Assembly: GCA_947446605.1 (NCBI GenBank)
Contig: CANFHJ010000006.1
Coordinates: 1-45,681, forward strand
Direction of reading: 5' to 3'
DNA length: 45,681 bases
Source: Bacteroidota bacterium
GTDB lineage: Bacteria; Bacteroidota; Bacteroidia; UKL13-3
A program made the translations under genes and the position numbers. The notes under the pieces are model-generated. The model was not told the DNA's origin. It saw nothing but the letters and a program-made list of their open reading frames with translations, and did no database searches. Each line of letters starts with the position of its first letter. Position 1 is the stretch's first letter. Of the stretch, positions 1 through 45,681 are shown one piece after another.

Positions 1-1694
1 TCCAAGGCCTCTTGCACCAATTGTTCGCTTTCAGAATCCAATGAACTGGTAGCTTCATCCAACAGAAGAATAGCAGGATTTTTAAGAATGGCGCGCGCAA
101 TAGCGATACGCTGGCGTTGACCGCCACTCAATTTAATACCACGTTCGCCTACTATGGTATCATAAGCTTCTGGAAAACGTGCAATAAACTCATGTGCATT
201 GGCTTTTTTTGCCGCCTCCATTATCTCTTCCAAAGATGCATTTGGCTTGCCATAGGCAATGTTTTCTTGAATGGTTCCGCCAAAAAGTATAACATCTTGA
301 GGAACAAAAGCAATTTGTTTACGTAATTCAGTAAGTGCAAATTCACGGCTATCTACCCCATCAAATAGAATTTCACCTTCACTTGGCTCATAAAACTTTA
401 GTAATAGGGAGGCGATGGTACTTTTACCGGCGCCACTTGGTCCAACCAAGGCTACCTGTTCGCCATTTTTTACTTCTAAATTGATATCTCTTAAAACTTG
501 CACATCTTTTCTTGAAGGGTAAGAAAAGGCAACTTTTTTAAATTGAACATTGCCTGCAATTCTGTGTTTTAATTGGATTGCTTCTTCCGTTAATTGAACT
601 TCTTCACCGTTTTCGCGCAACAATTCACGCACTCTTTGGGTAGCGCCTAATGTTTTTTGTAATTGACTAAACATATCTGCAAAACCAGCGAAGGTACCAC
701 CCACAAAAGCTGAGAAAATTACGAACATGGTTAAATCTCCAGCGCTTAATTCACCTGTTTTAATTAAGCCAGCGCCGTACCACATTACAAATGCAATGGC
801 ACCAAAAACACTAAATATCATAAAGCTAACAAAGGCGCCGCGGTAACGGGCATTGGATATGGCTGTTTCCACTACGCTAAAAATACTTTTACGGTAGCGT
901 TTCATTTCGTGCGCTTCGCTTGTAAAGGCTTTTACAATGGAAATACCTTGAAAAGTTTCCTGCACAATGGTGCCACTTTCGGCCAATTGATCTTGCGCTT
1001 TGCGGGACATTTTTCTGATGCGCATACCAAAAACAACCGCTACAACTGCTATGAGGGGAACTACCGAAAGCATAACAAAGGCAAGCTCTTTGGAGATCCA
1101 AAAGATAAAACTAAGTCCTATGATTAAGGTAAAAATTCCTCTTAAAAATTCGGCCAAGGTAAAGGAAATGGCATCTTGAATTTGGGATAAATCTGAACTG
1201 ATTCTATTACTTAATTCACCTACACGCTGCTCACTATAAAAGCTCATGGGCATGCTTAGGAGCTTACCGTATAAGTCGGAACGCATATTTGCCAGAGACT
1301 TCTCTCCTACTTCGGTTAGCAAATAAATACGCATAAATGAAAAGATGGTTTGAACCGAAAGCTGCAAGAATAGCAGCAACAAAATGGTATTTAAACTCCA
1401 TTGCACGGTTTTTAGGTCAAAACCCAAGGATGCTGCTGAACTCATGCCAACTTGCGGCAATTGCACCTGCGAACCAGGTGCAGCTGCATCGATCATTTTA
1501 CCAAGAAGAAAAGGGAAAATCATTGTACTAAAAGCCGAAAGAGCTATGAATACTAGGCTTAAAATAAACTTACCTCTAAAGGGTTTAATGTATGCGAATA
1601 GTGATAAAGCTTCACCTAAACTTTCTTTTGTAATTTTTGCTTTAACGGATTCTTGTTCTAAGTTACCGTTGCTATTAAAACTTCTTTTGGCCAT
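1..1694 (-). CDS. ABC exporter, fused permease-ATPase (C-terminus cut by window edge)
   Basis: Half-transporter of the MsbA/ABCB type: an N-terminal six-helix membrane domain followed by a nucleotide-binding domain. The minus-strand frame reads from ATG at 1692-1694 to the window edge and is missing from the ORF track because it has no stop here. Visible motifs are Walker [10 protein letters not shown], the signature [14 protein letters not shown], and a canonical Walker B with catalytic Glu ([11 protein letters not shown]). About 564 codons are present, so only a few tens of residues are missing. The substrate cannot be told from sequence; lipid, peptide or drug export are all possible. A strong promoter match lies just upstream. 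Confidence 0.93.
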
Positions 1695-1704
1695 AATTTA
1701 ACTG

Positions 1705-1712
1705 CAAATATA
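1705..1712 (-). promoter_or_regulatory. Bacteroidota -7 element for the ABC exporter
   Basis: On the minus strand this reads TATATTTG, a perfect TAnnTTTG. A TTTG (plus-strand CAAA at 1730-1733) lies 17 nt further upstream as a -33 element. The box ends 11 nt from the ATG, so the leader would be only a few nucleotides. Confidence 0.6.
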
Positions 1713-1787
1713 AGCAGCTAGAACAAGGGCAAATATTTTTTCTTTGAAATGAAAGAAAATGACGATAAAATTTGAAATCCTAAGCCT

Positions 1788-2561
1788 TTACTCGAAGCGC
1801 AGGTGTTTGACAGAATCGCCGGAATCGCGCAATTCTATGAGCGAATCAATTCCAATTGAAAGGTGTTTAGCAACAAAATTATTGGTTACAGACACATCAC
1901 TTTTGGAAGTTTTTACGCCTTCTGGCACCATCGGGTTATCGCTTACAAGCAGCAAAGCACCTTTGGGTATTTCATTAACAAATCCTGTAATAAAGATGGT
2001 TGCTGTTTCCATATCTATTCCCATTGCACGTGTTTTACGCAAGTATGTTTTAAATTCTTCATCATGTTCCCAAACACGCCTGTTGGTAGTATATACGGTG
2101 CCGGTCCAATAATCCATTTCATGTTTTACAATGGTAGCAGAAACGGCCTTTTGCAAGCGAAAAGAAGGCAGTGCAGGAATTTCTTGCATAATATAATCAT
2201 TGCTGGTTCCCTCGCCACGAATGGCAGCAATTGGAAGAATTAAATCTCCAATTTTTGTAGCTTTTTTTAGTCCACCACATTTGCCTAAAAACAAGGCAGC
2301 CTTTGGATGAACGGCACTTAATAAATCCATACAGGTTGCCGCCATGGCGCTACCCATTCCAAAGTTGATGATGGTAATATTATCTGCAGTAGCAGTTTGC
2401 ATGGGTTTATCGCGACCCATTACTTCCACATTAAAACGTTCGGCAAATAAGTCGACATAATTAATAAAATTAGTCATTAATATATACTCTCCGAAAGCTT
2501 CTAGCGGACGACCAGTATAGCGGGGTAGCCAATCGTTTACAATTTCTTGTTTGGTTTTCAT
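1788..2561 (-). CDS. amn: AMP nucleosidase
   Basis: Cleaves AMP to adenine and ribose 5-phosphate in the cytoplasm, an outlet of purine salvage. The protein (257 aa from the ATG at 2559-2561) is the short Bacteroidota form, a nucleoside phosphorylase-like fold without the N-terminal extension of the E. coli enzyme. Visible family features are GKCGG near residue 93, MGIDMETAT near 180 and VSDNPM near 205, which form the phosphate and nucleoside pocket. The ORF track starts 16 codons earlier, but that extension (LYPFGCLLTINY) looks non-coding. It is divergent from the EEP-family gene and upstream of the ABC exporter on the same strand with a 93-bp gap. Confidence 0.9.
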   Translation of the reverse strand: MKTKQEIVNDWLPRYTGRPLEAFGEYILMTNFINYVDLFAERFNVEVMGRDKPMQTATADNITIINFGMGSAMAATCMDLLSAVHPKAALFLGKCGGLKKATKIGDLILPIAAIRGEGTSNDYIMQEIPALPSFRLQKAVSATIVKHEMDYWTGTVYTTNRRVWEHDEEFKTYLRKTRAMGIDMETATIFITGFVNEIPKGALLLVSDNPMVPEGVKTSKSDVSVTNNFVAKHLSIGIDSLIELRDSGDSVKHLRFE

Positions 2562-2661
2562 TTTAGCAATATAATTTATTGTTAGCAGGCAGCCAAAAGG
2601 ATAAAGCATGAATTTTGTGTTAATTTATTTGTGGCTTCAAGTTTCTGCTTATTTTCGTTGC

Positions 2662-3681
2662 ATGAAAATACAAATAACCTTAGGCATAAGTCTTTTATTT
2701 TGCTTGAATTTAAATGCACAAAACAAGAAAAAGATTTGCATTGCATTTTATAATCAAGAAAATTTATTTGACACATTGGACACTCCCAATAAAAACGACG
2801 AGGAATTTTTACCTGAAGGAACCTATAGGTGGAACACAGAAAAATACAACAACAAACTTAACAATATGGCCAAAGTAATTGGGGCAATGAATGAAGGTAA
2901 TGGTCCAGATATGCTGGGCATGTGCGAAGTAGAGACTGAAATTGCTGTGAAGGATTTATGCAATGAATTAAGAAAAAACAAAATAGATTATGGCTATGTA
3001 TGGTTTGATAGTCCGGATGAGCGTGGGATAGACAATGCCTTAATTTACAAAAAGAGTAATGTAAAGAAAAGCAGTTCTAAAATGTTTACCATAGATACAG
3101 CAGGCATTGGAGGTGATAATACCAGAGGGATTGTAATGGCAGATTTTACATTAATAAATAATAGTCGCTTGGTGATATTAGTGAATCACTTTCCAAGCAG
3201 AAGAGAAGGGGAAAAAGAAAGTGAGTATAAACGCCTTTATGTAGCCCAACGTTTAAAAAACATTTGCGATAGTATTCAATTAAAGGACCCTACATGTTTT
3301 GTTTTGGTGATGGGAGATTTTAATGACTATCCAGCTAATATTAGTATTCGCGAGGTAATGCAGGCCGGAGCTAATCTAAAAGAAATAGGAAAATTGGGCT
3401 TTTACAATCCCATGAATCAATTATTGGCAGAGGGAAAAGGATCATACAAACACAAAGGTGAATGGAATTTTTTAGACCAAATGTTGTTGAACCAAATTTT
3501 GGTTAATGGTAAAGGAAAGTTAAGTTATGAAAACAATTCTGCCAATACTTTCAAGGAAGATTGGATGTTAGAAACAGAAGAAAAATACAAAGGAAATCCA
3601 AAAAGAACTTTTGGCGGAAAGAAATATTTAAATGGGTATAGCGACCATTTACCTGTGTATTTATACTTGAATATGAATTAA
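2662..3681 (+). CDS. Secreted endonuclease/exonuclease/phosphatase-family protein
   Basis: 339 aa from ATG 2662. The first 20 residues (MKIQITLGISLLFCLNLNAQ) are a signal peptide ending in the LNAQ cleavage context common in this phylum, so the 18-residue longer ORF-track start is rejected. The EEP fold is shown by FYNQENLFDT (N and E metal ligands), CEVET, GDFND and the C-terminal SDHLPV. These are the metal and catalytic residues of DNase I-like phosphodiesterases. The real substrate (nucleic acid, phospholipid or inositol phosphate) cannot be read. It overlaps the mnmD start by one base (TAATG), suggesting co-translation. Confidence 0.85.
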   Translation: MKIQITLGISLLFCLNLNAQNKKKICIAFYNQENLFDTLDTPNKNDEEFLPEGTYRWNTEKYNNKLNNMAKVIGAMNEGNGPDMLGMCEVETEIAVKDLCNELRKNKIDYGYVWFDSPDERGIDNALIYKKSNVKKSSSKMFTIDTAGIGGDNTRGIVMADFTLINNSRLVILVNHFPSRREGEKESEYKRLYVAQRLKNICDSIQLKDPTCFVLVMGDFNDYPANISIREVMQAGANLKEIGKLGFYNPMNQLLAEGKGSYKHKGEWNFLDQMLLNQILVNGKGKLSYENNSANTFKEDWMLETEEKYKGNPKRTFGGKKYLNGYSDHLPVYLYLNMN

Positions 3682-4361
3682 TGTCGGTTTTACCAACAGT
3701 ATTTACCAATATAGACGGAAGTAAAACATTATTCCGCGCAGACATTGATGAAACGTATCATTCGAGACATGGCGCCATTGCGGAAAGTTTGCATGTTTTT
3801 ATCAAGGAAGGTTTGCATTATTATTTAGAAAATAATAATAATAAAAACATCTCAATTATTGAGGTTGGGTTTGGTACTGGCTTAAATGCCATGTTGAGTT
3901 ATCTGGAAACAATAAACAATAATTTAAACCTTAGTTACCAAAGTATAGAAACCATTCCACTCCCCTATTCTTTGGTTCAAGACTTACAATACAACAATTA
4001 TTGGAGCGAAGTGGACGAAAACAGATTTGCGCTGATGCACCAAGGCAACTGGGATGAATTTATTGAAATTAGTAATGGATTTAAATTAAAAAAAATCAAT
4101 GAAAGTTTACTTGATTTCAAAACCAGCGATCTATTTGATTTAGTTTATTTTGATGCATTTGGACCCGATAAACAAACTGAGCTTTGGCAGCTAGAAGTTT
4201 TTGAGAAATTATTTTCAATGATGAATAAGGGAGCAATTTTTGTAACCTATGCATCAAAAGGAGATGTAAGGAGAGCTTTATTAGCAGCAGGATTTAAGGT
4301 AGAGAAAATTGCTGGTCCACCCAGGAAAAGACATATGCTTAGGGCAATTAAACCAAGTTAA
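3681..4361 (+). CDS. mnmD: tRNA 5-methylaminomethyl-2-thiouridine methyltransferase (MnmD)
   Basis: SAM-dependent methylation of the aminomethyl group on wobble uridine 34 of tRNA. The 226-aa protein corresponds to the methyltransferase half of E. coli MnmC. The SAM-binding loop EVGFGTGLNAM lies near residues 60-70, the catalytic-region YFDAFGPDKQTELW near 155-170, and the C-terminus carries VTYASKGDVRRAL and PPRKRHMLRA. All are typical of this family. The start overlaps the previous stop by one base, and the next gene, a FAD oxidoreductase like the other half of MnmC, follows after 2 bp. Confidence 0.88.
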   Translation: MSVLPTVFTNIDGSKTLFRADIDETYHSRHGAIAESLHVFIKEGLHYYLENNNNKNISIIEVGFGTGLNAMLSYLETINNNLNLSYQSIETIPLPYSLVQDLQYNNYWSEVDENRFALMHQGNWDEFIEISNGFKLKKINESLLDFKTSDLFDLVYFDAFGPDKQTELWQLEVFEKLFSMMNKGAIFVTYASKGDVRRALLAAGFKVEKIAGPPRKRHMLRAIKPS

Positions 4362-4363
4362 CT

Positions 4364-5431
4364 ATGAAAAACAAAAACTTTGAATTCTTGATTACTGGCG
4401 GTGGAATTGCGGGATTAATGATGGCCTTTCATTTAAGAAAAGCAGGTAAAAGTTTTTTAGTTATTGACAATAAGCTTGCGCAATCATCAAGTAAGATTGC
4501 TGCTGGAATGTTTAACCCAATTAGTGGCAAGCGCATGAGTGTTAATTGGAAAGCAGAAGAATTATTGGCACAATTACACAAAGATTTTATTGAAATGGAA
4601 TCCTTGCTTGGTGCCAATTATTTGGTTCACGCAAATATTCTTCAGGCATTTGGCAATGTAAAAGAATCAAATGATTTCATGGCCCGTTTAGACTTTCCAG
4701 CTTTTAAGCAGTATGTAGATGCGGATACAATGAAAACATGTGCATTAAGAAACGAATTTGGCATATTTGAGGTTATTGGATCGGGATGGGTAAAAACAGC
4801 AGAATGGATAAATGCCTTTCAAACATTTTTAGAAAATGAGGGCTGTTTTATTCAGGACCAGTTTAAGTGGGATGAAATTTTAAAGGCTGAAGAAAATTGG
4901 CAATGGAAAGATTACCAATTTGAGAATATTATTAGTTGCGAAGGCTACCAATATGACCAAAACCCTTATTTCAATTGGTTGCCTTTTAAACTCTGCAAAG
5001 GACAAGTTTTATTAATTGATTGCAAAGGTTTGAATGAAAAATACATTTTAAAAAGAGGTGTTTATTTGGTTCACCAATACGATACTATTTATAAAGTTGG
5101 GGCAAGTTATGAATGGGATTTTGAGGATGCAGAGCCAAACGCAGCTGGTAAAGAAACCTTAATAGAAAAAGTAAAACAAATGATTGAATTGCCCTTTGAG
5201 GTAATAGACCATTTAGCGGGCATTAGACCAACTACAAGAGACAGAGCGGCCATTTTGGGACAACATCCTACTGTTTCCAATTTATATATTTTCAATGGCT
5301 TGGGAACAAAAGGAATGTTACAAGCCCCTTTCTTAGCAGCACATTTAAGTAAATATATTTTAGAAAAAGAAACGTTGTATAAGGATGTTGACCTAAAAAG
5401 ATTTTATCAATTCTACGCAAATGGTCACTAA
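4364..5431 (+). CDS. FAD-dependent oxidoreductase, MnmC(o)-like
   Basis: DAO-family flavoprotein of 355 aa. The dinucleotide-binding motif FLITGGGIAGLMMAFHLRKAG starts at about residue 7, followed by SSSKIAAGMFNPISG, the motif by which MnmC1/DAO enzymes bind FAD. Near the C-terminus GIRPTTRDRAAILG and NGLGTKGMLQAP complete the flavin site. Because it lies 2 bp after mnmD, in the same order as the two halves of fused E. coli MnmC, I infer that it removes the carboxymethyl group from cmnm5(s2)U34. Glycine oxidase or another amine oxidase remains possible. Probably cytoplasmic, as no signal peptide is visible. Confidence 0.8.
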   Translation: MKNKNFEFLITGGGIAGLMMAFHLRKAGKSFLVIDNKLAQSSSKIAAGMFNPISGKRMSVNWKAEELLAQLHKDFIEMESLLGANYLVHANILQAFGNVKESNDFMARLDFPAFKQYVDADTMKTCALRNEFGIFEVIGSGWVKTAEWINAFQTFLENEGCFIQDQFKWDEILKAEENWQWKDYQFENIISCEGYQYDQNPYFNWLPFKLCKGQVLLIDCKGLNEKYILKRGVYLVHQYDTIYKVGASYEWDFEDAEPNAAGKETLIEKVKQMIELPFEVIDHLAGIRPTTRDRAAILGQHPTVSNLYIFNGLGTKGMLQAPFLAAHLSKYILEKETLYKDVDLKRFYQFYANGH

Positions 5432-5488
5432 AACACTATGGTGTAAAAGATATTTGGTTCGAAATTAGTTTAGCTATTAAATTGCATT

Positions 5489-6475
5489 ATGGAATGGACA
5501 ATTGAGAAAATTAGATTAGATTTAAAATACACTTGGAAAATCTCACGAAATGCGAGCACATTTAAAGAGAATTTTATTGTAAGGTGCAAAGGTGAAGGGT
5601 TTGAGGGAATGGGTGAAGTTGCGCCAAATATAAGGTACAATGAAACTCCTGATTTAATAGCACTTGCATTTGCCAGTATAAAAAATGATTTAGGACAATG
5701 TATAATTAGTACTGAAGCAATTGAAAGTTTTATCAATACATCCAATATTCCAAATTCATTAAAATTTGGAATTGAAAGCGCATTTGTTCATTGGCATTGC
5801 AAAAAATACAAAATTACCCTTCAACAATTTTTAGGTATAGAAAAGCCAAAATTTGTAGCGAGTTGTTATACAATGCCTATTATGGATCCAAGTCTAATTA
5901 AAGATTTTTATGAGGAACATCATTTGAATAGATTTAATTTTATTAAGCTAAAAGTGAATGATGTAGCTGCAATTGACATGTTAAAAGAGATTGGGAAATT
6001 AGGTAATCACCCAATTATGATTGATGCCAATGAAGCCTGGAAAGACGTAGATGTTTTAATTAATTTCCTTCCAAAATTAATGGCATTTCCTGTTGAGTTT
6101 ATAGAACAACCAATGCCTTCCGCATTTACAGAAGAATATGTTCATCTAAAGAAAAACTGTCACCTCCCTATAATGGGCGATGAAAGTGTAATAAACAATC
6201 CTGATTTTGACATATTAGAAAAACAGTTTGATGGTGTAAACATGAAACTGATGAAAGCGGGCTCTTATTTAAATGGAGTAAAAATATTGAAAGAAGCAAA
6301 TAAACGTGGCATGAAAACTATGATTGGCTGCATGGTGGAGACTACATTGGGAATTAAGGGTGCTTGGGATTTATGCGCGCTAGCACAATATGCAGATTTG
6401 GATGGTTGTTTAATAGTAGAAAATGAACCATTTCATTTACTAAACGAAAAAGATGGCAATTTTTTTGAAGTGTAA
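5489..6475 (+). CDS. Dipeptide epimerase (enolase superfamily, L-Ala-D/L-Glu type)
   Basis: 328 aa, mandelate racemase/muconate lactonizing enzyme fold. The catalytic set expected for L-Ala-D/L-Glu epimerases is visible: K153 and K155 (FIKLKV), metal ligands D179 (IDANEAW), E206 (FIEQP) and D231 (GDES), second base K253 (NMKLMKAG), and the substrate-binding ADLDG near 303-305. Such enzymes epimerise dipeptides released from peptidoglycan for recycling, which fits the muramidase NamZ elsewhere in the window. o-Succinylbenzoate synthase is the main alternative, but the DLD motif favours the epimerase. It follows the FAD gene after 57 bp and abuts the next gene. Confidence 0.83.
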   Translation: MEWTIEKIRLDLKYTWKISRNASTFKENFIVRCKGEGFEGMGEVAPNIRYNETPDLIALAFASIKNDLGQCIISTEAIESFINTSNIPNSLKFGIESAFVHWHCKKYKITLQQFLGIEKPKFVASCYTMPIMDPSLIKDFYEEHHLNRFNFIKLKVNDVAAIDMLKEIGKLGNHPIMIDANEAWKDVDVLINFLPKLMAFPVEFIEQPMPSAFTEEYVHLKKNCHLPIMGDESVINNPDFDILEKQFDGVNMKLMKAGSYLNGVKILKEANKRGMKTMIGCMVETTLGIKGAWDLCALAQYADLDGCLIVENEPFHLLNEKDGNFFEV

Positions 6476-6477
6476 AA

Positions 6478-6969
6478 ATGGAAACCAATAGCATTTCAGA
6501 AATTAAAAAAGAGCTTCAACAATTACCGCAAAAAGAATTGCTAGAAATTTGTCTGCGTTTAACAAAATTCAAGAAAACAAATAAAGAATTAGCCCATTAT
6601 ATTTTATTTGAAGCACATAATGAAAATGCTTATATAGAAAAAGCCAAAATTGAAATAAGTAATAGGTTTGAAGAAATGCCTATGAGTAGTTTATTTTTTA
6701 GCACAAAGCATCTAAGAAAAACACTTCGAATAGCCAAGCAATATGCACAATACAGCAAATTACCACAAACTGAAATTGAATTAATTTTACATTTTTGTTT
6801 CGAATTAAAACAACGAAAAAATTACTGGCAAAACTATCAAGCCATTGAAGGAATTTATGAAAGACAAATTATAAAAATTGCTTCAGATTCAAAAAAATTA
6901 CATGAAGATTTGCAATATGATTATGAGCTTATGCTAAAAAAAATAATTAACTTAGGCAAAGAATTTTAA
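6478..6969 (+). CDS. Hypothetical helical protein
   Basis: I do not recognise this 163-aa protein. It looks fully alpha-helical and is rich in Lys, Glu, Gln, Leu and Ile, with no signal peptide, Cys cluster or obvious catalytic motif. The start ATG lies 2 bp after the dipeptide epimerase stop, which suggests the same operon. Its 3' end overlaps the convergent nnr gene by 18 bp. Heptad-like spacing of hydrophobic residues suggests a helical bundle or scaffold role, but that is only inference. The base composition matches its neighbours, so nothing points to recent transfer. Confidence 0.75.
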   Translation: METNSISEIKKELQQLPQKELLEICLRLTKFKKTNKELAHYILFEAHNENAYIEKAKIEISNRFEEMPMSSLFFSTKHLRKTLRIAKQYAQYSKLPQTEIELILHFCFELKQRKNYWQNYQAIEGIYERQIIKIASDSKKLHEDLQYDYELMLKKIINLGKEF

Positions 6970-8466
6970 CTCATCAATTAAATCTGATGCGATGGCGTGT
7001 TTGTACTTTTTAAGGTGAAGAGATTGCGCCAAATTCCCATGCACAAATACCGCTTTAATAGCTGCTTCTAGGGGCGATAATCCATTTGCTAAATAAGCAG
7101 TTACTATTCCCGTTAACACGTCGCCACTGCCTGCTGTGGCTAATAATGGATGACCAGTAGAATTGAAATACACCTTTTTATCTGGAGAAATGATGGCTGT
7201 ATAAGCACCTTTCAATACAATTACAATTTCATGTTTTGCAGCCATTTCAATAGCTAAATTTAATCGTACTAATGAATTTTTGGAGGGACCGAATAGGCGA
7301 TCGAACTCCTTGTAATGAGGCGTAATTATGCAGTTGGAAGGAAATTTAAACAAGGTATTTTCTTTCAATAAAACAGCACATGCGTTGATGGCATCGGCAT
7401 CCAAAACAATGGGTTGATTAATATGATTCAACCATTTCCCAAATCCTTTAATAGTGCCCGTATGTGTTCCAATTCCAGGTCCAATGCCTATGGCTTGGTA
7501 TTTTTCTGTTGAAGGAAAATTCCTCAATTCAAGTTCTTCATGGTCGGTAACAAGCATAGCCTCTGGAACAGAAGTTTGCAAAATTGTATACGCACATTTT
7601 GGAACAAAAACCGTTAACAAACCACATGAAGCGCGCAAGGCAGCTTTTGCCGAAAGCACGGCAGCCCCCAATTTTCCATAGCTACCTGCAATAAGCAATG
7701 CATGCCCTTTTTGCCATTTATAATCGAATTTAGCATACGAAACAGAAGGAATATTTTCTGGAATAAGCCAATTCCAAGTGGATAGTTTTTGAGGTGAAAA
7801 CTTGGGATGTAAACCGATAGGAACTACAAATAACGAACCAAGGGCTTTCCCCGTTTCTTCGAACAAAAAACTTGATTTAGGAATTTGGAATGTATAGGTT
7901 TGGTGTGCAATAAAAACTGTTGTTTTCTCCTGAAGTATTGCCAATTCAACATCTCCGAATAGGCCACTTGGAATATCTATGGAAATTTTTATTCCATTTT
8001 GTTTGTTTAAAAAATCAATCAATTCTTTTGCCAAACCATCTAAATTTTTAGTGAGGCCCGAACCAAAGATGGCATCTATATAAACATCATAAGATGAAAT
8101 TTGGGTAAGCGTATCTATACTTTCAATCATTTGAAGTGGCACTCCAATTTCGATTGTTTTTTGCAATTGAATTTCAAAATCTGCACTCCCCTTTTCTTTT
8201 AGCATAAGCACATAAATTTTTGTGTTTAAACCCACTTCATGCAGCATTCTAGCAAACACTAAACCATCGCCGCCATTGTTACCTTGACCACAAAACACTG
8301 CAAATTGCTTGTTGCTTGGTTCGGGCAAAAAAGATTGCATTTGATGCGCAAACACTGCATAGGCTTGTTGAGCGGCAATTTCCATTAATTCAATTGAACT
8401 GATAGGTTCATGTATTATGGTAAAGGCATCCCAATCTCTAATTTGAGCCGTGGTTAAAATTTTCAT
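6952..8466 (-). CDS. nnr: Bifunctional NAD(P)H-hydrate epimerase/dehydratase
   Basis: Repairs damaged NADHX and NADPHX. The 504-aa protein has both usual domains. The N-terminal YjeF_N epimerase (about 1-215) carries CGQGNNGGDGLVFARML. The C-terminal ribokinase-like, ADP-dependent dehydratase (about 230-500) carries AGSYGKLGAAVLSAKAALR, GIGPGIG, DADAIN and ATAGSGDVLTG. Length and domain order match the fused bacterial enzyme. It is convergent with the 163-aa hypothetical (18-bp overlap). A perfect promoter box lies 11 nt upstream of the ATG, and a GGTTCGAACC palindrome sits where the -33 region would be. Confidence 0.95.
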   Translation of the reverse strand: MKILTTAQIRDWDAFTIIHEPISSIELMEIAAQQAYAVFAHQMQSFLPEPSNKQFAVFCGQGNNGGDGLVFARMLHEVGLNTKIYVLMLKEKGSADFEIQLQKTIEIGVPLQMIESIDTLTQISSYDVYIDAIFGSGLTKNLDGLAKELIDFLNKQNGIKISIDIPSGLFGDVELAILQEKTTVFIAHQTYTFQIPKSSFLFEETGKALGSLFVVPIGLHPKFSPQKLSTWNWLIPENIPSVSYAKFDYKWQKGHALLIAGSYGKLGAAVLSAKAALRASCGLLTVFVPKCAYTILQTSVPEAMLVTDHEELELRNFPSTEKYQAIGIGPGIGTHTGTIKGFGKWLNHINQPIVLDADAINACAVLLKENTLFKFPSNCIITPHYKEFDRLFGPSKNSLVRLNLAIEMAAKHEIVIVLKGAYTAIISPDKKVYFNSTGHPLLATAGSGDVLTGIVTAYLANGLSPLEAAIKAVFVHGNLAQSLHLKKYKHAIASDLIDELKFFA

Positions 8467-8476
8467 AAGTAAAAAC

Positions 8477-8484
8477 CAAAGTTA
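8477..8484 (-). promoter_or_regulatory. -7 element of nnr
   Basis: Minus-strand TAACTTTG, a perfect TAnnTTTG, ending 11 nt from the nnr ATG. No TTG is visible about 19 nt upstream; instead the palindrome at 8494-8503 occupies the spacer/-33 area. Confidence 0.55.
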
Positions 8485-8493
8485 CTATAATTT

Positions 8494-8503
8494 GGTTCGA
8501 ACC
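8494..8503. repeat. GGTTCGAACC palindrome, copy 1 (intergenic)
   Basis: Exact copy in context TTTGGTTCGAACCGAT between nnr and the ferredoxin terminator. One of only two exact intergenic copies. Confidence 0.85.
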
Positions 8504-8515
8504 GATAAATAATAA

Positions 8516-8553
8516 AAGCCACTTCCTAAAAAATTGATTTTGGAAAGTGGCTT
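8516..8553 (-). terminator. Rho-independent terminator of the P450-ferredoxin operon
   Basis: Perfect 9-bp stem AAGCCACTT / AAGTGGCTT, extendable with an internal bulge (TTCC/GGAA). On the minus strand it is followed by TTATTATTT. It begins about 20 nt after the ferredoxin stop. The plus-strand side also has an A7/T7 run, so it could work weakly in both directions. Confidence 0.7.
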
Positions 8554-8572
8554 AAAAAAAGATTGGCAAAAA

Positions 8573-8812
8573 TTAAAATGCCAACTCAGGTGGAGGAAAC
8601 AATACCTCACCCGTTTGGGTATTTTCAACCTTTATAGCACATTGTGGGCATTGTTCTGCCGTTGACAATATTTCTGCTAGGTTGGCGCCATTCCTATTTA
8701 CTATTTTAGATTGACCATTGCCATCGCGTTCAAAAACAGTTGGAGAGAACATAATACACAATTGTGAGCCAACGCATTTGTTGAGATCAACACTGACTTT
8801 AATGTTTTCCAT
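8573..8812 (-). CDS. Single-cluster ferredoxin (P450 redox partner)
   Basis: 79 aa. Cysteines at 13, 19, 55 and 58 occur in CVGSQLC and CPQCA, followed by the FSPTVFERD segment typical of P450-associated [3Fe-4S]/[4Fe-4S] ferredoxins (C-x5-C...C-P). It begins 2 bp after the P450 stop on the same strand, so the two are almost certainly co-transcribed and it should pass electrons to the P450. No ferredoxin reductase is encoded nearby, so that must come from elsewhere in the genome. The extra Cys58 after the CP is not a standard ligand position. Confidence 0.88.
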   Translation of the reverse strand: MENIKVSVDLNKCVGSQLCIMFSPTVFERDGNGQSKIVNRNGANLAEILSTAEQCPQCAIKVENTQTGEVLFPPPELAF

Positions 8813-8814
8813 AA

Positions 8815-10047
8815 TTATTTAATTAAAGGCTTTATGTATACTGGTAATTCTTTAATTGCTCTGTGCACCACAGAAGGATAATATTCCAGTTGAGCACCTT
8901 CTACCAATTCTGGACATTGAATTCTGCTGATTAAACCAGCAAATGCTTCTTCCACTTCCATTCGGGCAAGAGAGGCTCCTAAGCATACATGAATTCCGTG
9001 TGCAAAGGCCACATGTAAATTTGGATTGCGTTCAATATCCAACCCATTAGGATCGGTAAACTGATGTGGATCTCTATTGGCACCTGATAAACTAACCAAT
9101 AGACGATCACCTTTTTTGATTAATGTATTACCTACCTGCGTATCTTCTTTAGCCCAGCGCACTGTAGATTTTACAGAACCATCATAACGCAATAATTCTT
9201 CTACAGCTTTTTTCAATAGTTCTGGTTTCTGTTGGAATTTATCCCATTGATCGGGGTGATTGATAAATGCCATGGTACCATTTGCAATAAGGTTCATGGT
9301 GGTTTCATGACCACCAAAAACTAATAATACACATGTTGCCAAAACATCATTAGCAGTAATACTTCCAGCCTCTTCTGCAGAAAGCAATAAACTAATTAAA
9401 TCAATACCAGGGCGCTCTCTTTTTTGTTCAATTAAAGGAGTGATATAATCTACTAAGGCATTGATTCCTTCGCAGGCAATTTCTCTGCGACGCGGTTCAT
9501 CTGCTTTGATAAAAAAGAACACGCCTAATTTCTCCGACCATTCTTTAATTTTCTCAGTATCTAAATCAGGTGCACCAATCAGCTCAAGAATAACTGTCAT
9601 TGGCACTTCATAGGCAAAGTCTTTTACAAAATCAATTTTACCTTTTGCCAAAACCTTATCCAATGTTTTTTGAACAATTTTTCGCACCATTGGACGGTAA
9701 CGTTCGATGGCAATTGGCGTAAAATGTTTGTTGAGTAACATGCGCAATGCAGTATGTTCAGGTGGATCACGAAAAACCATCCAATAGGATAAGATTTTAA
9801 AGATAGGTGCAATAGATTCTTGTTCTTCCTGAGTAAGTTCTTGGGCTAAAAAACCCATGCGATCTGATGAGAAATTTAAAGAATCGCGCAGCACTTCAAC
9901 CACCTCATTGTAACCGGTAAGCACCCAACCACCCCAACGGGCATTCCAATGGATTGGTTCGGCTTCTCTTAATGTACGGTAATACCCATGAGGATCTGAA
10001 ATCACATTTGGCGCCATTAAATCATCATTCAAAGAAATTGTTTCCAT
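8815..10047 (-). CDS. Cytochrome P450 monooxygenase
   Basis: 410 aa soluble class I P450. Visible motifs: I-helix VFGGHETTMN (the A/G-G-x-E-T oxygen-activation motif), K-helix EELLRYDG (ExxR), and the heme loop FAHGIHVCLGASLAR with axial Cys near residue 355. The start METISLNDDL at 10045-10047 is preferred over the ORF-track start 23 codons upstream, whose extension is untypical. The substrate is unknown; the closest general resemblance is to CYP107/CYP109-like soluble P450s. It forms a two-gene operon with the ferredoxin. The unit is bracketed by the two intergenic GGTTCGAACC palindromes. Confidence 0.92.
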   Translation of the reverse strand: METISLNDDLMAPNVISDPHGYYRTLREAEPIHWNARWGGWVLTGYNEVVEVLRDSLNFSSDRMGFLAQELTQEEQESIAPIFKILSYWMVFRDPPEHTALRMLLNKHFTPIAIERYRPMVRKIVQKTLDKVLAKGKIDFVKDFAYEVPMTVILELIGAPDLDTEKIKEWSEKLGVFFFIKADEPRRREIACEGINALVDYITPLIEQKRERPGIDLISLLLSAEEAGSITANDVLATCVLLVFGGHETTMNLIANGTMAFINHPDQWDKFQQKPELLKKAVEELLRYDGSVKSTVRWAKEDTQVGNTLIKKGDRLLVSLSGANRDPHQFTDPNGLDIERNPNLHVAFAHGIHVCLGASLARMEVEEAFAGLISRIQCPELVEGAQLEYYPSVVHRAIKELPVYIKPLIK

Positions 10048-10125
10048 ATAGTTTGATTTACATTTAGTAGGTACAAGTTTGACAGGTTCAAAAAAATAAA
10101 AAATGATTAAAATCAAGAACTTAGC

Positions 10126-10149
10126 AAACCCTAACAGTTGTTAGGGTTT
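10126..10149. other. Inverted repeat in the divergent P450/glycosyltransferase gap
   Basis: Perfect 10-bp stem AAACCCTAAC / GTTAGGGTTT with AGTT loop. On the plus strand it is followed by a T-rich tract, but no plus-strand gene ends here, so a terminator role would need an unseen transcript. It could be a regulator site for the P450 or a repeat remnant. Confidence 0.55.
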
Positions 10150-10176
10150 TATTTTTAAAGTAGCCAACTATTTTTC

Positions 10177-10186
10177 GGTTCGAACC
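10177..10186. repeat. GGTTCGAACC palindrome, copy 2 (intergenic)
   Basis: Exact copy in context TTTTCGGTTCGAACCCAA, 27 bp from the inverted repeat at 10126-10149 and upstream of the P450 operon. Confidence 0.85.
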
Positions 10187-10287
10187 CAAAACGCTGTATA
10201 AAAATTGTATTTTGCAACAAAAAATAGCTTATCAAAAAGCAAGGGATAAATTATATTAGTCATGGTAAACACATAACAGGAGGCTAT

Positions 10288-11172
10288 TTGCATGAAAAGC
10301 AATATGCCGAAGCGCTATGTAAAAAGCTAGGACAAGAAAATTACGAATTGAATGTATTCCGACAATGGCGCCATTTTGAAGGAATTTTTTCGCAACTCAA
10401 TTTGTTATTTTGGGCGTTTTGGAAGGCTAATGGAAAAATAAATATTAGTGTTGCACGCCTTGGCGTTCCAGTTTTACTTAGAAATATTTTCAACCAAAAT
10501 AAAGTATATATTGTTTGGCATTATTACTCAAATGATGATGGAAAATCTTGGTTCTTACGCCAGTGGTACCAATTGTTTATAAAACTTGCTCGCTCGCTTC
10601 CTAAGGAAAAATTAGAAATTGTTTGTGTTGCGCCTTATTGGATGAATTATTTTAAAAACGCGTTAGGATTGCCTAATTTGGTTTATTATCCAAATTTATT
10701 TGATGCTGATAAATACATTGAATTTAGAGGCATGAAAAAGACAAATAAGATTCATTTTGGACAAGTTTCATTTAAAAACAATCCCGCCTTATATGATTTA
10801 GCAGAGAAGTTACATGCACAAGGTTATACATGTTACTTTAGCACCAATGTTAAGGAGAATGCCGCTAAATTTCCGAATTATGAAAACACCTATTTTGAAT
10901 TTTTTGAGGATTATTTAATTGAAATGGCCAGTTCAAAATTCACGCTGGCCTTTCCAAATTTTGCTGAAGGTTGGAACAGGGTAGCACATGAAAGTTTTTT
11001 GGTGGGCACGCAAGTTATTGGACCCAAACTAGGTGGTTTAGGCGATTTGTTAAGCGGGGCAAATGGCCATATTGTTGCCTCCATTGAGGAAGCCGAGGCC
11101 ATTATTATTAATCAGGAAGTTCAGCTTATTAATTATCATTTTTTGGATAAATTTGGTGAAAATATGGATTAA
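10288..11172 (+). CDS. Glycosyltransferase (GT-B type), 5' end unclear or degraded
   Basis: 294 aa from a TTG. The C-terminal half has a GT-B donor-site pattern (FPNFAEGWNRVAHESFLVGTQVIGP, then KLGGLGDLL), as in GT1/GT4 enzymes. The frame continues upstream of the TTG as NYISHGKHITGGYLHE, which looks like a genuine N-terminal GT-B segment, yet between the in-frame stop at 10225-10227 and 10288 there is no ATG, GTG or TTG. The gene may use a rare start codon, or its start codon has been lost. It is also shorter than the usual roughly 370 aa. It is divergent from the P450 operon. The acceptor is unknown. Confidence 0.65.
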   Translation: MHEKQYAEALCKKLGQENYELNVFRQWRHFEGIFSQLNLLFWAFWKANGKINISVARLGVPVLLRNIFNQNKVYIVWHYYSNDDGKSWFLRQWYQLFIKLARSLPKEKLEIVCVAPYWMNYFKNALGLPNLVYYPNLFDADKYIEFRGMKKTNKIHFGQVSFKNNPALYDLAEKLHAQGYTCYFSTNVKENAAKFPNYENTYFEFFEDYLIEMASSKFTLAFPNFAEGWNRVAHESFLVGTQVIGPKLGGLGDLLSGANGHIVASIEEAEAIIINQEVQLINYHFLDKFGENMD

Positions 11173-11197
11173 TTGCGACAAAAATAAAAAATAATTG

Positions 11198-11205
11198 TAT
11201 TTTTG
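11198..11205 (+). promoter_or_regulatory. Promoter of the Xre-RES operon
   Basis: TATTTTTG, a perfect TAnnTTTG, with TTG at 11173-11175 (22-nt spacer) as -33. It overlaps the TTG that the ORF track uses as start of the antitoxin, which argues for the ATG at 11224 instead. Confidence 0.6.
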
Positions 11206-11223
11206 AGGGGTAAAGTAGCAACG

Positions 11224-11742
11224 ATGAGAACTTATAAAAACACCCGAAAGCCTAAAAAATCCGATAATGTTCAGCTGGATATGGTTGCAGACAGGCCTAT
11301 GAGTTACGGCAAGAAATTTGAAACTGCAGAAGAGATTGCGGCAAAAAGTTTGGGAATTGCTAAAAATTTTACCAATGATTTTGTGCTCATAGAAGCCACT
11401 CGAAATGGCATTAAAAAAAATATCTTAATTGCCATTTCCAAACAACTGGGCATCAACCAAGAAAAGCTTTGCGAGTTGTTACACATCAGTACAAAAACAT
11501 TTCAGCGTATTGAAGATGAAACCGTATTAGATATCTTCTCGTCTGAATTAGCTATAGAATTAGCCTTGGTTACCGCCAAAGCTAGTCTTGTTTTCTCAGA
11601 TACAAATGCTATGCAAATTTGGCTTAAAACACCTCTATTAGCGCTAAATGGCCAAACACCTCTTTCCATATTAGATACCAGTTTTGGCGTTAAGTTGGTA
11701 ATGCAAACTTTGGGCAGAATTGAGCACGGTGTTTACGCTTAA
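11224..11742 (+). CDS. Xre/MbcA/ParS-type antitoxin
   Basis: 172 aa from ATG 11224. The central part (GIKKNILIAISKQLGINQ...LCELLHISTKTFQRIED) is a Xre-like helix-turn-helix. The C-terminus (WLKTPLLALNGQTPLSIL...GRIEHGVYA) is the DUF2384 toxin-binding domain, nearly textbook in form. It should neutralise the RES toxin, whose ATG begins 2 bp after its stop, and repress the promoter at 11198-11205 together with it. The Lys/Arg-rich N-terminal 60 residues are a less conserved extension. Confidence 0.92.
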   Translation: MRTYKNTRKPKKSDNVQLDMVADRPMSYGKKFETAEEIAAKSLGIAKNFTNDFVLIEATRNGIKKNILIAISKQLGINQEKLCELLHISTKTFQRIEDETVLDIFSSELAIELALVTAKASLVFSDTNAMQIWLKTPLLALNGQTPLSILDTSFGVKLVMQTLGRIEHGVYA

Positions 11743-11744
11743 AT

Positions 11745-12203
11745 ATGGAAGTATTTAGATTAAGCCATACACAATTTTCGATGGATTTAAGTGGCCAAGG
11801 AGCTAAGCTTTATGGCGGCAGGTGGAATTCTATTGGAACGCCAATGCTTTACACCTCTAGTCATATTTCCTTATGTGCTTTAGAATTGGCGTGTAATTGC
11901 GGAGGCCTGATTGGTTTAAAAAACTTAGCCTTGACTTGTATTACTATTTCTAACAAGGCAAGTATAGAAAAACTAGATTTAAAAGATTTACCAAAAAATT
12001 GGAATACTCATCCAAGTTTAAATGCCAACAAAATTTTAGGAGATCAATTCCTAAAAAGCACTGCGGCAATTGCCCTTGCAGTGCCATCAGTGTTAGTGCC
12101 AGAGGAAATGAATTACTTAATTAATCCGCTTCATCCATCATTTGACAAATGGGTGCAAATCTTATGGAATAAACCCTTTACTTTTGACAATAGAATTTTA
12201 TGA
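11745..12203 (+). CDS. RES-domain toxin (NAD-consuming type)
   Basis: 152 aa covering the whole RES domain. R26 (GGRWNSIG), Y36 (LYTSS), E47 (ALELA) and S115 (AVPSVLVP) match the Arg, Tyr, Glu and Ser positions of the active site in characterised RES toxins, which deplete NAD+. The end motif NYLINPLHPSF is also typical. It lies 2 bp after its cognate antitoxin. All active-site residues are present, so it looks functional. Its stop overlaps the ispE start in ATGA, so a toxin gene is translationally linked to an essential metabolic gene. Confidence 0.92.
   Translation: MEVFRLSHTQFSMDLSGQGAKLYGGRWNSIGTPMLYTSSHISLCALELACNCGGLIGLKNLALTCITISNKASIEKLDLKDLPKNWNTHPSLNANKILGDQFLKSTAAIALAVPSVLVPEEMNYLINPLHPSFDKWVQILWNKPFTFDNRIL
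12179..12186 (+). promoter_or_regulatory. Possible internal promoter for ispE
   Basis: TACTTTTG, a perfect TAnnTTTG, inside the last codons of the RES toxin and 14 nt before the ispE ATG. That spacing resembles other promoters in this window. No clear -33 TTG was found at the usual distance. Confidence 0.35.
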
Positions 12204-13039
12204 TTGTATTTCCCAATTGCAAAATAAATTTAGGCCTGCATATTATTAGAAAGCGGGAAGATAATTACCACGATTTAGAAACGGTATTTTATCCTGTTCC
12301 ACTCTGTGATGCACTAGAGCTTAGGGATGCAGAAGCTAGTCAAACCAAACATGTAAATTTAATTTCGGAAGGCCTGCCTGTTCAAGGAGATGCTAAGGAG
12401 AATTTAGTAAGTAAGGCATATCAACTGCTTCAAAAAGATTATGCGCTACCCTATTTGCAATTTGCACTTCTTAAAAACATTCCAATGGGTGCAGGATTAG
12501 GCGGAGGTTCTAGTGATGGCGCCTTTGCACTAAACTTATTAAATGCTTATTTGGATTTAAATTTGGGCGAAGAAAAACTTCTCCATTATGCGGCACAATT
12601 GGGCAGTGATTGCGCTTTTTTTATAAACAATAAACCTTGTTTGGGCTCGGGCAGAGGAGAAATTTTAAAGCCGATTGATTTAAGTTTAAAGGGATATTGG
12701 ATTGTGATTATTAAGCCTGAAATTCACATAAGCACGGCTGAGGCATTTGCTACTATTGATGTTAACAAGCACCAAAACCAATGGGAAGAAAATTCAATAA
12801 AAAATATCATTAAATTAGACCCAAGCAATTGGAAAGACAGGCTTTGCAATGATTTTGAAGACAGCATATTTCCAAAGCATCCATTGCTAGCAACAATTAA
12901 AAATAGTTTATACCAAGCGGGTGCAATTTATGCTTCCATGAGTGGAAGTGGTTCCAGTATTTTTGGCTTGTTTCGGTTCGAACCGAGATTAAAAGAAAGC
13001 TACCGAGAATATTTTTATTTTGAGGGCTTGTTGGATTAA
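12200..13039 (+). CDS. ispE: 4-diphosphocytidyl-2-C-methyl-D-erythritol kinase
   Basis: Phosphorylates CDP-ME in the MEP pathway to isoprenoid precursors. The 279-aa GHMP kinase starts with the typical [27 protein letters not shown] and has the ATP-binding loop [17 protein letters not shown] near residue 95-110 and the C-terminal [12 protein letters not shown]. The start is fixed by homology-like residues right after the ATG, which sits in the ATGA overlap with the RES toxin. The 3' end overlaps the convergent lolD-like gene by 4 bp (TTAA shared stop). A GGTTCGAACC palindrome is embedded near the C-terminus and encodes R-F-E-P. Confidence 0.95.
12973..12986. repeat. GGTTCGAACC palindrome, copy 3 (inside ispE, 14-bp extended)
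   Basis: TCGGTTCGAACCGA, perfectly palindromic over 14 bp. It encodes R-F-E-P with CGG and CCG codons, which are GC-ending in an AT-preferring gene. Confidence 0.85.
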
Positions 13040-13722
13040 GACAATCCGTAGTCTTCAATTAAACCATCGCGCAAACGAATTATACGCTTGGCTCTTTTGG
13101 CAATATCTTCCTCATGGGTAACAATGATTACAGTATTGCCTGCTTCATGAATTTTTTCTATTAATTCCATAATTTCAACCGAAGTTTTGGAATCTAAATT
13201 ACCAGTTGGTTCATCTGCAAGAATGATAGAAGGGTTATTTACAAGCGCGCGCGCTATTGCTACACGTTGACGCTGCCCACCAGATAACTCATTTGGCTTA
13301 TGGTCCATTCTATCTCCTAAACCAACACTTCTGAGCGCCTCTTCAGCTTTAAGTATTCTATCTTTTTTTGAGATGCCGGCATAAACCAAAGGTAATGCCA
13401 CATTATCTAAAGAAGTATTTCGAGCAAGCAGGTTAAATGTTTGGAAGATAAACCCAATTTCTTTGTTCCTTATTTCTGCAAGCTCATTGTCGGTCATGTT
13501 GCTCACATCGGTTCCATTGAGAAAATACTTGCCTCTGCTAGGAGTATCAAGGCAACCAAGGATATTCATTAAGGTAGATTTTCCAGAACCAGAAGGGCCC
13601 ATTAAAGCAACGTATTCGCCTTTTTTAATTTGCAAGTCTACTTCACGCAAAGCATTTACAATCACCTCACCGATGCGATATGTTTTACCTATTCCGGTGA
13701 TATTGATGACAAAATCTTGCAT
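13036..13722 (-). CDS. ABC transporter ATPase, LolD/MacB family
   Basis: 228-aa stand-alone ATP-binding subunit of the type that drives FtsX-like permeases (lipoprotein release or MacB-type export). Walker [16 protein letters not shown]-loop FIFQTFNLL, signature [14 protein letters not shown], Walker [14 protein letters not shown] and the switch His in VTHEED are all intact. The partner permease is not adjacent; the LolE-like permease at 43165-44409 is one candidate. The ATG overlaps the gatC stop by one base. It is convergent with ispE, sharing TTAA. Confidence 0.9.
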
Positions 13723-14012
13723 TATTTTTCAATAAATTTAGGCACACGAAAATAATCACTGTCTTTGGCAGGTGCATTTTTTAATGCATCTGCTTTTGAA
13801 TAGGCTTGTTCAGGCTCATCTTCACGCAGTAAATTTACATTTTCGCTCATAAAAATGAGGGGTTCAACACCATCTGTATTTACCTCATTTAATTTTTCAA
13901 AATAAGACAAGATACGGTTGAGATCATTTTTAATATTTTCTTTTTCAGCAGGATCAAAATCGAGCTTAGCCAATTCAGATAAGCGATCCACTATTTCGTT
14001 ATTAATATCCAT
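13722..14012 (-). CDS. gatC: Asp-tRNA(Asn)/Glu-tRNA(Gln) amidotransferase subunit C
   Basis: 96-aa protein that holds GatA and GatB together in the enzyme forming Gln-tRNA or Asn-tRNA. It shows the usual form: an N-terminal helical part ([17 protein letters not shown]...[18 protein letters not shown]) and a C-terminal extended part with the conserved R-E-D (LLREDEP). GatA and GatB are not in the window. The gene overlaps the plsC end by 11 bp and is followed directly by the LolD-like ATPase, so the three are probably co-transcribed with pyrE. Confidence 0.92.
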
Positions 14013-14748
14013 TTGCTTGCAATTTATTGTTTATTACTTGATAAACTTGGTCTTTTAATAATTCTATATCGTTTAAGGTCATTCCAGCGGTAGGAATTGG
14101 CTGGTGCACATATTGGTATGAAAAGCCTGGTTTGCCTTCAAAAACGCCTTGGTCTGGCAACAATTCCCAGTTTCCAATAATGGTAATAGGAAGTAAAGGA
14201 ATTTGTTTTTCGATGGCAATTCTAAAAGGGCCATCTTTAAATTTAATCATTTTAGGTACTTGGCTAGAAATTGTACCCTCTGGAAAAATTACCATGCTGT
14301 TGCCATCCTCAATCCAATTAAGTGCTTTTCTATAGGCAAGTGCTGCTTTTCTGGCATCTTTGCGTTCTACCGCAATATCTATTGTTCTGAACCAAATGCC
14401 AAAAACCGGAATTCTCTCCAATTCTGCTTTAGCCATAAAATTAAAGAAGATTGGCAATTTAGCGGCTAATGTAACTATATCTACTTGCGAGGTGTGGTTG
14501 GGAACAATCATATAAGATTGTTTTGGATCTAGCTTTACCTCATAAAAAGTTTTAACTCGTATAAAGCCAAAAAGCAAGAGCATTTTACCCCAAAACTTTC
14601 GAACCAAATGCGCAAAACGGTAGCGTTTAGGATTACTTAAGCCCAAACGAATAAGCGGATATAAAAGTAAAAACCAGAAAACAACCCAAAAGCCAAAATA
14701 AATGGCAAATGCTGCTTTTAATGGATTTTTTGAAAGTTTTATGGCCAT
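14002..14748 (-). CDS. plsC: 1-acyl-sn-glycerol-3-phosphate acyltransferase
   Basis: Acylates lysophosphatidic acid to phosphatidic acid at the inner membrane. 248 aa with an N-terminal membrane segment (AFAIYFGFWVVFWFLLLYPLI), the catalytic NHTSQVD (NHx4D) motif near residue 85 and the glycerol-phosphate-binding FPEGTIS near 155. It lies 7 bp after pyrE and overlaps gatC by 11 bp. Confidence 0.92.
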   Translation of the reverse strand: MAIKLSKNPLKAAFAIYFGFWVVFWFLLLYPLIRLGLSNPKRYRFAHLVRKFWGKMLLLFGFIRVKTFYEVKLDPKQSYMIVPNHTSQVDIVTLAAKLPIFFNFMAKAELERIPVFGIWFRTIDIAVERKDARKAALAYRKALNWIEDGNSMVIFPEGTISSQVPKMIKFKDGPFRIAIEKQIPLLPITIIGNWELLPDQGVFEGKPGFSYQYVHQPIPTAGMTLNDIELLKDQVYQVINNKLQANGY

Positions 14749-14755
14749 ACGAAAA

Positions 14756-15397
14756 TTAATTACCCCAAATTTCCGGATTTTTTCTCCAAGCAGCTAATAC
14801 ATCTCGGTCGGAACTATTTACATATCCTTTAGCAACAGCCACTTCAATAAGTGCATCGTAATTGCACAAGGCAAAATAAGGACAATTTGCATTATTGAAA
14901 TTATTTTGAGCGGTTTCTAAGCCATAAGTAAAAATGCTTGCAAGACCAAGCACATTAGAACCAAAGCTGCGCAATGCATCTATTGCTTGTAGACTACTTT
15001 TTCCTGTAGAAACTAAATCTTCAATAACTACCACAGCTTGTTCTGGACGAATATCTCCTTCTACTTGTTTGCCCATTCCATGCTTTTTAGGTTCGGACCT
15101 AACATATCCAAAAGGCAATTCCATAGCATCAGCAACAAGTGCACCAGGAGCAATACCTGCAGTGGCAACACCAATGATTGCTTCTACTTGCGGGTAATGG
15201 ATACGAATTTGATCTGCCATTGCATTTTTTATATAACTTCTAATTGCTGGATGCGACAAAGACAAACGGTTATCGCTGTATATAGGTGATTTTAATCCAG
15301 AGGCCCATGTAAAAGGATTATTTGGTTCGAGTTTAATGGCTTTTATCTCCAATAAATATTCCGCTATCTTTGTAGCGATTGGTTCACTTATTTGCAT
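14756..15397 (-). CDS. pyrE: Orotate phosphoribosyltransferase
   Basis: Converts orotate and PRPP to OMP in pyrimidine synthesis. The 213-aa protein has the ASGLKSPIYSDNR substrate loop, the KKHGMGKQVEG flexible catalytic loop and the PRPP motif VVVIEDLVSTGKS. The start MQISEPIATKI is 8 bp from the divergent Nudix ATG, so promoters of the two genes must lie inside each other's coding sequence or the tiny gap. Confidence 0.95.
   Translation of the reverse strand: MQISEPIATKIAEYLLEIKAIKLEPNNPFTWASGLKSPIYSDNRLSLSHPAIRSYIKNAMADQIRIHYPQVEAIIGVATAGIAPGALVADAMELPFGYVRSEPKKHGMGKQVEGDIRPEQAVVVIEDLVSTGKSSLQAIDALRSFGSNVLGLASIFTYGLETAQNNFNNANCPYFALCNYDALIEVAVAKGYVNSSDRDVLAAWRKNPEIWGN
15365..15372 (+). 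promoter_or_regulatory. -7 element for the Nudix gene
   Basis: TATCTTTG, a perfect TAnnTTTG, inside the pyrE coding region and 34 nt upstream of the Nudix ATG at 15406. Confidence 0.5.
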
Positions 15398-15402
15398 GTC
15401 TA

Positions 15403-15410
15403 CAAATGTA
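15403..15410 (-). promoter_or_regulatory. Possible -7 element of pyrE
   Basis: Minus-strand TACATTTG, a perfect TAnnTTTG, across the Nudix ATG and only 6 nt from the pyrE ATG. If used, the pyrE mRNA would be nearly leaderless. Confidence 0.35.
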
Positions 15411-16023
15411 TAAATTTTTCATAAACGATAAGCCTTTAATCCTTACAAGTTCAAACGAAAGTTTAAATGCGTTTTCGGGTTACAAACAAATTAGCCTGAG
15501 CAAAGAATTGAATCTCATGGATTTGGTTAGAAAAATGGAAGAACCACAAGAGCAAGGACTAATTTTGATTTGTGAGGATCCAGCCGAAACTTTGCAAGAA
15601 TTAATGGCTAATTTTACCAGTATACATGCGGGTGGAGGTATTGTTTTTAATCAGGATACAGAGCTATTAATGATGCGTAGACTTGGCAAATGGGATTTGC
15701 CGAAGGGAAAAATAGATCCGGGAGAAACCATTGAAGAAGGCGCTTTAAGGGAAGTTGAGGAAGAGTGTGGTTTGAACCAATTGCGTATTACTAGATTTTT
15801 TGAGAATACTTATCATACCTATAAATTGCAAGGTCATCGTTTCTTAAAAGTTACGCATTGGTATGAAATGGAAACAAGTTTTACCGGGATATTGGTGCCT
15901 CAGTTGGAGGAAAATATTACGGAGGTGTGTTGGAAAAACCTTGCCAGTATTGATCTAAACAGTTTTGATACTTATGAATCTATCAGACAATTGCTGATAG
16001 ATGTAAAAAGCAAATCAAATTAG
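15406..16023 (+). CDS. Nudix hydrolase
   Basis: 205 aa from ATG 15406. The Nudix box reads GKIDPGETIEEGALREVEEECGL, matching Gx5Ex7REUxEExGU, and lies near residue 105-125. The roughly 85-residue N-terminal part before the Nudix fold is a separate domain common in Bacteroidota proteins of this kind. Substrate (nucleoside diphosphate derivative) unknown. The ORF-track start 9 codons earlier is a TTG that would lie at the predicted transcription start, so ATG 15406 is preferred. Convergent with coaD with a 4-bp overlap (TTAG). Confidence 0.88.
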   Translation: MYKFFINDKPLILTSSNESLNAFSGYKQISLSKELNLMDLVRKMEEPQEQGLILICEDPAETLQELMANFTSIHAGGGIVFNQDTELLMMRRLGKWDLPKGKIDPGETIEEGALREVEEECGLNQLRITRFFENTYHTYKLQGHRFLKVTHWYEMETSFTGILVPQLEENITEVCWKNLASIDLNSFDTYESIRQLLIDVKSKSN

Positions 16024-16478
16024 AAAATCACCTCTTTAGGTACAAATTCACTTGCCTTACCGCCATTGCGAATAAGATCGCGCACTACTGAAGAACTTAT
16101 AGGCGTATAGGCTGGGTCGCACATGAGGAATACGGTTTCGGCCTGCGGATAAATAATTTTATTCATTTGGGCGATATTCTTTTCGTAATCGAAATCGGCC
16201 ATGTTTCTTATGCCACGAATAATGTATTGGGCTCCAATTTCATCGCAGTATTTTACTGTAAGTCCTTCATAAAAAGTTGCTTTTACCTTTGGCTCATTTT
16301 TATAAATATTTTTAATCCATTCTACACGCGTTTCAACAGGGAATAAGGTAGACTTGGTGCTATTATGACCTACGCCAATTATTATTTCATCAAACAAAGG
16401 CAATGCTCTTTCGAGGATGTTTACATGTCCAACCGTTATTGGATCAAAAGTTCCGGGGAAGAGTGCAATCTTTTTCAT
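16020..16478 (-). CDS. coaD: Phosphopantetheine adenylyltransferase
   Basis: Fourth step of coenzyme A synthesis: 4'-phosphopantetheine plus ATP to dephospho-CoA. 152 aa with the nucleotidyltransferase signature FPGTFDPITVGHVNILERA at the N-terminus, IIRGIRNMADFDYE in the middle and ISSSVVRDL at the C-terminus. The final CoA enzyme, CoaE, is also in the window at 33.6-34.2 kb. It follows rsmD and DUF3822 on the same strand but has its own promoter match upstream. Confidence 0.96.
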   Translation of the reverse strand: MKKIALFPGTFDPITVGHVNILERALPLFDEIIIGVGHNSTKSTLFPVETRVEWIKNIYKNEPKVKATFYEGLTVKYCDEIGAQYIIRGIRNMADFDYEKNIAQMNKIIYPQAETVFLMCDPAYTPISSSVVRDLIRNGGKASEFVPKEVIF

Positions 16479-16494
16479 GCGGTGATTATTGGGT

Positions 16495-16502
16495 CAAAAA
16501 TA
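16495..16502 (-). promoter_or_regulatory. -7 element of coaD
   Basis: Minus-strand TATTTTTG, perfect TAnnTTTG, 17 nt before the coaD ATG and inside the 77-bp gap after rsmD. Confidence 0.5.
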
Positions 16503-16555
16503 ATTTAATTTAGCGAAATAGCTATTTTGAATTTATTATTGAAAATATGCTTATT

Positions 16556-17095
16556 TTAGGATTGAAATTTAAAAAAAGAAAAGGTGGATTGCCCATATTT
16601 TCTTTCCTCAAAAAAGTTAGGTAAATGGTTCAAGCGCAGCATAGAAGCGTGCTCAAGGATGAGCCAACCATTATGTTTTAATAATTTTTTCTCAAACACA
16701 ACACCTGGAATTTCTGTAACACGCGCCAATGCATAGGGAGCATCACCAAAAATAATATCAAAGCTTTCTTCACAATTTTTAAGAAATGCGAAGGCATCTT
16801 GCTTGCGAACTTCCATAGAATGAAACCCTAACTTGGTAGAAGTTTCCTTCATATACCTTACACAAGAAGCATCTTGATCTACACTTAGCACTGCTAATGC
16901 GCCACGACTAGAGAACTCATAACTAATATTACCTGTGCCTGCAAACAATTCCAAAACACTAAGGTCTTCAATATTAAAATTGTTATCAAGAATATTAAAC
17001 AAACTTTCTTTGGCTCGATCCGTGGTAGGACGAACAGGCAATGAGGCAGGGGCATGTAGCATAATTCCCCGTTTATTTCCACCAATTATTCGCAC
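16556..17095 (-). CDS. rsmD: 16S rRNA (guanine966-N2)-methyltransferase
   Basis: 179 aa. The N-terminus MRIIGGNKRGIMLHAP...RPTTDRAKESLFNIL is diagnostic of RsmD. The SAM loop VLELFAGTGNISYE and catalytic FGDAPYA (the D-P-P-Y/F-like motif, here DAPY) follow. The usual motif is DPPY, so the first Pro is replaced by Ala, which occurs in Bacteroidota members as far as I recall. It overlaps the DUF3822 stop by 10 bp. Confidence 0.92.
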   Translation of the reverse strand: MRIIGGNKRGIMLHAPASLPVRPTTDRAKESLFNILDNNFNIEDLSVLELFAGTGNISYEFSSRGALAVLSVDQDASCVRYMKETSTKLGFHSMEVRKQDAFAFLKNCEESFDIIFGDAPYALARVTEIPGVVFEKKLLKHNGWLILEHASMLRLNHLPNFFEERKYGQSTFSFFKFQS

Positions 17096-17940
17096 AAGAA
17101 GGCGGCTGATTCTGTGAAAAATTGGTGCTCTTCAAACTGCTTAAAACTAGGCGGATAAGTAAAGTTCTTAGGTTTAATTCCGTATTGAACCGAACGCACA
17201 TATTTAGCTAGCAAATGATTTAATTCATTCATATGGATCGAATTTCCATAAAGAACAATATCACAAGTATGAGGAATTTGCAATTGTTCTGCAACCGCTA
17301 AAACATGGTACACAATTTCAGTTTCTGTTTCAAACTGAAAAGTATTATAAAAGTTAATTTGTTTATCTATGTTAAGCAATTCAAAATAACCTGCATGCAA
17401 TTGTAAATGCAGCTTATTTGAAGGATTTTCAAATGATTGATTTTCTATTGCTTTTATGAACAATAGAGATGCATGAAAAACATCTACCATTGGCATATTA
17501 AAACGTATCAACTTCATAAGTTCATTGCGAACATTAAAAATGGTAGCGGTTTGTTGCACATGCATTTTGCTATACAACACCTGCGATTGCGCCATTAATT
17601 TTTGGTTCAAAGTGTAATAAGCTTCTGTTTCTACCACATTTAACAAGGACTCAGGAACAAGGCAAGAATTAGAAGAACAAATAATTACTTTACGTTCACG
17701 GAATTTTTGGTCTAAAATTTCTTTTAGTTCAGCAATTGATTTGAGTTCATCATAATTTGCATTTAGGAAATTACTAGCACCTGAAGTTAATACTTGCAAT
17801 TGAAGTATTTGTAGGTTCTTAACATCTGCAATAACCGAGCTAATATGATTTGCTTCAAAAAATACATAATGGTCGTAGGCCGAATTATTTGCGGGATTGT
17901 ATAAATTATCCGAGTACGTTTTTACGTGAATTGTTTGCAC
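17086..17940 (-). CDS. DUF3822 family protein
   Basis: Bacteroidota protein of unknown function with an actin-like or ASKHA-like look, recognised from the segment order (YDHYVFFEANHISSVIADV..., then LHAGYFELLNIDKQINFYNTFQFETETEIVYHVLAVAEQL) and from its conserved place just before rsmD and coaD. There is no ATG near the N-terminus. The ORF track uses TTG at 17982, but GTG at 17938-17940 (VQTIHVKTYSDN) is closer to the usual start of this family, giving 284 aa. The choice is uncertain. It overlaps rsmD by 10 bp. Confidence 0.75.
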   Translation of the reverse strand: MQTIHVKTYSDNLYNPANNSAYDHYVFFEANHISSVIADVKNLQILQLQVLTSGASNFLNANYDELKSIAELKEILDQKFRERKVIICSSNSCLVPESLLNVVETEAYYTLNQKLMAQSQVLYSKMHVQQTATIFNVRNELMKLIRFNMPMVDVFHASLLFIKAIENQSFENPSNKLHLQLHAGYFELLNIDKQINFYNTFQFETETEIVYHVLAVAEQLQIPHTCDIVLYGNSIHMNELNHLLAKYVRSVQYGIKPKNFTYPPSFKQFEEHQFFTESAAFLCE

Positions 17941-18032
17941 AAGTTTTGTTCTTATCTTCGCAAAGTAGTAAAACCCTTTCAAAAAATAAAAAAGTGCAGC
18001 AGTTTATCCCACAAAATCTCAATTTTAAGACA

Positions 18033-18437
18033 ATGGTTGAAGAGAAAATGGAACTCAACCATTTCATGAACCATTTAGGCTTTAAAATCAATAAAATTGA
18101 AGCTGGCCTAATAGAGGGAGAGTTGAAAATTGAACCACAACATAGGCAACAAATTGGATTCCTACATGGCGGTGTAATAGCCACCTTAGCAGATTTGGTG
18201 GCGGGTTTTGCGTCATATTCTTTAGTAGGAAATACACAAACAGTGGTAACAGTAGAACTTAAAATATCCTATTTCAATCCAGGAGTTGGGGATACTGCAT
18301 TTTGCAGGGGATTTGTGTTAAAAGCGGGTCAAAAATTAATTTTTTCGGAAGCAGAAATATTTGTAAACAATAGTGGCGGGGAAACAATGGTTGCCAAGGC
18401 AAGTGGCACTTTTGCTATTATTGAACTAACTGCTTAG
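18033..18437 (+). CDS. PaaI-family hotdog thioesterase
   Basis: 134 aa from ATG 18033 (MVEEKMELNHFMNHLGF). The hotdog signature GFLHGGVIATLADLVAGFAS (HGG...D/E catalytic loop) and the beta-strand pair TVELKISYFNPG are clear. Acts on an acyl-CoA or aryl-CoA thioester in the cytoplasm; the acyl group cannot be told. The ORF track extends 61 residues upstream through sequence antisense to DUF3822 that has no hotdog features, so that part is rejected. Convergent with the redoxin gene with 3 bp between stops. Confidence 0.87.
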   Translation: MVEEKMELNHFMNHLGFKINKIEAGLIEGELKIEPQHRQQIGFLHGGVIATLADLVAGFASYSLVGNTQTVVTVELKISYFNPGVGDTAFCRGFVLKAGQKLIFSEAEIFVNNSGGETMVAKASGTFAIIELTA

Positions 18438-18440
18438 ACA

Positions 18441-19052
18441 TTATTTTTTCTTCCATTTTATGCCACAACCAATTGCTTTAGTAATTGGTGTTGTAATGGT
18501 TTGCTGAGCCAAATAGGATTTGATGGCATTTTCAAGGTATTTATTTTTTACGTCTTTGGGTTCTTCAAAATTATCGTCTATTGCACCCGTATAAATTAAC
18601 TTCTTATTTGCATCCATTAAAAACACCTGAGGTGTTCTTTTAGCGCCATAGGCCTTAGCAATGCTTTGATCTGCATCCAAAAGATATAAAAATGGATAAT
18701 GGTGTTCTTTTGCGCGTTTCACCATATTGTCATAATTATCTTCTGGCTCTCGCTCACCATCATTGGGATTAATAGCAATTACAGGTATTCCCCGACCAAC
18801 AAATTTTTTATGAATTGCAATAATTCTGTTTTCGTAAGCTTGAGAAAAAGGACAATGATTGCATGTAAAAACAACCAAATAAGCTTTTGCATTTTTTATG
18901 CTTGCCAAACTATGCATTTTCCCATCAATACCTTTAAGGTTGAAATCGGGGGCAATTTGGCCTATAGCTAATCCTGCTTTTTCAATTTCTTGTGCATTTT
19001 GATTCGCATGAAAACAAGCTATAAAAAGGATAGCCAATACGTATTTTTTCAT
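18441..19052 (-). CDS. Exported thioredoxin-fold (AhpC/TSA-like) protein
   Basis: 203 aa. Signal peptide MKKYVLAILFIACFHANQNAQ, then a redoxin domain with QIAPDFNLKGIDGK, the active-site FTCNHCPFS (CxxC form CNHC) and the cis-Pro region KRTPQVFLMD. The CNHCPFS form marks a group of periplasmic thioredoxin-like proteins in this phylum. Likely role is extracytoplasmic thiol redox. The start overlaps the stop of the TlpA-like gene by one base, so both are made together downstream of upp. Confidence 0.87.
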   Translation of the reverse strand: MKKYVLAILFIACFHANQNAQEIEKAGLAIGQIAPDFNLKGIDGKMHSLASIKNAKAYLVVFTCNHCPFSQAYENRIIAIHKKFVGRGIPVIAINPNDGEREPEDNYDNMVKRAKEHHYPFLYLLDADQSIAKAYGAKRTPQVFLMDANKKLIYTGAIDDNFEEPKDVKNKYLENAIKSYLAQQTITTPITKAIGCGIKWKKK

Positions 19053-19537
19053 TATCTTATTTTATTTAGGATTGCTTCCAATTCCTTATAGGACAATACG
19101 CCCTCATGAAATTCAGAAAACCCTATACTTCCTTTAATTACGATTGTTGCAGGAATTGCACCACTCCAATTGGGGTCAACCAATTCAATCCAATCATTTG
19201 GATTTGGTTCGTCCATAAAAACCACATTTGAAGCTATATTGTTTGCACGTACAAATGGCACTAAATGTGTTTGAATATGCTTTTTAAAATCGTTGCTTAC
19301 TAAAATTATTTTAATTTTTGGATCGGAATAATTCTTAAATAGCTTAACAAAAACCGGTATTTCTTCAACGCAAGGCTTACACCAAGTAGCCCAGAAATTA
19401 ATTACATAAATGGTATCTGAAACACTCGCTTTCCAATTTGTAAGTTGGTTTGCATGAATCATAGGTATTCTTTGCGCAGAAGAATGCTGCAATAAAAAAA
19501 ACAAGTACCAAAATAAAAAGACAGCAGTTTTTTTCAT
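19052..19537 (-). CDS. TlpA-like exported thioredoxin
   Basis: 161 aa from ATG 19535-19537 (MKKTAVFLFWYLFFLLQHSSAQ, a signal peptide). The active site NFWATWCKPCVEEIP is the classic WCxPC of TlpA/ResA proteins and the cis-Pro is seen in GAIPATIVI. The ORF-track extension of 36 residues runs through the end of upp and is rejected. One base separates it from the upp stop and one base overlaps the next redoxin, so two periplasmic thiol proteins hang on a uracil-salvage gene. Confidence 0.88.
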   Translation of the reverse strand: MKKTAVFLFWYLFFLLQHSSAQRIPMIHANQLTNWKASVSDTIYVINFWATWCKPCVEEIPVFVKLFKNYSDPKIKIILVSNDFKKHIQTHLVPFVRANNIASNVVFMDEPNPNDWIELVDPNWSGAIPATIVIKGSIGFSEFHEGVLSYKELEAILNKIR

Positions 19538-19538
19538 A

Positions 19539-20183
19539 TTATAATTTCTCCCCAAAACTGAGGTCACCAGCATCACCAAGGCCTGGCACAATATAACTAT
19601 TTTCATCGAGGCTAGGATCAACTGCAGCAATAAAGATTTCTGCATCTGGCATATGTTGTTGTATATAAGTTACACCTTGCTCACTTGCAATTAAACTTAC
19701 CAAAATAACTTTGGCAGGTTTACCTTTAGTTAGAAGTGCTTTATAAGCTAGAAACATGCTTCTGCCTGTGGCCAACATCGGGTCAATTAAAATTAAAGTT
19801 CTTCCACTCAAGGAAGGTGTGGCTAAATATTCCACCACAATTTCAAACTCATGTTGGTTGGTATGTTTGCGGTAGGCAGAAATATAGGCATTATCTGCAT
19901 GATCAAAGTAATTTAAAAAGCCTTGGTGCAGGGCTAAACCGGCCCTTAGAACTGTTGCTAATATTGGCTGCTCGGACAATACTTCCATATTACTCAGACC
20001 AAGAGGCGTTTGAATTGAGTTGGCATTTCGAGGCAAAAACTTACTTACTTCATACGCTAAAATCTCACCAATGCGTTCAACATTTTTACGAAAGCGGGCG
20101 CGGTCTCTTTGAATTTCCACATCCCTTAATTCTGCTAAAAAATCATTGATTATGGAGGCTTCATTTGTTAAAATATGGATCAT
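19539..20183 (-). CDS. upp: Uracil phosphoribosyltransferase
   Basis: Salvages uracil with PRPP to UMP. 214 aa from ATG 20181-20183 (MIHILTNEASIINDFL). The PRPP motif LILIDPMLATGRSM and the uracil-binding EQGVTYIQ...PDAEIFIAAVDPSLDENSYIVPGLGDAGD are clear. TGRS instead of TGGS is the variant seen in some bacteria and eukaryotes. A perfect promoter box lies 19 nt upstream of the ATG. Confidence 0.94.
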   Translation of the reverse strand: MIHILTNEASIINDFLAELRDVEIQRDRARFRKNVERIGEILAYEVSKFLPRNANSIQTPLGLSNMEVLSEQPILATVLRAGLALHQGFLNYFDHADNAYISAYRKHTNQHEFEIVVEYLATPSLSGRTLILIDPMLATGRSMFLAYKALLTKGKPAKVILVSLIASEQGVTYIQQHMPDAEIFIAAVDPSLDENSYIVPGLGDAGDLSFGEKL

Positions 20184-20201
20184 ACCATTACAGTTATTAC
20201 A

Positions 20202-20209
20202 CAAAGTTA
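20202..20209 (-). promoter_or_regulatory. -7 element of upp
   Basis: Minus-strand TAACTTTG, perfect TAnnTTTG and identical to the nnr box. Leader would be about 15 nt. Confidence 0.5.
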
Positions 20210-20265
20210 CAGAAACTTCCTTTCTTTGTTACTTATTTATGAGCCATAATTAAGAGGTAAATCAA

Positions 20266-21690
20266 ATGAAGTTAACGTTTTTAGGTGCAGCCAAACAGGT
20301 AACAGGGAGCATGTATATGCTAAGGCTCAACAATGGCTATACCATATTGGTAGATTGTGGAATGGATTATGAGGTAAAGAAGAACCCCGTTGAGCGGGCC
20401 AATTTATTTCCTTTTGAAGCTGTTGATGTTGATTTGGTTTTACTTACCCATGCCCATATTGATCACTCAGGAAATTTACCAGCATTGGTGAATCATGGAT
20501 TTAGAGGGCATATTATGTGTACGCCGGCAACCGCAGAACTAAGTGGTTATTTATTATATGACTCCGCAAATATTCAATTTCACGATTATAGAAAAAGTTT
20601 GGGTCGATCCAAAAAAGCTAGACGCGACCAAATACCAAAACCATTATTTAGCGAGAAAAATGTTAAACAGACTGTTGAACAATTTTTGACAGTTAATTAC
20701 AATGAAGATTTTCAAATAAATGAAAATATCAGCGTTAAGTTTTTGGAGGCAGGGCATTTATTAGGAGCGGCAAGTATTCTAATTACTGTAAAAGAGGATA
20801 ACAAGACAACTGCTATTGGATTCTCAGGAGATTTGGGCAGAGCCAATAGCAAGTTGGTAAAAAATGGCGAAATATTTGAACAAGCAGATTACCTTGTTAC
20901 AGAATCTACCTATGGTGGCAGAAAACACATTGCCATTGGATCTGCAGAGGAAGAATTGTTGCAGTATATTCAAAAAACTTGCATTGAATTTAGAGGTCGT
21001 TTAATTATCCCTGCATTTAGTGTTGGTAGAACCCAAGCCGTTGTTTTTACCATTAACCAATTAAAGAAAAAAGGCTTGATTCCTAATTGGCTCAAGGTTT
21101 TTGTAGATAGTCCGCTAGCCATAAAAAGCACACCTGTATATGAAAGGCATTCCTATTTATTAAATGAAGAAGCCTTGGCATTTCAAAAAGAACATGGAAG
21201 TTTATTTCATTTTGATGGCATTACCTATTTGGAGGGAATGGATGAGCATGATGAATTATTAAACTATTTTGATCCTTGCATTATCATTTCTGCTGCTGGA
21301 ATGGTTGAGGGTGGCCGTATACAAGAGCATGTGATGAATAATATAGACAACCCCTACTCTACTATTCTTATTGCAGGATTTTGCGCAGAAGGGACCTTAG
21401 GGCACCGTTTATTGCAGGGACAATCTACCATTAGAATTAAAAACACAGATAAGAACGTTTATGCGCAAATAGCAAAAACGGATGTATATAGTTCTCACCC
21501 CGATCATGAAGAGGTATTATCTTATATAAAACGAAGCGCTAACAATTCTAAAAAAGCTGGTAAACCAATTCAAAAGGTGTTTTTAGTACACGGTGAGGAG
21601 CCCCAATTACTTGCAATGAAAAATGCAGTTGAAGCAGAAGGAATTGCAAGTGTGGTGATTCCAAATATGGAGGAAGAATTTATATTATAA
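20266..21690 (+). CDS. Beta-CASP metallo-beta-lactamase-fold RNase-like hydrolase
   Basis: 474 aa of the CPSF73/Ysh1-like group. N-terminal MBL fold MKLTFLGAAKQVTGS, the zinc-binding THAHIDHSG, and GAGHLLGAA-type motif EAGHLLGAAS. The inserted beta-CASP domain has GDLGR, STYGGR and IPAFSVGRTQ. The C-terminal RMMBL-like part has AGFCAEGTLGHRL and VYSSHPDH with the last zinc His residues. Likely an RNA endo- or exonuclease in the cytoplasm. All metal ligands are present. It is followed after 1 bp by the EamA transporter. Confidence 0.9.
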   Translation: MKLTFLGAAKQVTGSMYMLRLNNGYTILVDCGMDYEVKKNPVERANLFPFEAVDVDLVLLTHAHIDHSGNLPALVNHGFRGHIMCTPATAELSGYLLYDSANIQFHDYRKSLGRSKKARRDQIPKPLFSEKNVKQTVEQFLTVNYNEDFQINENISVKFLEAGHLLGAASILITVKEDNKTTAIGFSGDLGRANSKLVKNGEIFEQADYLVTESTYGGRKHIAIGSAEEELLQYIQKTCIEFRGRLIIPAFSVGRTQAVVFTINQLKKKGLIPNWLKVFVDSPLAIKSTPVYERHSYLLNEEALAFQKEHGSLFHFDGITYLEGMDEHDELLNYFDPCIIISAAGMVEGGRIQEHVMNNIDNPYSTILIAGFCAEGTLGHRLLQGQSTIRIKNTDKNVYAQIAKTDVYSSHPDHEEVLSYIKRSANNSKKAGKPIQKVFLVHGEEPQLLAMKNAVEAEGIASVVIPNMEEEFIL

Positions 21691-21691
21691 A

Positions 21692-22621
21692 ATGGATATT
21701 GGTTATTTAGCCGCGGGAATTACACTTGTTAGTTGGACTGTTGGAACTTTTGCGTTTACGCGTGCATCGCAATTAGCAAATCCATCAAGTGTAAATAGAG
21801 TTAGGTTATTATTTGCATTCATTATTTTGAGTGTGTTAACTTGTTTTTATTTAGGAATAAATCCCATTGAATTATTTACTACACCAAATTTTGAACAATA
21901 TTTATGGTTTGGCATATCCGGTTTTATAGGATTAACCTTAGGTGATTATTTTGCCTTTACTGCATACAGCATATTAGGAAGTAGAAGAACGAGTTTATTT
22001 GCTTGCTTTGCGCCTGGCGCAGCATTATTTGCAGCCTATTTTTTAGTAGGGGAACGAATAAATATTGCAGGAATAATTGGCATGCTTATTTCAATTAGCG
22101 GCATTATATTATTGGTATCTTCACGAAAAGAACACAAGGCAGTAGAAAACGAACACAAAGGCAGTTTCAATAAGGGCATCTTATTTGCTGCTTTAGGAGC
22201 TATTTGCCAAGGACTTGGTTTGGTATTAGCTAAAAAGGGATTTAGTTTTTCTGAAAATAATTTTAGCCCTATGTATGCCACATGGATTAGAATGTTTAGC
22301 GCAAGTTTTTTTGTTTATTTAATGGGAACATTTAATGTTCCATTTTGGAAGGAGATGAAGGAAATAATTGGTAATAAAAAAGTAATTCATGCCTTGTTAT
22401 TAGGAACTGTATTTGGTCCAGTAATTGGAGTAAGTTTTTCGCTTTTAGCGGCCAATCATTTAGACGCTTCTGTAGCACAAACAATTTTCACATTGCTTCC
22501 TGCGAGCGTGCTTTTTACGTCTGTTATATTTTTCAAAGAACGCGTACCCTTTTTATCTTATTTGGCCGTTATCATTTCCATTTTAGGAGTGATCGTATTG
22601 GTTTGGAGGAATAATTTTTAA
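21692..22621 (+). CDS. EamA/DMT-family transporter
   Basis: 309 aa with about ten hydrophobic helices arranged as two EamA repeats (roughly residues 3-140 and 160-305), as in drug/metabolite transporters. No soluble domain. Substrate unknown. It begins 1 bp after the beta-CASP gene, so it is probably in one transcript with it. After the stop come two inverted repeats, the first of which may end the transcript. Confidence 0.88.
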   Translation: MDIGYLAAGITLVSWTVGTFAFTRASQLANPSSVNRVRLLFAFIILSVLTCFYLGINPIELFTTPNFEQYLWFGISGFIGLTLGDYFAFTAYSILGSRRTSLFACFAPGAALFAAYFLVGERINIAGIIGMLISISGIILLVSSRKEHKAVENEHKGSFNKGILFAALGAICQGLGLVLAKKGFSFSENNFSPMYATWIRMFSASFFVYLMGTFNVPFWKEMKEIIGNKKVIHALLLGTVFGPVIGVSFSLLAANHLDASVAQTIFTLLPASVLFTSVIFFKERVPFLSYLAVIISILGVIVLVWRNNF

Positions 22622-22649
22622 GTTTATCTTATTATTAGGAAATGAGCAA

Positions 22650-22680
22650 AAGGTCACTAGGGTGGGACCCTCGTGACCTT
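22650..22680. terminator. Stem-loop after the EamA gene (possible terminator)
   Basis: AAGGTCACTAGGGT-GGG-ACCCTCGTGACCTT: 13 pairs with one mismatch and a GGG loop, 28 bp after the stop. It lacks a following T-tract on the plus strand, so it may be a processing or repeat element instead. Confidence 0.5.
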
Positions 22681-22771
22681 GAATGTGGAAAACAGATAAT
22701 TAACTAATTAAGAGATACTTTACCTGCGTAAATTGTGGATAAAGTAGCTGACTTGAGTCTAATATTGGGTG

Positions 22772-22811
22772 AACTAACCCTTCGAGGGTTAAAACCCTCG
22801 AAGGGTTAGTT
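22772..22811. repeat. Perfect 19-bp inverted repeat, REP-like
   Basis: AACTAACCCTTCGAGGGTT, two bases, then its exact complement. Each arm is itself nearly palindromic around TTCGA/TCGAA, so it can form one long or two short hairpins. It lies 55 bp upstream of polX. Arms of this kind resemble REP or BIME elements; other copies outside this window would prove it. Confidence 0.75.
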
Positions 22812-22865
22812 GGTAAATTGTAGTTTTAGACATGTTTGGAATTTTGTAGTTTCACCAAAATTATT

Positions 22866-24524
22866 ATGACAAACTCAGACCTAGCAGATATCTTAAAATT
22901 ATACGCTGATTTAAGCGAACTCCATAATGGCAATCCATTCAAAATTAAATCGTTTGCAGCTGCCTCTTTTCGCATAGATAAAATGCCCGAACCACTCTTT
23001 GGGAAATCATTGCAGGAATTGGAAGCCATGGAAGGTGTTGGCAAAAGTATCGCTCAAAAAATTCATGAAATATGCAGTACAAATTCATTTAATGAATTAA
23101 CTGAATTAATAGAAGCAACACCTGAAGGCGTAAGAGACATCATGCGTATTAAGGGAATTGGACCGAAAAAAGTAGCCATTATTTGGAAAGAAATTGGGGT
23201 TGAATCTATTGGTGAATTGCTATATGCTTGTAAAGAAAATAGACTCGCACAATTCAAAGGTTTTGGTTTAAAAACACAAGAAGCTATTATCAAACAAATT
23301 GAATTTATTTTTGTAAGCGCAAATAAATTTCATTACGCAAAAGCATACCCTATTGCCTTAAAACTTCTTAGCATTTTAGAGGAATTTGAAACAATTGAAA
23401 AAGTGGAATTAAGTGGCGAAATACGAAGAAAATTAGAAATCTTAACAGAAATAGAATTGCTCGTTTCAACAGACGACGAAGCATCTTTTAGAGAAGAATG
23501 GCTGCATTTTTTTGGGGAAGATGAAAATGAGGAACAAATAAAATTTGAAGGGTATCCCATTCAATTAACCATTGCTCATCCAGGAGAATTTGTAATGAAA
23601 CAATTTGAAAGAGGTTCTAGCATTGAACATTTTAATGCAATTATGGCTCGGTTCGAACCGAAATCTTTGGACTTTAAAAGTGAAACTGAGATTTATGAAG
23701 CTATAAGATTACCTTTTATCATTTCTGAATACAGAGAAAACAGAGGTGAAATTGAAAAAGCAATTGCAAATAAGCTCCCTAAATTTATTGAATACAGTGA
23801 TTTAAAAGGACCTCTTCACAACCATTCTACATGGAGTGATGGACTACATACCATTGAAACCATGGCCAATTATTGTATTGATAAAGGCTATGAATATTTA
23901 GGCATGGCCGACCATTCTAAAAGTGCATTTTATGCCAGTGGATTATCTGAAGAAAAAGTGATTTTACAACAAGCCGAAATAGCAAAACTCAATCAAAAAT
24001 ATGCTGGCAAATTCAAAATTTTTGCAGGCATAGAATGTGATATTTTATATGATGGTCAGATGGATTATTCAAATGAAATATTAAAAACTTTTGACTACGT
24101 AGTTGCGTCTGTGCACAGCGTTTTAAAAATGACCGAAGAAAAGGCTATGAGTAGATTGATTCGCGCCATCGAAAATCCATATACCACCATTTTAGGCCAC
24201 CCTACTGGACGATTGTTGCTAATGAGAGAAGGTTATCCAATTGACCATAAAAAAATTATTGATGCTTGTGCCGCAAACCATGTTATTATGGAATTAAATG
24301 CCAATCCTTATCGTTTAGATATGGATTGGAGGTATATTGATTATGCCTTAAACAAAGGAGTAATGATTAGTATCAATCCAGATGCACACGAGGTTGAAGG
24401 TTTCAATGATATGTTCTTTGGCGTTGCTGTAGCTAGAAAAGGTGGTCTGAATAAAGAAATGTGTTTTAATGCACAAGATGTAATTTACTTAAGCAATTAT
24501 TTTTTAAAGAAACGCGGCGTTTAA
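22866..24524 (+). CDS. polX: PolX-type DNA polymerase/PHP nuclease, polymerase site altered
   Basis: 552 aa from ATG 22866. N-terminal 8-kDa-like and helix-hairpin-helix parts (LEAMEGVGKSIAQKI, MRIKGIGPKKVAIIW), then a nucleotidyltransferase region, then a C-terminal PHP domain with metal ligands in LHNHSTWSDG, MADHSKSAF, GIECDI, SVHS, GHPTGRLL and NPDAH. The region normally reading G-D-I-D (two catalytic Asp) is TEIELLV here, so the polymerase acids are Glu. PHP nuclease (3'-5' exonuclease or AP-site) activity is the likely surviving function. A 14-bp TCGGTTCGAACCGA palindrome lies in the gene. The ORF-track TTG start 10 codons earlier is rejected. Confidence 0.88.
   Translation: MTNSDLADILKLYADLSELHNGNPFKIKSFAAASFRIDKMPEPLFGKSLQELEAMEGVGKSIAQKIHEICSTNSFNELTELIEATPEGVRDIMRIKGIGPKKVAIIWKEIGVESIGELLYACKENRLAQFKGFGLKTQEAIIKQIEFIFVSANKFHYAKAYPIALKLLSILEEFETIEKVELSGEIRRKLEILTEIELLVSTDDEASFREEWLHFFGEDENEEQIKFEGYPIQLTIAHPGEFVMKQFERGSSIEHFNAIMARFEPKSLDFKSETEIYEAIRLPFIISEYRENRGEIEKAIANKLPKFIEYSDLKGPLHNHSTWSDGLHTIETMANYCIDKGYEYLGMADHSKSAFYASGLSEEKVILQQAEIAKLNQKYAGKFKIFAGIECDILYDGQMDYSNEILKTFDYVVASVHSVLKMTEEKAMSRLIRAIENPYTTILGHPTGRLLLMREGYPIDHKKIIDACAANHVIMELNANPYRLDMDWRYIDYALNKGVMISINPDAHEVEGFNDMFFGVAVARKGGLNKEMCFNAQDVIYLSNYFLKKRGV
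23648..23661. repeat. GGTTCGAACC palindrome, copy 4 (inside polX, 14-bp extended)
   Basis: TCGGTTCGAACCGA, identical over 14 bp to the copy in ispE and in the same reading frame (R-F-E-P) in an unrelated protein. Confidence 0.85.
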
Positions 24525-24532
24525 TTTTGCTC

Positions 24533-27500
24533 CTAACGCATTAAAAATATTTTTCCGGTACCATTCAAAAAGAAAGACGATTCTTCTTTTGCTTTGGTGC
24601 TTCTGGCCTCAATATCTCTGCCTTCAATTTTTGTAAATACCTGGTATAAGTATACACCATTAGCGAGCTTGTCGCCATACTGATCTGTACCATCCCAAGC
24701 AAATTCACTCACATTATTTCCTATGTGAATTGCCCCAAATTCATCTTTACGCACCTCGCGAATTACCTTTCCATTTACAGTTAAAATACGCAATAAAACT
24801 TGATCAGGAACCTTCTCACCTGTTAGGGTAAATACAAAACGGGTTTGTGTTGTGAACGGATTTGGATAAGGATAAAAATGACTAATTGAGCTTTTGTTTA
24901 ATACATTAAAATCTATTTCAAAATCATTATTACCAGCTTTATTGCCGCTAGCATCAATTGCTTGAACTTTCAATGTATACAATCCATCTGGGAGCTTTGA
25001 AGGGGAATAAATTAATTGAGCTTGGTTGCTTTCTGAGGCAGGAATAAATTGCAAATCGCTGCTGCTTAAAAACACACGCTCATAATCAAATTGTTTTGGC
25101 CTTCTGATATACAATTCAAATGTGCTGGTATCCTTTTGAAGTAAGTAGGGATTTTTATCGGTAGAGCTTACCTTAATTATTGGACTTGGTGATACAAAAT
25201 CGCCATTCATGATCCTCTGCCCATCAAAAGTTACTTCAAGAAATGGATTTTGATCATCAGTCTTTACTGTAAAATTCTGTTTATAAAAATTGTTATTGTA
25301 GCTGAGTTCAGGATGCTTTTTATTTGCATTAATATTTATTTGAATTTGGTTCGAACCTCTTAAATAATGCGTACTTTCAGCGATACTAAGAATATTGGTT
25401 TGCAAAGCATTTAATGGCGGAACCTTTACCCATTTAGACATTGGGGTATTTCTATTTTCATCAATAATTTCAAGTAAAGCATCTGTTGAATCAATAGCCG
25501 CACGACCAACATTTACAATTGGAACTTGAATTTTTAAGCTATCTCCTTGTTCAAGGTTGCTTGCATGAAAGGAATAACTACTATTTAAATCTATGCTCAA
25601 TTCGGCAGCGGGATCATAACTAACTTGCCAATAATCTAACTGATGAGGGGTTCTATAATTACTATCTGTAAACCCAAGTTCTAATTTCAAATAAGGATAT
25701 TTTTTTGCATCAATAGCGCTTAAATCAAAAGAAAGACTTGTGATTTTTGAATATAAAATGGTATCAGTACCAACTAGGTTTGTACCAATAATATTTAACC
25801 ACCATCTACCACTAAGCAATGGATCATTTTCAATTAAAGCCAAATTTAAGGAATGGAAATTTGTAGAAGGCCCAATTGGTGCAGAAACAAAACTTCCTGT
25901 AAACCATTTCAATTTAATATTCCTTCTCATCCGCAAGTAAATATCGTCTTGCGGATCTGTAGGATAGGGTGGTAAATGTGGTGCATTTTCAAGCGCATTG
26001 TTATTTACAGTATCCTCAACAGCTAAACCCGGTGCCTCACCCTTTTTGCCTATTAAAGCCCAAGCTGTATTTGCACTTTTAATTTGTTCTATTTTGCTTG
26101 AGCCAATTTTTGAAAACAAGGTTTTTGTGCTTGCTTGCCAATTTGGAATACCAGAACTATAGCGAGAAAACATTGCTACATAATATCCGCTAGGCACAGC
26201 ATCAATGAATTGTTTTAGGTCCAATTCTCCCTGACTTGTATTTGTATTGAAAGTATAATAACGAACACTTTGATCACTTTTATTTTGTTGCACCCAAGAA
26301 CAATTAAATGGATAATTAGGCAATTCATAAGGAAAATCAACTTGAAATGGTTCGAACACCAAAGCAACAGTTCCTTGCGACAAACAATTTCCTACACCAG
26401 CATTTAATAGGTAAGGAATTACCACACCCATTCGGCTATGATCCCAACGCCTGTTCTCCATGCCAAGCACCAATTCATTGTCGCTAAATTCTATTTTTTT
26501 AGCACTATCGTTAAAAGTAATAAAGGTATTTGTTGTGCTGTTTTTTATTTGATCAAATTGGCGTTGGTGCCAACCATGTGGACCATTTTTAACATAGGTA
26601 AAACTCTGCGTAATCCAAACGCCTCCTTGATTTTCGGGCAAATCAAGTTTTGCACGCCAATAAAATGCCATCGAATCAAAACCAGCAATTGGCACATTCC
26701 ATTTTGCGAAATAATTACCTTTAACAATTCCACTATTTTTATAAAAAGGACTAGATGAATTAAATTTCAGAGAAGTATCAATTTCGAAAATATAAGATTC
26801 ATCTTTTGCAAAAGCATTGTTGTTTTGAACCAATAATTGCACAGTATCATCAGAAATTATTTCATAATCCTGCGGCAATATCTTTTGCAAACCGCTGCCA
26901 GGAATAAAATAGGAAAGACTTGCCGCATTATTAGAATAGCTAATTTCGCTTATTTGATGTGTTGGATTAATTTGAACATCGAATGTATTTATTCCAATAT
27001 CCTTTTTCAATAATGGTTTAATCCAAACATAAAAAGTATCCTGGTAATTGGGTGCAATTTGCTTTTCTAATAAATAGTTGACAATAGAATTATCAGGTAA
27101 TTTCCGAGCAACAAGGACATCAATAGAATCTGTTTGTGCCTTTGCCAAATTATGCACTATTACACCAATGGAGAGGGAATCATTTTGAACAGAAGCGTTC
27201 GTTGGAGAAATAAACAAATCTGCATCTGCAATTTTATAATCCGACTTTGTGGGAGAATAAAGTATAAGAGCAGGATCGCCTTGTAATAATATTTGCAAAG
27301 CATGTGAACGCGCAAAAGCTTCATTTGACTGAGCGCTAATTTCCAAAGCCTTCTTTAATTGAGAACCTAATGTAGTACCATATGAAGCTTGTCCCAATTG
27401 ATTGTAAAACTGGTCCATTTGCGCTTCTAAATTATTAGTAAATGTTAAATTGGTATGAGCTAACCAAGCAATTGCTCCTTTGGCATCCGCGCAGATATAA

Positions 27501-29560
27501 TCTTTGCCATAAACAGAACCTGTACCATTTGGATCAACATCATTTGCGTTTCCAATATTGCAGCCATTGAAGTAATAAAAGCTTGGTCGGTGATTAGGCA
27601 ATAAATCTGCAATTCCACCAAAATCCATGTCTAAAACTGTTAATGATCCATGACCATAAAAGGTCATCATATTTATGCCATTATTGAGATGTGCAATTAG
27701 TTTTTCGCGCACTGCATCAGAGACCGGAACTGAATTATTTTTTGAATAGGAAAAAATATTTGCGCCAACAGGTTTGTTTTTTACAATATTTCCAAGACCA
27801 ATTAGCTTATTTCTAAAGGTTGTTTGTAATCCAATATCCTGCCCACCCGAAACATGCAAAAAATCTTTACGCCATTGCTGAATAGAATCAGTATTAGTTT
27901 CATAAAAAATGAGCTTTTGTAAATAGTTATTTGCCTCTAATAAATTGCTGGCAGGAATTCTACCCGTAGCAATGCAAGGTGCACCATTATTGCCAACAAA
28001 TTCATTTGTAAATAAATGATCGGAAGAAGGAACACCAATAGCTGGAACTAAATTTAATATGTTATTTTCTGGATTTGACTTTAATAAATTGTTTTGGTAG
28101 CCTCTTCCCAACAACAATAAATATTCCGGTTTATTTGTTTGTGTTGAAAATAAATAGGCACAAAATCTTTTGATAGCGAGTGGGTGAAAATTACCATAAA
28201 AGAAATAATCTGCCAAATCCTCCGAATATGCCAAATAGGTTGTGTAACGCTGGTTGCGGTATGTTTTATAAGCCTCGGCAACACTTGCCAATTTTTTATT
28301 TGATACAATTAAAAACCCATAATTTAATTGCGGATTCGGAACCGCAAAAGGTACTGAAATTAAAAGTTGAACAGTTAACACCTCTTGCAAATCTTGTAAA
28401 TAAATATTTCTATACGCCGCATCTGAAGGCAACAAAGTCAAAACATTATTTCCTTGTTTCGACCCAATTGTTCGCTTCATGTTTTTCAAATCCCAAATGA
28501 TGGGATTGCTCTTTGCATAATTATTAAACTGGAGCAATGTTTTAGAACCCAATTGTGCTGCGTTCAAACCAAATAAACCTTTTATTGCATTTGCTTCAGC
28601 TGTTGCCTTGTAATTTAATTTTATATAAGACAAGCCAATAAAATCGCTACCAACCGCCAAGTCGTTTATTTCCTCAATTAAGAAAGAAGTGGAATCGCCA
28701 AGCAGGGCAGCGCTTATAGTTCTATAGAATTTTCTTTCTCCATATCCGCGGTAAGTAGTATCTAATAATATTACTGGATTTTGATTATTTGCCAGTATAT
28801 AAATTCGTGTATGGTGATTTGGCAAGGCTTGATTTTCTATAAAAAAATCTGAGGCGCCAATGAGCTTTATTTCAATATTTACATTTTGGCTTGCAATAGC
28901 ATTTGGCGTTTGCATAGTAAACACCCTTGATTGTCCTTGCCCAATAAGCGCACTCATCATTCCTTCTGCATCGCCATATTCCGAAATATAGTATTTCTCT
29001 TGAGCAGGTAAATAAGCACCATAATAGTATTCTTCTTGTGGCGCAATTATTTTTTCTATAGAAAAACTAGTTTCGGGAAGATAATTGCTGTAATCATTAT
29101 CTGAGAAAGACTGCATGCGCATTGGTACAAGAACACTGGTATCCGGCAAAAGTGTAATAAAATATATCCCTGTATCAGAAAACAAACTGTTATAATTATT
29201 TGCTTGTTCTTCTTTAGTGCGAAACAATTCAGCATCCAATTTTCCATCGTTTTTTACCCCATATATCTCAACAAAATCATTGGCATTTAAAATGCCATCG
29301 GCCTCACCTTGAATAAAAACGGCTTGTTCCTTTCCATTAAAAAAACATTGGATTTTTCTTGGATCAAAATTTCCTAAAACCCTAAGCGTAGTGGAATCTA
29401 AATGATATAAGCCGTTTTGAGTAATCTTAAATTTAAAATAAGGCTGATAAGGTCTAATCCATTCAAATCCATAGCTTTTCTGCGCCCAAGCATTTGGGAC
29501 TTGCCAACAAAATGCTAGCAGAAAAAATATAAATTGAAACTGGATTTTAATTTTTCTCAT
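24533..29560 (-). CDS. Large C25 (gingipain-family) cysteine peptidase, PorU2-like
   Basis: 1675 aa. Signal peptide ends near WAQK at about residue 27. The C25 catalytic domain lies in the middle: TFYGHGS with catalytic His near residue 635 and YFNGCNIGN with catalytic Cys near 667. After it come beta-rich regions with CARDB-like repeats (for example the SDIDVLVARKLP-type and IGINTFDVQINPTHQISEISYSNN stretches). The end holds a FlgD-like/T9SS-type region (YPNPFTTQTRF, AWDGTDQYGDKLANGVYLY). Length and layout fit the PorU2-type proteins that accompany type IX secretion rather than PorU itself (about 1150 aa). It is outer-membrane or secreted. Convergent with polX with 8 bp between stops. Confidence 0.82.
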   Translation of the reverse strand: MRKIKIQFQFIFFLLAFCWQVPNAWAQKSYGFEWIRPYQPYFKFKITQNGLYHLDSTTLRVLGNFDPRKIQCFFNGKEQAVFIQGEADGILNANDFVEIYGVKNDGKLDAELFRTKEEQANNYNSLFSDTGIYFITLLPDTSVLVPMRMQSFSDNDYSNYLPETSFSIEKIIAPQEEYYYGAYLPAQEKYYISEYGDAEGMMSALIGQGQSRVFTMQTPNAIASQNVNIEIKLIGASDFFIENQALPNHHTRIYILANNQNPVILLDTTYRGYGERKFYRTISAALLGDSTSFLIEEINDLAVGSDFIGLSYIKLNYKATAEANAIKGLFGLNAAQLGSKTLLQFNNYAKSNPIIWDLKNMKRTIGSKQGNNVLTLLPSDAAYRNIYLQDLQEVLTVQLLISVPFAVPNPQLNYGFLIVSNKKLASVAEAYKTYRNQRYTTYLAYSEDLADYFFYGNFHPLAIKRFCAYLFSTQTNKPEYLLLLGRGYQNNLLKSNPENNILNLVPAIGVPSSDHLFTNEFVGNNGAPCIATGRIPASNLLEANNYLQKLIFYETNTDSIQQWRKDFLHVSGGQDIGLQTTFRNKLIGLGNIVKNKPVGANIFSYSKNNSVPVSDAVREKLIAHLNNGINMMTFYGHGSLTVLDMDFGGIADLLPNHRPSFYYFNGCNIGNANDVDPNGTGSVYGKDYICADAKGAIAWLAHTNLTFTNNLEAQMDQFYNQLGQASYGTTLGSQLKKALEISAQSNEAFARSHALQILLQGDPALILYSPTKSDYKIADADLFISPTNASVQNDSLSIGVIVHNLAKAQTDSIDVLVARKLPDNSIVNYLLEKQIAPNYQDTFYVWIKPLLKKDIGINTFDVQINPTHQISEISYSNNAASLSYFIPGSGLQKILPQDYEIISDDTVQLLVQNNNAFAKDESYIFEIDTSLKFNSSSPFYKNSGIVKGNYFAKWNVPIAGFDSMAFYWRAKLDLPENQGGVWITQSFTYVKNGPHGWHQRQFDQIKNSTTNTFITFNDSAKKIEFSDNELVLGMENRRWDHSRMGVVIPYLLNAGVGNCLSQGTVALVFEPFQVDFPYELPNYPFNCSWVQQNKSDQSVRYYTFNTNTSQGELDLKQFIDAVPSGYYVAMFSRYSSGIPNWQASTKTLFSKIGSSKIEQIKSANTAWALIGKKGEAPGLAVEDTVNNNALENAPHLPPYPTDPQDDIYLRMRRNIKLKWFTGSFVSAPIGPSTNFHSLNLALIENDPLLSGRWWLNIIGTNLVGTDTILYSKITSLSFDLSAIDAKKYPYLKLELGFTDSNYRTPHQLDYWQVSYDPAAELSIDLNSSYSFHASNLEQGDSLKIQVPIVNVGRAAIDSTDALLEIIDENRNTPMSKWVKVPPLNALQTNILSIAESTHYLRGSNQIQININANKKHPELSYNNNFYKQNFTVKTDDQNPFLEVTFDGQRIMNGDFVSPSPIIKVSSTDKNPYLLQKDTSTFELYIRRPKQFDYERVFLSSSDLQFIPASESNQAQLIYSPSKLPDGLYTLKVQAIDASGNKAGNNDFEIDFNVLNKSSISHFYPYPNPFTTQTRFVFTLTGEKVPDQVLLRILTVNGKVIREVRKDEFGAIHIGNNVSEFAWDGTDQYGDKLANGVYLYQVFTKIEGRDIEARSTKAKEESSFFLNGTGKIFLMR
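25348..25357. repeat. GGTTCGAACC palindrome, copy 5 (inside the C25 peptidase)
   Basis: Exact copy in context TTTGGTTCGAACCTCT. On the coding strand it reads in a different frame (R-G-S-N-Q) from the ispE and polX copies. A one-mismatch copy, GGTTCGAACA, lies in the same gene at 26349. Confidence 0.85.
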
Positions 29561-29683
29561 TTCTTAAATTGAGCAGAACAGTTAATTGGCTTTATTGCAA
29601 AGTACAAAAAAACATGCAATTATTTGTTTTTAACCATTGCCAAATTCTAACGAAAATCGCTTGAATTATTGCACAAACAAATA

Positions 29684-31060
29684 TTATTTCTGAGTAAAAT
29701 ACTGAAAGAAATAAGGAATGGTTTCAATTCCTTTATAATAGTTAAACAAGCCATAATGTTCATTTGGCGAATGCAAAGCATCGCTATCGAGGCCAAATCC
29801 CATTAAAACAGATTTTAGCCCTAGCTCTTTTTCGAATAATGCTACAATTGGAATACTTCCTCCACCACGGGTTGGAATAGGCTTTTTACCATAGGTAGTT
29901 TCCATCGCTTTTTCAGCAGCCAAATAGGCATGTGAATCAATTGGCGTAACTACAGGTTCTCCTCCATGGTGCGGCTTTACAATTACCTTCACGCCTGCAG
30001 GGGCAATAGATTCAAAATGTTTTTGAAACAAATCTGTTATTGAATGGGAGTCTTGGTTCGGCACTAAACGCATACTAATTTTTGCAAAGGCTTTTGAAGG
30101 CAAAACAGTTTTTGCGCCTTCTCCAATATAACCTCCCCAAATACCATTGCAATCAAGTGTTGGACGAATACCTGTTCTTTCTAATACATTGTAACCTGCT
30201 TCGCCCCATATATCACCAATGCCTAAATCTTTTTTGTAGGCATCCAAATCAAAAGGAGCTTTATTTAATTCAGTTCGCTCGGCTGCAGATAATTCAAGCA
30301 CTTTATCGTAAAAACCAGGAATAGTAATGTGGTTATTTTCATTGTGCATACTGGCAATCATTTTTGCCAAAATATTTATAGGATTGGCAACAGCTCCGCC
30401 ATATACACCACTATGTAAGTCTCGGTTCGGACCAGTTACTTCTACTTCAACATAACTCAAACCACGCAAGCCACAATCAATGCTAGGCGTATCATTTGCA
30501 ATGATAGATGTATCAGAAATTAATACTACATCGGCTTTTAGCCTGTCTTTGTTGGCAATGCAAAAAGGACCAAGATGGGTTGAACCAACCTCTTCCTCCC
30601 CTTCTATCATGAATTTAACGTTACATGGCAAGGTATTGGTGGCCATCATCATTTCAAATGCTTTTACATGCATATAAACCTGGCCTTTATCATCACAAGA
30701 ACCACGGGCAAAAATGGCACCATCTGGATGAACTTCTGTTTTGCGAATGGTTGGTTCGAAAGGAGGTGTTTCCCATAAATCCAAAGGCACTGCAGGTTGC
30801 ACATCGTAATGACCATAAACCAAAACGGTAGGTAAATTTGGATCAATTATTTTTTCACCATAAACAATTGGATTTCCAGCGGTATGACAAAGTTCTACAT
30901 TATCGGCACCAGCCTCTATTAATTTATTTTTGATATAGGTAGCCGCTGCAATGGTATCATTGTGGTAGGCACTGTCGGCACTAATTGATGGAATGCGCAA
31001 TAATTCAAAAAGTTCATTTAAGAATTTTTCTCTGTTTTGGTTCAAGTAGGTTTGTAACAT
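29684..31060 (-). CDS. M20-family dipeptidase
   Basis: 458 aa from ATG 31058-31060 (MLQTYLNQNREKF). Two-zinc M20 metallopeptidase of the CNDP/PepV-like group: VLVYGHYDVQP (zinc His and catalytic Asp), RGSCDDKGQ (bridging Asp), MIEGEEEVGS (catalytic Glu plus zinc Glu), SDTS and, at the end, SDALHSPNEHYGL with the last zinc His. It should hydrolyse dipeptides or short peptides in the cytoplasm; no signal peptide is seen. A perfect promoter box lies 22 nt upstream. Confidence 0.92.
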   Translation of the reverse strand: MLQTYLNQNREKFLNELFELLRIPSISADSAYHNDTIAAATYIKNKLIEAGADNVELCHTAGNPIVYGEKIIDPNLPTVLVYGHYDVQPAVPLDLWETPPFEPTIRKTEVHPDGAIFARGSCDDKGQVYMHVKAFEMMMATNTLPCNVKFMIEGEEEVGSTHLGPFCIANKDRLKADVVLISDTSIIANDTPSIDCGLRGLSYVEVEVTGPNRDLHSGVYGGAVANPINILAKMIASMHNENNHITIPGFYDKVLELSAAERTELNKAPFDLDAYKKDLGIGDIWGEAGYNVLERTGIRPTLDCNGIWGGYIGEGAKTVLPSKAFAKISMRLVPNQDSHSITDLFQKHFESIAPAGVKVIVKPHHGGEPVVTPIDSHAYLAAEKAMETTYGKKPIPTRGGGSIPIVALFEKELGLKSVLMGFGLDSDALHSPNEHYGLFNYYKGIETIPYFFQYFTQK

Positions 31061-31081
31061 TTTGGATAATTTTATCTGAAC

Positions 31082-31089
31082 CAAAATTA
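31082..31089 (-). promoter_or_regulatory. -7 element of the M20 dipeptidase
   Basis: Minus-strand TAATTTTG, perfect TAnnTTTG, with TTG (plus-strand CAA at 31109-31111) 19 nt upstream. The rest of this 287-bp gap up to pcrA shows no further gene; CACATTTG at 31292-31299 is a one-mismatch box that might serve pcrA. Confidence 0.5.
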
Positions 31090-31347
31090 TTATATTATCC
31101 TCAACCTACAAGCAGTTTAGGAAGTTTTACCAATATTTTTTTTGAAGCAATTTCTAAAAACAATTTTCAGCCAAATTTTGGACTGCAGCGCTAATTGTAA
31201 AATTTTTATTGGAGATAAAATTGTAGGTAAAAAAATATTGAACTATCAACAAAACGAATTTTTTTCATTCAGCTACAGCCGTTTAAAAAATCACATTTGT
31301 TGAAATCTAAAAACGGCTCTCCAAAAATTAAAACCTACATTCGTAAT

Positions 31348-33630
31348 GTGGATTATTTACAGACATTAAACCCTTCGCAAAGAGCCGCTGTTGAACAAAT
31401 AGACGGGCCTGTAATGATTATTGCAGGCGCTGGTTCAGGTAAAACAAGAGTTCTTACCTATCGTATTGTGCACATGCTTAGGAATGGGGTTGATCCTTTC
31501 CAAATTCTTTCCCTCACTTTTACCAATAAAGCAGCCAAAGAAATGCGTCACCGTATCTATGATGCAGTTGGTTCGGAAAGTAGAAACCTTTGGATGGGAA
31601 CATTTCACAGTATTTTCTCTAGAATTCTTAGAAGTGAAAGCGAACGCATTGGCTATCCTAAGAACTTTACCATTTATGATAGCGACGACAGCAAGAGTTT
31701 AATAAAAACCATTCTTGGTGAAATGAAACTCGATGATAAATTGTACAAGCCTTCAAACATGTTGAGCCGCATTTCTTCGGCTAAAAACGCCTTAATTTCT
31801 GCCGATGAATACTTAGGTAATTCAGAGTTTTCTGAAAATGACAGCAGCAGTGGCCGACCAAAATTTGGATTTCTATTTAAGGCCTACCAAGACCGTTGCT
31901 TCAGAGCAGGGGCAATGGATTTCGACGATTTATTGGTAAACACACACAAGCTATTTGCCAACCATATAGATGTATTAAACAAATACCAACACATGTTTCG
32001 TTATATCATGGTTGATGAGTTTCAAGACACCAATCATGCGCAATACATGATTATAAAGAAACTTTCCATGGTGAATGAAAACATTGCAGTGGTTGGTGAT
32101 GATGCCCAAAGTATTTATGCCTTCCGTGGGGCAAATATTAAAAATATCTTAGGCTTTCAAAAAGATTTTCCAGATGTAAAAACCTTTAAATTAGAGCAAA
32201 ACTACCGAAGTACACAAGTAATTGTAAATGCCGCTAGTAGCATTATAGAAAAGAACAAAGACCAAATTAAAAAGAAGGTTTGGACAGAAAATGAAGCTGG
32301 TGAGCGCATCCGTGTGCTGAGAGCTTTAACAGATAACGAAGAAGGTAAAATGGTGGCCTCAGCTATTTTTCAGGATAAAATGAATAGCCAAGCCAATAAC
32401 AAAGATTTTGCTATTTTATACCGAACCAACGCCCAAAGTAGGTCGATGGAAGAGGCCTTGCGCAAACTCAACATTCCCTATAAAATTTATGGAGGTTTGT
32501 CGTTTTACCAACGAAAAGAGGTAAAAGATTTATTAGGTTACTACCGCTTGGTATTAAATCCAAGAGATGAAGAAGCTTTGAAAAGAGTGATCAATTATCC
32601 TACCCGTGGTATTGGTAAAACTACTTTGGAGAAATTAGCTTTGGTAGCGGATCAGCATAAAGTAAGCCTATGGCAAGTAATGGAACAAGTGAATCAAATT
32701 GGCTTTAAAAACATGACAGCCGTGGAGGATTTTGTTACCAAAATTAAGAGTTTTCAAATTATGCTCGACCGCAACGCTTATGATGTGGCTATGCATATTG
32801 CCAAAGAAAGCGGGGTATTAAAATCTTTATATGAAGACAAAACCGTTGAAGGCATTGCCCGTTATGAAAATACGGAGGCATTGTTAAATGGTATCAAAGA
32901 ATTTAGTATTGAAGAAGCTGCAGATAATGATGGCGTTTTAAAATCTAGAACATTAGCAGATTTTATGGCAGATGTTGCCTTACTAACCAATGACGACAAA
33001 GATAAGGATCAAGACCAGGACCATGTAAGCTTAATGACCATTCACTCTGCAAAAGGATTGGAATATAAATATGTGCATGTGGTAGGTTTGGAAGAAAATC
33101 TATTTCCAAGTCAATTGTCGTTAAATAGCCGACAAGAATTAGAGGAAGAGCGCCGATTGTTTTACGTAGCGCTTACAAGAGCCATGAAAAAACTAACAAT
33201 TAGCTTTGCTACCAGTAGGTTTAAATTTGGTAGCATTGTTAATTCCGAACCCAGCAGGTTTCTTTCAGAATTAGACCCGCAATACTTACATTTTGAAAAC
33301 ATGTTTGCTACAAAAGGCCAATACAGTGAAGGCAGAGATGGCGGTTCAAAAAGCAGCGGCACTATGAGTGGTTTGCCTAAAAAGGCATTAACAATAAGCA
33401 GGCCGCAACCCAGAACAGCTGCAGCCGCTCCCCCATTGGATCCAAACTTTGAACCAGATGATACCAGCAATTTGGTGGCAGGAAATAAAGTGGAGCACCA
33501 AAGATTTGGCAAAGGAATAGTTACCGCAATGGAAGGCAACGGAGATAACCGCAAGGCCAATATCGATTTTGAAACTTCAGGTAAGAAGGTGTTGGTTTTA
33601 AAGTTTGCGAAACTTAAAATTATTGAATAA
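31348..33630 (+). CDS. pcrA: UvrD/PcrA-type superfamily 1 DNA helicase
   Basis: ATP-driven 3'-5' helicase used in repair and replication. Motif I IIAGAGSGKTRVLTYR, motif Ia LTFTNKAAKEM, motif II VDEFQDTN, motif III VGDDAQSIYAFRGA, motif IV EQNYRST, motif V SLMTIHSAKGLEYKYV and motif VI EEERRLFYVALTRA are all present. The last 60 residues (GNKVEHQRFGKGIVTAMEG...) form a Tudor-like domain that in PcrA contacts RNA polymerase. GTG 31348 (VDYLQTLNPSQRAAVE) gives the usual N-terminus, 760 aa; the ORF track uses TTG 31297. The 3' end overlaps coaE by 11 bp. Confidence 0.93.
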   Translation: MDYLQTLNPSQRAAVEQIDGPVMIIAGAGSGKTRVLTYRIVHMLRNGVDPFQILSLTFTNKAAKEMRHRIYDAVGSESRNLWMGTFHSIFSRILRSESERIGYPKNFTIYDSDDSKSLIKTILGEMKLDDKLYKPSNMLSRISSAKNALISADEYLGNSEFSENDSSSGRPKFGFLFKAYQDRCFRAGAMDFDDLLVNTHKLFANHIDVLNKYQHMFRYIMVDEFQDTNHAQYMIIKKLSMVNENIAVVGDDAQSIYAFRGANIKNILGFQKDFPDVKTFKLEQNYRSTQVIVNAASSIIEKNKDQIKKKVWTENEAGERIRVLRALTDNEEGKMVASAIFQDKMNSQANNKDFAILYRTNAQSRSMEEALRKLNIPYKIYGGLSFYQRKEVKDLLGYYRLVLNPRDEEALKRVINYPTRGIGKTTLEKLALVADQHKVSLWQVMEQVNQIGFKNMTAVEDFVTKIKSFQIMLDRNAYDVAMHIAKESGVLKSLYEDKTVEGIARYENTEALLNGIKEFSIEEAADNDGVLKSRTLADFMADVALLTNDDKDKDQDQDHVSLMTIHSAKGLEYKYVHVVGLEENLFPSQLSLNSRQELEEERRLFYVALTRAMKKLTISFATSRFKFGSIVNSEPSRFLSELDPQYLHFENMFATKGQYSEGRDGGSKSSGTMSGLPKKALTISRPQPRTAAAAPPLDPNFEPDDTSNLVAGNKVEHQRFGKGIVTAMEGNGDNRKANIDFETSGKKVLVLKFAKLKIIE

Positions 33631-34198
33631 GTATTTGATGTATCTTCATTACCTGAGGAATCAATAAATCATTGTTGTTTTGAATGATGTAATCTGCTAA
33701 TAACAGTTTTTCTTCTTGTGGCATTTGGTTGCGCATACGTGCTAAAACATCTTCCTCTTTTGCGTGGTCTCTTTCCAAACATCTTGCCAACCTTACCGCT
33801 TCATTGGCAGCAACCACAATTAATTGATCTAAATTCTTATTGGAGCCACTCTCTATAAGCAGGGCTGCTTCCTTTAAAACATAGGGGGCATTTTGCTTTG
33901 CGCACCAAGAATCAAAATCGGCAAAAACTGCTGGGTGAACCAATGCGTTTAAGCCCGCTAATAAACTTTCTTTTTGAAAAACTTTAGATGATATGAAGGC
34001 CCTATTTAGTTTGCCATCTGAGAAATAGGCATCGGTACCAATTAATTTTTTAATGGCTGAAACCAATTGCTGGTTATCTACCATTACCGCTTTGGCGCGG
34101 CTGTCGGCATCATATACAGGAACACCCAAAAGTGCAAATATTTTGGCTGTAGTAGATTTACCACTTCCAATATTACCTGTGATGCCTATTTTTTTCAT
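33620..34198 (-). CDS. coaE: Dephospho-CoA kinase
   Basis: Last step of CoA synthesis. 192-aa P-loop kinase: GITGNIGSGKSTTAKIFALLGVPVYDADS holds the Walker A loop and the catalytic Asp, and VVAANEAVRLARCLERD forms part of the lid. It is convergent with pcrA (11-bp overlap). A 12-bp perfect stem-loop lies immediately upstream of the ATG. In many Bacteroidota a YbbR/CdaR-like gene stands between yajC and coaE; here it is absent. Confidence 0.94.
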   Translation of the reverse strand: MKKIGITGNIGSGKSTTAKIFALLGVPVYDADSRAKAVMVDNQQLVSAIKKLIGTDAYFSDGKLNRAFISSKVFQKESLLAGLNALVHPAVFADFDSWCAKQNAPYVLKEAALLIESGSNKNLDQLIVVAANEAVRLARCLERDHAKEEDVLARMRNQMPQEEKLLLADYIIQNNNDLLIPQVMKIHQILIQ

Positions 34199-34200
34199 AA

Positions 34201-34237
34201 TTGAACATTTGCCTTCTCAAAGAAAGCAAATGTTCAA
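34201..34237. other. Perfect 12-bp stem-loop between yajC and coaE
   Basis: TTGAACATTTGC, 13-nt loop, GCAAATGTTCAA. On the minus strand it begins 12 nt after the yajC stop and ends 2 nt before the coaE ATG. No T-tract follows on the minus strand, so it may attenuate, process or mask the coaE start rather than be a plain terminator. Confidence 0.7.
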
Positions 34238-34249
34238 ATGATTTTTAAA

Positions 34250-34591
34250 TTATTTCTTTTCTTCTTTAGCCGGTTGGTTCAATGCTTGAGAAGCCTCCAT
34301 AGAAACGGCTGTACGGTCGATACGCAATTTGGTACCTTCACTTTCAATTAAGAAAGTATGGTCTGTGGCATCAATAATTTTTGCGTGCACACCACCAATG
34401 GTAATAATTTTATCCCCTTTACCAATGCTCTCACGGAATTTCTTTTGTGCTTTATTCTTTTTGATTTGCGGATAAATCATAAAGAAATAAAATACTACAA
34501 AAATTAAAATCAAAGGTAAAAACTGCATGATAGGATTTCCTCCTGTTTGACCTGCAGCTGGCGGCGCCATTAATAGAATTTGGTTGATCAT
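34250..34591 (-). CDS. yajC: Sec translocon accessory subunit YajC
   Basis: 113 aa: one membrane helix (IMQFLPLILIFVVFYFFMIYPQIKKNK) followed by the conserved cytoplasmic part (KKFRESIGKGDKIITIGGVHAKIIDATDHTFLIESEG). Associates with SecDF-SecYEG at the inner membrane. Its place after nusB and the DUF1573 gene is a common Bacteroidota arrangement. Confidence 0.94.
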   Translation of the reverse strand: MINQILLMAPPAAGQTGGNPIMQFLPLILIFVVFYFFMIYPQIKKNKAQKKFRESIGKGDKIITIGGVHAKIIDATDHTFLIESEGTKLRIDRTAVSMEASQALNQPAKEEKK

Positions 34592-34634
34592 TATTTTATT
34601 GTTTTTGTGGTTGTATATTTTTAATTGTCCTAAA

Positions 34635-35087
34635 CTATTCTTGTTTAGGTTTTACATCTGCTCTAATAATTAAGAATACTTGAGTGGGAATGGTATTAGC
34701 AGTAATTGTAATGTTTTTTTCTACTACACCAGACTTTCCGCTACTGTTAAATTGCACATCTATTGCAGCTTCACTTCCAGGAGCAACGGGCTCTTTAGGA
34801 TAGCTAGGAACAGTGCAACCGCAACTTGCACTGGCATTGTTAATAATCAAATCTGATTTACCTGTATTTTTAAATTTAAACTTATAGGTAACTACTTCTC
34901 CATCTACCAATTTACCAAAATCATGGATGTTTTCATCAAAGGTCATGCTTGGTGCATTTTCTCCCAGATTAGCAGCTGTATCAGTTGCACTCAATGGATT
35001 ATTCACCAAATTGCCCGATGCTTTTTTAGGATCGTGGCCACATGCTACTAAAATGAGTAAGCTTGCTGAAAAAATAAATTTATTCAT
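34635..35087 (-). CDS. DUF1573 lipoprotein
   Basis: 150 aa. Lipobox LILVAC with Cys16 (MNKFIFSASLLILVACGHD) predicts a lipid-anchored periplasmic or surface protein. The single Ig-like DUF1573 domain is seen in FDENIHDFGKLVDGEVVTYKFKFKNTG and ASCGCTVPSYPKEPVAPG; the CGC(T) motif is the family hallmark. Function unknown, possibly a binding or assembly module. It sits between nusB and yajC in the same direction. Confidence 0.9.
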   Translation of the reverse strand: MNKFIFSASLLILVACGHDPKKASGNLVNNPLSATDTAANLGENAPSMTFDENIHDFGKLVDGEVVTYKFKFKNTGKSDLIINNASASCGCTVPSYPKEPVAPGSEAAIDVQFNSSGKSGVVEKNITITANTIPTQVFLIIRADVKPKQE

Positions 35088-35112
35088 ATTTATATTTAAA
35101 TAAAATGTTCAA

Positions 35113-36054
35113 TTAATTAACTAAACCCCTGCCCAATTTATTGATTTTATTTTCGTTTTTCAACTCTATTTGAACCTTGTCTAAAACGCCATTAATAAAG
35201 CCATGACTATTAGGCGTACTGTACAATTTTGCTAATTCAAGGTATTCGTTAATGGAAACTTTCAAGGGGATATAAGGGAAATACAAAACTTCACATAATG
35301 CCATTTTCATCAAAATCATATCTACCAAGGCAATACGATCTTGGTCCCAATTTTGCGTTTTAGCAGAAATAAGTATCGTTAATTCTTTGTCGTTTTGCAC
35401 GCATTCATCAAATAATTGCTTTACAAATTTTAGGTCTTCTTCCTCATCTTTGTGCTTTTCAGGTAAAATATTAAGCGTATTTTGTTTGAGCATTTGCAAA
35501 GTTTTTTGCAAAGTAGTTAGCACCAATACTTGGTCGTCTTCCCAATTTACAAAACGATCTTCCATAAAGGATTCAAATAATTCCAAATCTGCGCTTAACC
35601 ATTCCAAAATTCCTGCTAAAAGATTCTTATCGTCTACCAAACTTGGGCTTTCAATAAGTAAATAGCTTTTTAACAAATCATGTCCTTTTAGCTCGATCCA
35701 AACCTGACGAAACAAATCGCTGTGGTTATTCCATAAAACTTTGTAATCTTTCAAGCCTTTATTAAAGGCAGAATTATTTTCAATTACAGCAACAGCCTGA
35801 TTATTGATAAGACGTTGAATTAAAGAAATTTGTTCGGAAGAGGGAATGTATTTTGCCTTTTCTGTTTCTAATTCTTGGCTCAAAAAAGCTTTAAACTCAA
35901 CACCAAAAGACAATAAGAACAGATACAATTCATAGGTTTTATCTAAACCTGACAATAGCTGTTTGCGACAAATGGCTGCATTTGCACCTTCCTCGCGGGA
36001 ATAGCTATACAATGCCTGAAATGCCTTAACGCGTAAAAATCTTCTGTTCAACAT
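35113..36054 (-). CDS. nusB: Transcription antitermination factor NusB, long form
   Basis: 313 aa from ATG 36052-36054 (MLNRRFLRVKAFQALYSYSR). Contains the NusB helical fold, with the C-terminal signature (RIALVDMILMKMALCEVLYFPYIPLKVSINEYLELAKLYSTPNSHGFINGVLD) typical. The Bacteroidota form is about twice the length of E. coli NusB (139 aa) because of an insert of about 150 residues in the middle. Acts with NusA/E/G in rRNA transcription. The start 5 codons upstream in the ORF track is less typical. Confidence 0.92.
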   Translation of the reverse strand: MLNRRFLRVKAFQALYSYSREEGANAAICRKQLLSGLDKTYELYLFLLSFGVEFKAFLSQELETEKAKYIPSSEQISLIQRLINNQAVAVIENNSAFNKGLKDYKVLWNNHSDLFRQVWIELKGHDLLKSYLLIESPSLVDDKNLLAGILEWLSADLELFESFMEDRFVNWEDDQVLVLTTLQKTLQMLKQNTLNILPEKHKDEEEDLKFVKQLFDECVQNDKELTILISAKTQNWDQDRIALVDMILMKMALCEVLYFPYIPLKVSINEYLELAKLYSTPNSHGFINGVLDKVQIELKNENKINKLGRGLVN

Positions 36055-36070
36055 ATTTAAAAAAATCAAT

Positions 36071-36128
36071 GCAAGCAGTAAACGAATTACATAAAAAAGG
36101 CACTATGAAAAGAACGTTTACCGCTTGC
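36071..36128 (-). terminator. Terminator-like hairpin after leucine dehydrogenase
   Basis: 14-bp stem with 30-nt loop. In minus-strand RNA all 14 positions pair, with one G-U, and the stem is followed by AUUGAUUUUUUU. The plus-strand RNA has an A-C mismatch at that position, which fits a minus-strand function. It separates the dehydrogenase from nusB. Confidence 0.55.
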
Positions 36129-36145
36129 GCGATGGAAATTATTTA

Positions 36146-37219
36146 TTAATAAGTAGCTTGTAGCTTCAACACATCATTGATGCGTTTTTCTGCCAAATTC
36201 ATAGCCGCTTTTTGGGTATATATTTTTTCAGTAGCCGAAATATTTAAGATTTCAGCGGTTACATCAAAAATATGCTCAGCTTTTCTAATGGCTGTTTCCT
36301 TATTGTATCCAATATGTTCTTGGTAAACATTAATTAAGCCACCCGCATTGATCAAAAAATCTGGAGCGTAAGTAATGCCTCTTTCCATTAAAGCTGGACC
36401 ATGAACTGTTTCATCTGCCAATTGGTTATTTGCAGCACCTGCAATAATTGAACATTTCAATTTAGCAATGTTTTCGGTATTCAAAATAGCACCCATTGCG
36501 CATGGAGCAAAAACATCAATATCTAAACTATAAATATCATCGCCAGTTACAACTGTTGCGCCCATAGAAGATGCATAGTGGCTCAATACATTTGCATTGA
36601 TATCACTGATATAAAGCTTAGCGCCTTCTTTGTGCAAGTAATCCAATAAATGACCACCTACTTTACCAATTCCTTGAACAGCAATCTTTTTACCGCTTAA
36701 GCTATCGTTTCCAAAAACATGTTTGGCACTGGCTTTCATTCCCATGTATACGCCATAAGCAGTTACAGGACTAGGATCTCCTCCTCCACCCATGCTTTCT
36801 GGTAAACCTACTACGTGATCTGTTTCCATATTCACATACTCCATGTCTTTGGTTGTAGTGTTTACATCCTCAGCAGTAATATATTTACCGTTCAAATTTT
36901 CAACAAACCTTCCAAATTTACGCATCAAAGCTTCTGTTTTAATTTTAGAAGCATCGCCAATAATAACAGCTTTTGCTCCACCTAAATTAAGGCCAGAAAT
37001 TGCAGCTTTGTAGGTCATGCCGCGAGATAATCGCATTACATCGTTAATTGCCTCTGCCTCGTTGCTGTAGTTCCAAACACGCGTACCTCCCAAACCTGGG
37101 CCTAATACAGTATTGTGAATTGCTATAATAGCTTTAAGTCCAGTTGCGTTGTCGTTACAAAATACAATTTGTTCGTGATCGTATGTAGCGAGTTGTGTGA
37201 AAATTTCTAGTTCAGCCAT
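36146..37219 (-). CDS. Leucine dehydrogenase-type Glu/Leu/Phe/Val dehydrogenase
   Basis: NAD-dependent oxidative deamination of branched-chain amino acids. 357 aa with GLGGTRVWNYS, the catalytic Lys region MTYKAAISGLNLGGAKAVI, EDVNTT, and the NAD fold VQGIGKVGGHLLDYL followed by ISDIN. The C-terminal PCAMGAIL...IAGAANNQLA and YAPDFLINAGGLINV are also typical. Length matches leucine dehydrogenase rather than the larger glutamate dehydrogenases. Its promoter matches the consensus well (TTG-N18-TACTTTTG) and is divergent from the second ABC exporter. Confidence 0.92.
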   Translation of the reverse strand: MAELEIFTQLATYDHEQIVFCNDNATGLKAIIAIHNTVLGPGLGGTRVWNYSNEAEAINDVMRLSRGMTYKAAISGLNLGGAKAVIIGDASKIKTEALMRKFGRFVENLNGKYITAEDVNTTTKDMEYVNMETDHVVGLPESMGGGGDPSPVTAYGVYMGMKASAKHVFGNDSLSGKKIAVQGIGKVGGHLLDYLHKEGAKLYISDINANVLSHYASSMGATVVTGDDIYSLDIDVFAPCAMGAILNTENIAKLKCSIIAGAANNQLADETVHGPALMERGITYAPDFLINAGGLINVYQEHIGYNKETAIRKAEHIFDVTAEILNISATEKIYTQKAAMNLAEKRINDVLKLQATY

Positions 37220-37252
37220 ACTTATGGATTAAATTTTGAGTTTTTAGTGGCG

Positions 37253-37260
37253 CAAAAGTA
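37253..37260 (-). promoter_or_regulatory. -7 element of leucine dehydrogenase
   Basis: Minus-strand TACTTTTG, perfect TAnnTTTG, with TTG at plus-strand 37279-37281 (CAA) 18 nt upstream. One of the best full promoters in the window. Confidence 0.65.
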
Positions 37261-37335
37261 TACTTATTTTTGGTTTTTCAAGTCCAAATTTAGTCGAGTC
37301 AATTTTTGTCCTTATTTTTCCTTTATTTTGTAGGG

Positions 37336-39129
37336 TTGAAAGCACTAAGATACCTCAGAAAATACCTCCTTAAATACAAATTAAGGCTACTCCTTGGCTT
37401 CCTTTTTGTGGCCGCTTCGAACCTATTTGCCATTTTTCCAGCGCAAATGGTAAGAAAAGCCATTGATTTAATTAAGGAGATTTTAGCCCAATATCCTAAC
37501 AGTAAGGAACTTGACAAAATTATACTGAAAGAGACCCTTGGCACTGAGGTGCTAAAATTCTTCCTATTACTCATAGCCTTTGCCTTGGTTCGCGGCATAT
37601 TTATGTATCTCATGCGCCAAACATTAATTGTAATGAGCAGGCATATTGAATACGACCTTAAAAACGAAATATTTGAGCACTATCAGGAATTAGACCAAGG
37701 CTTCTATAGAAACAATAGAATAGGAGATTTAATGGCCAGAATAAGTGAAGATGTTGGTCGGGTAAGGATGTATGTTGGACCCGCTATTATGTATGCCATT
37801 AATTTGGTATTAACTATTATTTTGGTTTTAACAGTAATGTTTAGTGTAAATGCCCATTTAGCATTATTGGTAATTTTACCCCTTCCAATTTTATCTTTCA
37901 CCATATATAGGGTTAATAATCAAATAAATAAACGCAGTGATGCCATTCAAAAGCAATTATCTAATTTAACATCCTTTGTTCAAGAGGCATTCTCAGGAAT
38001 TAGAGTTATAAAAGCGTTTGCGGCAGAAAAGGCAAATCAAAAAAGTTTTGAGACCGAAACCAAAAACTACAGAGAAAAACAAATGCAATTGGCAAAAGTG
38101 GAGGCATATTTTTTTCCACTCATGTTATTTCTAACTGGCTTAAGCTCTTTAATAACTATATACATAGGAGGAATTGAAGTAATAGATGGCAATGCCACCT
38201 TGGGTAATATTGCCGAATTTGTTATCTACGTAAATTTATTGGTTTGGCCAGTAACTAGCCTTGGGTATACCAGTAGTTTAATTCAAAGAGCCGCCGCTTC
38301 TCAAGCCAGAATAAATGAGTTTTTAAATACCAAAACCACAATGGAATACCCAAAAACAGGTAAAACTCAATTTAAGGAAAGCATTGTTTTTGAGCATGTA
38401 ACCTACACCTATCCTGGAAAGAATATTCCTGCCTTGTCAAATTTAAATTTTGAAATTCCTAAAGGGAGCACCTTTGCCATTTTAGGAAGCACAGGTTCAG
38501 GCAAAACAACTTTAATACAATTGTTATTGCGCTTGTTCGATCCAAGCGAAGGAAAAATTAGGATCGACCAAGAAAACTTGAAATATTGCCCATTAAATAA
38601 TTGGAAAGAACAAATTGGCTATGTGCCACAAGATGTTTTTCTTTTTAGCGATACCATATCAAACAATATTTCTTTTGGCTTAAAGGAAAATGTTGAAGAT
38701 AAAAAACAAAAAGCCATAGAGGCGGCTAAAATGGCAGCCTTGTATGATAATATCATGGAATTTCCGCAGAATTTTGAAACCAAAGTTGGTGAACGTGGCA
38801 TCAGTTTATCTGGCGGGCAAAAACAAAGGGTTGCCATTGCACGTGCCTTTATTAAGGATCCTGAAATATTAATTTTTGACGATTGCCTGAGCGCTTTAGA
38901 TACCAAAACAGAGGCAGACATTCTTGCAAAATTAGCGGCCATTAAAAACAACAAAACCCTCATTGTTGTAAGTCACCGGGTTTCTTCTGTAAAAGACGCA
39001 GACCAAATTTTGGTTTTAGATGAAGGCAAAATTTTAGAGTTTGGCACACACCAAACGCTAATGGCACTAAATGGCTCATATAGTGACATATACAACAAGC
39101 AAATTCAGGAAGATCTTCAAATAAATTAG
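37336..39129 (+). CDS. ABC exporter, fused permease-ATPase (MdlA-like)
   Basis: 597 aa from TTG 37336 (KALRYLRKYLLKYKLRLLLG), the start that gives the usual N-terminus; no ATG is near and the ORF track begins 10 codons earlier. About six membrane helices, then the ATPase domain with Walker A LGSTGSGKTTLIQ, Q-loop YVPQDVFLF, signature [14 protein letters not shown] and switch His VVSHR. Walker B reads ILIFDDCLSALD: the catalytic Glu is Asp, as in the degenerate site of heterodimeric exporters such as E. coli MdlA. It may need a partner, for example the exporter at the window start, which has DE. Substrate unknown. Confidence 0.88.
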   Translation: MKALRYLRKYLLKYKLRLLLGFLFVAASNLFAIFPAQMVRKAIDLIKEILAQYPNSKELDKIILKETLGTEVLKFFLLLIAFALVRGIFMYLMRQTLIVMSRHIEYDLKNEIFEHYQELDQGFYRNNRIGDLMARISEDVGRVRMYVGPAIMYAINLVLTIILVLTVMFSVNAHLALLVILPLPILSFTIYRVNNQINKRSDAIQKQLSNLTSFVQEAFSGIRVIKAFAAEKANQKSFETETKNYREKQMQLAKVEAYFFPLMLFLTGLSSLITIYIGGIEVIDGNATLGNIAEFVIYVNLLVWPVTSLGYTSSLIQRAAASQARINEFLNTKTTMEYPKTGKTQFKESIVFEHVTYTYPGKNIPALSNLNFEIPKGSTFAILGSTGSGKTTLIQLLLRLFDPSEGKIRIDQENLKYCPLNNWKEQIGYVPQDVFLFSDTISNNISFGLKENVEDKKQKAIEAAKMAALYDNIMEFPQNFETKVGERGISLSGGQKQRVAIARAFIKDPEILIFDDCLSALDTKTEADILAKLAAIKNNKTLIVVSHRVSSVKDADQILVLDEGKILEFGTHQTLMALNGSYSDIYNKQIQEDLQIN

Positions 39130-39223
39130 GGTAAATTTAAAGTTATTTGAGGCATGTTGAAAAAATGTTTTGAAAACAAACTCTGAACGTATATTTTGCC
39201 GATGTTTATACTTAACAAATTGC

Positions 39224-39547
39224 ATGGACGAATTCAACAAAAACGACAGTCAGGAAATATTTTCTAAAAAAATCCGCGCTGGCAAAAGGACTTATTTCTT
39301 TGATGTTAAATCAACAAGAGGAAAAGATTATTTTATTACCATTACAGAAAGTAAAAAGAGTTTTGAAGACGGAAACTTCGTAAAACACAAAATTTTCCTT
39401 TACAAAGAAGATTTTAACAAATTTGTTGAAGCTTTAAACGAAACGGTAAACTACATTAAAACAGATTTGATGCCAGATTACAACTTCGATGAATTCAAAC
39501 ATGATTCTTTTGAAACTGTTGAACCACGCGAGGCGCAATCAAATTAA
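39224..39547 (+). CDS. DUF3276 PUR-type nucleic-acid-binding protein
   Basis: 107 aa from ATG 39224 (MDEFNKNDSQEIFSKKIRAGKRTYFFDVKSTRGKDYF). The PUR repeat pattern (RAGKRTYFFDVK...DYFITITESKK...KHKIFLYKEDFNKFVEALNE) is that of the PUR-alpha-like single-strand nucleic-acid-binding proteins of Bacteroidota and spirochaetes. The ORF-track extension with three Cys before Met19 is unlike the family. Upstream is ABC exporter 2; downstream after 63 bp comes the lipoprotein with its own promoter. Confidence 0.88.
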   Translation: MDEFNKNDSQEIFSKKIRAGKRTYFFDVKSTRGKDYFITITESKKSFEDGNFVKHKIFLYKEDFNKFVEALNETVNYIKTDLMPDYNFDEFKHDSFETVEPREAQSN

Positions 39548-39567
39548 TTATTTATTAATTTATAGCT

Positions 39568-39575
39568 TATATTTG
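39568..39575 (+). promoter_or_regulatory. -7 element of the lipoprotein gene
   Basis: TATATTTG, perfect TAnnTTTG, 36 nt before the ATG at 39611, in a very AT-rich gap. Confidence 0.55.
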
Positions 39576-39610
39576 TTCATTAACTCCTAAAACAAACTAG
39601 AAAAACACAT

Positions 39611-40546
39611 ATGAAAAAATCATTCAAATCAATCTTCTTAATGGCGGCTATTGCTAGCTCGGCATTATTTACTTCTTGCGGCGACAAAGCTACTACAACT
39701 GTTGAATCTGCTGCTCCTACTTTAACTGTTAACGACGGTGTTAAGAAAAGTAGTGCCTCTTTAAATGTAGATTCAATTGCTATTAAAGTTATTGCTTCTG
39801 CTGATACTGAAAGAAAAATTACTAAATTAACCATTACCCGTGCAATAACTGGTCAAAGTACCAATACCATTAAATCTGCTACCTATTCTGCTAAAGATGT
39901 TGTTTACACTCATCAAGATATTGTTAAGGGCGATATCGTGGTAAATGAAGGTGACGAAATTACTTATTCAATAACTGTTGAAGACGATAAAGGTAAAACT
40001 GCTAATTCTACTTATGTTGTTACAATTGCAAGTATGGTTACTTCTGGTCAGATTTTATTAGGTGGCCCTAGCAGCACTGTTAACGAATACCATTTCTTTG
40101 GTGTAGCTGATGGTTTCAGAAGATACCGTGCAGGTACAACTGGTGCAGATTTAGCTAAAGACAATTCAGCTAAAATTGATTTTATTTATTTTTATAACAC
40201 AGCAGGTAGTGTTCTAAACGCTATTTATTCTCCTGATTACAATTTCGGTGCTGGTATTGGCTGGAATGCTGAAACTACAACTTGGCCTACTAAAAACACT
40301 ACAATATTTAAATTGGCTCCAGACATTACCTCTTCTGCATTTGATGCTTTATCAGGCAGTACTTTCTTAACAGAAATTAGCATTGTTGATTTTACAAGTG
40401 GTATTGCTAATAAATTAGCTAACCTAAGTGTTAACCAAGTTTTTGCTTTCAAAAAAGCTGATGGTAAAAAAGGTTTTATCCTTGTAGGTAACCCATCTGC
40501 AAGTACTTCTGGCCAAATTTTGTTGGTTGTTAAAACAGAATTATAA
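39611..40546 (+). CDS. Lipoprotein of unknown function
   Basis: 311 aa with lipobox ALFTSC (Cys23) after a positively charged signal (MKKSFKSIFLMAAIASS). I do not recognise a named family. The N-terminal half (about 35-140) looks like an Ig/cadherin-like beta-sandwich (EGDEITYSITVEDDKGKTANSTYVVTI). The second half begins TSGQILLGG and the protein ends STSGQILLVVKTEL, so the TSGQILL string occurs twice. Codons favour GCT, ACT and GTT more than neighbours, the stop is TAA TAA-like, and it has its own promoter and a strong terminator, all suggesting high expression. Probably surface-exposed. Confidence 0.82.
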   Translation: MKKSFKSIFLMAAIASSALFTSCGDKATTTVESAAPTLTVNDGVKKSSASLNVDSIAIKVIASADTERKITKLTITRAITGQSTNTIKSATYSAKDVVYTHQDIVKGDIVVNEGDEITYSITVEDDKGKTANSTYVVTIASMVTSGQILLGGPSSTVNEYHFFGVADGFRRYRAGTTGADLAKDNSAKIDFIYFYNTAGSVLNAIYSPDYNFGAGIGWNAETTTWPTKNTTIFKLAPDITSSAFDALSGSTFLTEISIVDFTSGIANKLANLSVNQVFAFKKADGKKGFILVGNPSASTSGQILLVVKTEL

Positions 40547-40567
40547 TAAATAGTTTTTCACAAAAAG

Positions 40568-40600
40568 AAAGGCCGCTTCCAAATGAAGCGGCCTTTTTTT
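40568..40600 (+). terminator. Rho-independent terminator of the lipoprotein gene
   Basis: AAAGGCCGCTTC / GAAGCGGCCTTT, 12-bp GC-rich stem with a 5-nt loop, then T-run. The strongest classical terminator in the window; it insulates pfkA, whose ATG is only 12 bp further on. Confidence 0.93.
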
Positions 40601-40611
40601 ATTTTTACACC

Positions 40612-41589
40612 ATGAAGAAAATTGCTGTTTTTACCTCTGGAGGAGATGCCCCAGGAATGAATGCCTGTGTGCGTGCTGTTGTTAGAACCGCTATGTCGTA
40701 TGATGTAGAAGTAATTGGTATTATGCAAGGATATAAAGGCATGATTGAAGGTGGAGAAAACTTTGTTCCCCTTAGCTCACGTTCTGTAGGTAATATCATT
40801 CAAAGGGGAGGCACTATACTTAAATCTTCTAGAAGCAAGGCTTTTATGACTATTGAAGGAAGAAAAAAAGCTTACGACAATTTAATTGAACAAGGTATTG
40901 AAGGTATTGTATGTATTGGTGGTAACGGAACTTTCACTGGTGCTGAAATTTTTTATAACGAATATGGCATTCCATCTATTGGCGCGCCAGGTACAATAGA
41001 CAATGATTTATATGGAACAGATTTAACTATTGGGTTCGATACGGCTATTAATACTGCAGTGGAAGCCATTGATAAAATTAGAGATACCGCTGATAGTCAT
41101 GGTAGAGTGTTTTTTGTAGAAGTAATGGGAAGAGATGCAGGCTTTATTGCCCTTGCAGCAACCATTGCTGGTGGTGCAGAAATGGTACTATTACCAGAAG
41201 TAAAAGGCGATCATTTGAAACTAATTGAATTCTTTAAAAACCGTCAGCAAAGTAAAAAATCTTTCTCTTTGGTAGTGGTAGCTGAAGGAAATTTTGAAGG
41301 TGGATCAATTGCTATTTCTGGTATGTTGAATAAAGAAATTCCAGGATTTGAATCACGTGTGGTTATTTTGGGTCATATTCAAAGGGGCGGTTCGCCAAGT
41401 GCTTACGACCGTGTATTGGCTTCAAAATTGGGCTATGGCGCCGTTAATGCCTTGTTAGCCGGAGAGAAAAATAAAATGGCAGGCTTAATTGATAATAAGA
41501 TTAAACTCACTCCTTTTATTGATTCAATTACAAAGAAAAAGGACCTGAACCCAGATTTATTGAAGCTGATAGATATCCTCAATAACTAA
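40612..41589 (+). CDS. pfkA: 6-phosphofructokinase
   Basis: Commits fructose 6-phosphate to glycolysis. 325 aa: SGGDAPGMNA for nucleotide binding, PGTIDND with the catalytic Asp near 129, MGRDAGF and QRGGSPSAYDR for sugar phosphate binding. The motif usually written GGDGS/T reads CIGGNGTFTG here, so the Asp (E. coli Asp103, which coordinates Mg-ATP) is Asn105. This may change phosphoryl-donor use or be a lineage variant. Start ATG lies just after the terminator; the promoter must overlap it, and no perfect TAnnTTTG was seen. Confidence 0.93.
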   Translation: MKKIAVFTSGGDAPGMNACVRAVVRTAMSYDVEVIGIMQGYKGMIEGGENFVPLSSRSVGNIIQRGGTILKSSRSKAFMTIEGRKKAYDNLIEQGIEGIVCIGGNGTFTGAEIFYNEYGIPSIGAPGTIDNDLYGTDLTIGFDTAINTAVEAIDKIRDTADSHGRVFFVEVMGRDAGFIALAATIAGGAEMVLLPEVKGDHLKLIEFFKNRQQSKKSFSLVVVAEGNFEGGSIAISGMLNKEIPGFESRVVILGHIQRGGSPSAYDRVLASKLGYGAVNALLAGEKNKMAGLIDNKIKLTPFIDSITKKKDLNPDLLKLIDILNN

Positions 41590-41595
41590 GAAAAA

Positions 41596-42351
41596 TTAAA
41601 TTTTTCCAGTTTTCTGTGCAATGGCTAGCTTAATTCTACGCCATTTAAAAAGCAAAATATCGCGCTTGCTGTATTGCTCTTGAATACTCAGTTTTTCTTT
41701 GAAGGCATCAACTTTAAATAAGTGACTCTTGCTGGCATCGTGAACACGGTAACTGGCAATATCCCTGTTTAAAAACAAAGTGGTTTTGGTTGAGGTTAAT
41801 GACAATATCAATTCAAAATCAAAGGCATATTTATACTTGGTTTCCAATAAACGCTCTCGACGTAAATACGCAGTATTAAAGAAACAGGCAGGTTGGTAAA
41901 TATTGGGCAACATGCCGTCTTTAACCAATTCTACAAACTTAACAGGGCTGCCTTGACCTTCAATTAATAAATTGCCATCGGTATCTATGGTTTTGCATTT
42001 ACCAAAATAAATAGCAAATTCTTGGTTAACCTCGTAGGCATTAATTATTCCTTCAACAGCATTGGGTTCAAGCAAATCATCTGCATTTAAATAAGCAACC
42101 AAAACACCTTTCCCCTTTTTAAATCCAATATTAATGGCATCTGCCTGACCGCCATCTTTTTCACTTTGCCAATAGCTTAATTTAGAAGCGTATTTTTCAA
42201 TTATTTCCTTCGACCCATCGGTTGAGCCACCGTCTATAATAATATATTCTAAATTGGTATAGGTTTGGGCCAATACAGATTGTATGGTAGCCTCTAGCCA
42301 TTTGGCTTGATTGAAGGAAGGGGTAATAATAGTTACTAAAGGCGGATTCAT
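41596..42351 (-). CDS. Family 2 glycosyltransferase
   Basis: 251 aa GT-A enzyme. ITPSFNQAKWLEATIQSVLAQTYTNLEYIIIDGGSTDGS gives the nucleotide-binding Asp and GG(S)TDGS; the metal-binding D-x-D-like motif is NADD near residue 90. The C-terminus is basic (RRIKLAIAQKTGK). Likely adds a sugar to a surface polysaccharide or lipid from a nucleotide sugar. Convergent with pfkA, 6 bp apart. It is the last gene of a three-gene minus-strand run with a second GT2 and a LolE-like permease. Confidence 0.9.
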   Translation of the reverse strand: MNPPLVTIITPSFNQAKWLEATIQSVLAQTYTNLEYIIIDGGSTDGSKEIIEKYASKLSYWQSEKDGGQADAINIGFKKGKGVLVAYLNADDLLEPNAVEGIINAYEVNQEFAIYFGKCKTIDTDGNLLIEGQGSPVKFVELVKDGMLPNIYQPACFFNTAYLRRERLLETKYKYAFDFELILSLTSTKTTLFLNRDIASYRVHDASKSHLFKVDAFKEKLSIQEQYSKRDILLFKWRRIKLAIAQKTGKI

Positions 42352-42367
42352 TGGGATTGCAAATATA

Positions 42368-43162
42368 CTATAATAAGCCCAAGTCGGACAACTCTTCTAA
42401 CTTTTTATATTTTGGATTTAAGCTTGGATGCCAATGGTGCAATAAACCTTTACACTTTCTCCTCAAAACCATTTGTTTGGATTTGTAACAGCGCAACCAG
42501 AATTCTTCATCCTCTCCTCCCCATTGGGTAAAATCTTCGTTGAGGGCCCCTACCCTCTCAAAAGCATCTTTAGGGCAAGCCACTAATCCTTTGCCACCCC
42601 ATAACATCCATTCCCCATTTTTGGGTGAAAAATGTGCGGGTTTATTTTTATACAAGTAAAACACAATTGGAAACCAAAAAGCCTTATTCCTTGTATTGTT
42701 GTTGCAAAGAGCCACAATGTCTCTAGGAATTGAAAAGTCGGCATCGCAGAGAAAAACCAATTCACTTGAACTTTGACGAACTGCTTTGTTAAAGGCAAAT
42801 GCGCGTGAAAACGGATATGACTCACTTTTAAAAATCACTTTGCCAGCAAAACGTAAACGAATTTCTTGCTCCAATTGCACGGCATCCTCACTGCCGCAAT
42901 CAAAAACCGACAATTCTATTAATTGGGCATTTTCACATTGGGCAATACTTGGCAGGAAATATTGCAAAAAGGTTTCACTCCTATTATAAAGTCCTACACA
43001 AATACTAATGGTTGTATGCTCAGGTTTAAATGGGTTTACGGTTCGAACCAATGCAAGCAAATCTGAAATTACCGTATAAAAGCCATACTTTCTTTGAGGC
43101 GATTTGAAAAGCCACCAAAGCGGGTATTTAATCCATTGCGGAAACATTGATTGAATGCGCAT
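42368..43162 (-). CDS. Family 2 glycosyltransferase with galactosyltransferase-like C-terminus
   Basis: 264 aa. N-terminal GT-A part ISICVGLYNRSETFLQYFLPSI, donor metal motif FLCDADFSIP (DxD), and a C-terminal WGGEDEEFWLRCYK, the GGED motif of the Glyco_transf_7C (galactosyltransferase-like) domain. Start could be Met1 or Met6 (MFPQWIKY). It begins 2 bp after the permease stop, and the second GT follows 16 bp after its own stop. Carries one GGTTCGAACC palindrome. Acceptor unknown. Confidence 0.87.
   Translation of the reverse strand: MRIQSMFPQWIKYPLWWLFKSPQRKYGFYTVISDLLALVRTVNPFKPEHTTISICVGLYNRSETFLQYFLPSIAQCENAQLIELSVFDCGSEDAVQLEQEIRLRFAGKVIFKSESYPFSRAFAFNKAVRQSSSELVFLCDADFSIPRDIVALCNNNTRNKAFWFPIVFYLYKNKPAHFSPKNGEWMLWGGKGLVACPKDAFERVGALNEDFTQWGGEDEEFWLRCYKSKQMVLRRKCKGLLHHWHPSLNPKYKKLEELSDLGLL
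43040..43049. repeat. GGTTCGAACC palindrome, copy 6 (inside a GT2 gene)
   Basis: Exact copy in context TTACGGTTCGAACCAATG; on the coding strand it reads V-R-T, a different frame from ispE/polX. Confidence 0.85.
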
Positions 43163-43164
43163 CC

Positions 43165-44409
43165 TTAATTAAACTGAATACTTTTGATAGGGTTTACCTT
43201 GCTTACCATTTTAACTGGAATAAGCAGCAAAAATCCACAAATAAAAAAAGCAAAAACATTAATGTAGACAATGTCCATGGTATTTATTTCAATGGGCACA
43301 TGGTTGATGTAGTAGGATTTTTGGTCTAATTTTATCCATGAAAACTGCTTCTGTAAATAGGCTAAACCCAGTCCCAGCAAGTTTCCCAATAACAAACCTT
43401 GAAAAATTATTTTTACGCCCATCCATAAAAATATTTCACTCAATTGTTTGTCTTCAGCTCCCAGTGCTTTCATTAATCCAATCATTTGAGTTCTTTCCAA
43501 TATAAGAATAAGTAAAGCGGTTACCATATTAATTGAAGCAACAGCCACCATTAAAATCATTATAATTAGCACATTCAAATCCAATAAACTCAACCAATCA
43601 AATAAGGCAGGGTACATTTCGTAGATACTGCTCAATCCCATATTATAGGGTGTTATTTGTGCAATTTCTTCGCGCATATTTTCGGTTTCGGTTCGATCCA
43701 AATTCTTTAAGCCAATTTCATAACCGCTAATAGCTGTTTGATCCCAATTGTTTAATTTTTGCACCTGACGGATATCCACAAAGGCATACAATTCGTCTAA
43801 TTCACCCATGCCCGTATCAAAAATGCCCGCAATTTTTAATTTCCTAACCCTTGGTGGATCTTGAATAAAATAGATATAAACAGGGTCGCCTAGTTTTAAT
43901 TCGAGGCGTTTGGCTGTAATGGCCGACAGTAAAATTTCTTGCGAGCTGCTTGAATCTGCAAAGTTGGGCCATTTGCCTTCCAATAAATTCTTTTGTAAAA
44001 AAATAGCGTTAAAATCAGTTCCTATTCCTTTCAACACAATTCCTTCAAATGCATTTTCTGTCTTTATAATACCTGCCTTGGTTGCATAAGCTTGCATAAA
44101 AACTACCCCTTCCTTCTTACGTGCAAGCGCTTCCATAATGGTATCGCGCGAAATGGGCAAGCTTTCAAAACTGTTGTTTAAATCGAGGTGGGTAATTTGC
44201 AGAGGTGCATTAAAACCAATAAGTTTGTCCTTCACTTCATTTTGGTATCCCTTCACAATGGCAGTGGCCAAAATCATTACCATTACACTAACGCATGCAG
44301 CTGCCAAAGCAAGGTTGATAATCAACTTTGAAAATCCGCTTCCCTTTTTATTACTTTGAAGCGGCTTATGGGCCATTAACCTTTTTGCAATGAAAAAACT
44401 AAACTTCAT
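43165..44409 (-). CDS. LolE/FtsX-family ABC permease
   Basis: 414 aa from ATG 44407-44409 (MKFSFFIAKRLMAHKPL). One N-terminal helix (LIINLALAAACVSVMVMILATAIV), a periplasmic MacB-PCD-like domain (about 50-270), then three helices in an FtsX domain (LNVLIIMILMVAVASINMVTALLILILERTQMIGLMKALGA). This is the layout of lipoprotein-releasing permeases. The ATPase partner is not adjacent; the LolD-like protein at 13.0-13.7 kb is a candidate. Its 5' end overlaps that of the divergent namZ gene by 20 bp. Confidence 0.88.
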   Translation of the reverse strand: MKFSFFIAKRLMAHKPLQSNKKGSGFSKLIINLALAAACVSVMVMILATAIVKGYQNEVKDKLIGFNAPLQITHLDLNNSFESLPISRDTIMEALARKKEGVVFMQAYATKAGIIKTENAFEGIVLKGIGTDFNAIFLQKNLLEGKWPNFADSSSSQEILLSAITAKRLELKLGDPVYIYFIQDPPRVRKLKIAGIFDTGMGELDELYAFVDIRQVQKLNNWDQTAISGYEIGLKNLDRTETENMREEIAQITPYNMGLSSIYEMYPALFDWLSLLDLNVLIIMILMVAVASINMVTALLILILERTQMIGLMKALGAEDKQLSEIFLWMGVKIIFQGLLLGNLLGLGLAYLQKQFSWIKLDQKSYYINHVPIEINTMDIVYINVFAFFICGFLLLIPVKMVSKVNPIKSIQFN

Positions 44410-45595
44410 AATTCTCCACAAATATAATCACTGTATCTGGCTTTTGTGCTTTTTCCTACTTGGAAACAATTTGATGGCCCAAATACCAGGTGCCGATCAG
44501 CCAGAAAAATACTTGAGCTTGCTTAAGGACAAAAAAGTTGGATTGGTGGTAAACCAAACTGCCACAGTTGGACAAATGCATTTGGTAGATTTCTTGCTTA
44601 AAAAGAAAATTAAAGTAGTTTGCATTTTTGCGCCAGAACACGGGTTTAGGGGCGATCATAGCGCAGGAGAAAAGGTATCCTCAGGCATTGATGCCAAAAC
44701 AAAACTTCCAGTTTATTCCTTATACGGGGCTTATAAAAAACCTAATGAGGCACAACTTAAAAAACTCGATATTGTAATTTTCGATATACAAGATGTGGGT
44801 GCTAGGTTTTATACTTATATATCTACTTTACATTATGTAATGGAAGCTTGTGCAGAGCAGAAAAAACCATTGCTTATTTTGGATCGCCCCAACCCCAATG
44901 GTGCTTATATAGATGGACCAATATTAGATACGGCATTTAGGTCGTTTGTAGGCATGCATCCAGTTCCTGTGGTTCATGGCTGTACAATGGCAGAATACGC
45001 CAAAATGATTAATGGTGAGGGTTGGTTAAAAAACCACCTAAAATGTAATTTAATGTTTGTGCCATTGAAAAACTACACCCATCAAACGCCTTATAATTTA
45101 CCTATACCCCCATCTCCAAATTTACCTACAATGGGAAGCATTTATTTATATCCAAGTTTATGCTTTTTTGAAGGTACACCCTATAGTGTAGGAAGAGGAA
45201 CCAATAAGCCTTTTGAAAGAGTAGGCAAACCATTTTGCAAAATTGGATCAGACACTTTTACACCTGTTAATATGCCGGGAATTGCAGAACATCCGCCCTT
45301 TGAGGGAAAATTATGTACTGGTTTTTTATTGACAGATTATGCCAAAAACTTGGCGCCATTTGAACAGAAAATTAACCTTTATTGGTTAATAGAATTGTAT
45401 AAAAACGACGACAATCAAACGGCTTTCTTTAATTCCTTTTTCGATAAATTAGCTGGAACCGATATACTCCGCAAGCAAATTATGGCAGGCAAAACGGAGG
45501 AAGAGATAAGAAAGAGCTGGCAAGCAGGCTTAATCAAATACCGCAATATGCGCAGGCCTTACCTGCTTTATTCAGATTTAGAAAGGGGTAACTAA
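44390..45595 (+). CDS. namZ: Exo-beta-N-acetylmuramidase NamZ (DUF1343)
   Basis: 401 aa, DUF1343/GH171. Signal peptide in the first 31 residues (HCIWLLCFFLLGNNLMAQ). Diagnostic motifs are KVGLVVNQTA, FAPEHGFRGDHSAGE, IFDIQDVGARFYTYISTL, RPNPNG, PYSVGRGT and GFLL. Members release terminal MurNAc from peptidoglycan fragments, which would fit the dipeptide epimerase in this window as part of murein recycling. Start overlaps the LolE-like gene by 20 bp; its 3' end overlaps the kdsB-like gene by 4 bp. The ATG is supported by the signal peptide. Confidence 0.9.
   Translation: MKKLNFIILHKYNHCIWLLCFFLLGNNLMAQIPGADQPEKYLSLLKDKKVGLVVNQTATVGQMHLVDFLLKKKIKVVCIFAPEHGFRGDHSAGEKVSSGIDAKTKLPVYSLYGAYKKPNEAQLKKLDIVIFDIQDVGARFYTYISTLHYVMEACAEQKKPLLILDRPNPNGAYIDGPILDTAFRSFVGMHPVPVVHGCTMAEYAKMINGEGWLKNHLKCNLMFVPLKNYTHQTPYNLPIPPSPNLPTMGSIYLYPSLCFFEGTPYSVGRGTNKPFERVGKPFCKIGSDTFTPVNMPGIAEHPPFEGKLCTGFLLTDYAKNLAPFEQKINLYWLIELYKNDDNQTAFFNSFFDKLAGTDILRKQIMAGKTEEEIRKSWQAGLIKYRNMRRPYLLYSDLERGN
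44419..44426 (-). promoter_or_regulatory. -7 element of the LolE-like gene, inside namZ
   Basis: Minus-strand TATATTTG, perfect TAnnTTTG and identical to the box of the first ABC exporter, 10 nt before the ATG and within the namZ signal-peptide codons. Confidence 0.5.
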
Positions 45596-45681
45596 TTAAT
45601 TTTACCACCCATTAATTGGGTAACTTTTGCCACATCTTCTGGGGTATCTATGCAATGGCTGTCAAAATTGGTTCGAACCAA
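45592..45681 (-). CDS. kdsB: C-terminal fragment, probable 3-deoxy-manno-octulosonate cytidylyltransferase
   Basis: Thirty codons at the window edge, absent from the ORF track: the frame reads VRTNFDSHCIDTPEDVAKV and ends at TAG (plus-strand 45592-45594). S-H-(C/S)-I-D-T-P-E-D is the usual C-terminus of KdsB, which activates Kdo for lipopolysaccharide. A related nucleotidyltransferase is possible because only the tail is visible. It shares the 4-bp CTAA with the convergent namZ stop and contains a GGTTCGAACC palindrome. Confidence 0.6.
   Translation of the reverse strand: MVRTNFDSHCIDTPEDVAKVTQLMGGKIN
45668..45681. repeat. GGTTCGAACC palindrome, copy 7 (window end, 14-bp extended)
   Basis: TTGGTTCGAACCAA, perfectly palindromic over 14 bp, inside the probable kdsB coding tail, in yet another reading frame context (L-V-R-T-N). 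Confidence 0.85.

Follow-up and report, generated by a model that had tools for sequence, protein, structure and literature searches.

The window analysed here, a stretch of 45,681 nucleotides, carries the 10-bp palindrome GGTTCGAACC seven times, and this raises the question of what the repeated word is, how far it extends and what may be reading it. In the first-pass annotation of the window the exact copies had been placed at 8494, 10177, 12975, 23650, 25348, 43040 and 45670, and all seven were verified at these positions, with only 0.01 copies expected in the window from dinucleotide shuffles.

Exact copies and degenerate sites in the window

The copies had been described as lying within genes in several frames and in two gaps; the genic and intergenic placement and the several frames hold true, but the intergenic copies are three in number (8494, 10177 and 45670). 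The four genic copies occupy three different reading frames, which together with the intergenic ones rules out protein sequence as the cause, as had already been argued. The tendency noted in the flanks is also genuine and can be written as TYGG..CCRA, with R coming next in 145 of 166 half-sites and then A in 144 of 166. GGTTCGAACC doubles as a tRNA T-arm sequence; the copies are not T-arms, because the window holds zero tRNA genes, and they are far too numerous for this origin.

When the window was scored with the longer motif described below, 26 sites scored above 12, in addition to one copy at the window end. About 20 of these are degenerate, and therefore the exact 10-mer is the peak of a longer and looser word. 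The phenomenon is larger than the first-pass annotation had described. The sites are listed below by the coordinates of the 16-bp word, with no strand assigned; G012 and G016 are sister species.

8491..8506, exact copy TTTGGTTCGAACCGAT, intergenic; core identical in G016
10174..10189, exact copy TTCGGTTCGAACCCAA, intergenic; missing at the aligned position of G016
12972..12987, exact copy TTCGGTTCGAACCGAG, within a GHMP kinase gene (IspE-like); kept in G012 and G016
23647..23662, exact copy CTCGGTTCGAACCGAA, within a PolX-like gene (HHH and PHP); exact in G012, one-off in G016
25345..25360, exact copy TTTGGTTCGAACCTCT, within a Peptidase_C25 (PorU-like) gene; kept in G012 and G016
43037..43052, exact copy TACGGTTCGAACCAAT, within a glycosyltransferase gene; kept in G012 and G016
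45667..45681, exact copy at the contig end, intergenic
1344..1359, degenerate site GATGGTTTGAACCGAA, TG centre; score 15.5
8052..8067, degenerate site; score 13.5
8315..8330, degenerate site CTTGGTTCGGGCAAAA, by motif score; kept in G016
12641..12656, degenerate site; score 12.2
14381..14396, degenerate site ATTGTTCTGAACCAAA, by motif score; kept in G012 and G016
15087..15102, degenerate site TTAGGTTCGGACCTAA, by motif score; G012 and G016 identical
15766..15781, degenerate site TGTGGTTTGAACCAAT, TG centre; by motif score and sister alignment
17009..17024, degenerate site; score 14.3
19203..19218, degenerate site; score 13.0
20598..20613, degenerate site TTTGGGTCGATCCAAA; present in G012, absent in G016 through substitutions only
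26819..26834, degenerate site; by motif score and sister alignment
28453..28468, degenerate site; by motif score and sister alignment
30052..30067, degenerate site, by motif score; G012 and G016 identical
30421..30436, degenerate site CTCGGTTCGGACCAGT; by motif score and sister alignment
30574..30589, degenerate site, by motif score; G012 and G016 identical
35687..35702, degenerate site; score 12.7
38531..38546, degenerate site, the weakest of the list; score 12.0
42259..42274, degenerate site; by motif score and sister alignment
43687..43702, one-off site TTCGGTTCGATCCAAA, by motif score; core identical in G012 and G016
44878..44893, degenerate site, by motif score; stronger form in the sisters

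A longer word spread through the genome

The whole genome to which the window belongs (G000; 2.48 Mb, 84.5% complete) contains 272 copies of GGTTCGAACC, in comparison to 6 copies of the reversed word used as control. In 1.18 Mb of it, 126 copies were counted against 0.39 expected from an order-3 Markov model, and the next most enriched 10-bp palindromes reached 5-6 copies, which makes GGTTCGAACC an extreme outlier. The excess is large over the Markov model and over the other 10-bp palindromes alike; counts near the Markov expectation, the outcome that had been named as refuting the observation, did not occur.

Behind GGTTCGAACC stands a 16-bp word, TTYGGTTYGAACCRAA, of which the palindrome is the best form. 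Expectation-maximisation on G000 yielded a symmetric word of 16-18 bp, TTYGGTTCGAACCRAA, with a density of about 575-680 sites per Mb that varied with the motif width and the data used, and the corresponding density in G005, G013 and G004 was 622-936 per Mb. The edges of the word are T/A-rich with a graded constraint on the flanks; at position 3 all three substitutions are common, and the flanks are constrained across 16 bp. In most species TTYGGTTYGAACCRAA recurs about once every 1-1.7 kb, and each motif-rich genome is estimated to hold well over a thousand copies. Scored in comparison to the reversed sequence, sites were in clear excess in G000, G012, G016, G003, G004 and G005, and the other genera had no excess. 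Exact-word counts refer to whole genomes, whereas the motif statistics of the other species cover about 40-280 kb each; most genomes compared are metagenome assemblies, as are, so far as could be seen, all those examined from the genus.

Distribution over the genus and dialects of the word

The 19 genus genomes have 6-300 exact CG-centred copies each, compared with 0-4 in 18 genomes from the rest of the family. The TG-centred form GGTTTGAACC, with both strands summed, has 46-1318 copies in the genus in comparison to 3-22 in the rest of the family, and hence the word is carried by every genus genome (19 of 19) and by none of the 18 others. Relatives outside the genus, such as UKL13-3 (CP012155.1), were without clear excess over the stretch that was compared. 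Matches to TTGGTTCGAACCAA in viral contigs were mostly one per contig, which by estimate is about what chance would give in a collection as large as this.

The CG centre dominates only in the species of the window and its sisters G012 and G016, and the remaining genomes of the genus range from roughly balanced (G002 and G003) to nearly all TG/CA (G005, G008, G010 and G013). In G013 and G005 the centres are 91-92% CA/TG, 6% CG and 2-3% TA. G015, G017 and G018 have low exact CG counts, yet their TG/CA form stands above the control. The case of G003 rests mainly on counts, since expectation-maximisation reached the word there only under a symmetric constraint and not in the free or strand-aware versions.

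The TG-centred sites can all be oriented alike: the GAACC half is then conserved at about 90-100% at its key positions, with 93-100% at most of them, and the mirror half is weaker, an asymmetry with p<1e-8 in each of four genomes. G015 and G018, the two species tested for it, use the half-site only (oriented YGAACCNA). Against an order-3 model the half-site TGAACCNA is 2.7-fold enriched in G015 (148 vs 55) and 3.7-fold in G018 (56 vs 15), with the mirror half hardly above controls in both; the sequences from the family and outgroup showed no excess of it. The elementary unit is the oriented half-site YGAACCNA, which most species pair head to head with its mirror copy to form TTYGGTTYGAACCRAA. 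The PolX tree groups the strong carriers together and places G015 as their sister in that sampling. The simplest series would run from the oriented half-site to the TG-centred dyad and further to the CG palindrome, the direction being taken from the position of G015 in this one gene tree.

An oriented half-site in high copy number is what a polar recombination or segregation signal of the Chi or KOPS kind would show if its copies had later become paired. Such a signal should leave a strand bias, but none was seen for the oriented sites in any of seven contiguous stretches, each 80-180 kb long (p 0.27-0.90), and the dyad form of most species abolishes polarity; we consider this origin very improbable.

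Placement and evolution of the sites

Among the scored sites, 316 of 388 (81%) are coding, which is nearly proportional to the 84.8% of coding DNA, and the coding sites use all three frames, though unequally. No preference for gene starts or gene ends was seen among the scored sites. The two halves of the site vary independently in G000, without covariation. The palindrome could fold as RNA, and a transcribed element (an RNA hairpin or terminator) or the operator of a global regulator, the latter already suggested in the first-pass annotation, could then be considered; against this stand the missing covariation of the halves, the indifference to gene starts and ends, the coding fraction of 81% vs 85% and the absence of promoter clusters, so that this explanation is hardly credible. 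A search for site clusters in promoters as a pointer to an autoregulated binder gave only weak triplets with no common gene.

The gaps between sites are exponential and the positions Poisson-scattered. When the sites were counted in 20-kb bins, the 36 counts showed slight under-dispersion (var/mean 0.62, p=0.04) and no regional excess, and one AT-rich island of 15 kb with a transposase fragment is free of sites. The earlier suggestion of a segregation-protein site finds no support, given the absence of clustering and of strand polarity and the presence of one ParB with canonical parS. The suggested likeness to HIP, in contrast, holds up as far as iteration at the DNA level is concerned, as the word is genome-wide, genic and intergenic, and found in all frames.

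Conservation of position in relatives, which had been proposed as a check, was found to exceed that of the flanks between sister species. Against G012, at 87% identity, the sites reach 97.7% in the core and 86.5% in the flanks (p=5e-10); the corresponding values against G016 are 88.8% and 81.5% (p=3e-4). Where a site is missing at the orthologous place, the difference consists of substitutions, with small indels only at site edges and no clean insertions. An inserted mobile repeat (REP/MITE) was rejected on this ground, as orthologous places differ by substitution and not by empty-site insertions. Where identity has dropped to about 74%, the majority of the sites are not shared any more, and therefore the set of sites turns over while the word persists. 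A proxy for horizontal transfer based on GC or codon usage gave no clear trend. At sites present in one species only, where the amino-acid cost was compared, the core diverges slightly more; this comparison is biased by conditioning on absence and is given no weight here.

Search for the reader protein

It is very probable that some sequence-specific protein recognises the word in double-stranded DNA, because this is a DNA-level word in genes and gaps, its degeneracy is graded and its halves vary independently. Two candidate classes were rejected. A LacI-type operator is suggested by the central CG, but the LacI family is missing from the own genome, G012, G004 and others. A ParB/Noc-type site is at odds with at most one HTH_ParB per genus genome, without any paralogue, and with the even 20-kb counts; the single ParB has a canonical parS (the parS-like site in L126).

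Methyltransferases were considered as readers because the palindrome, its density and its alternates resemble HIP1 and the alternate HIPs, which track methyltransferases (PMC4390886); a methyltransferase would recognise an internal sequence, and repair or selection would accumulate the HIP-like word. The own genome and G012 have one PF02384 gene each, which would be in favour of this explanation. However, the own genome has no match to PF00145, PF01555 or PF02086, and the word carriers G009 and G014 have no match over the cut-off to any of the four families searched (PF01555, PF00145, PF02384 and PF02086), which weakens both the methylation reading and the earlier proposal of a methylase or nuclease site. 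The word also lacks a sharp core: changes at position 3 are tolerated, the flanks count over 16 bp, and bare TTCGAA (17 in the window, of which 7 lie within the word) is not enriched outside it. Methylation is thus improbable as the cause.

Components of DNA uptake were sought as well. No full PF00437 match for a T4P/T2SS ATPase was found in the 19 genus genomes, only short partial matches, and this excludes a DUS receptor of the ComP-on-pilus type. ComEC was found in each of the 27 genomes tested; it is not discriminating, because word-free relatives also have it. A rough sequence pattern for the Riemerella surface protein/barrel pair gave nothing convincing in half of G000.

Possible function of the word

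It is possible, though short of probable, that an intracellular dimeric DNA-binding protein of nucleoid type organises, repairs or marks the chromosome, each site being selected for its contribution to coverage. The symmetry of the 16-18 bp word, its graded flanks and its T/A-rich edges would suit such a protein, as would the independently varying half-sites of G000, which are expected with dimer binding, the even genome coverage and the conservation exceeding that of the flanks. On the other hand, ParB and LacI-family proteins are excluded and the 36 bins are without regional excess; the half-site-only use in G015 and G018 is odd for an obligate dimer, and weak selection would be required at more than 1000 sites.

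The reading that we favour, tentatively and with slightly less than even confidence, is that the word may be an uptake or self-recognition signal by analogy with the DUS of Neisseria. This role, like that of a nucleoid-protein site, was among the candidates of the first-pass annotation. The points in its favour are the genus-wide and genome-wide word, its DUS-like density and dialects, its scattered positions in all frames, the substitution-made and conserved sites, the asymmetry and ComEC. The site-free island with its transposase fragment also points this way, although its occurrence by chance is no more than moderately improbable when the many possible placements are considered. Against the uptake reading, the near-palindrome also suits an ordinary dimeric DNA-binding protein, ComEC occurs in word-free relatives, the genus has no pilus ATPase, and the searches made here turned up neither a reader protein nor the Riemerella-type pair. 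The evidence does not separate the uptake and the nucleoid-type readings sharply: the half-site and the dialect series lean towards uptake, and the symmetry leans towards a dimeric binder.

Under the uptake reading, the reader would be a self-DNA uptake receptor of natural transformation. Word-bearing DNA would be preferentially taken up and then recombined back into the genome, and this preference would let copies accumulate wherever tolerable by molecular drive and mutation. The dialects would follow the drift of the receptor, which may be part of a pilus-free, Riemerella-like uptake machine of Bacteroidota. Known uptake marks do accumulate through biased uptake, recombination and mutation (PMC1939737; PMC3630211). 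Neisseria genomes of 2.2-2.3 Mb hold about 1900 DUS (PMC3630211). In Simonsiella muelleri, 1294 DUS form overlapping dyad pairs with no obvious frame or coding preference, in which the authors saw a hint of dimeric recognition (PMC3630211). Pilus-free natural transformation is documented in Bacteroidota for Riemerella anatipestifer, where it requires ComEC, DprA, ComF and RecA together with four proteins whose function is unknown, one of them a DUF1343 protein (PMC8459023). The competence proteins of this species also include a DUF5689/choice-of-anchor J protein, a barrel partner and an HHH protein. R. columbina favours its own DNA, and no convincing word was found there (PMC7965970).

We further consider it possible, with some doubt, that a new pilus-independent DNA self-recognition system of Bacteroidota is represented here, with half-site, TG dyad and CG palindrome within one genus and more than 1000 sites re-written between stages. 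Should the word prove to be an uptake mark, it would be the first of its kind for Bacteroidota, a phylum with pilus-free transformation machinery, and would offer a bait for the receptor. The word is confined to a single genus of uncultured Bacteroidota whose sister species appear to show three stages of construction; with close relatives free of the word, the origin and change of such words can therefore be asked.

Comparison with known systems

Few iterated genomic words have a function that is known or suspected (DUS, USS, HIP1, Chi and KOPS), and a full-text literature search found no paper describing the present word as a repeated bacterial motif. The Pasteurellaceae USS reaches comparable density and likewise has a conserved core with AT-rich flanks; it differs in being non-palindromic and tied to type IV pilus uptake. 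The sites of ParB/Noc and MatP are dimer-bound palindromes of 13-16 bp, present in few to tens of copies and regionally biased, unlike the present word with its more than 1000 evenly spread sites and one ordinary ParB.

The cyanobacterial HIP1 and alternate HIPs (PMC4390886) are alike in being palindromic, in occurring about once per kb through genes and in being replaced by variants in some relatives. The core of HIPs is short and GC-rich and their occurrence follows that of methyltransferases, whereas here a 16-bp word is rooted in an oriented half-site and no common methyltransferase was found in the four families searched. From the DUS of Neisseriaceae the present word differs in sequence and phylum, in the lack of a type IV pilus ATPase and in the dyad being dominant in most species, and its uptake role is a candidate one. 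It resembles them in having more than 1000 genic and intergenic copies per genome and taxon-limited dialects differing by single bases, and resembles the DUS of Simonsiella and Kingella in forming overlapping dyad-symmetric pairs (PMC3630211).

A 15 kb stretch of contig C18 in the window's source genome (positions 8345-23504, from sequence stretch L151 on into L329) was found to be without any copy of the iterated near-palindrome, and its GC content is 0.31 in comparison to about 0.38-0.39 in the DNA on either side. This island, which looks like recently acquired DNA, contains a fragment of an IS30-like transposase along with ATP-grasp/SPASM-like peptide genes, all named by eye. Elsewhere in the analysis of this genome, seven pairs of scored sites were found to overlap with a shift of 5 bp, as if additional half-sites had been chained on to a palindrome.

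The sequence TTGGTTCGAACCAA recurs in three viral contigs (L246, L262 and L268) with the common spacings of 81, 162 and 477 bp. These copies apparently form an internal repeat array, probably without relation to the host word.

Further genes identified in the window are as follows.

11281-12203, +: Xre/MbcA/ParS-type antitoxin, then a 152-aa gene
24533-29560, -: Peptidase_C25 protein, 1675 aa, PorU-like (type IX secretion)
44474-45595, +: NamZ/DUF1343 gene

The antitoxin gene and the 152-aa gene after it possibly constitute a toxin-antitoxin pair. As a pointer to transformation machinery the NamZ/DUF1343 gene is only a lead, because the DUF1343 family is widespread; transformation of Riemerella anatipestifer requires a DUF1343 protein (PMC8459023).
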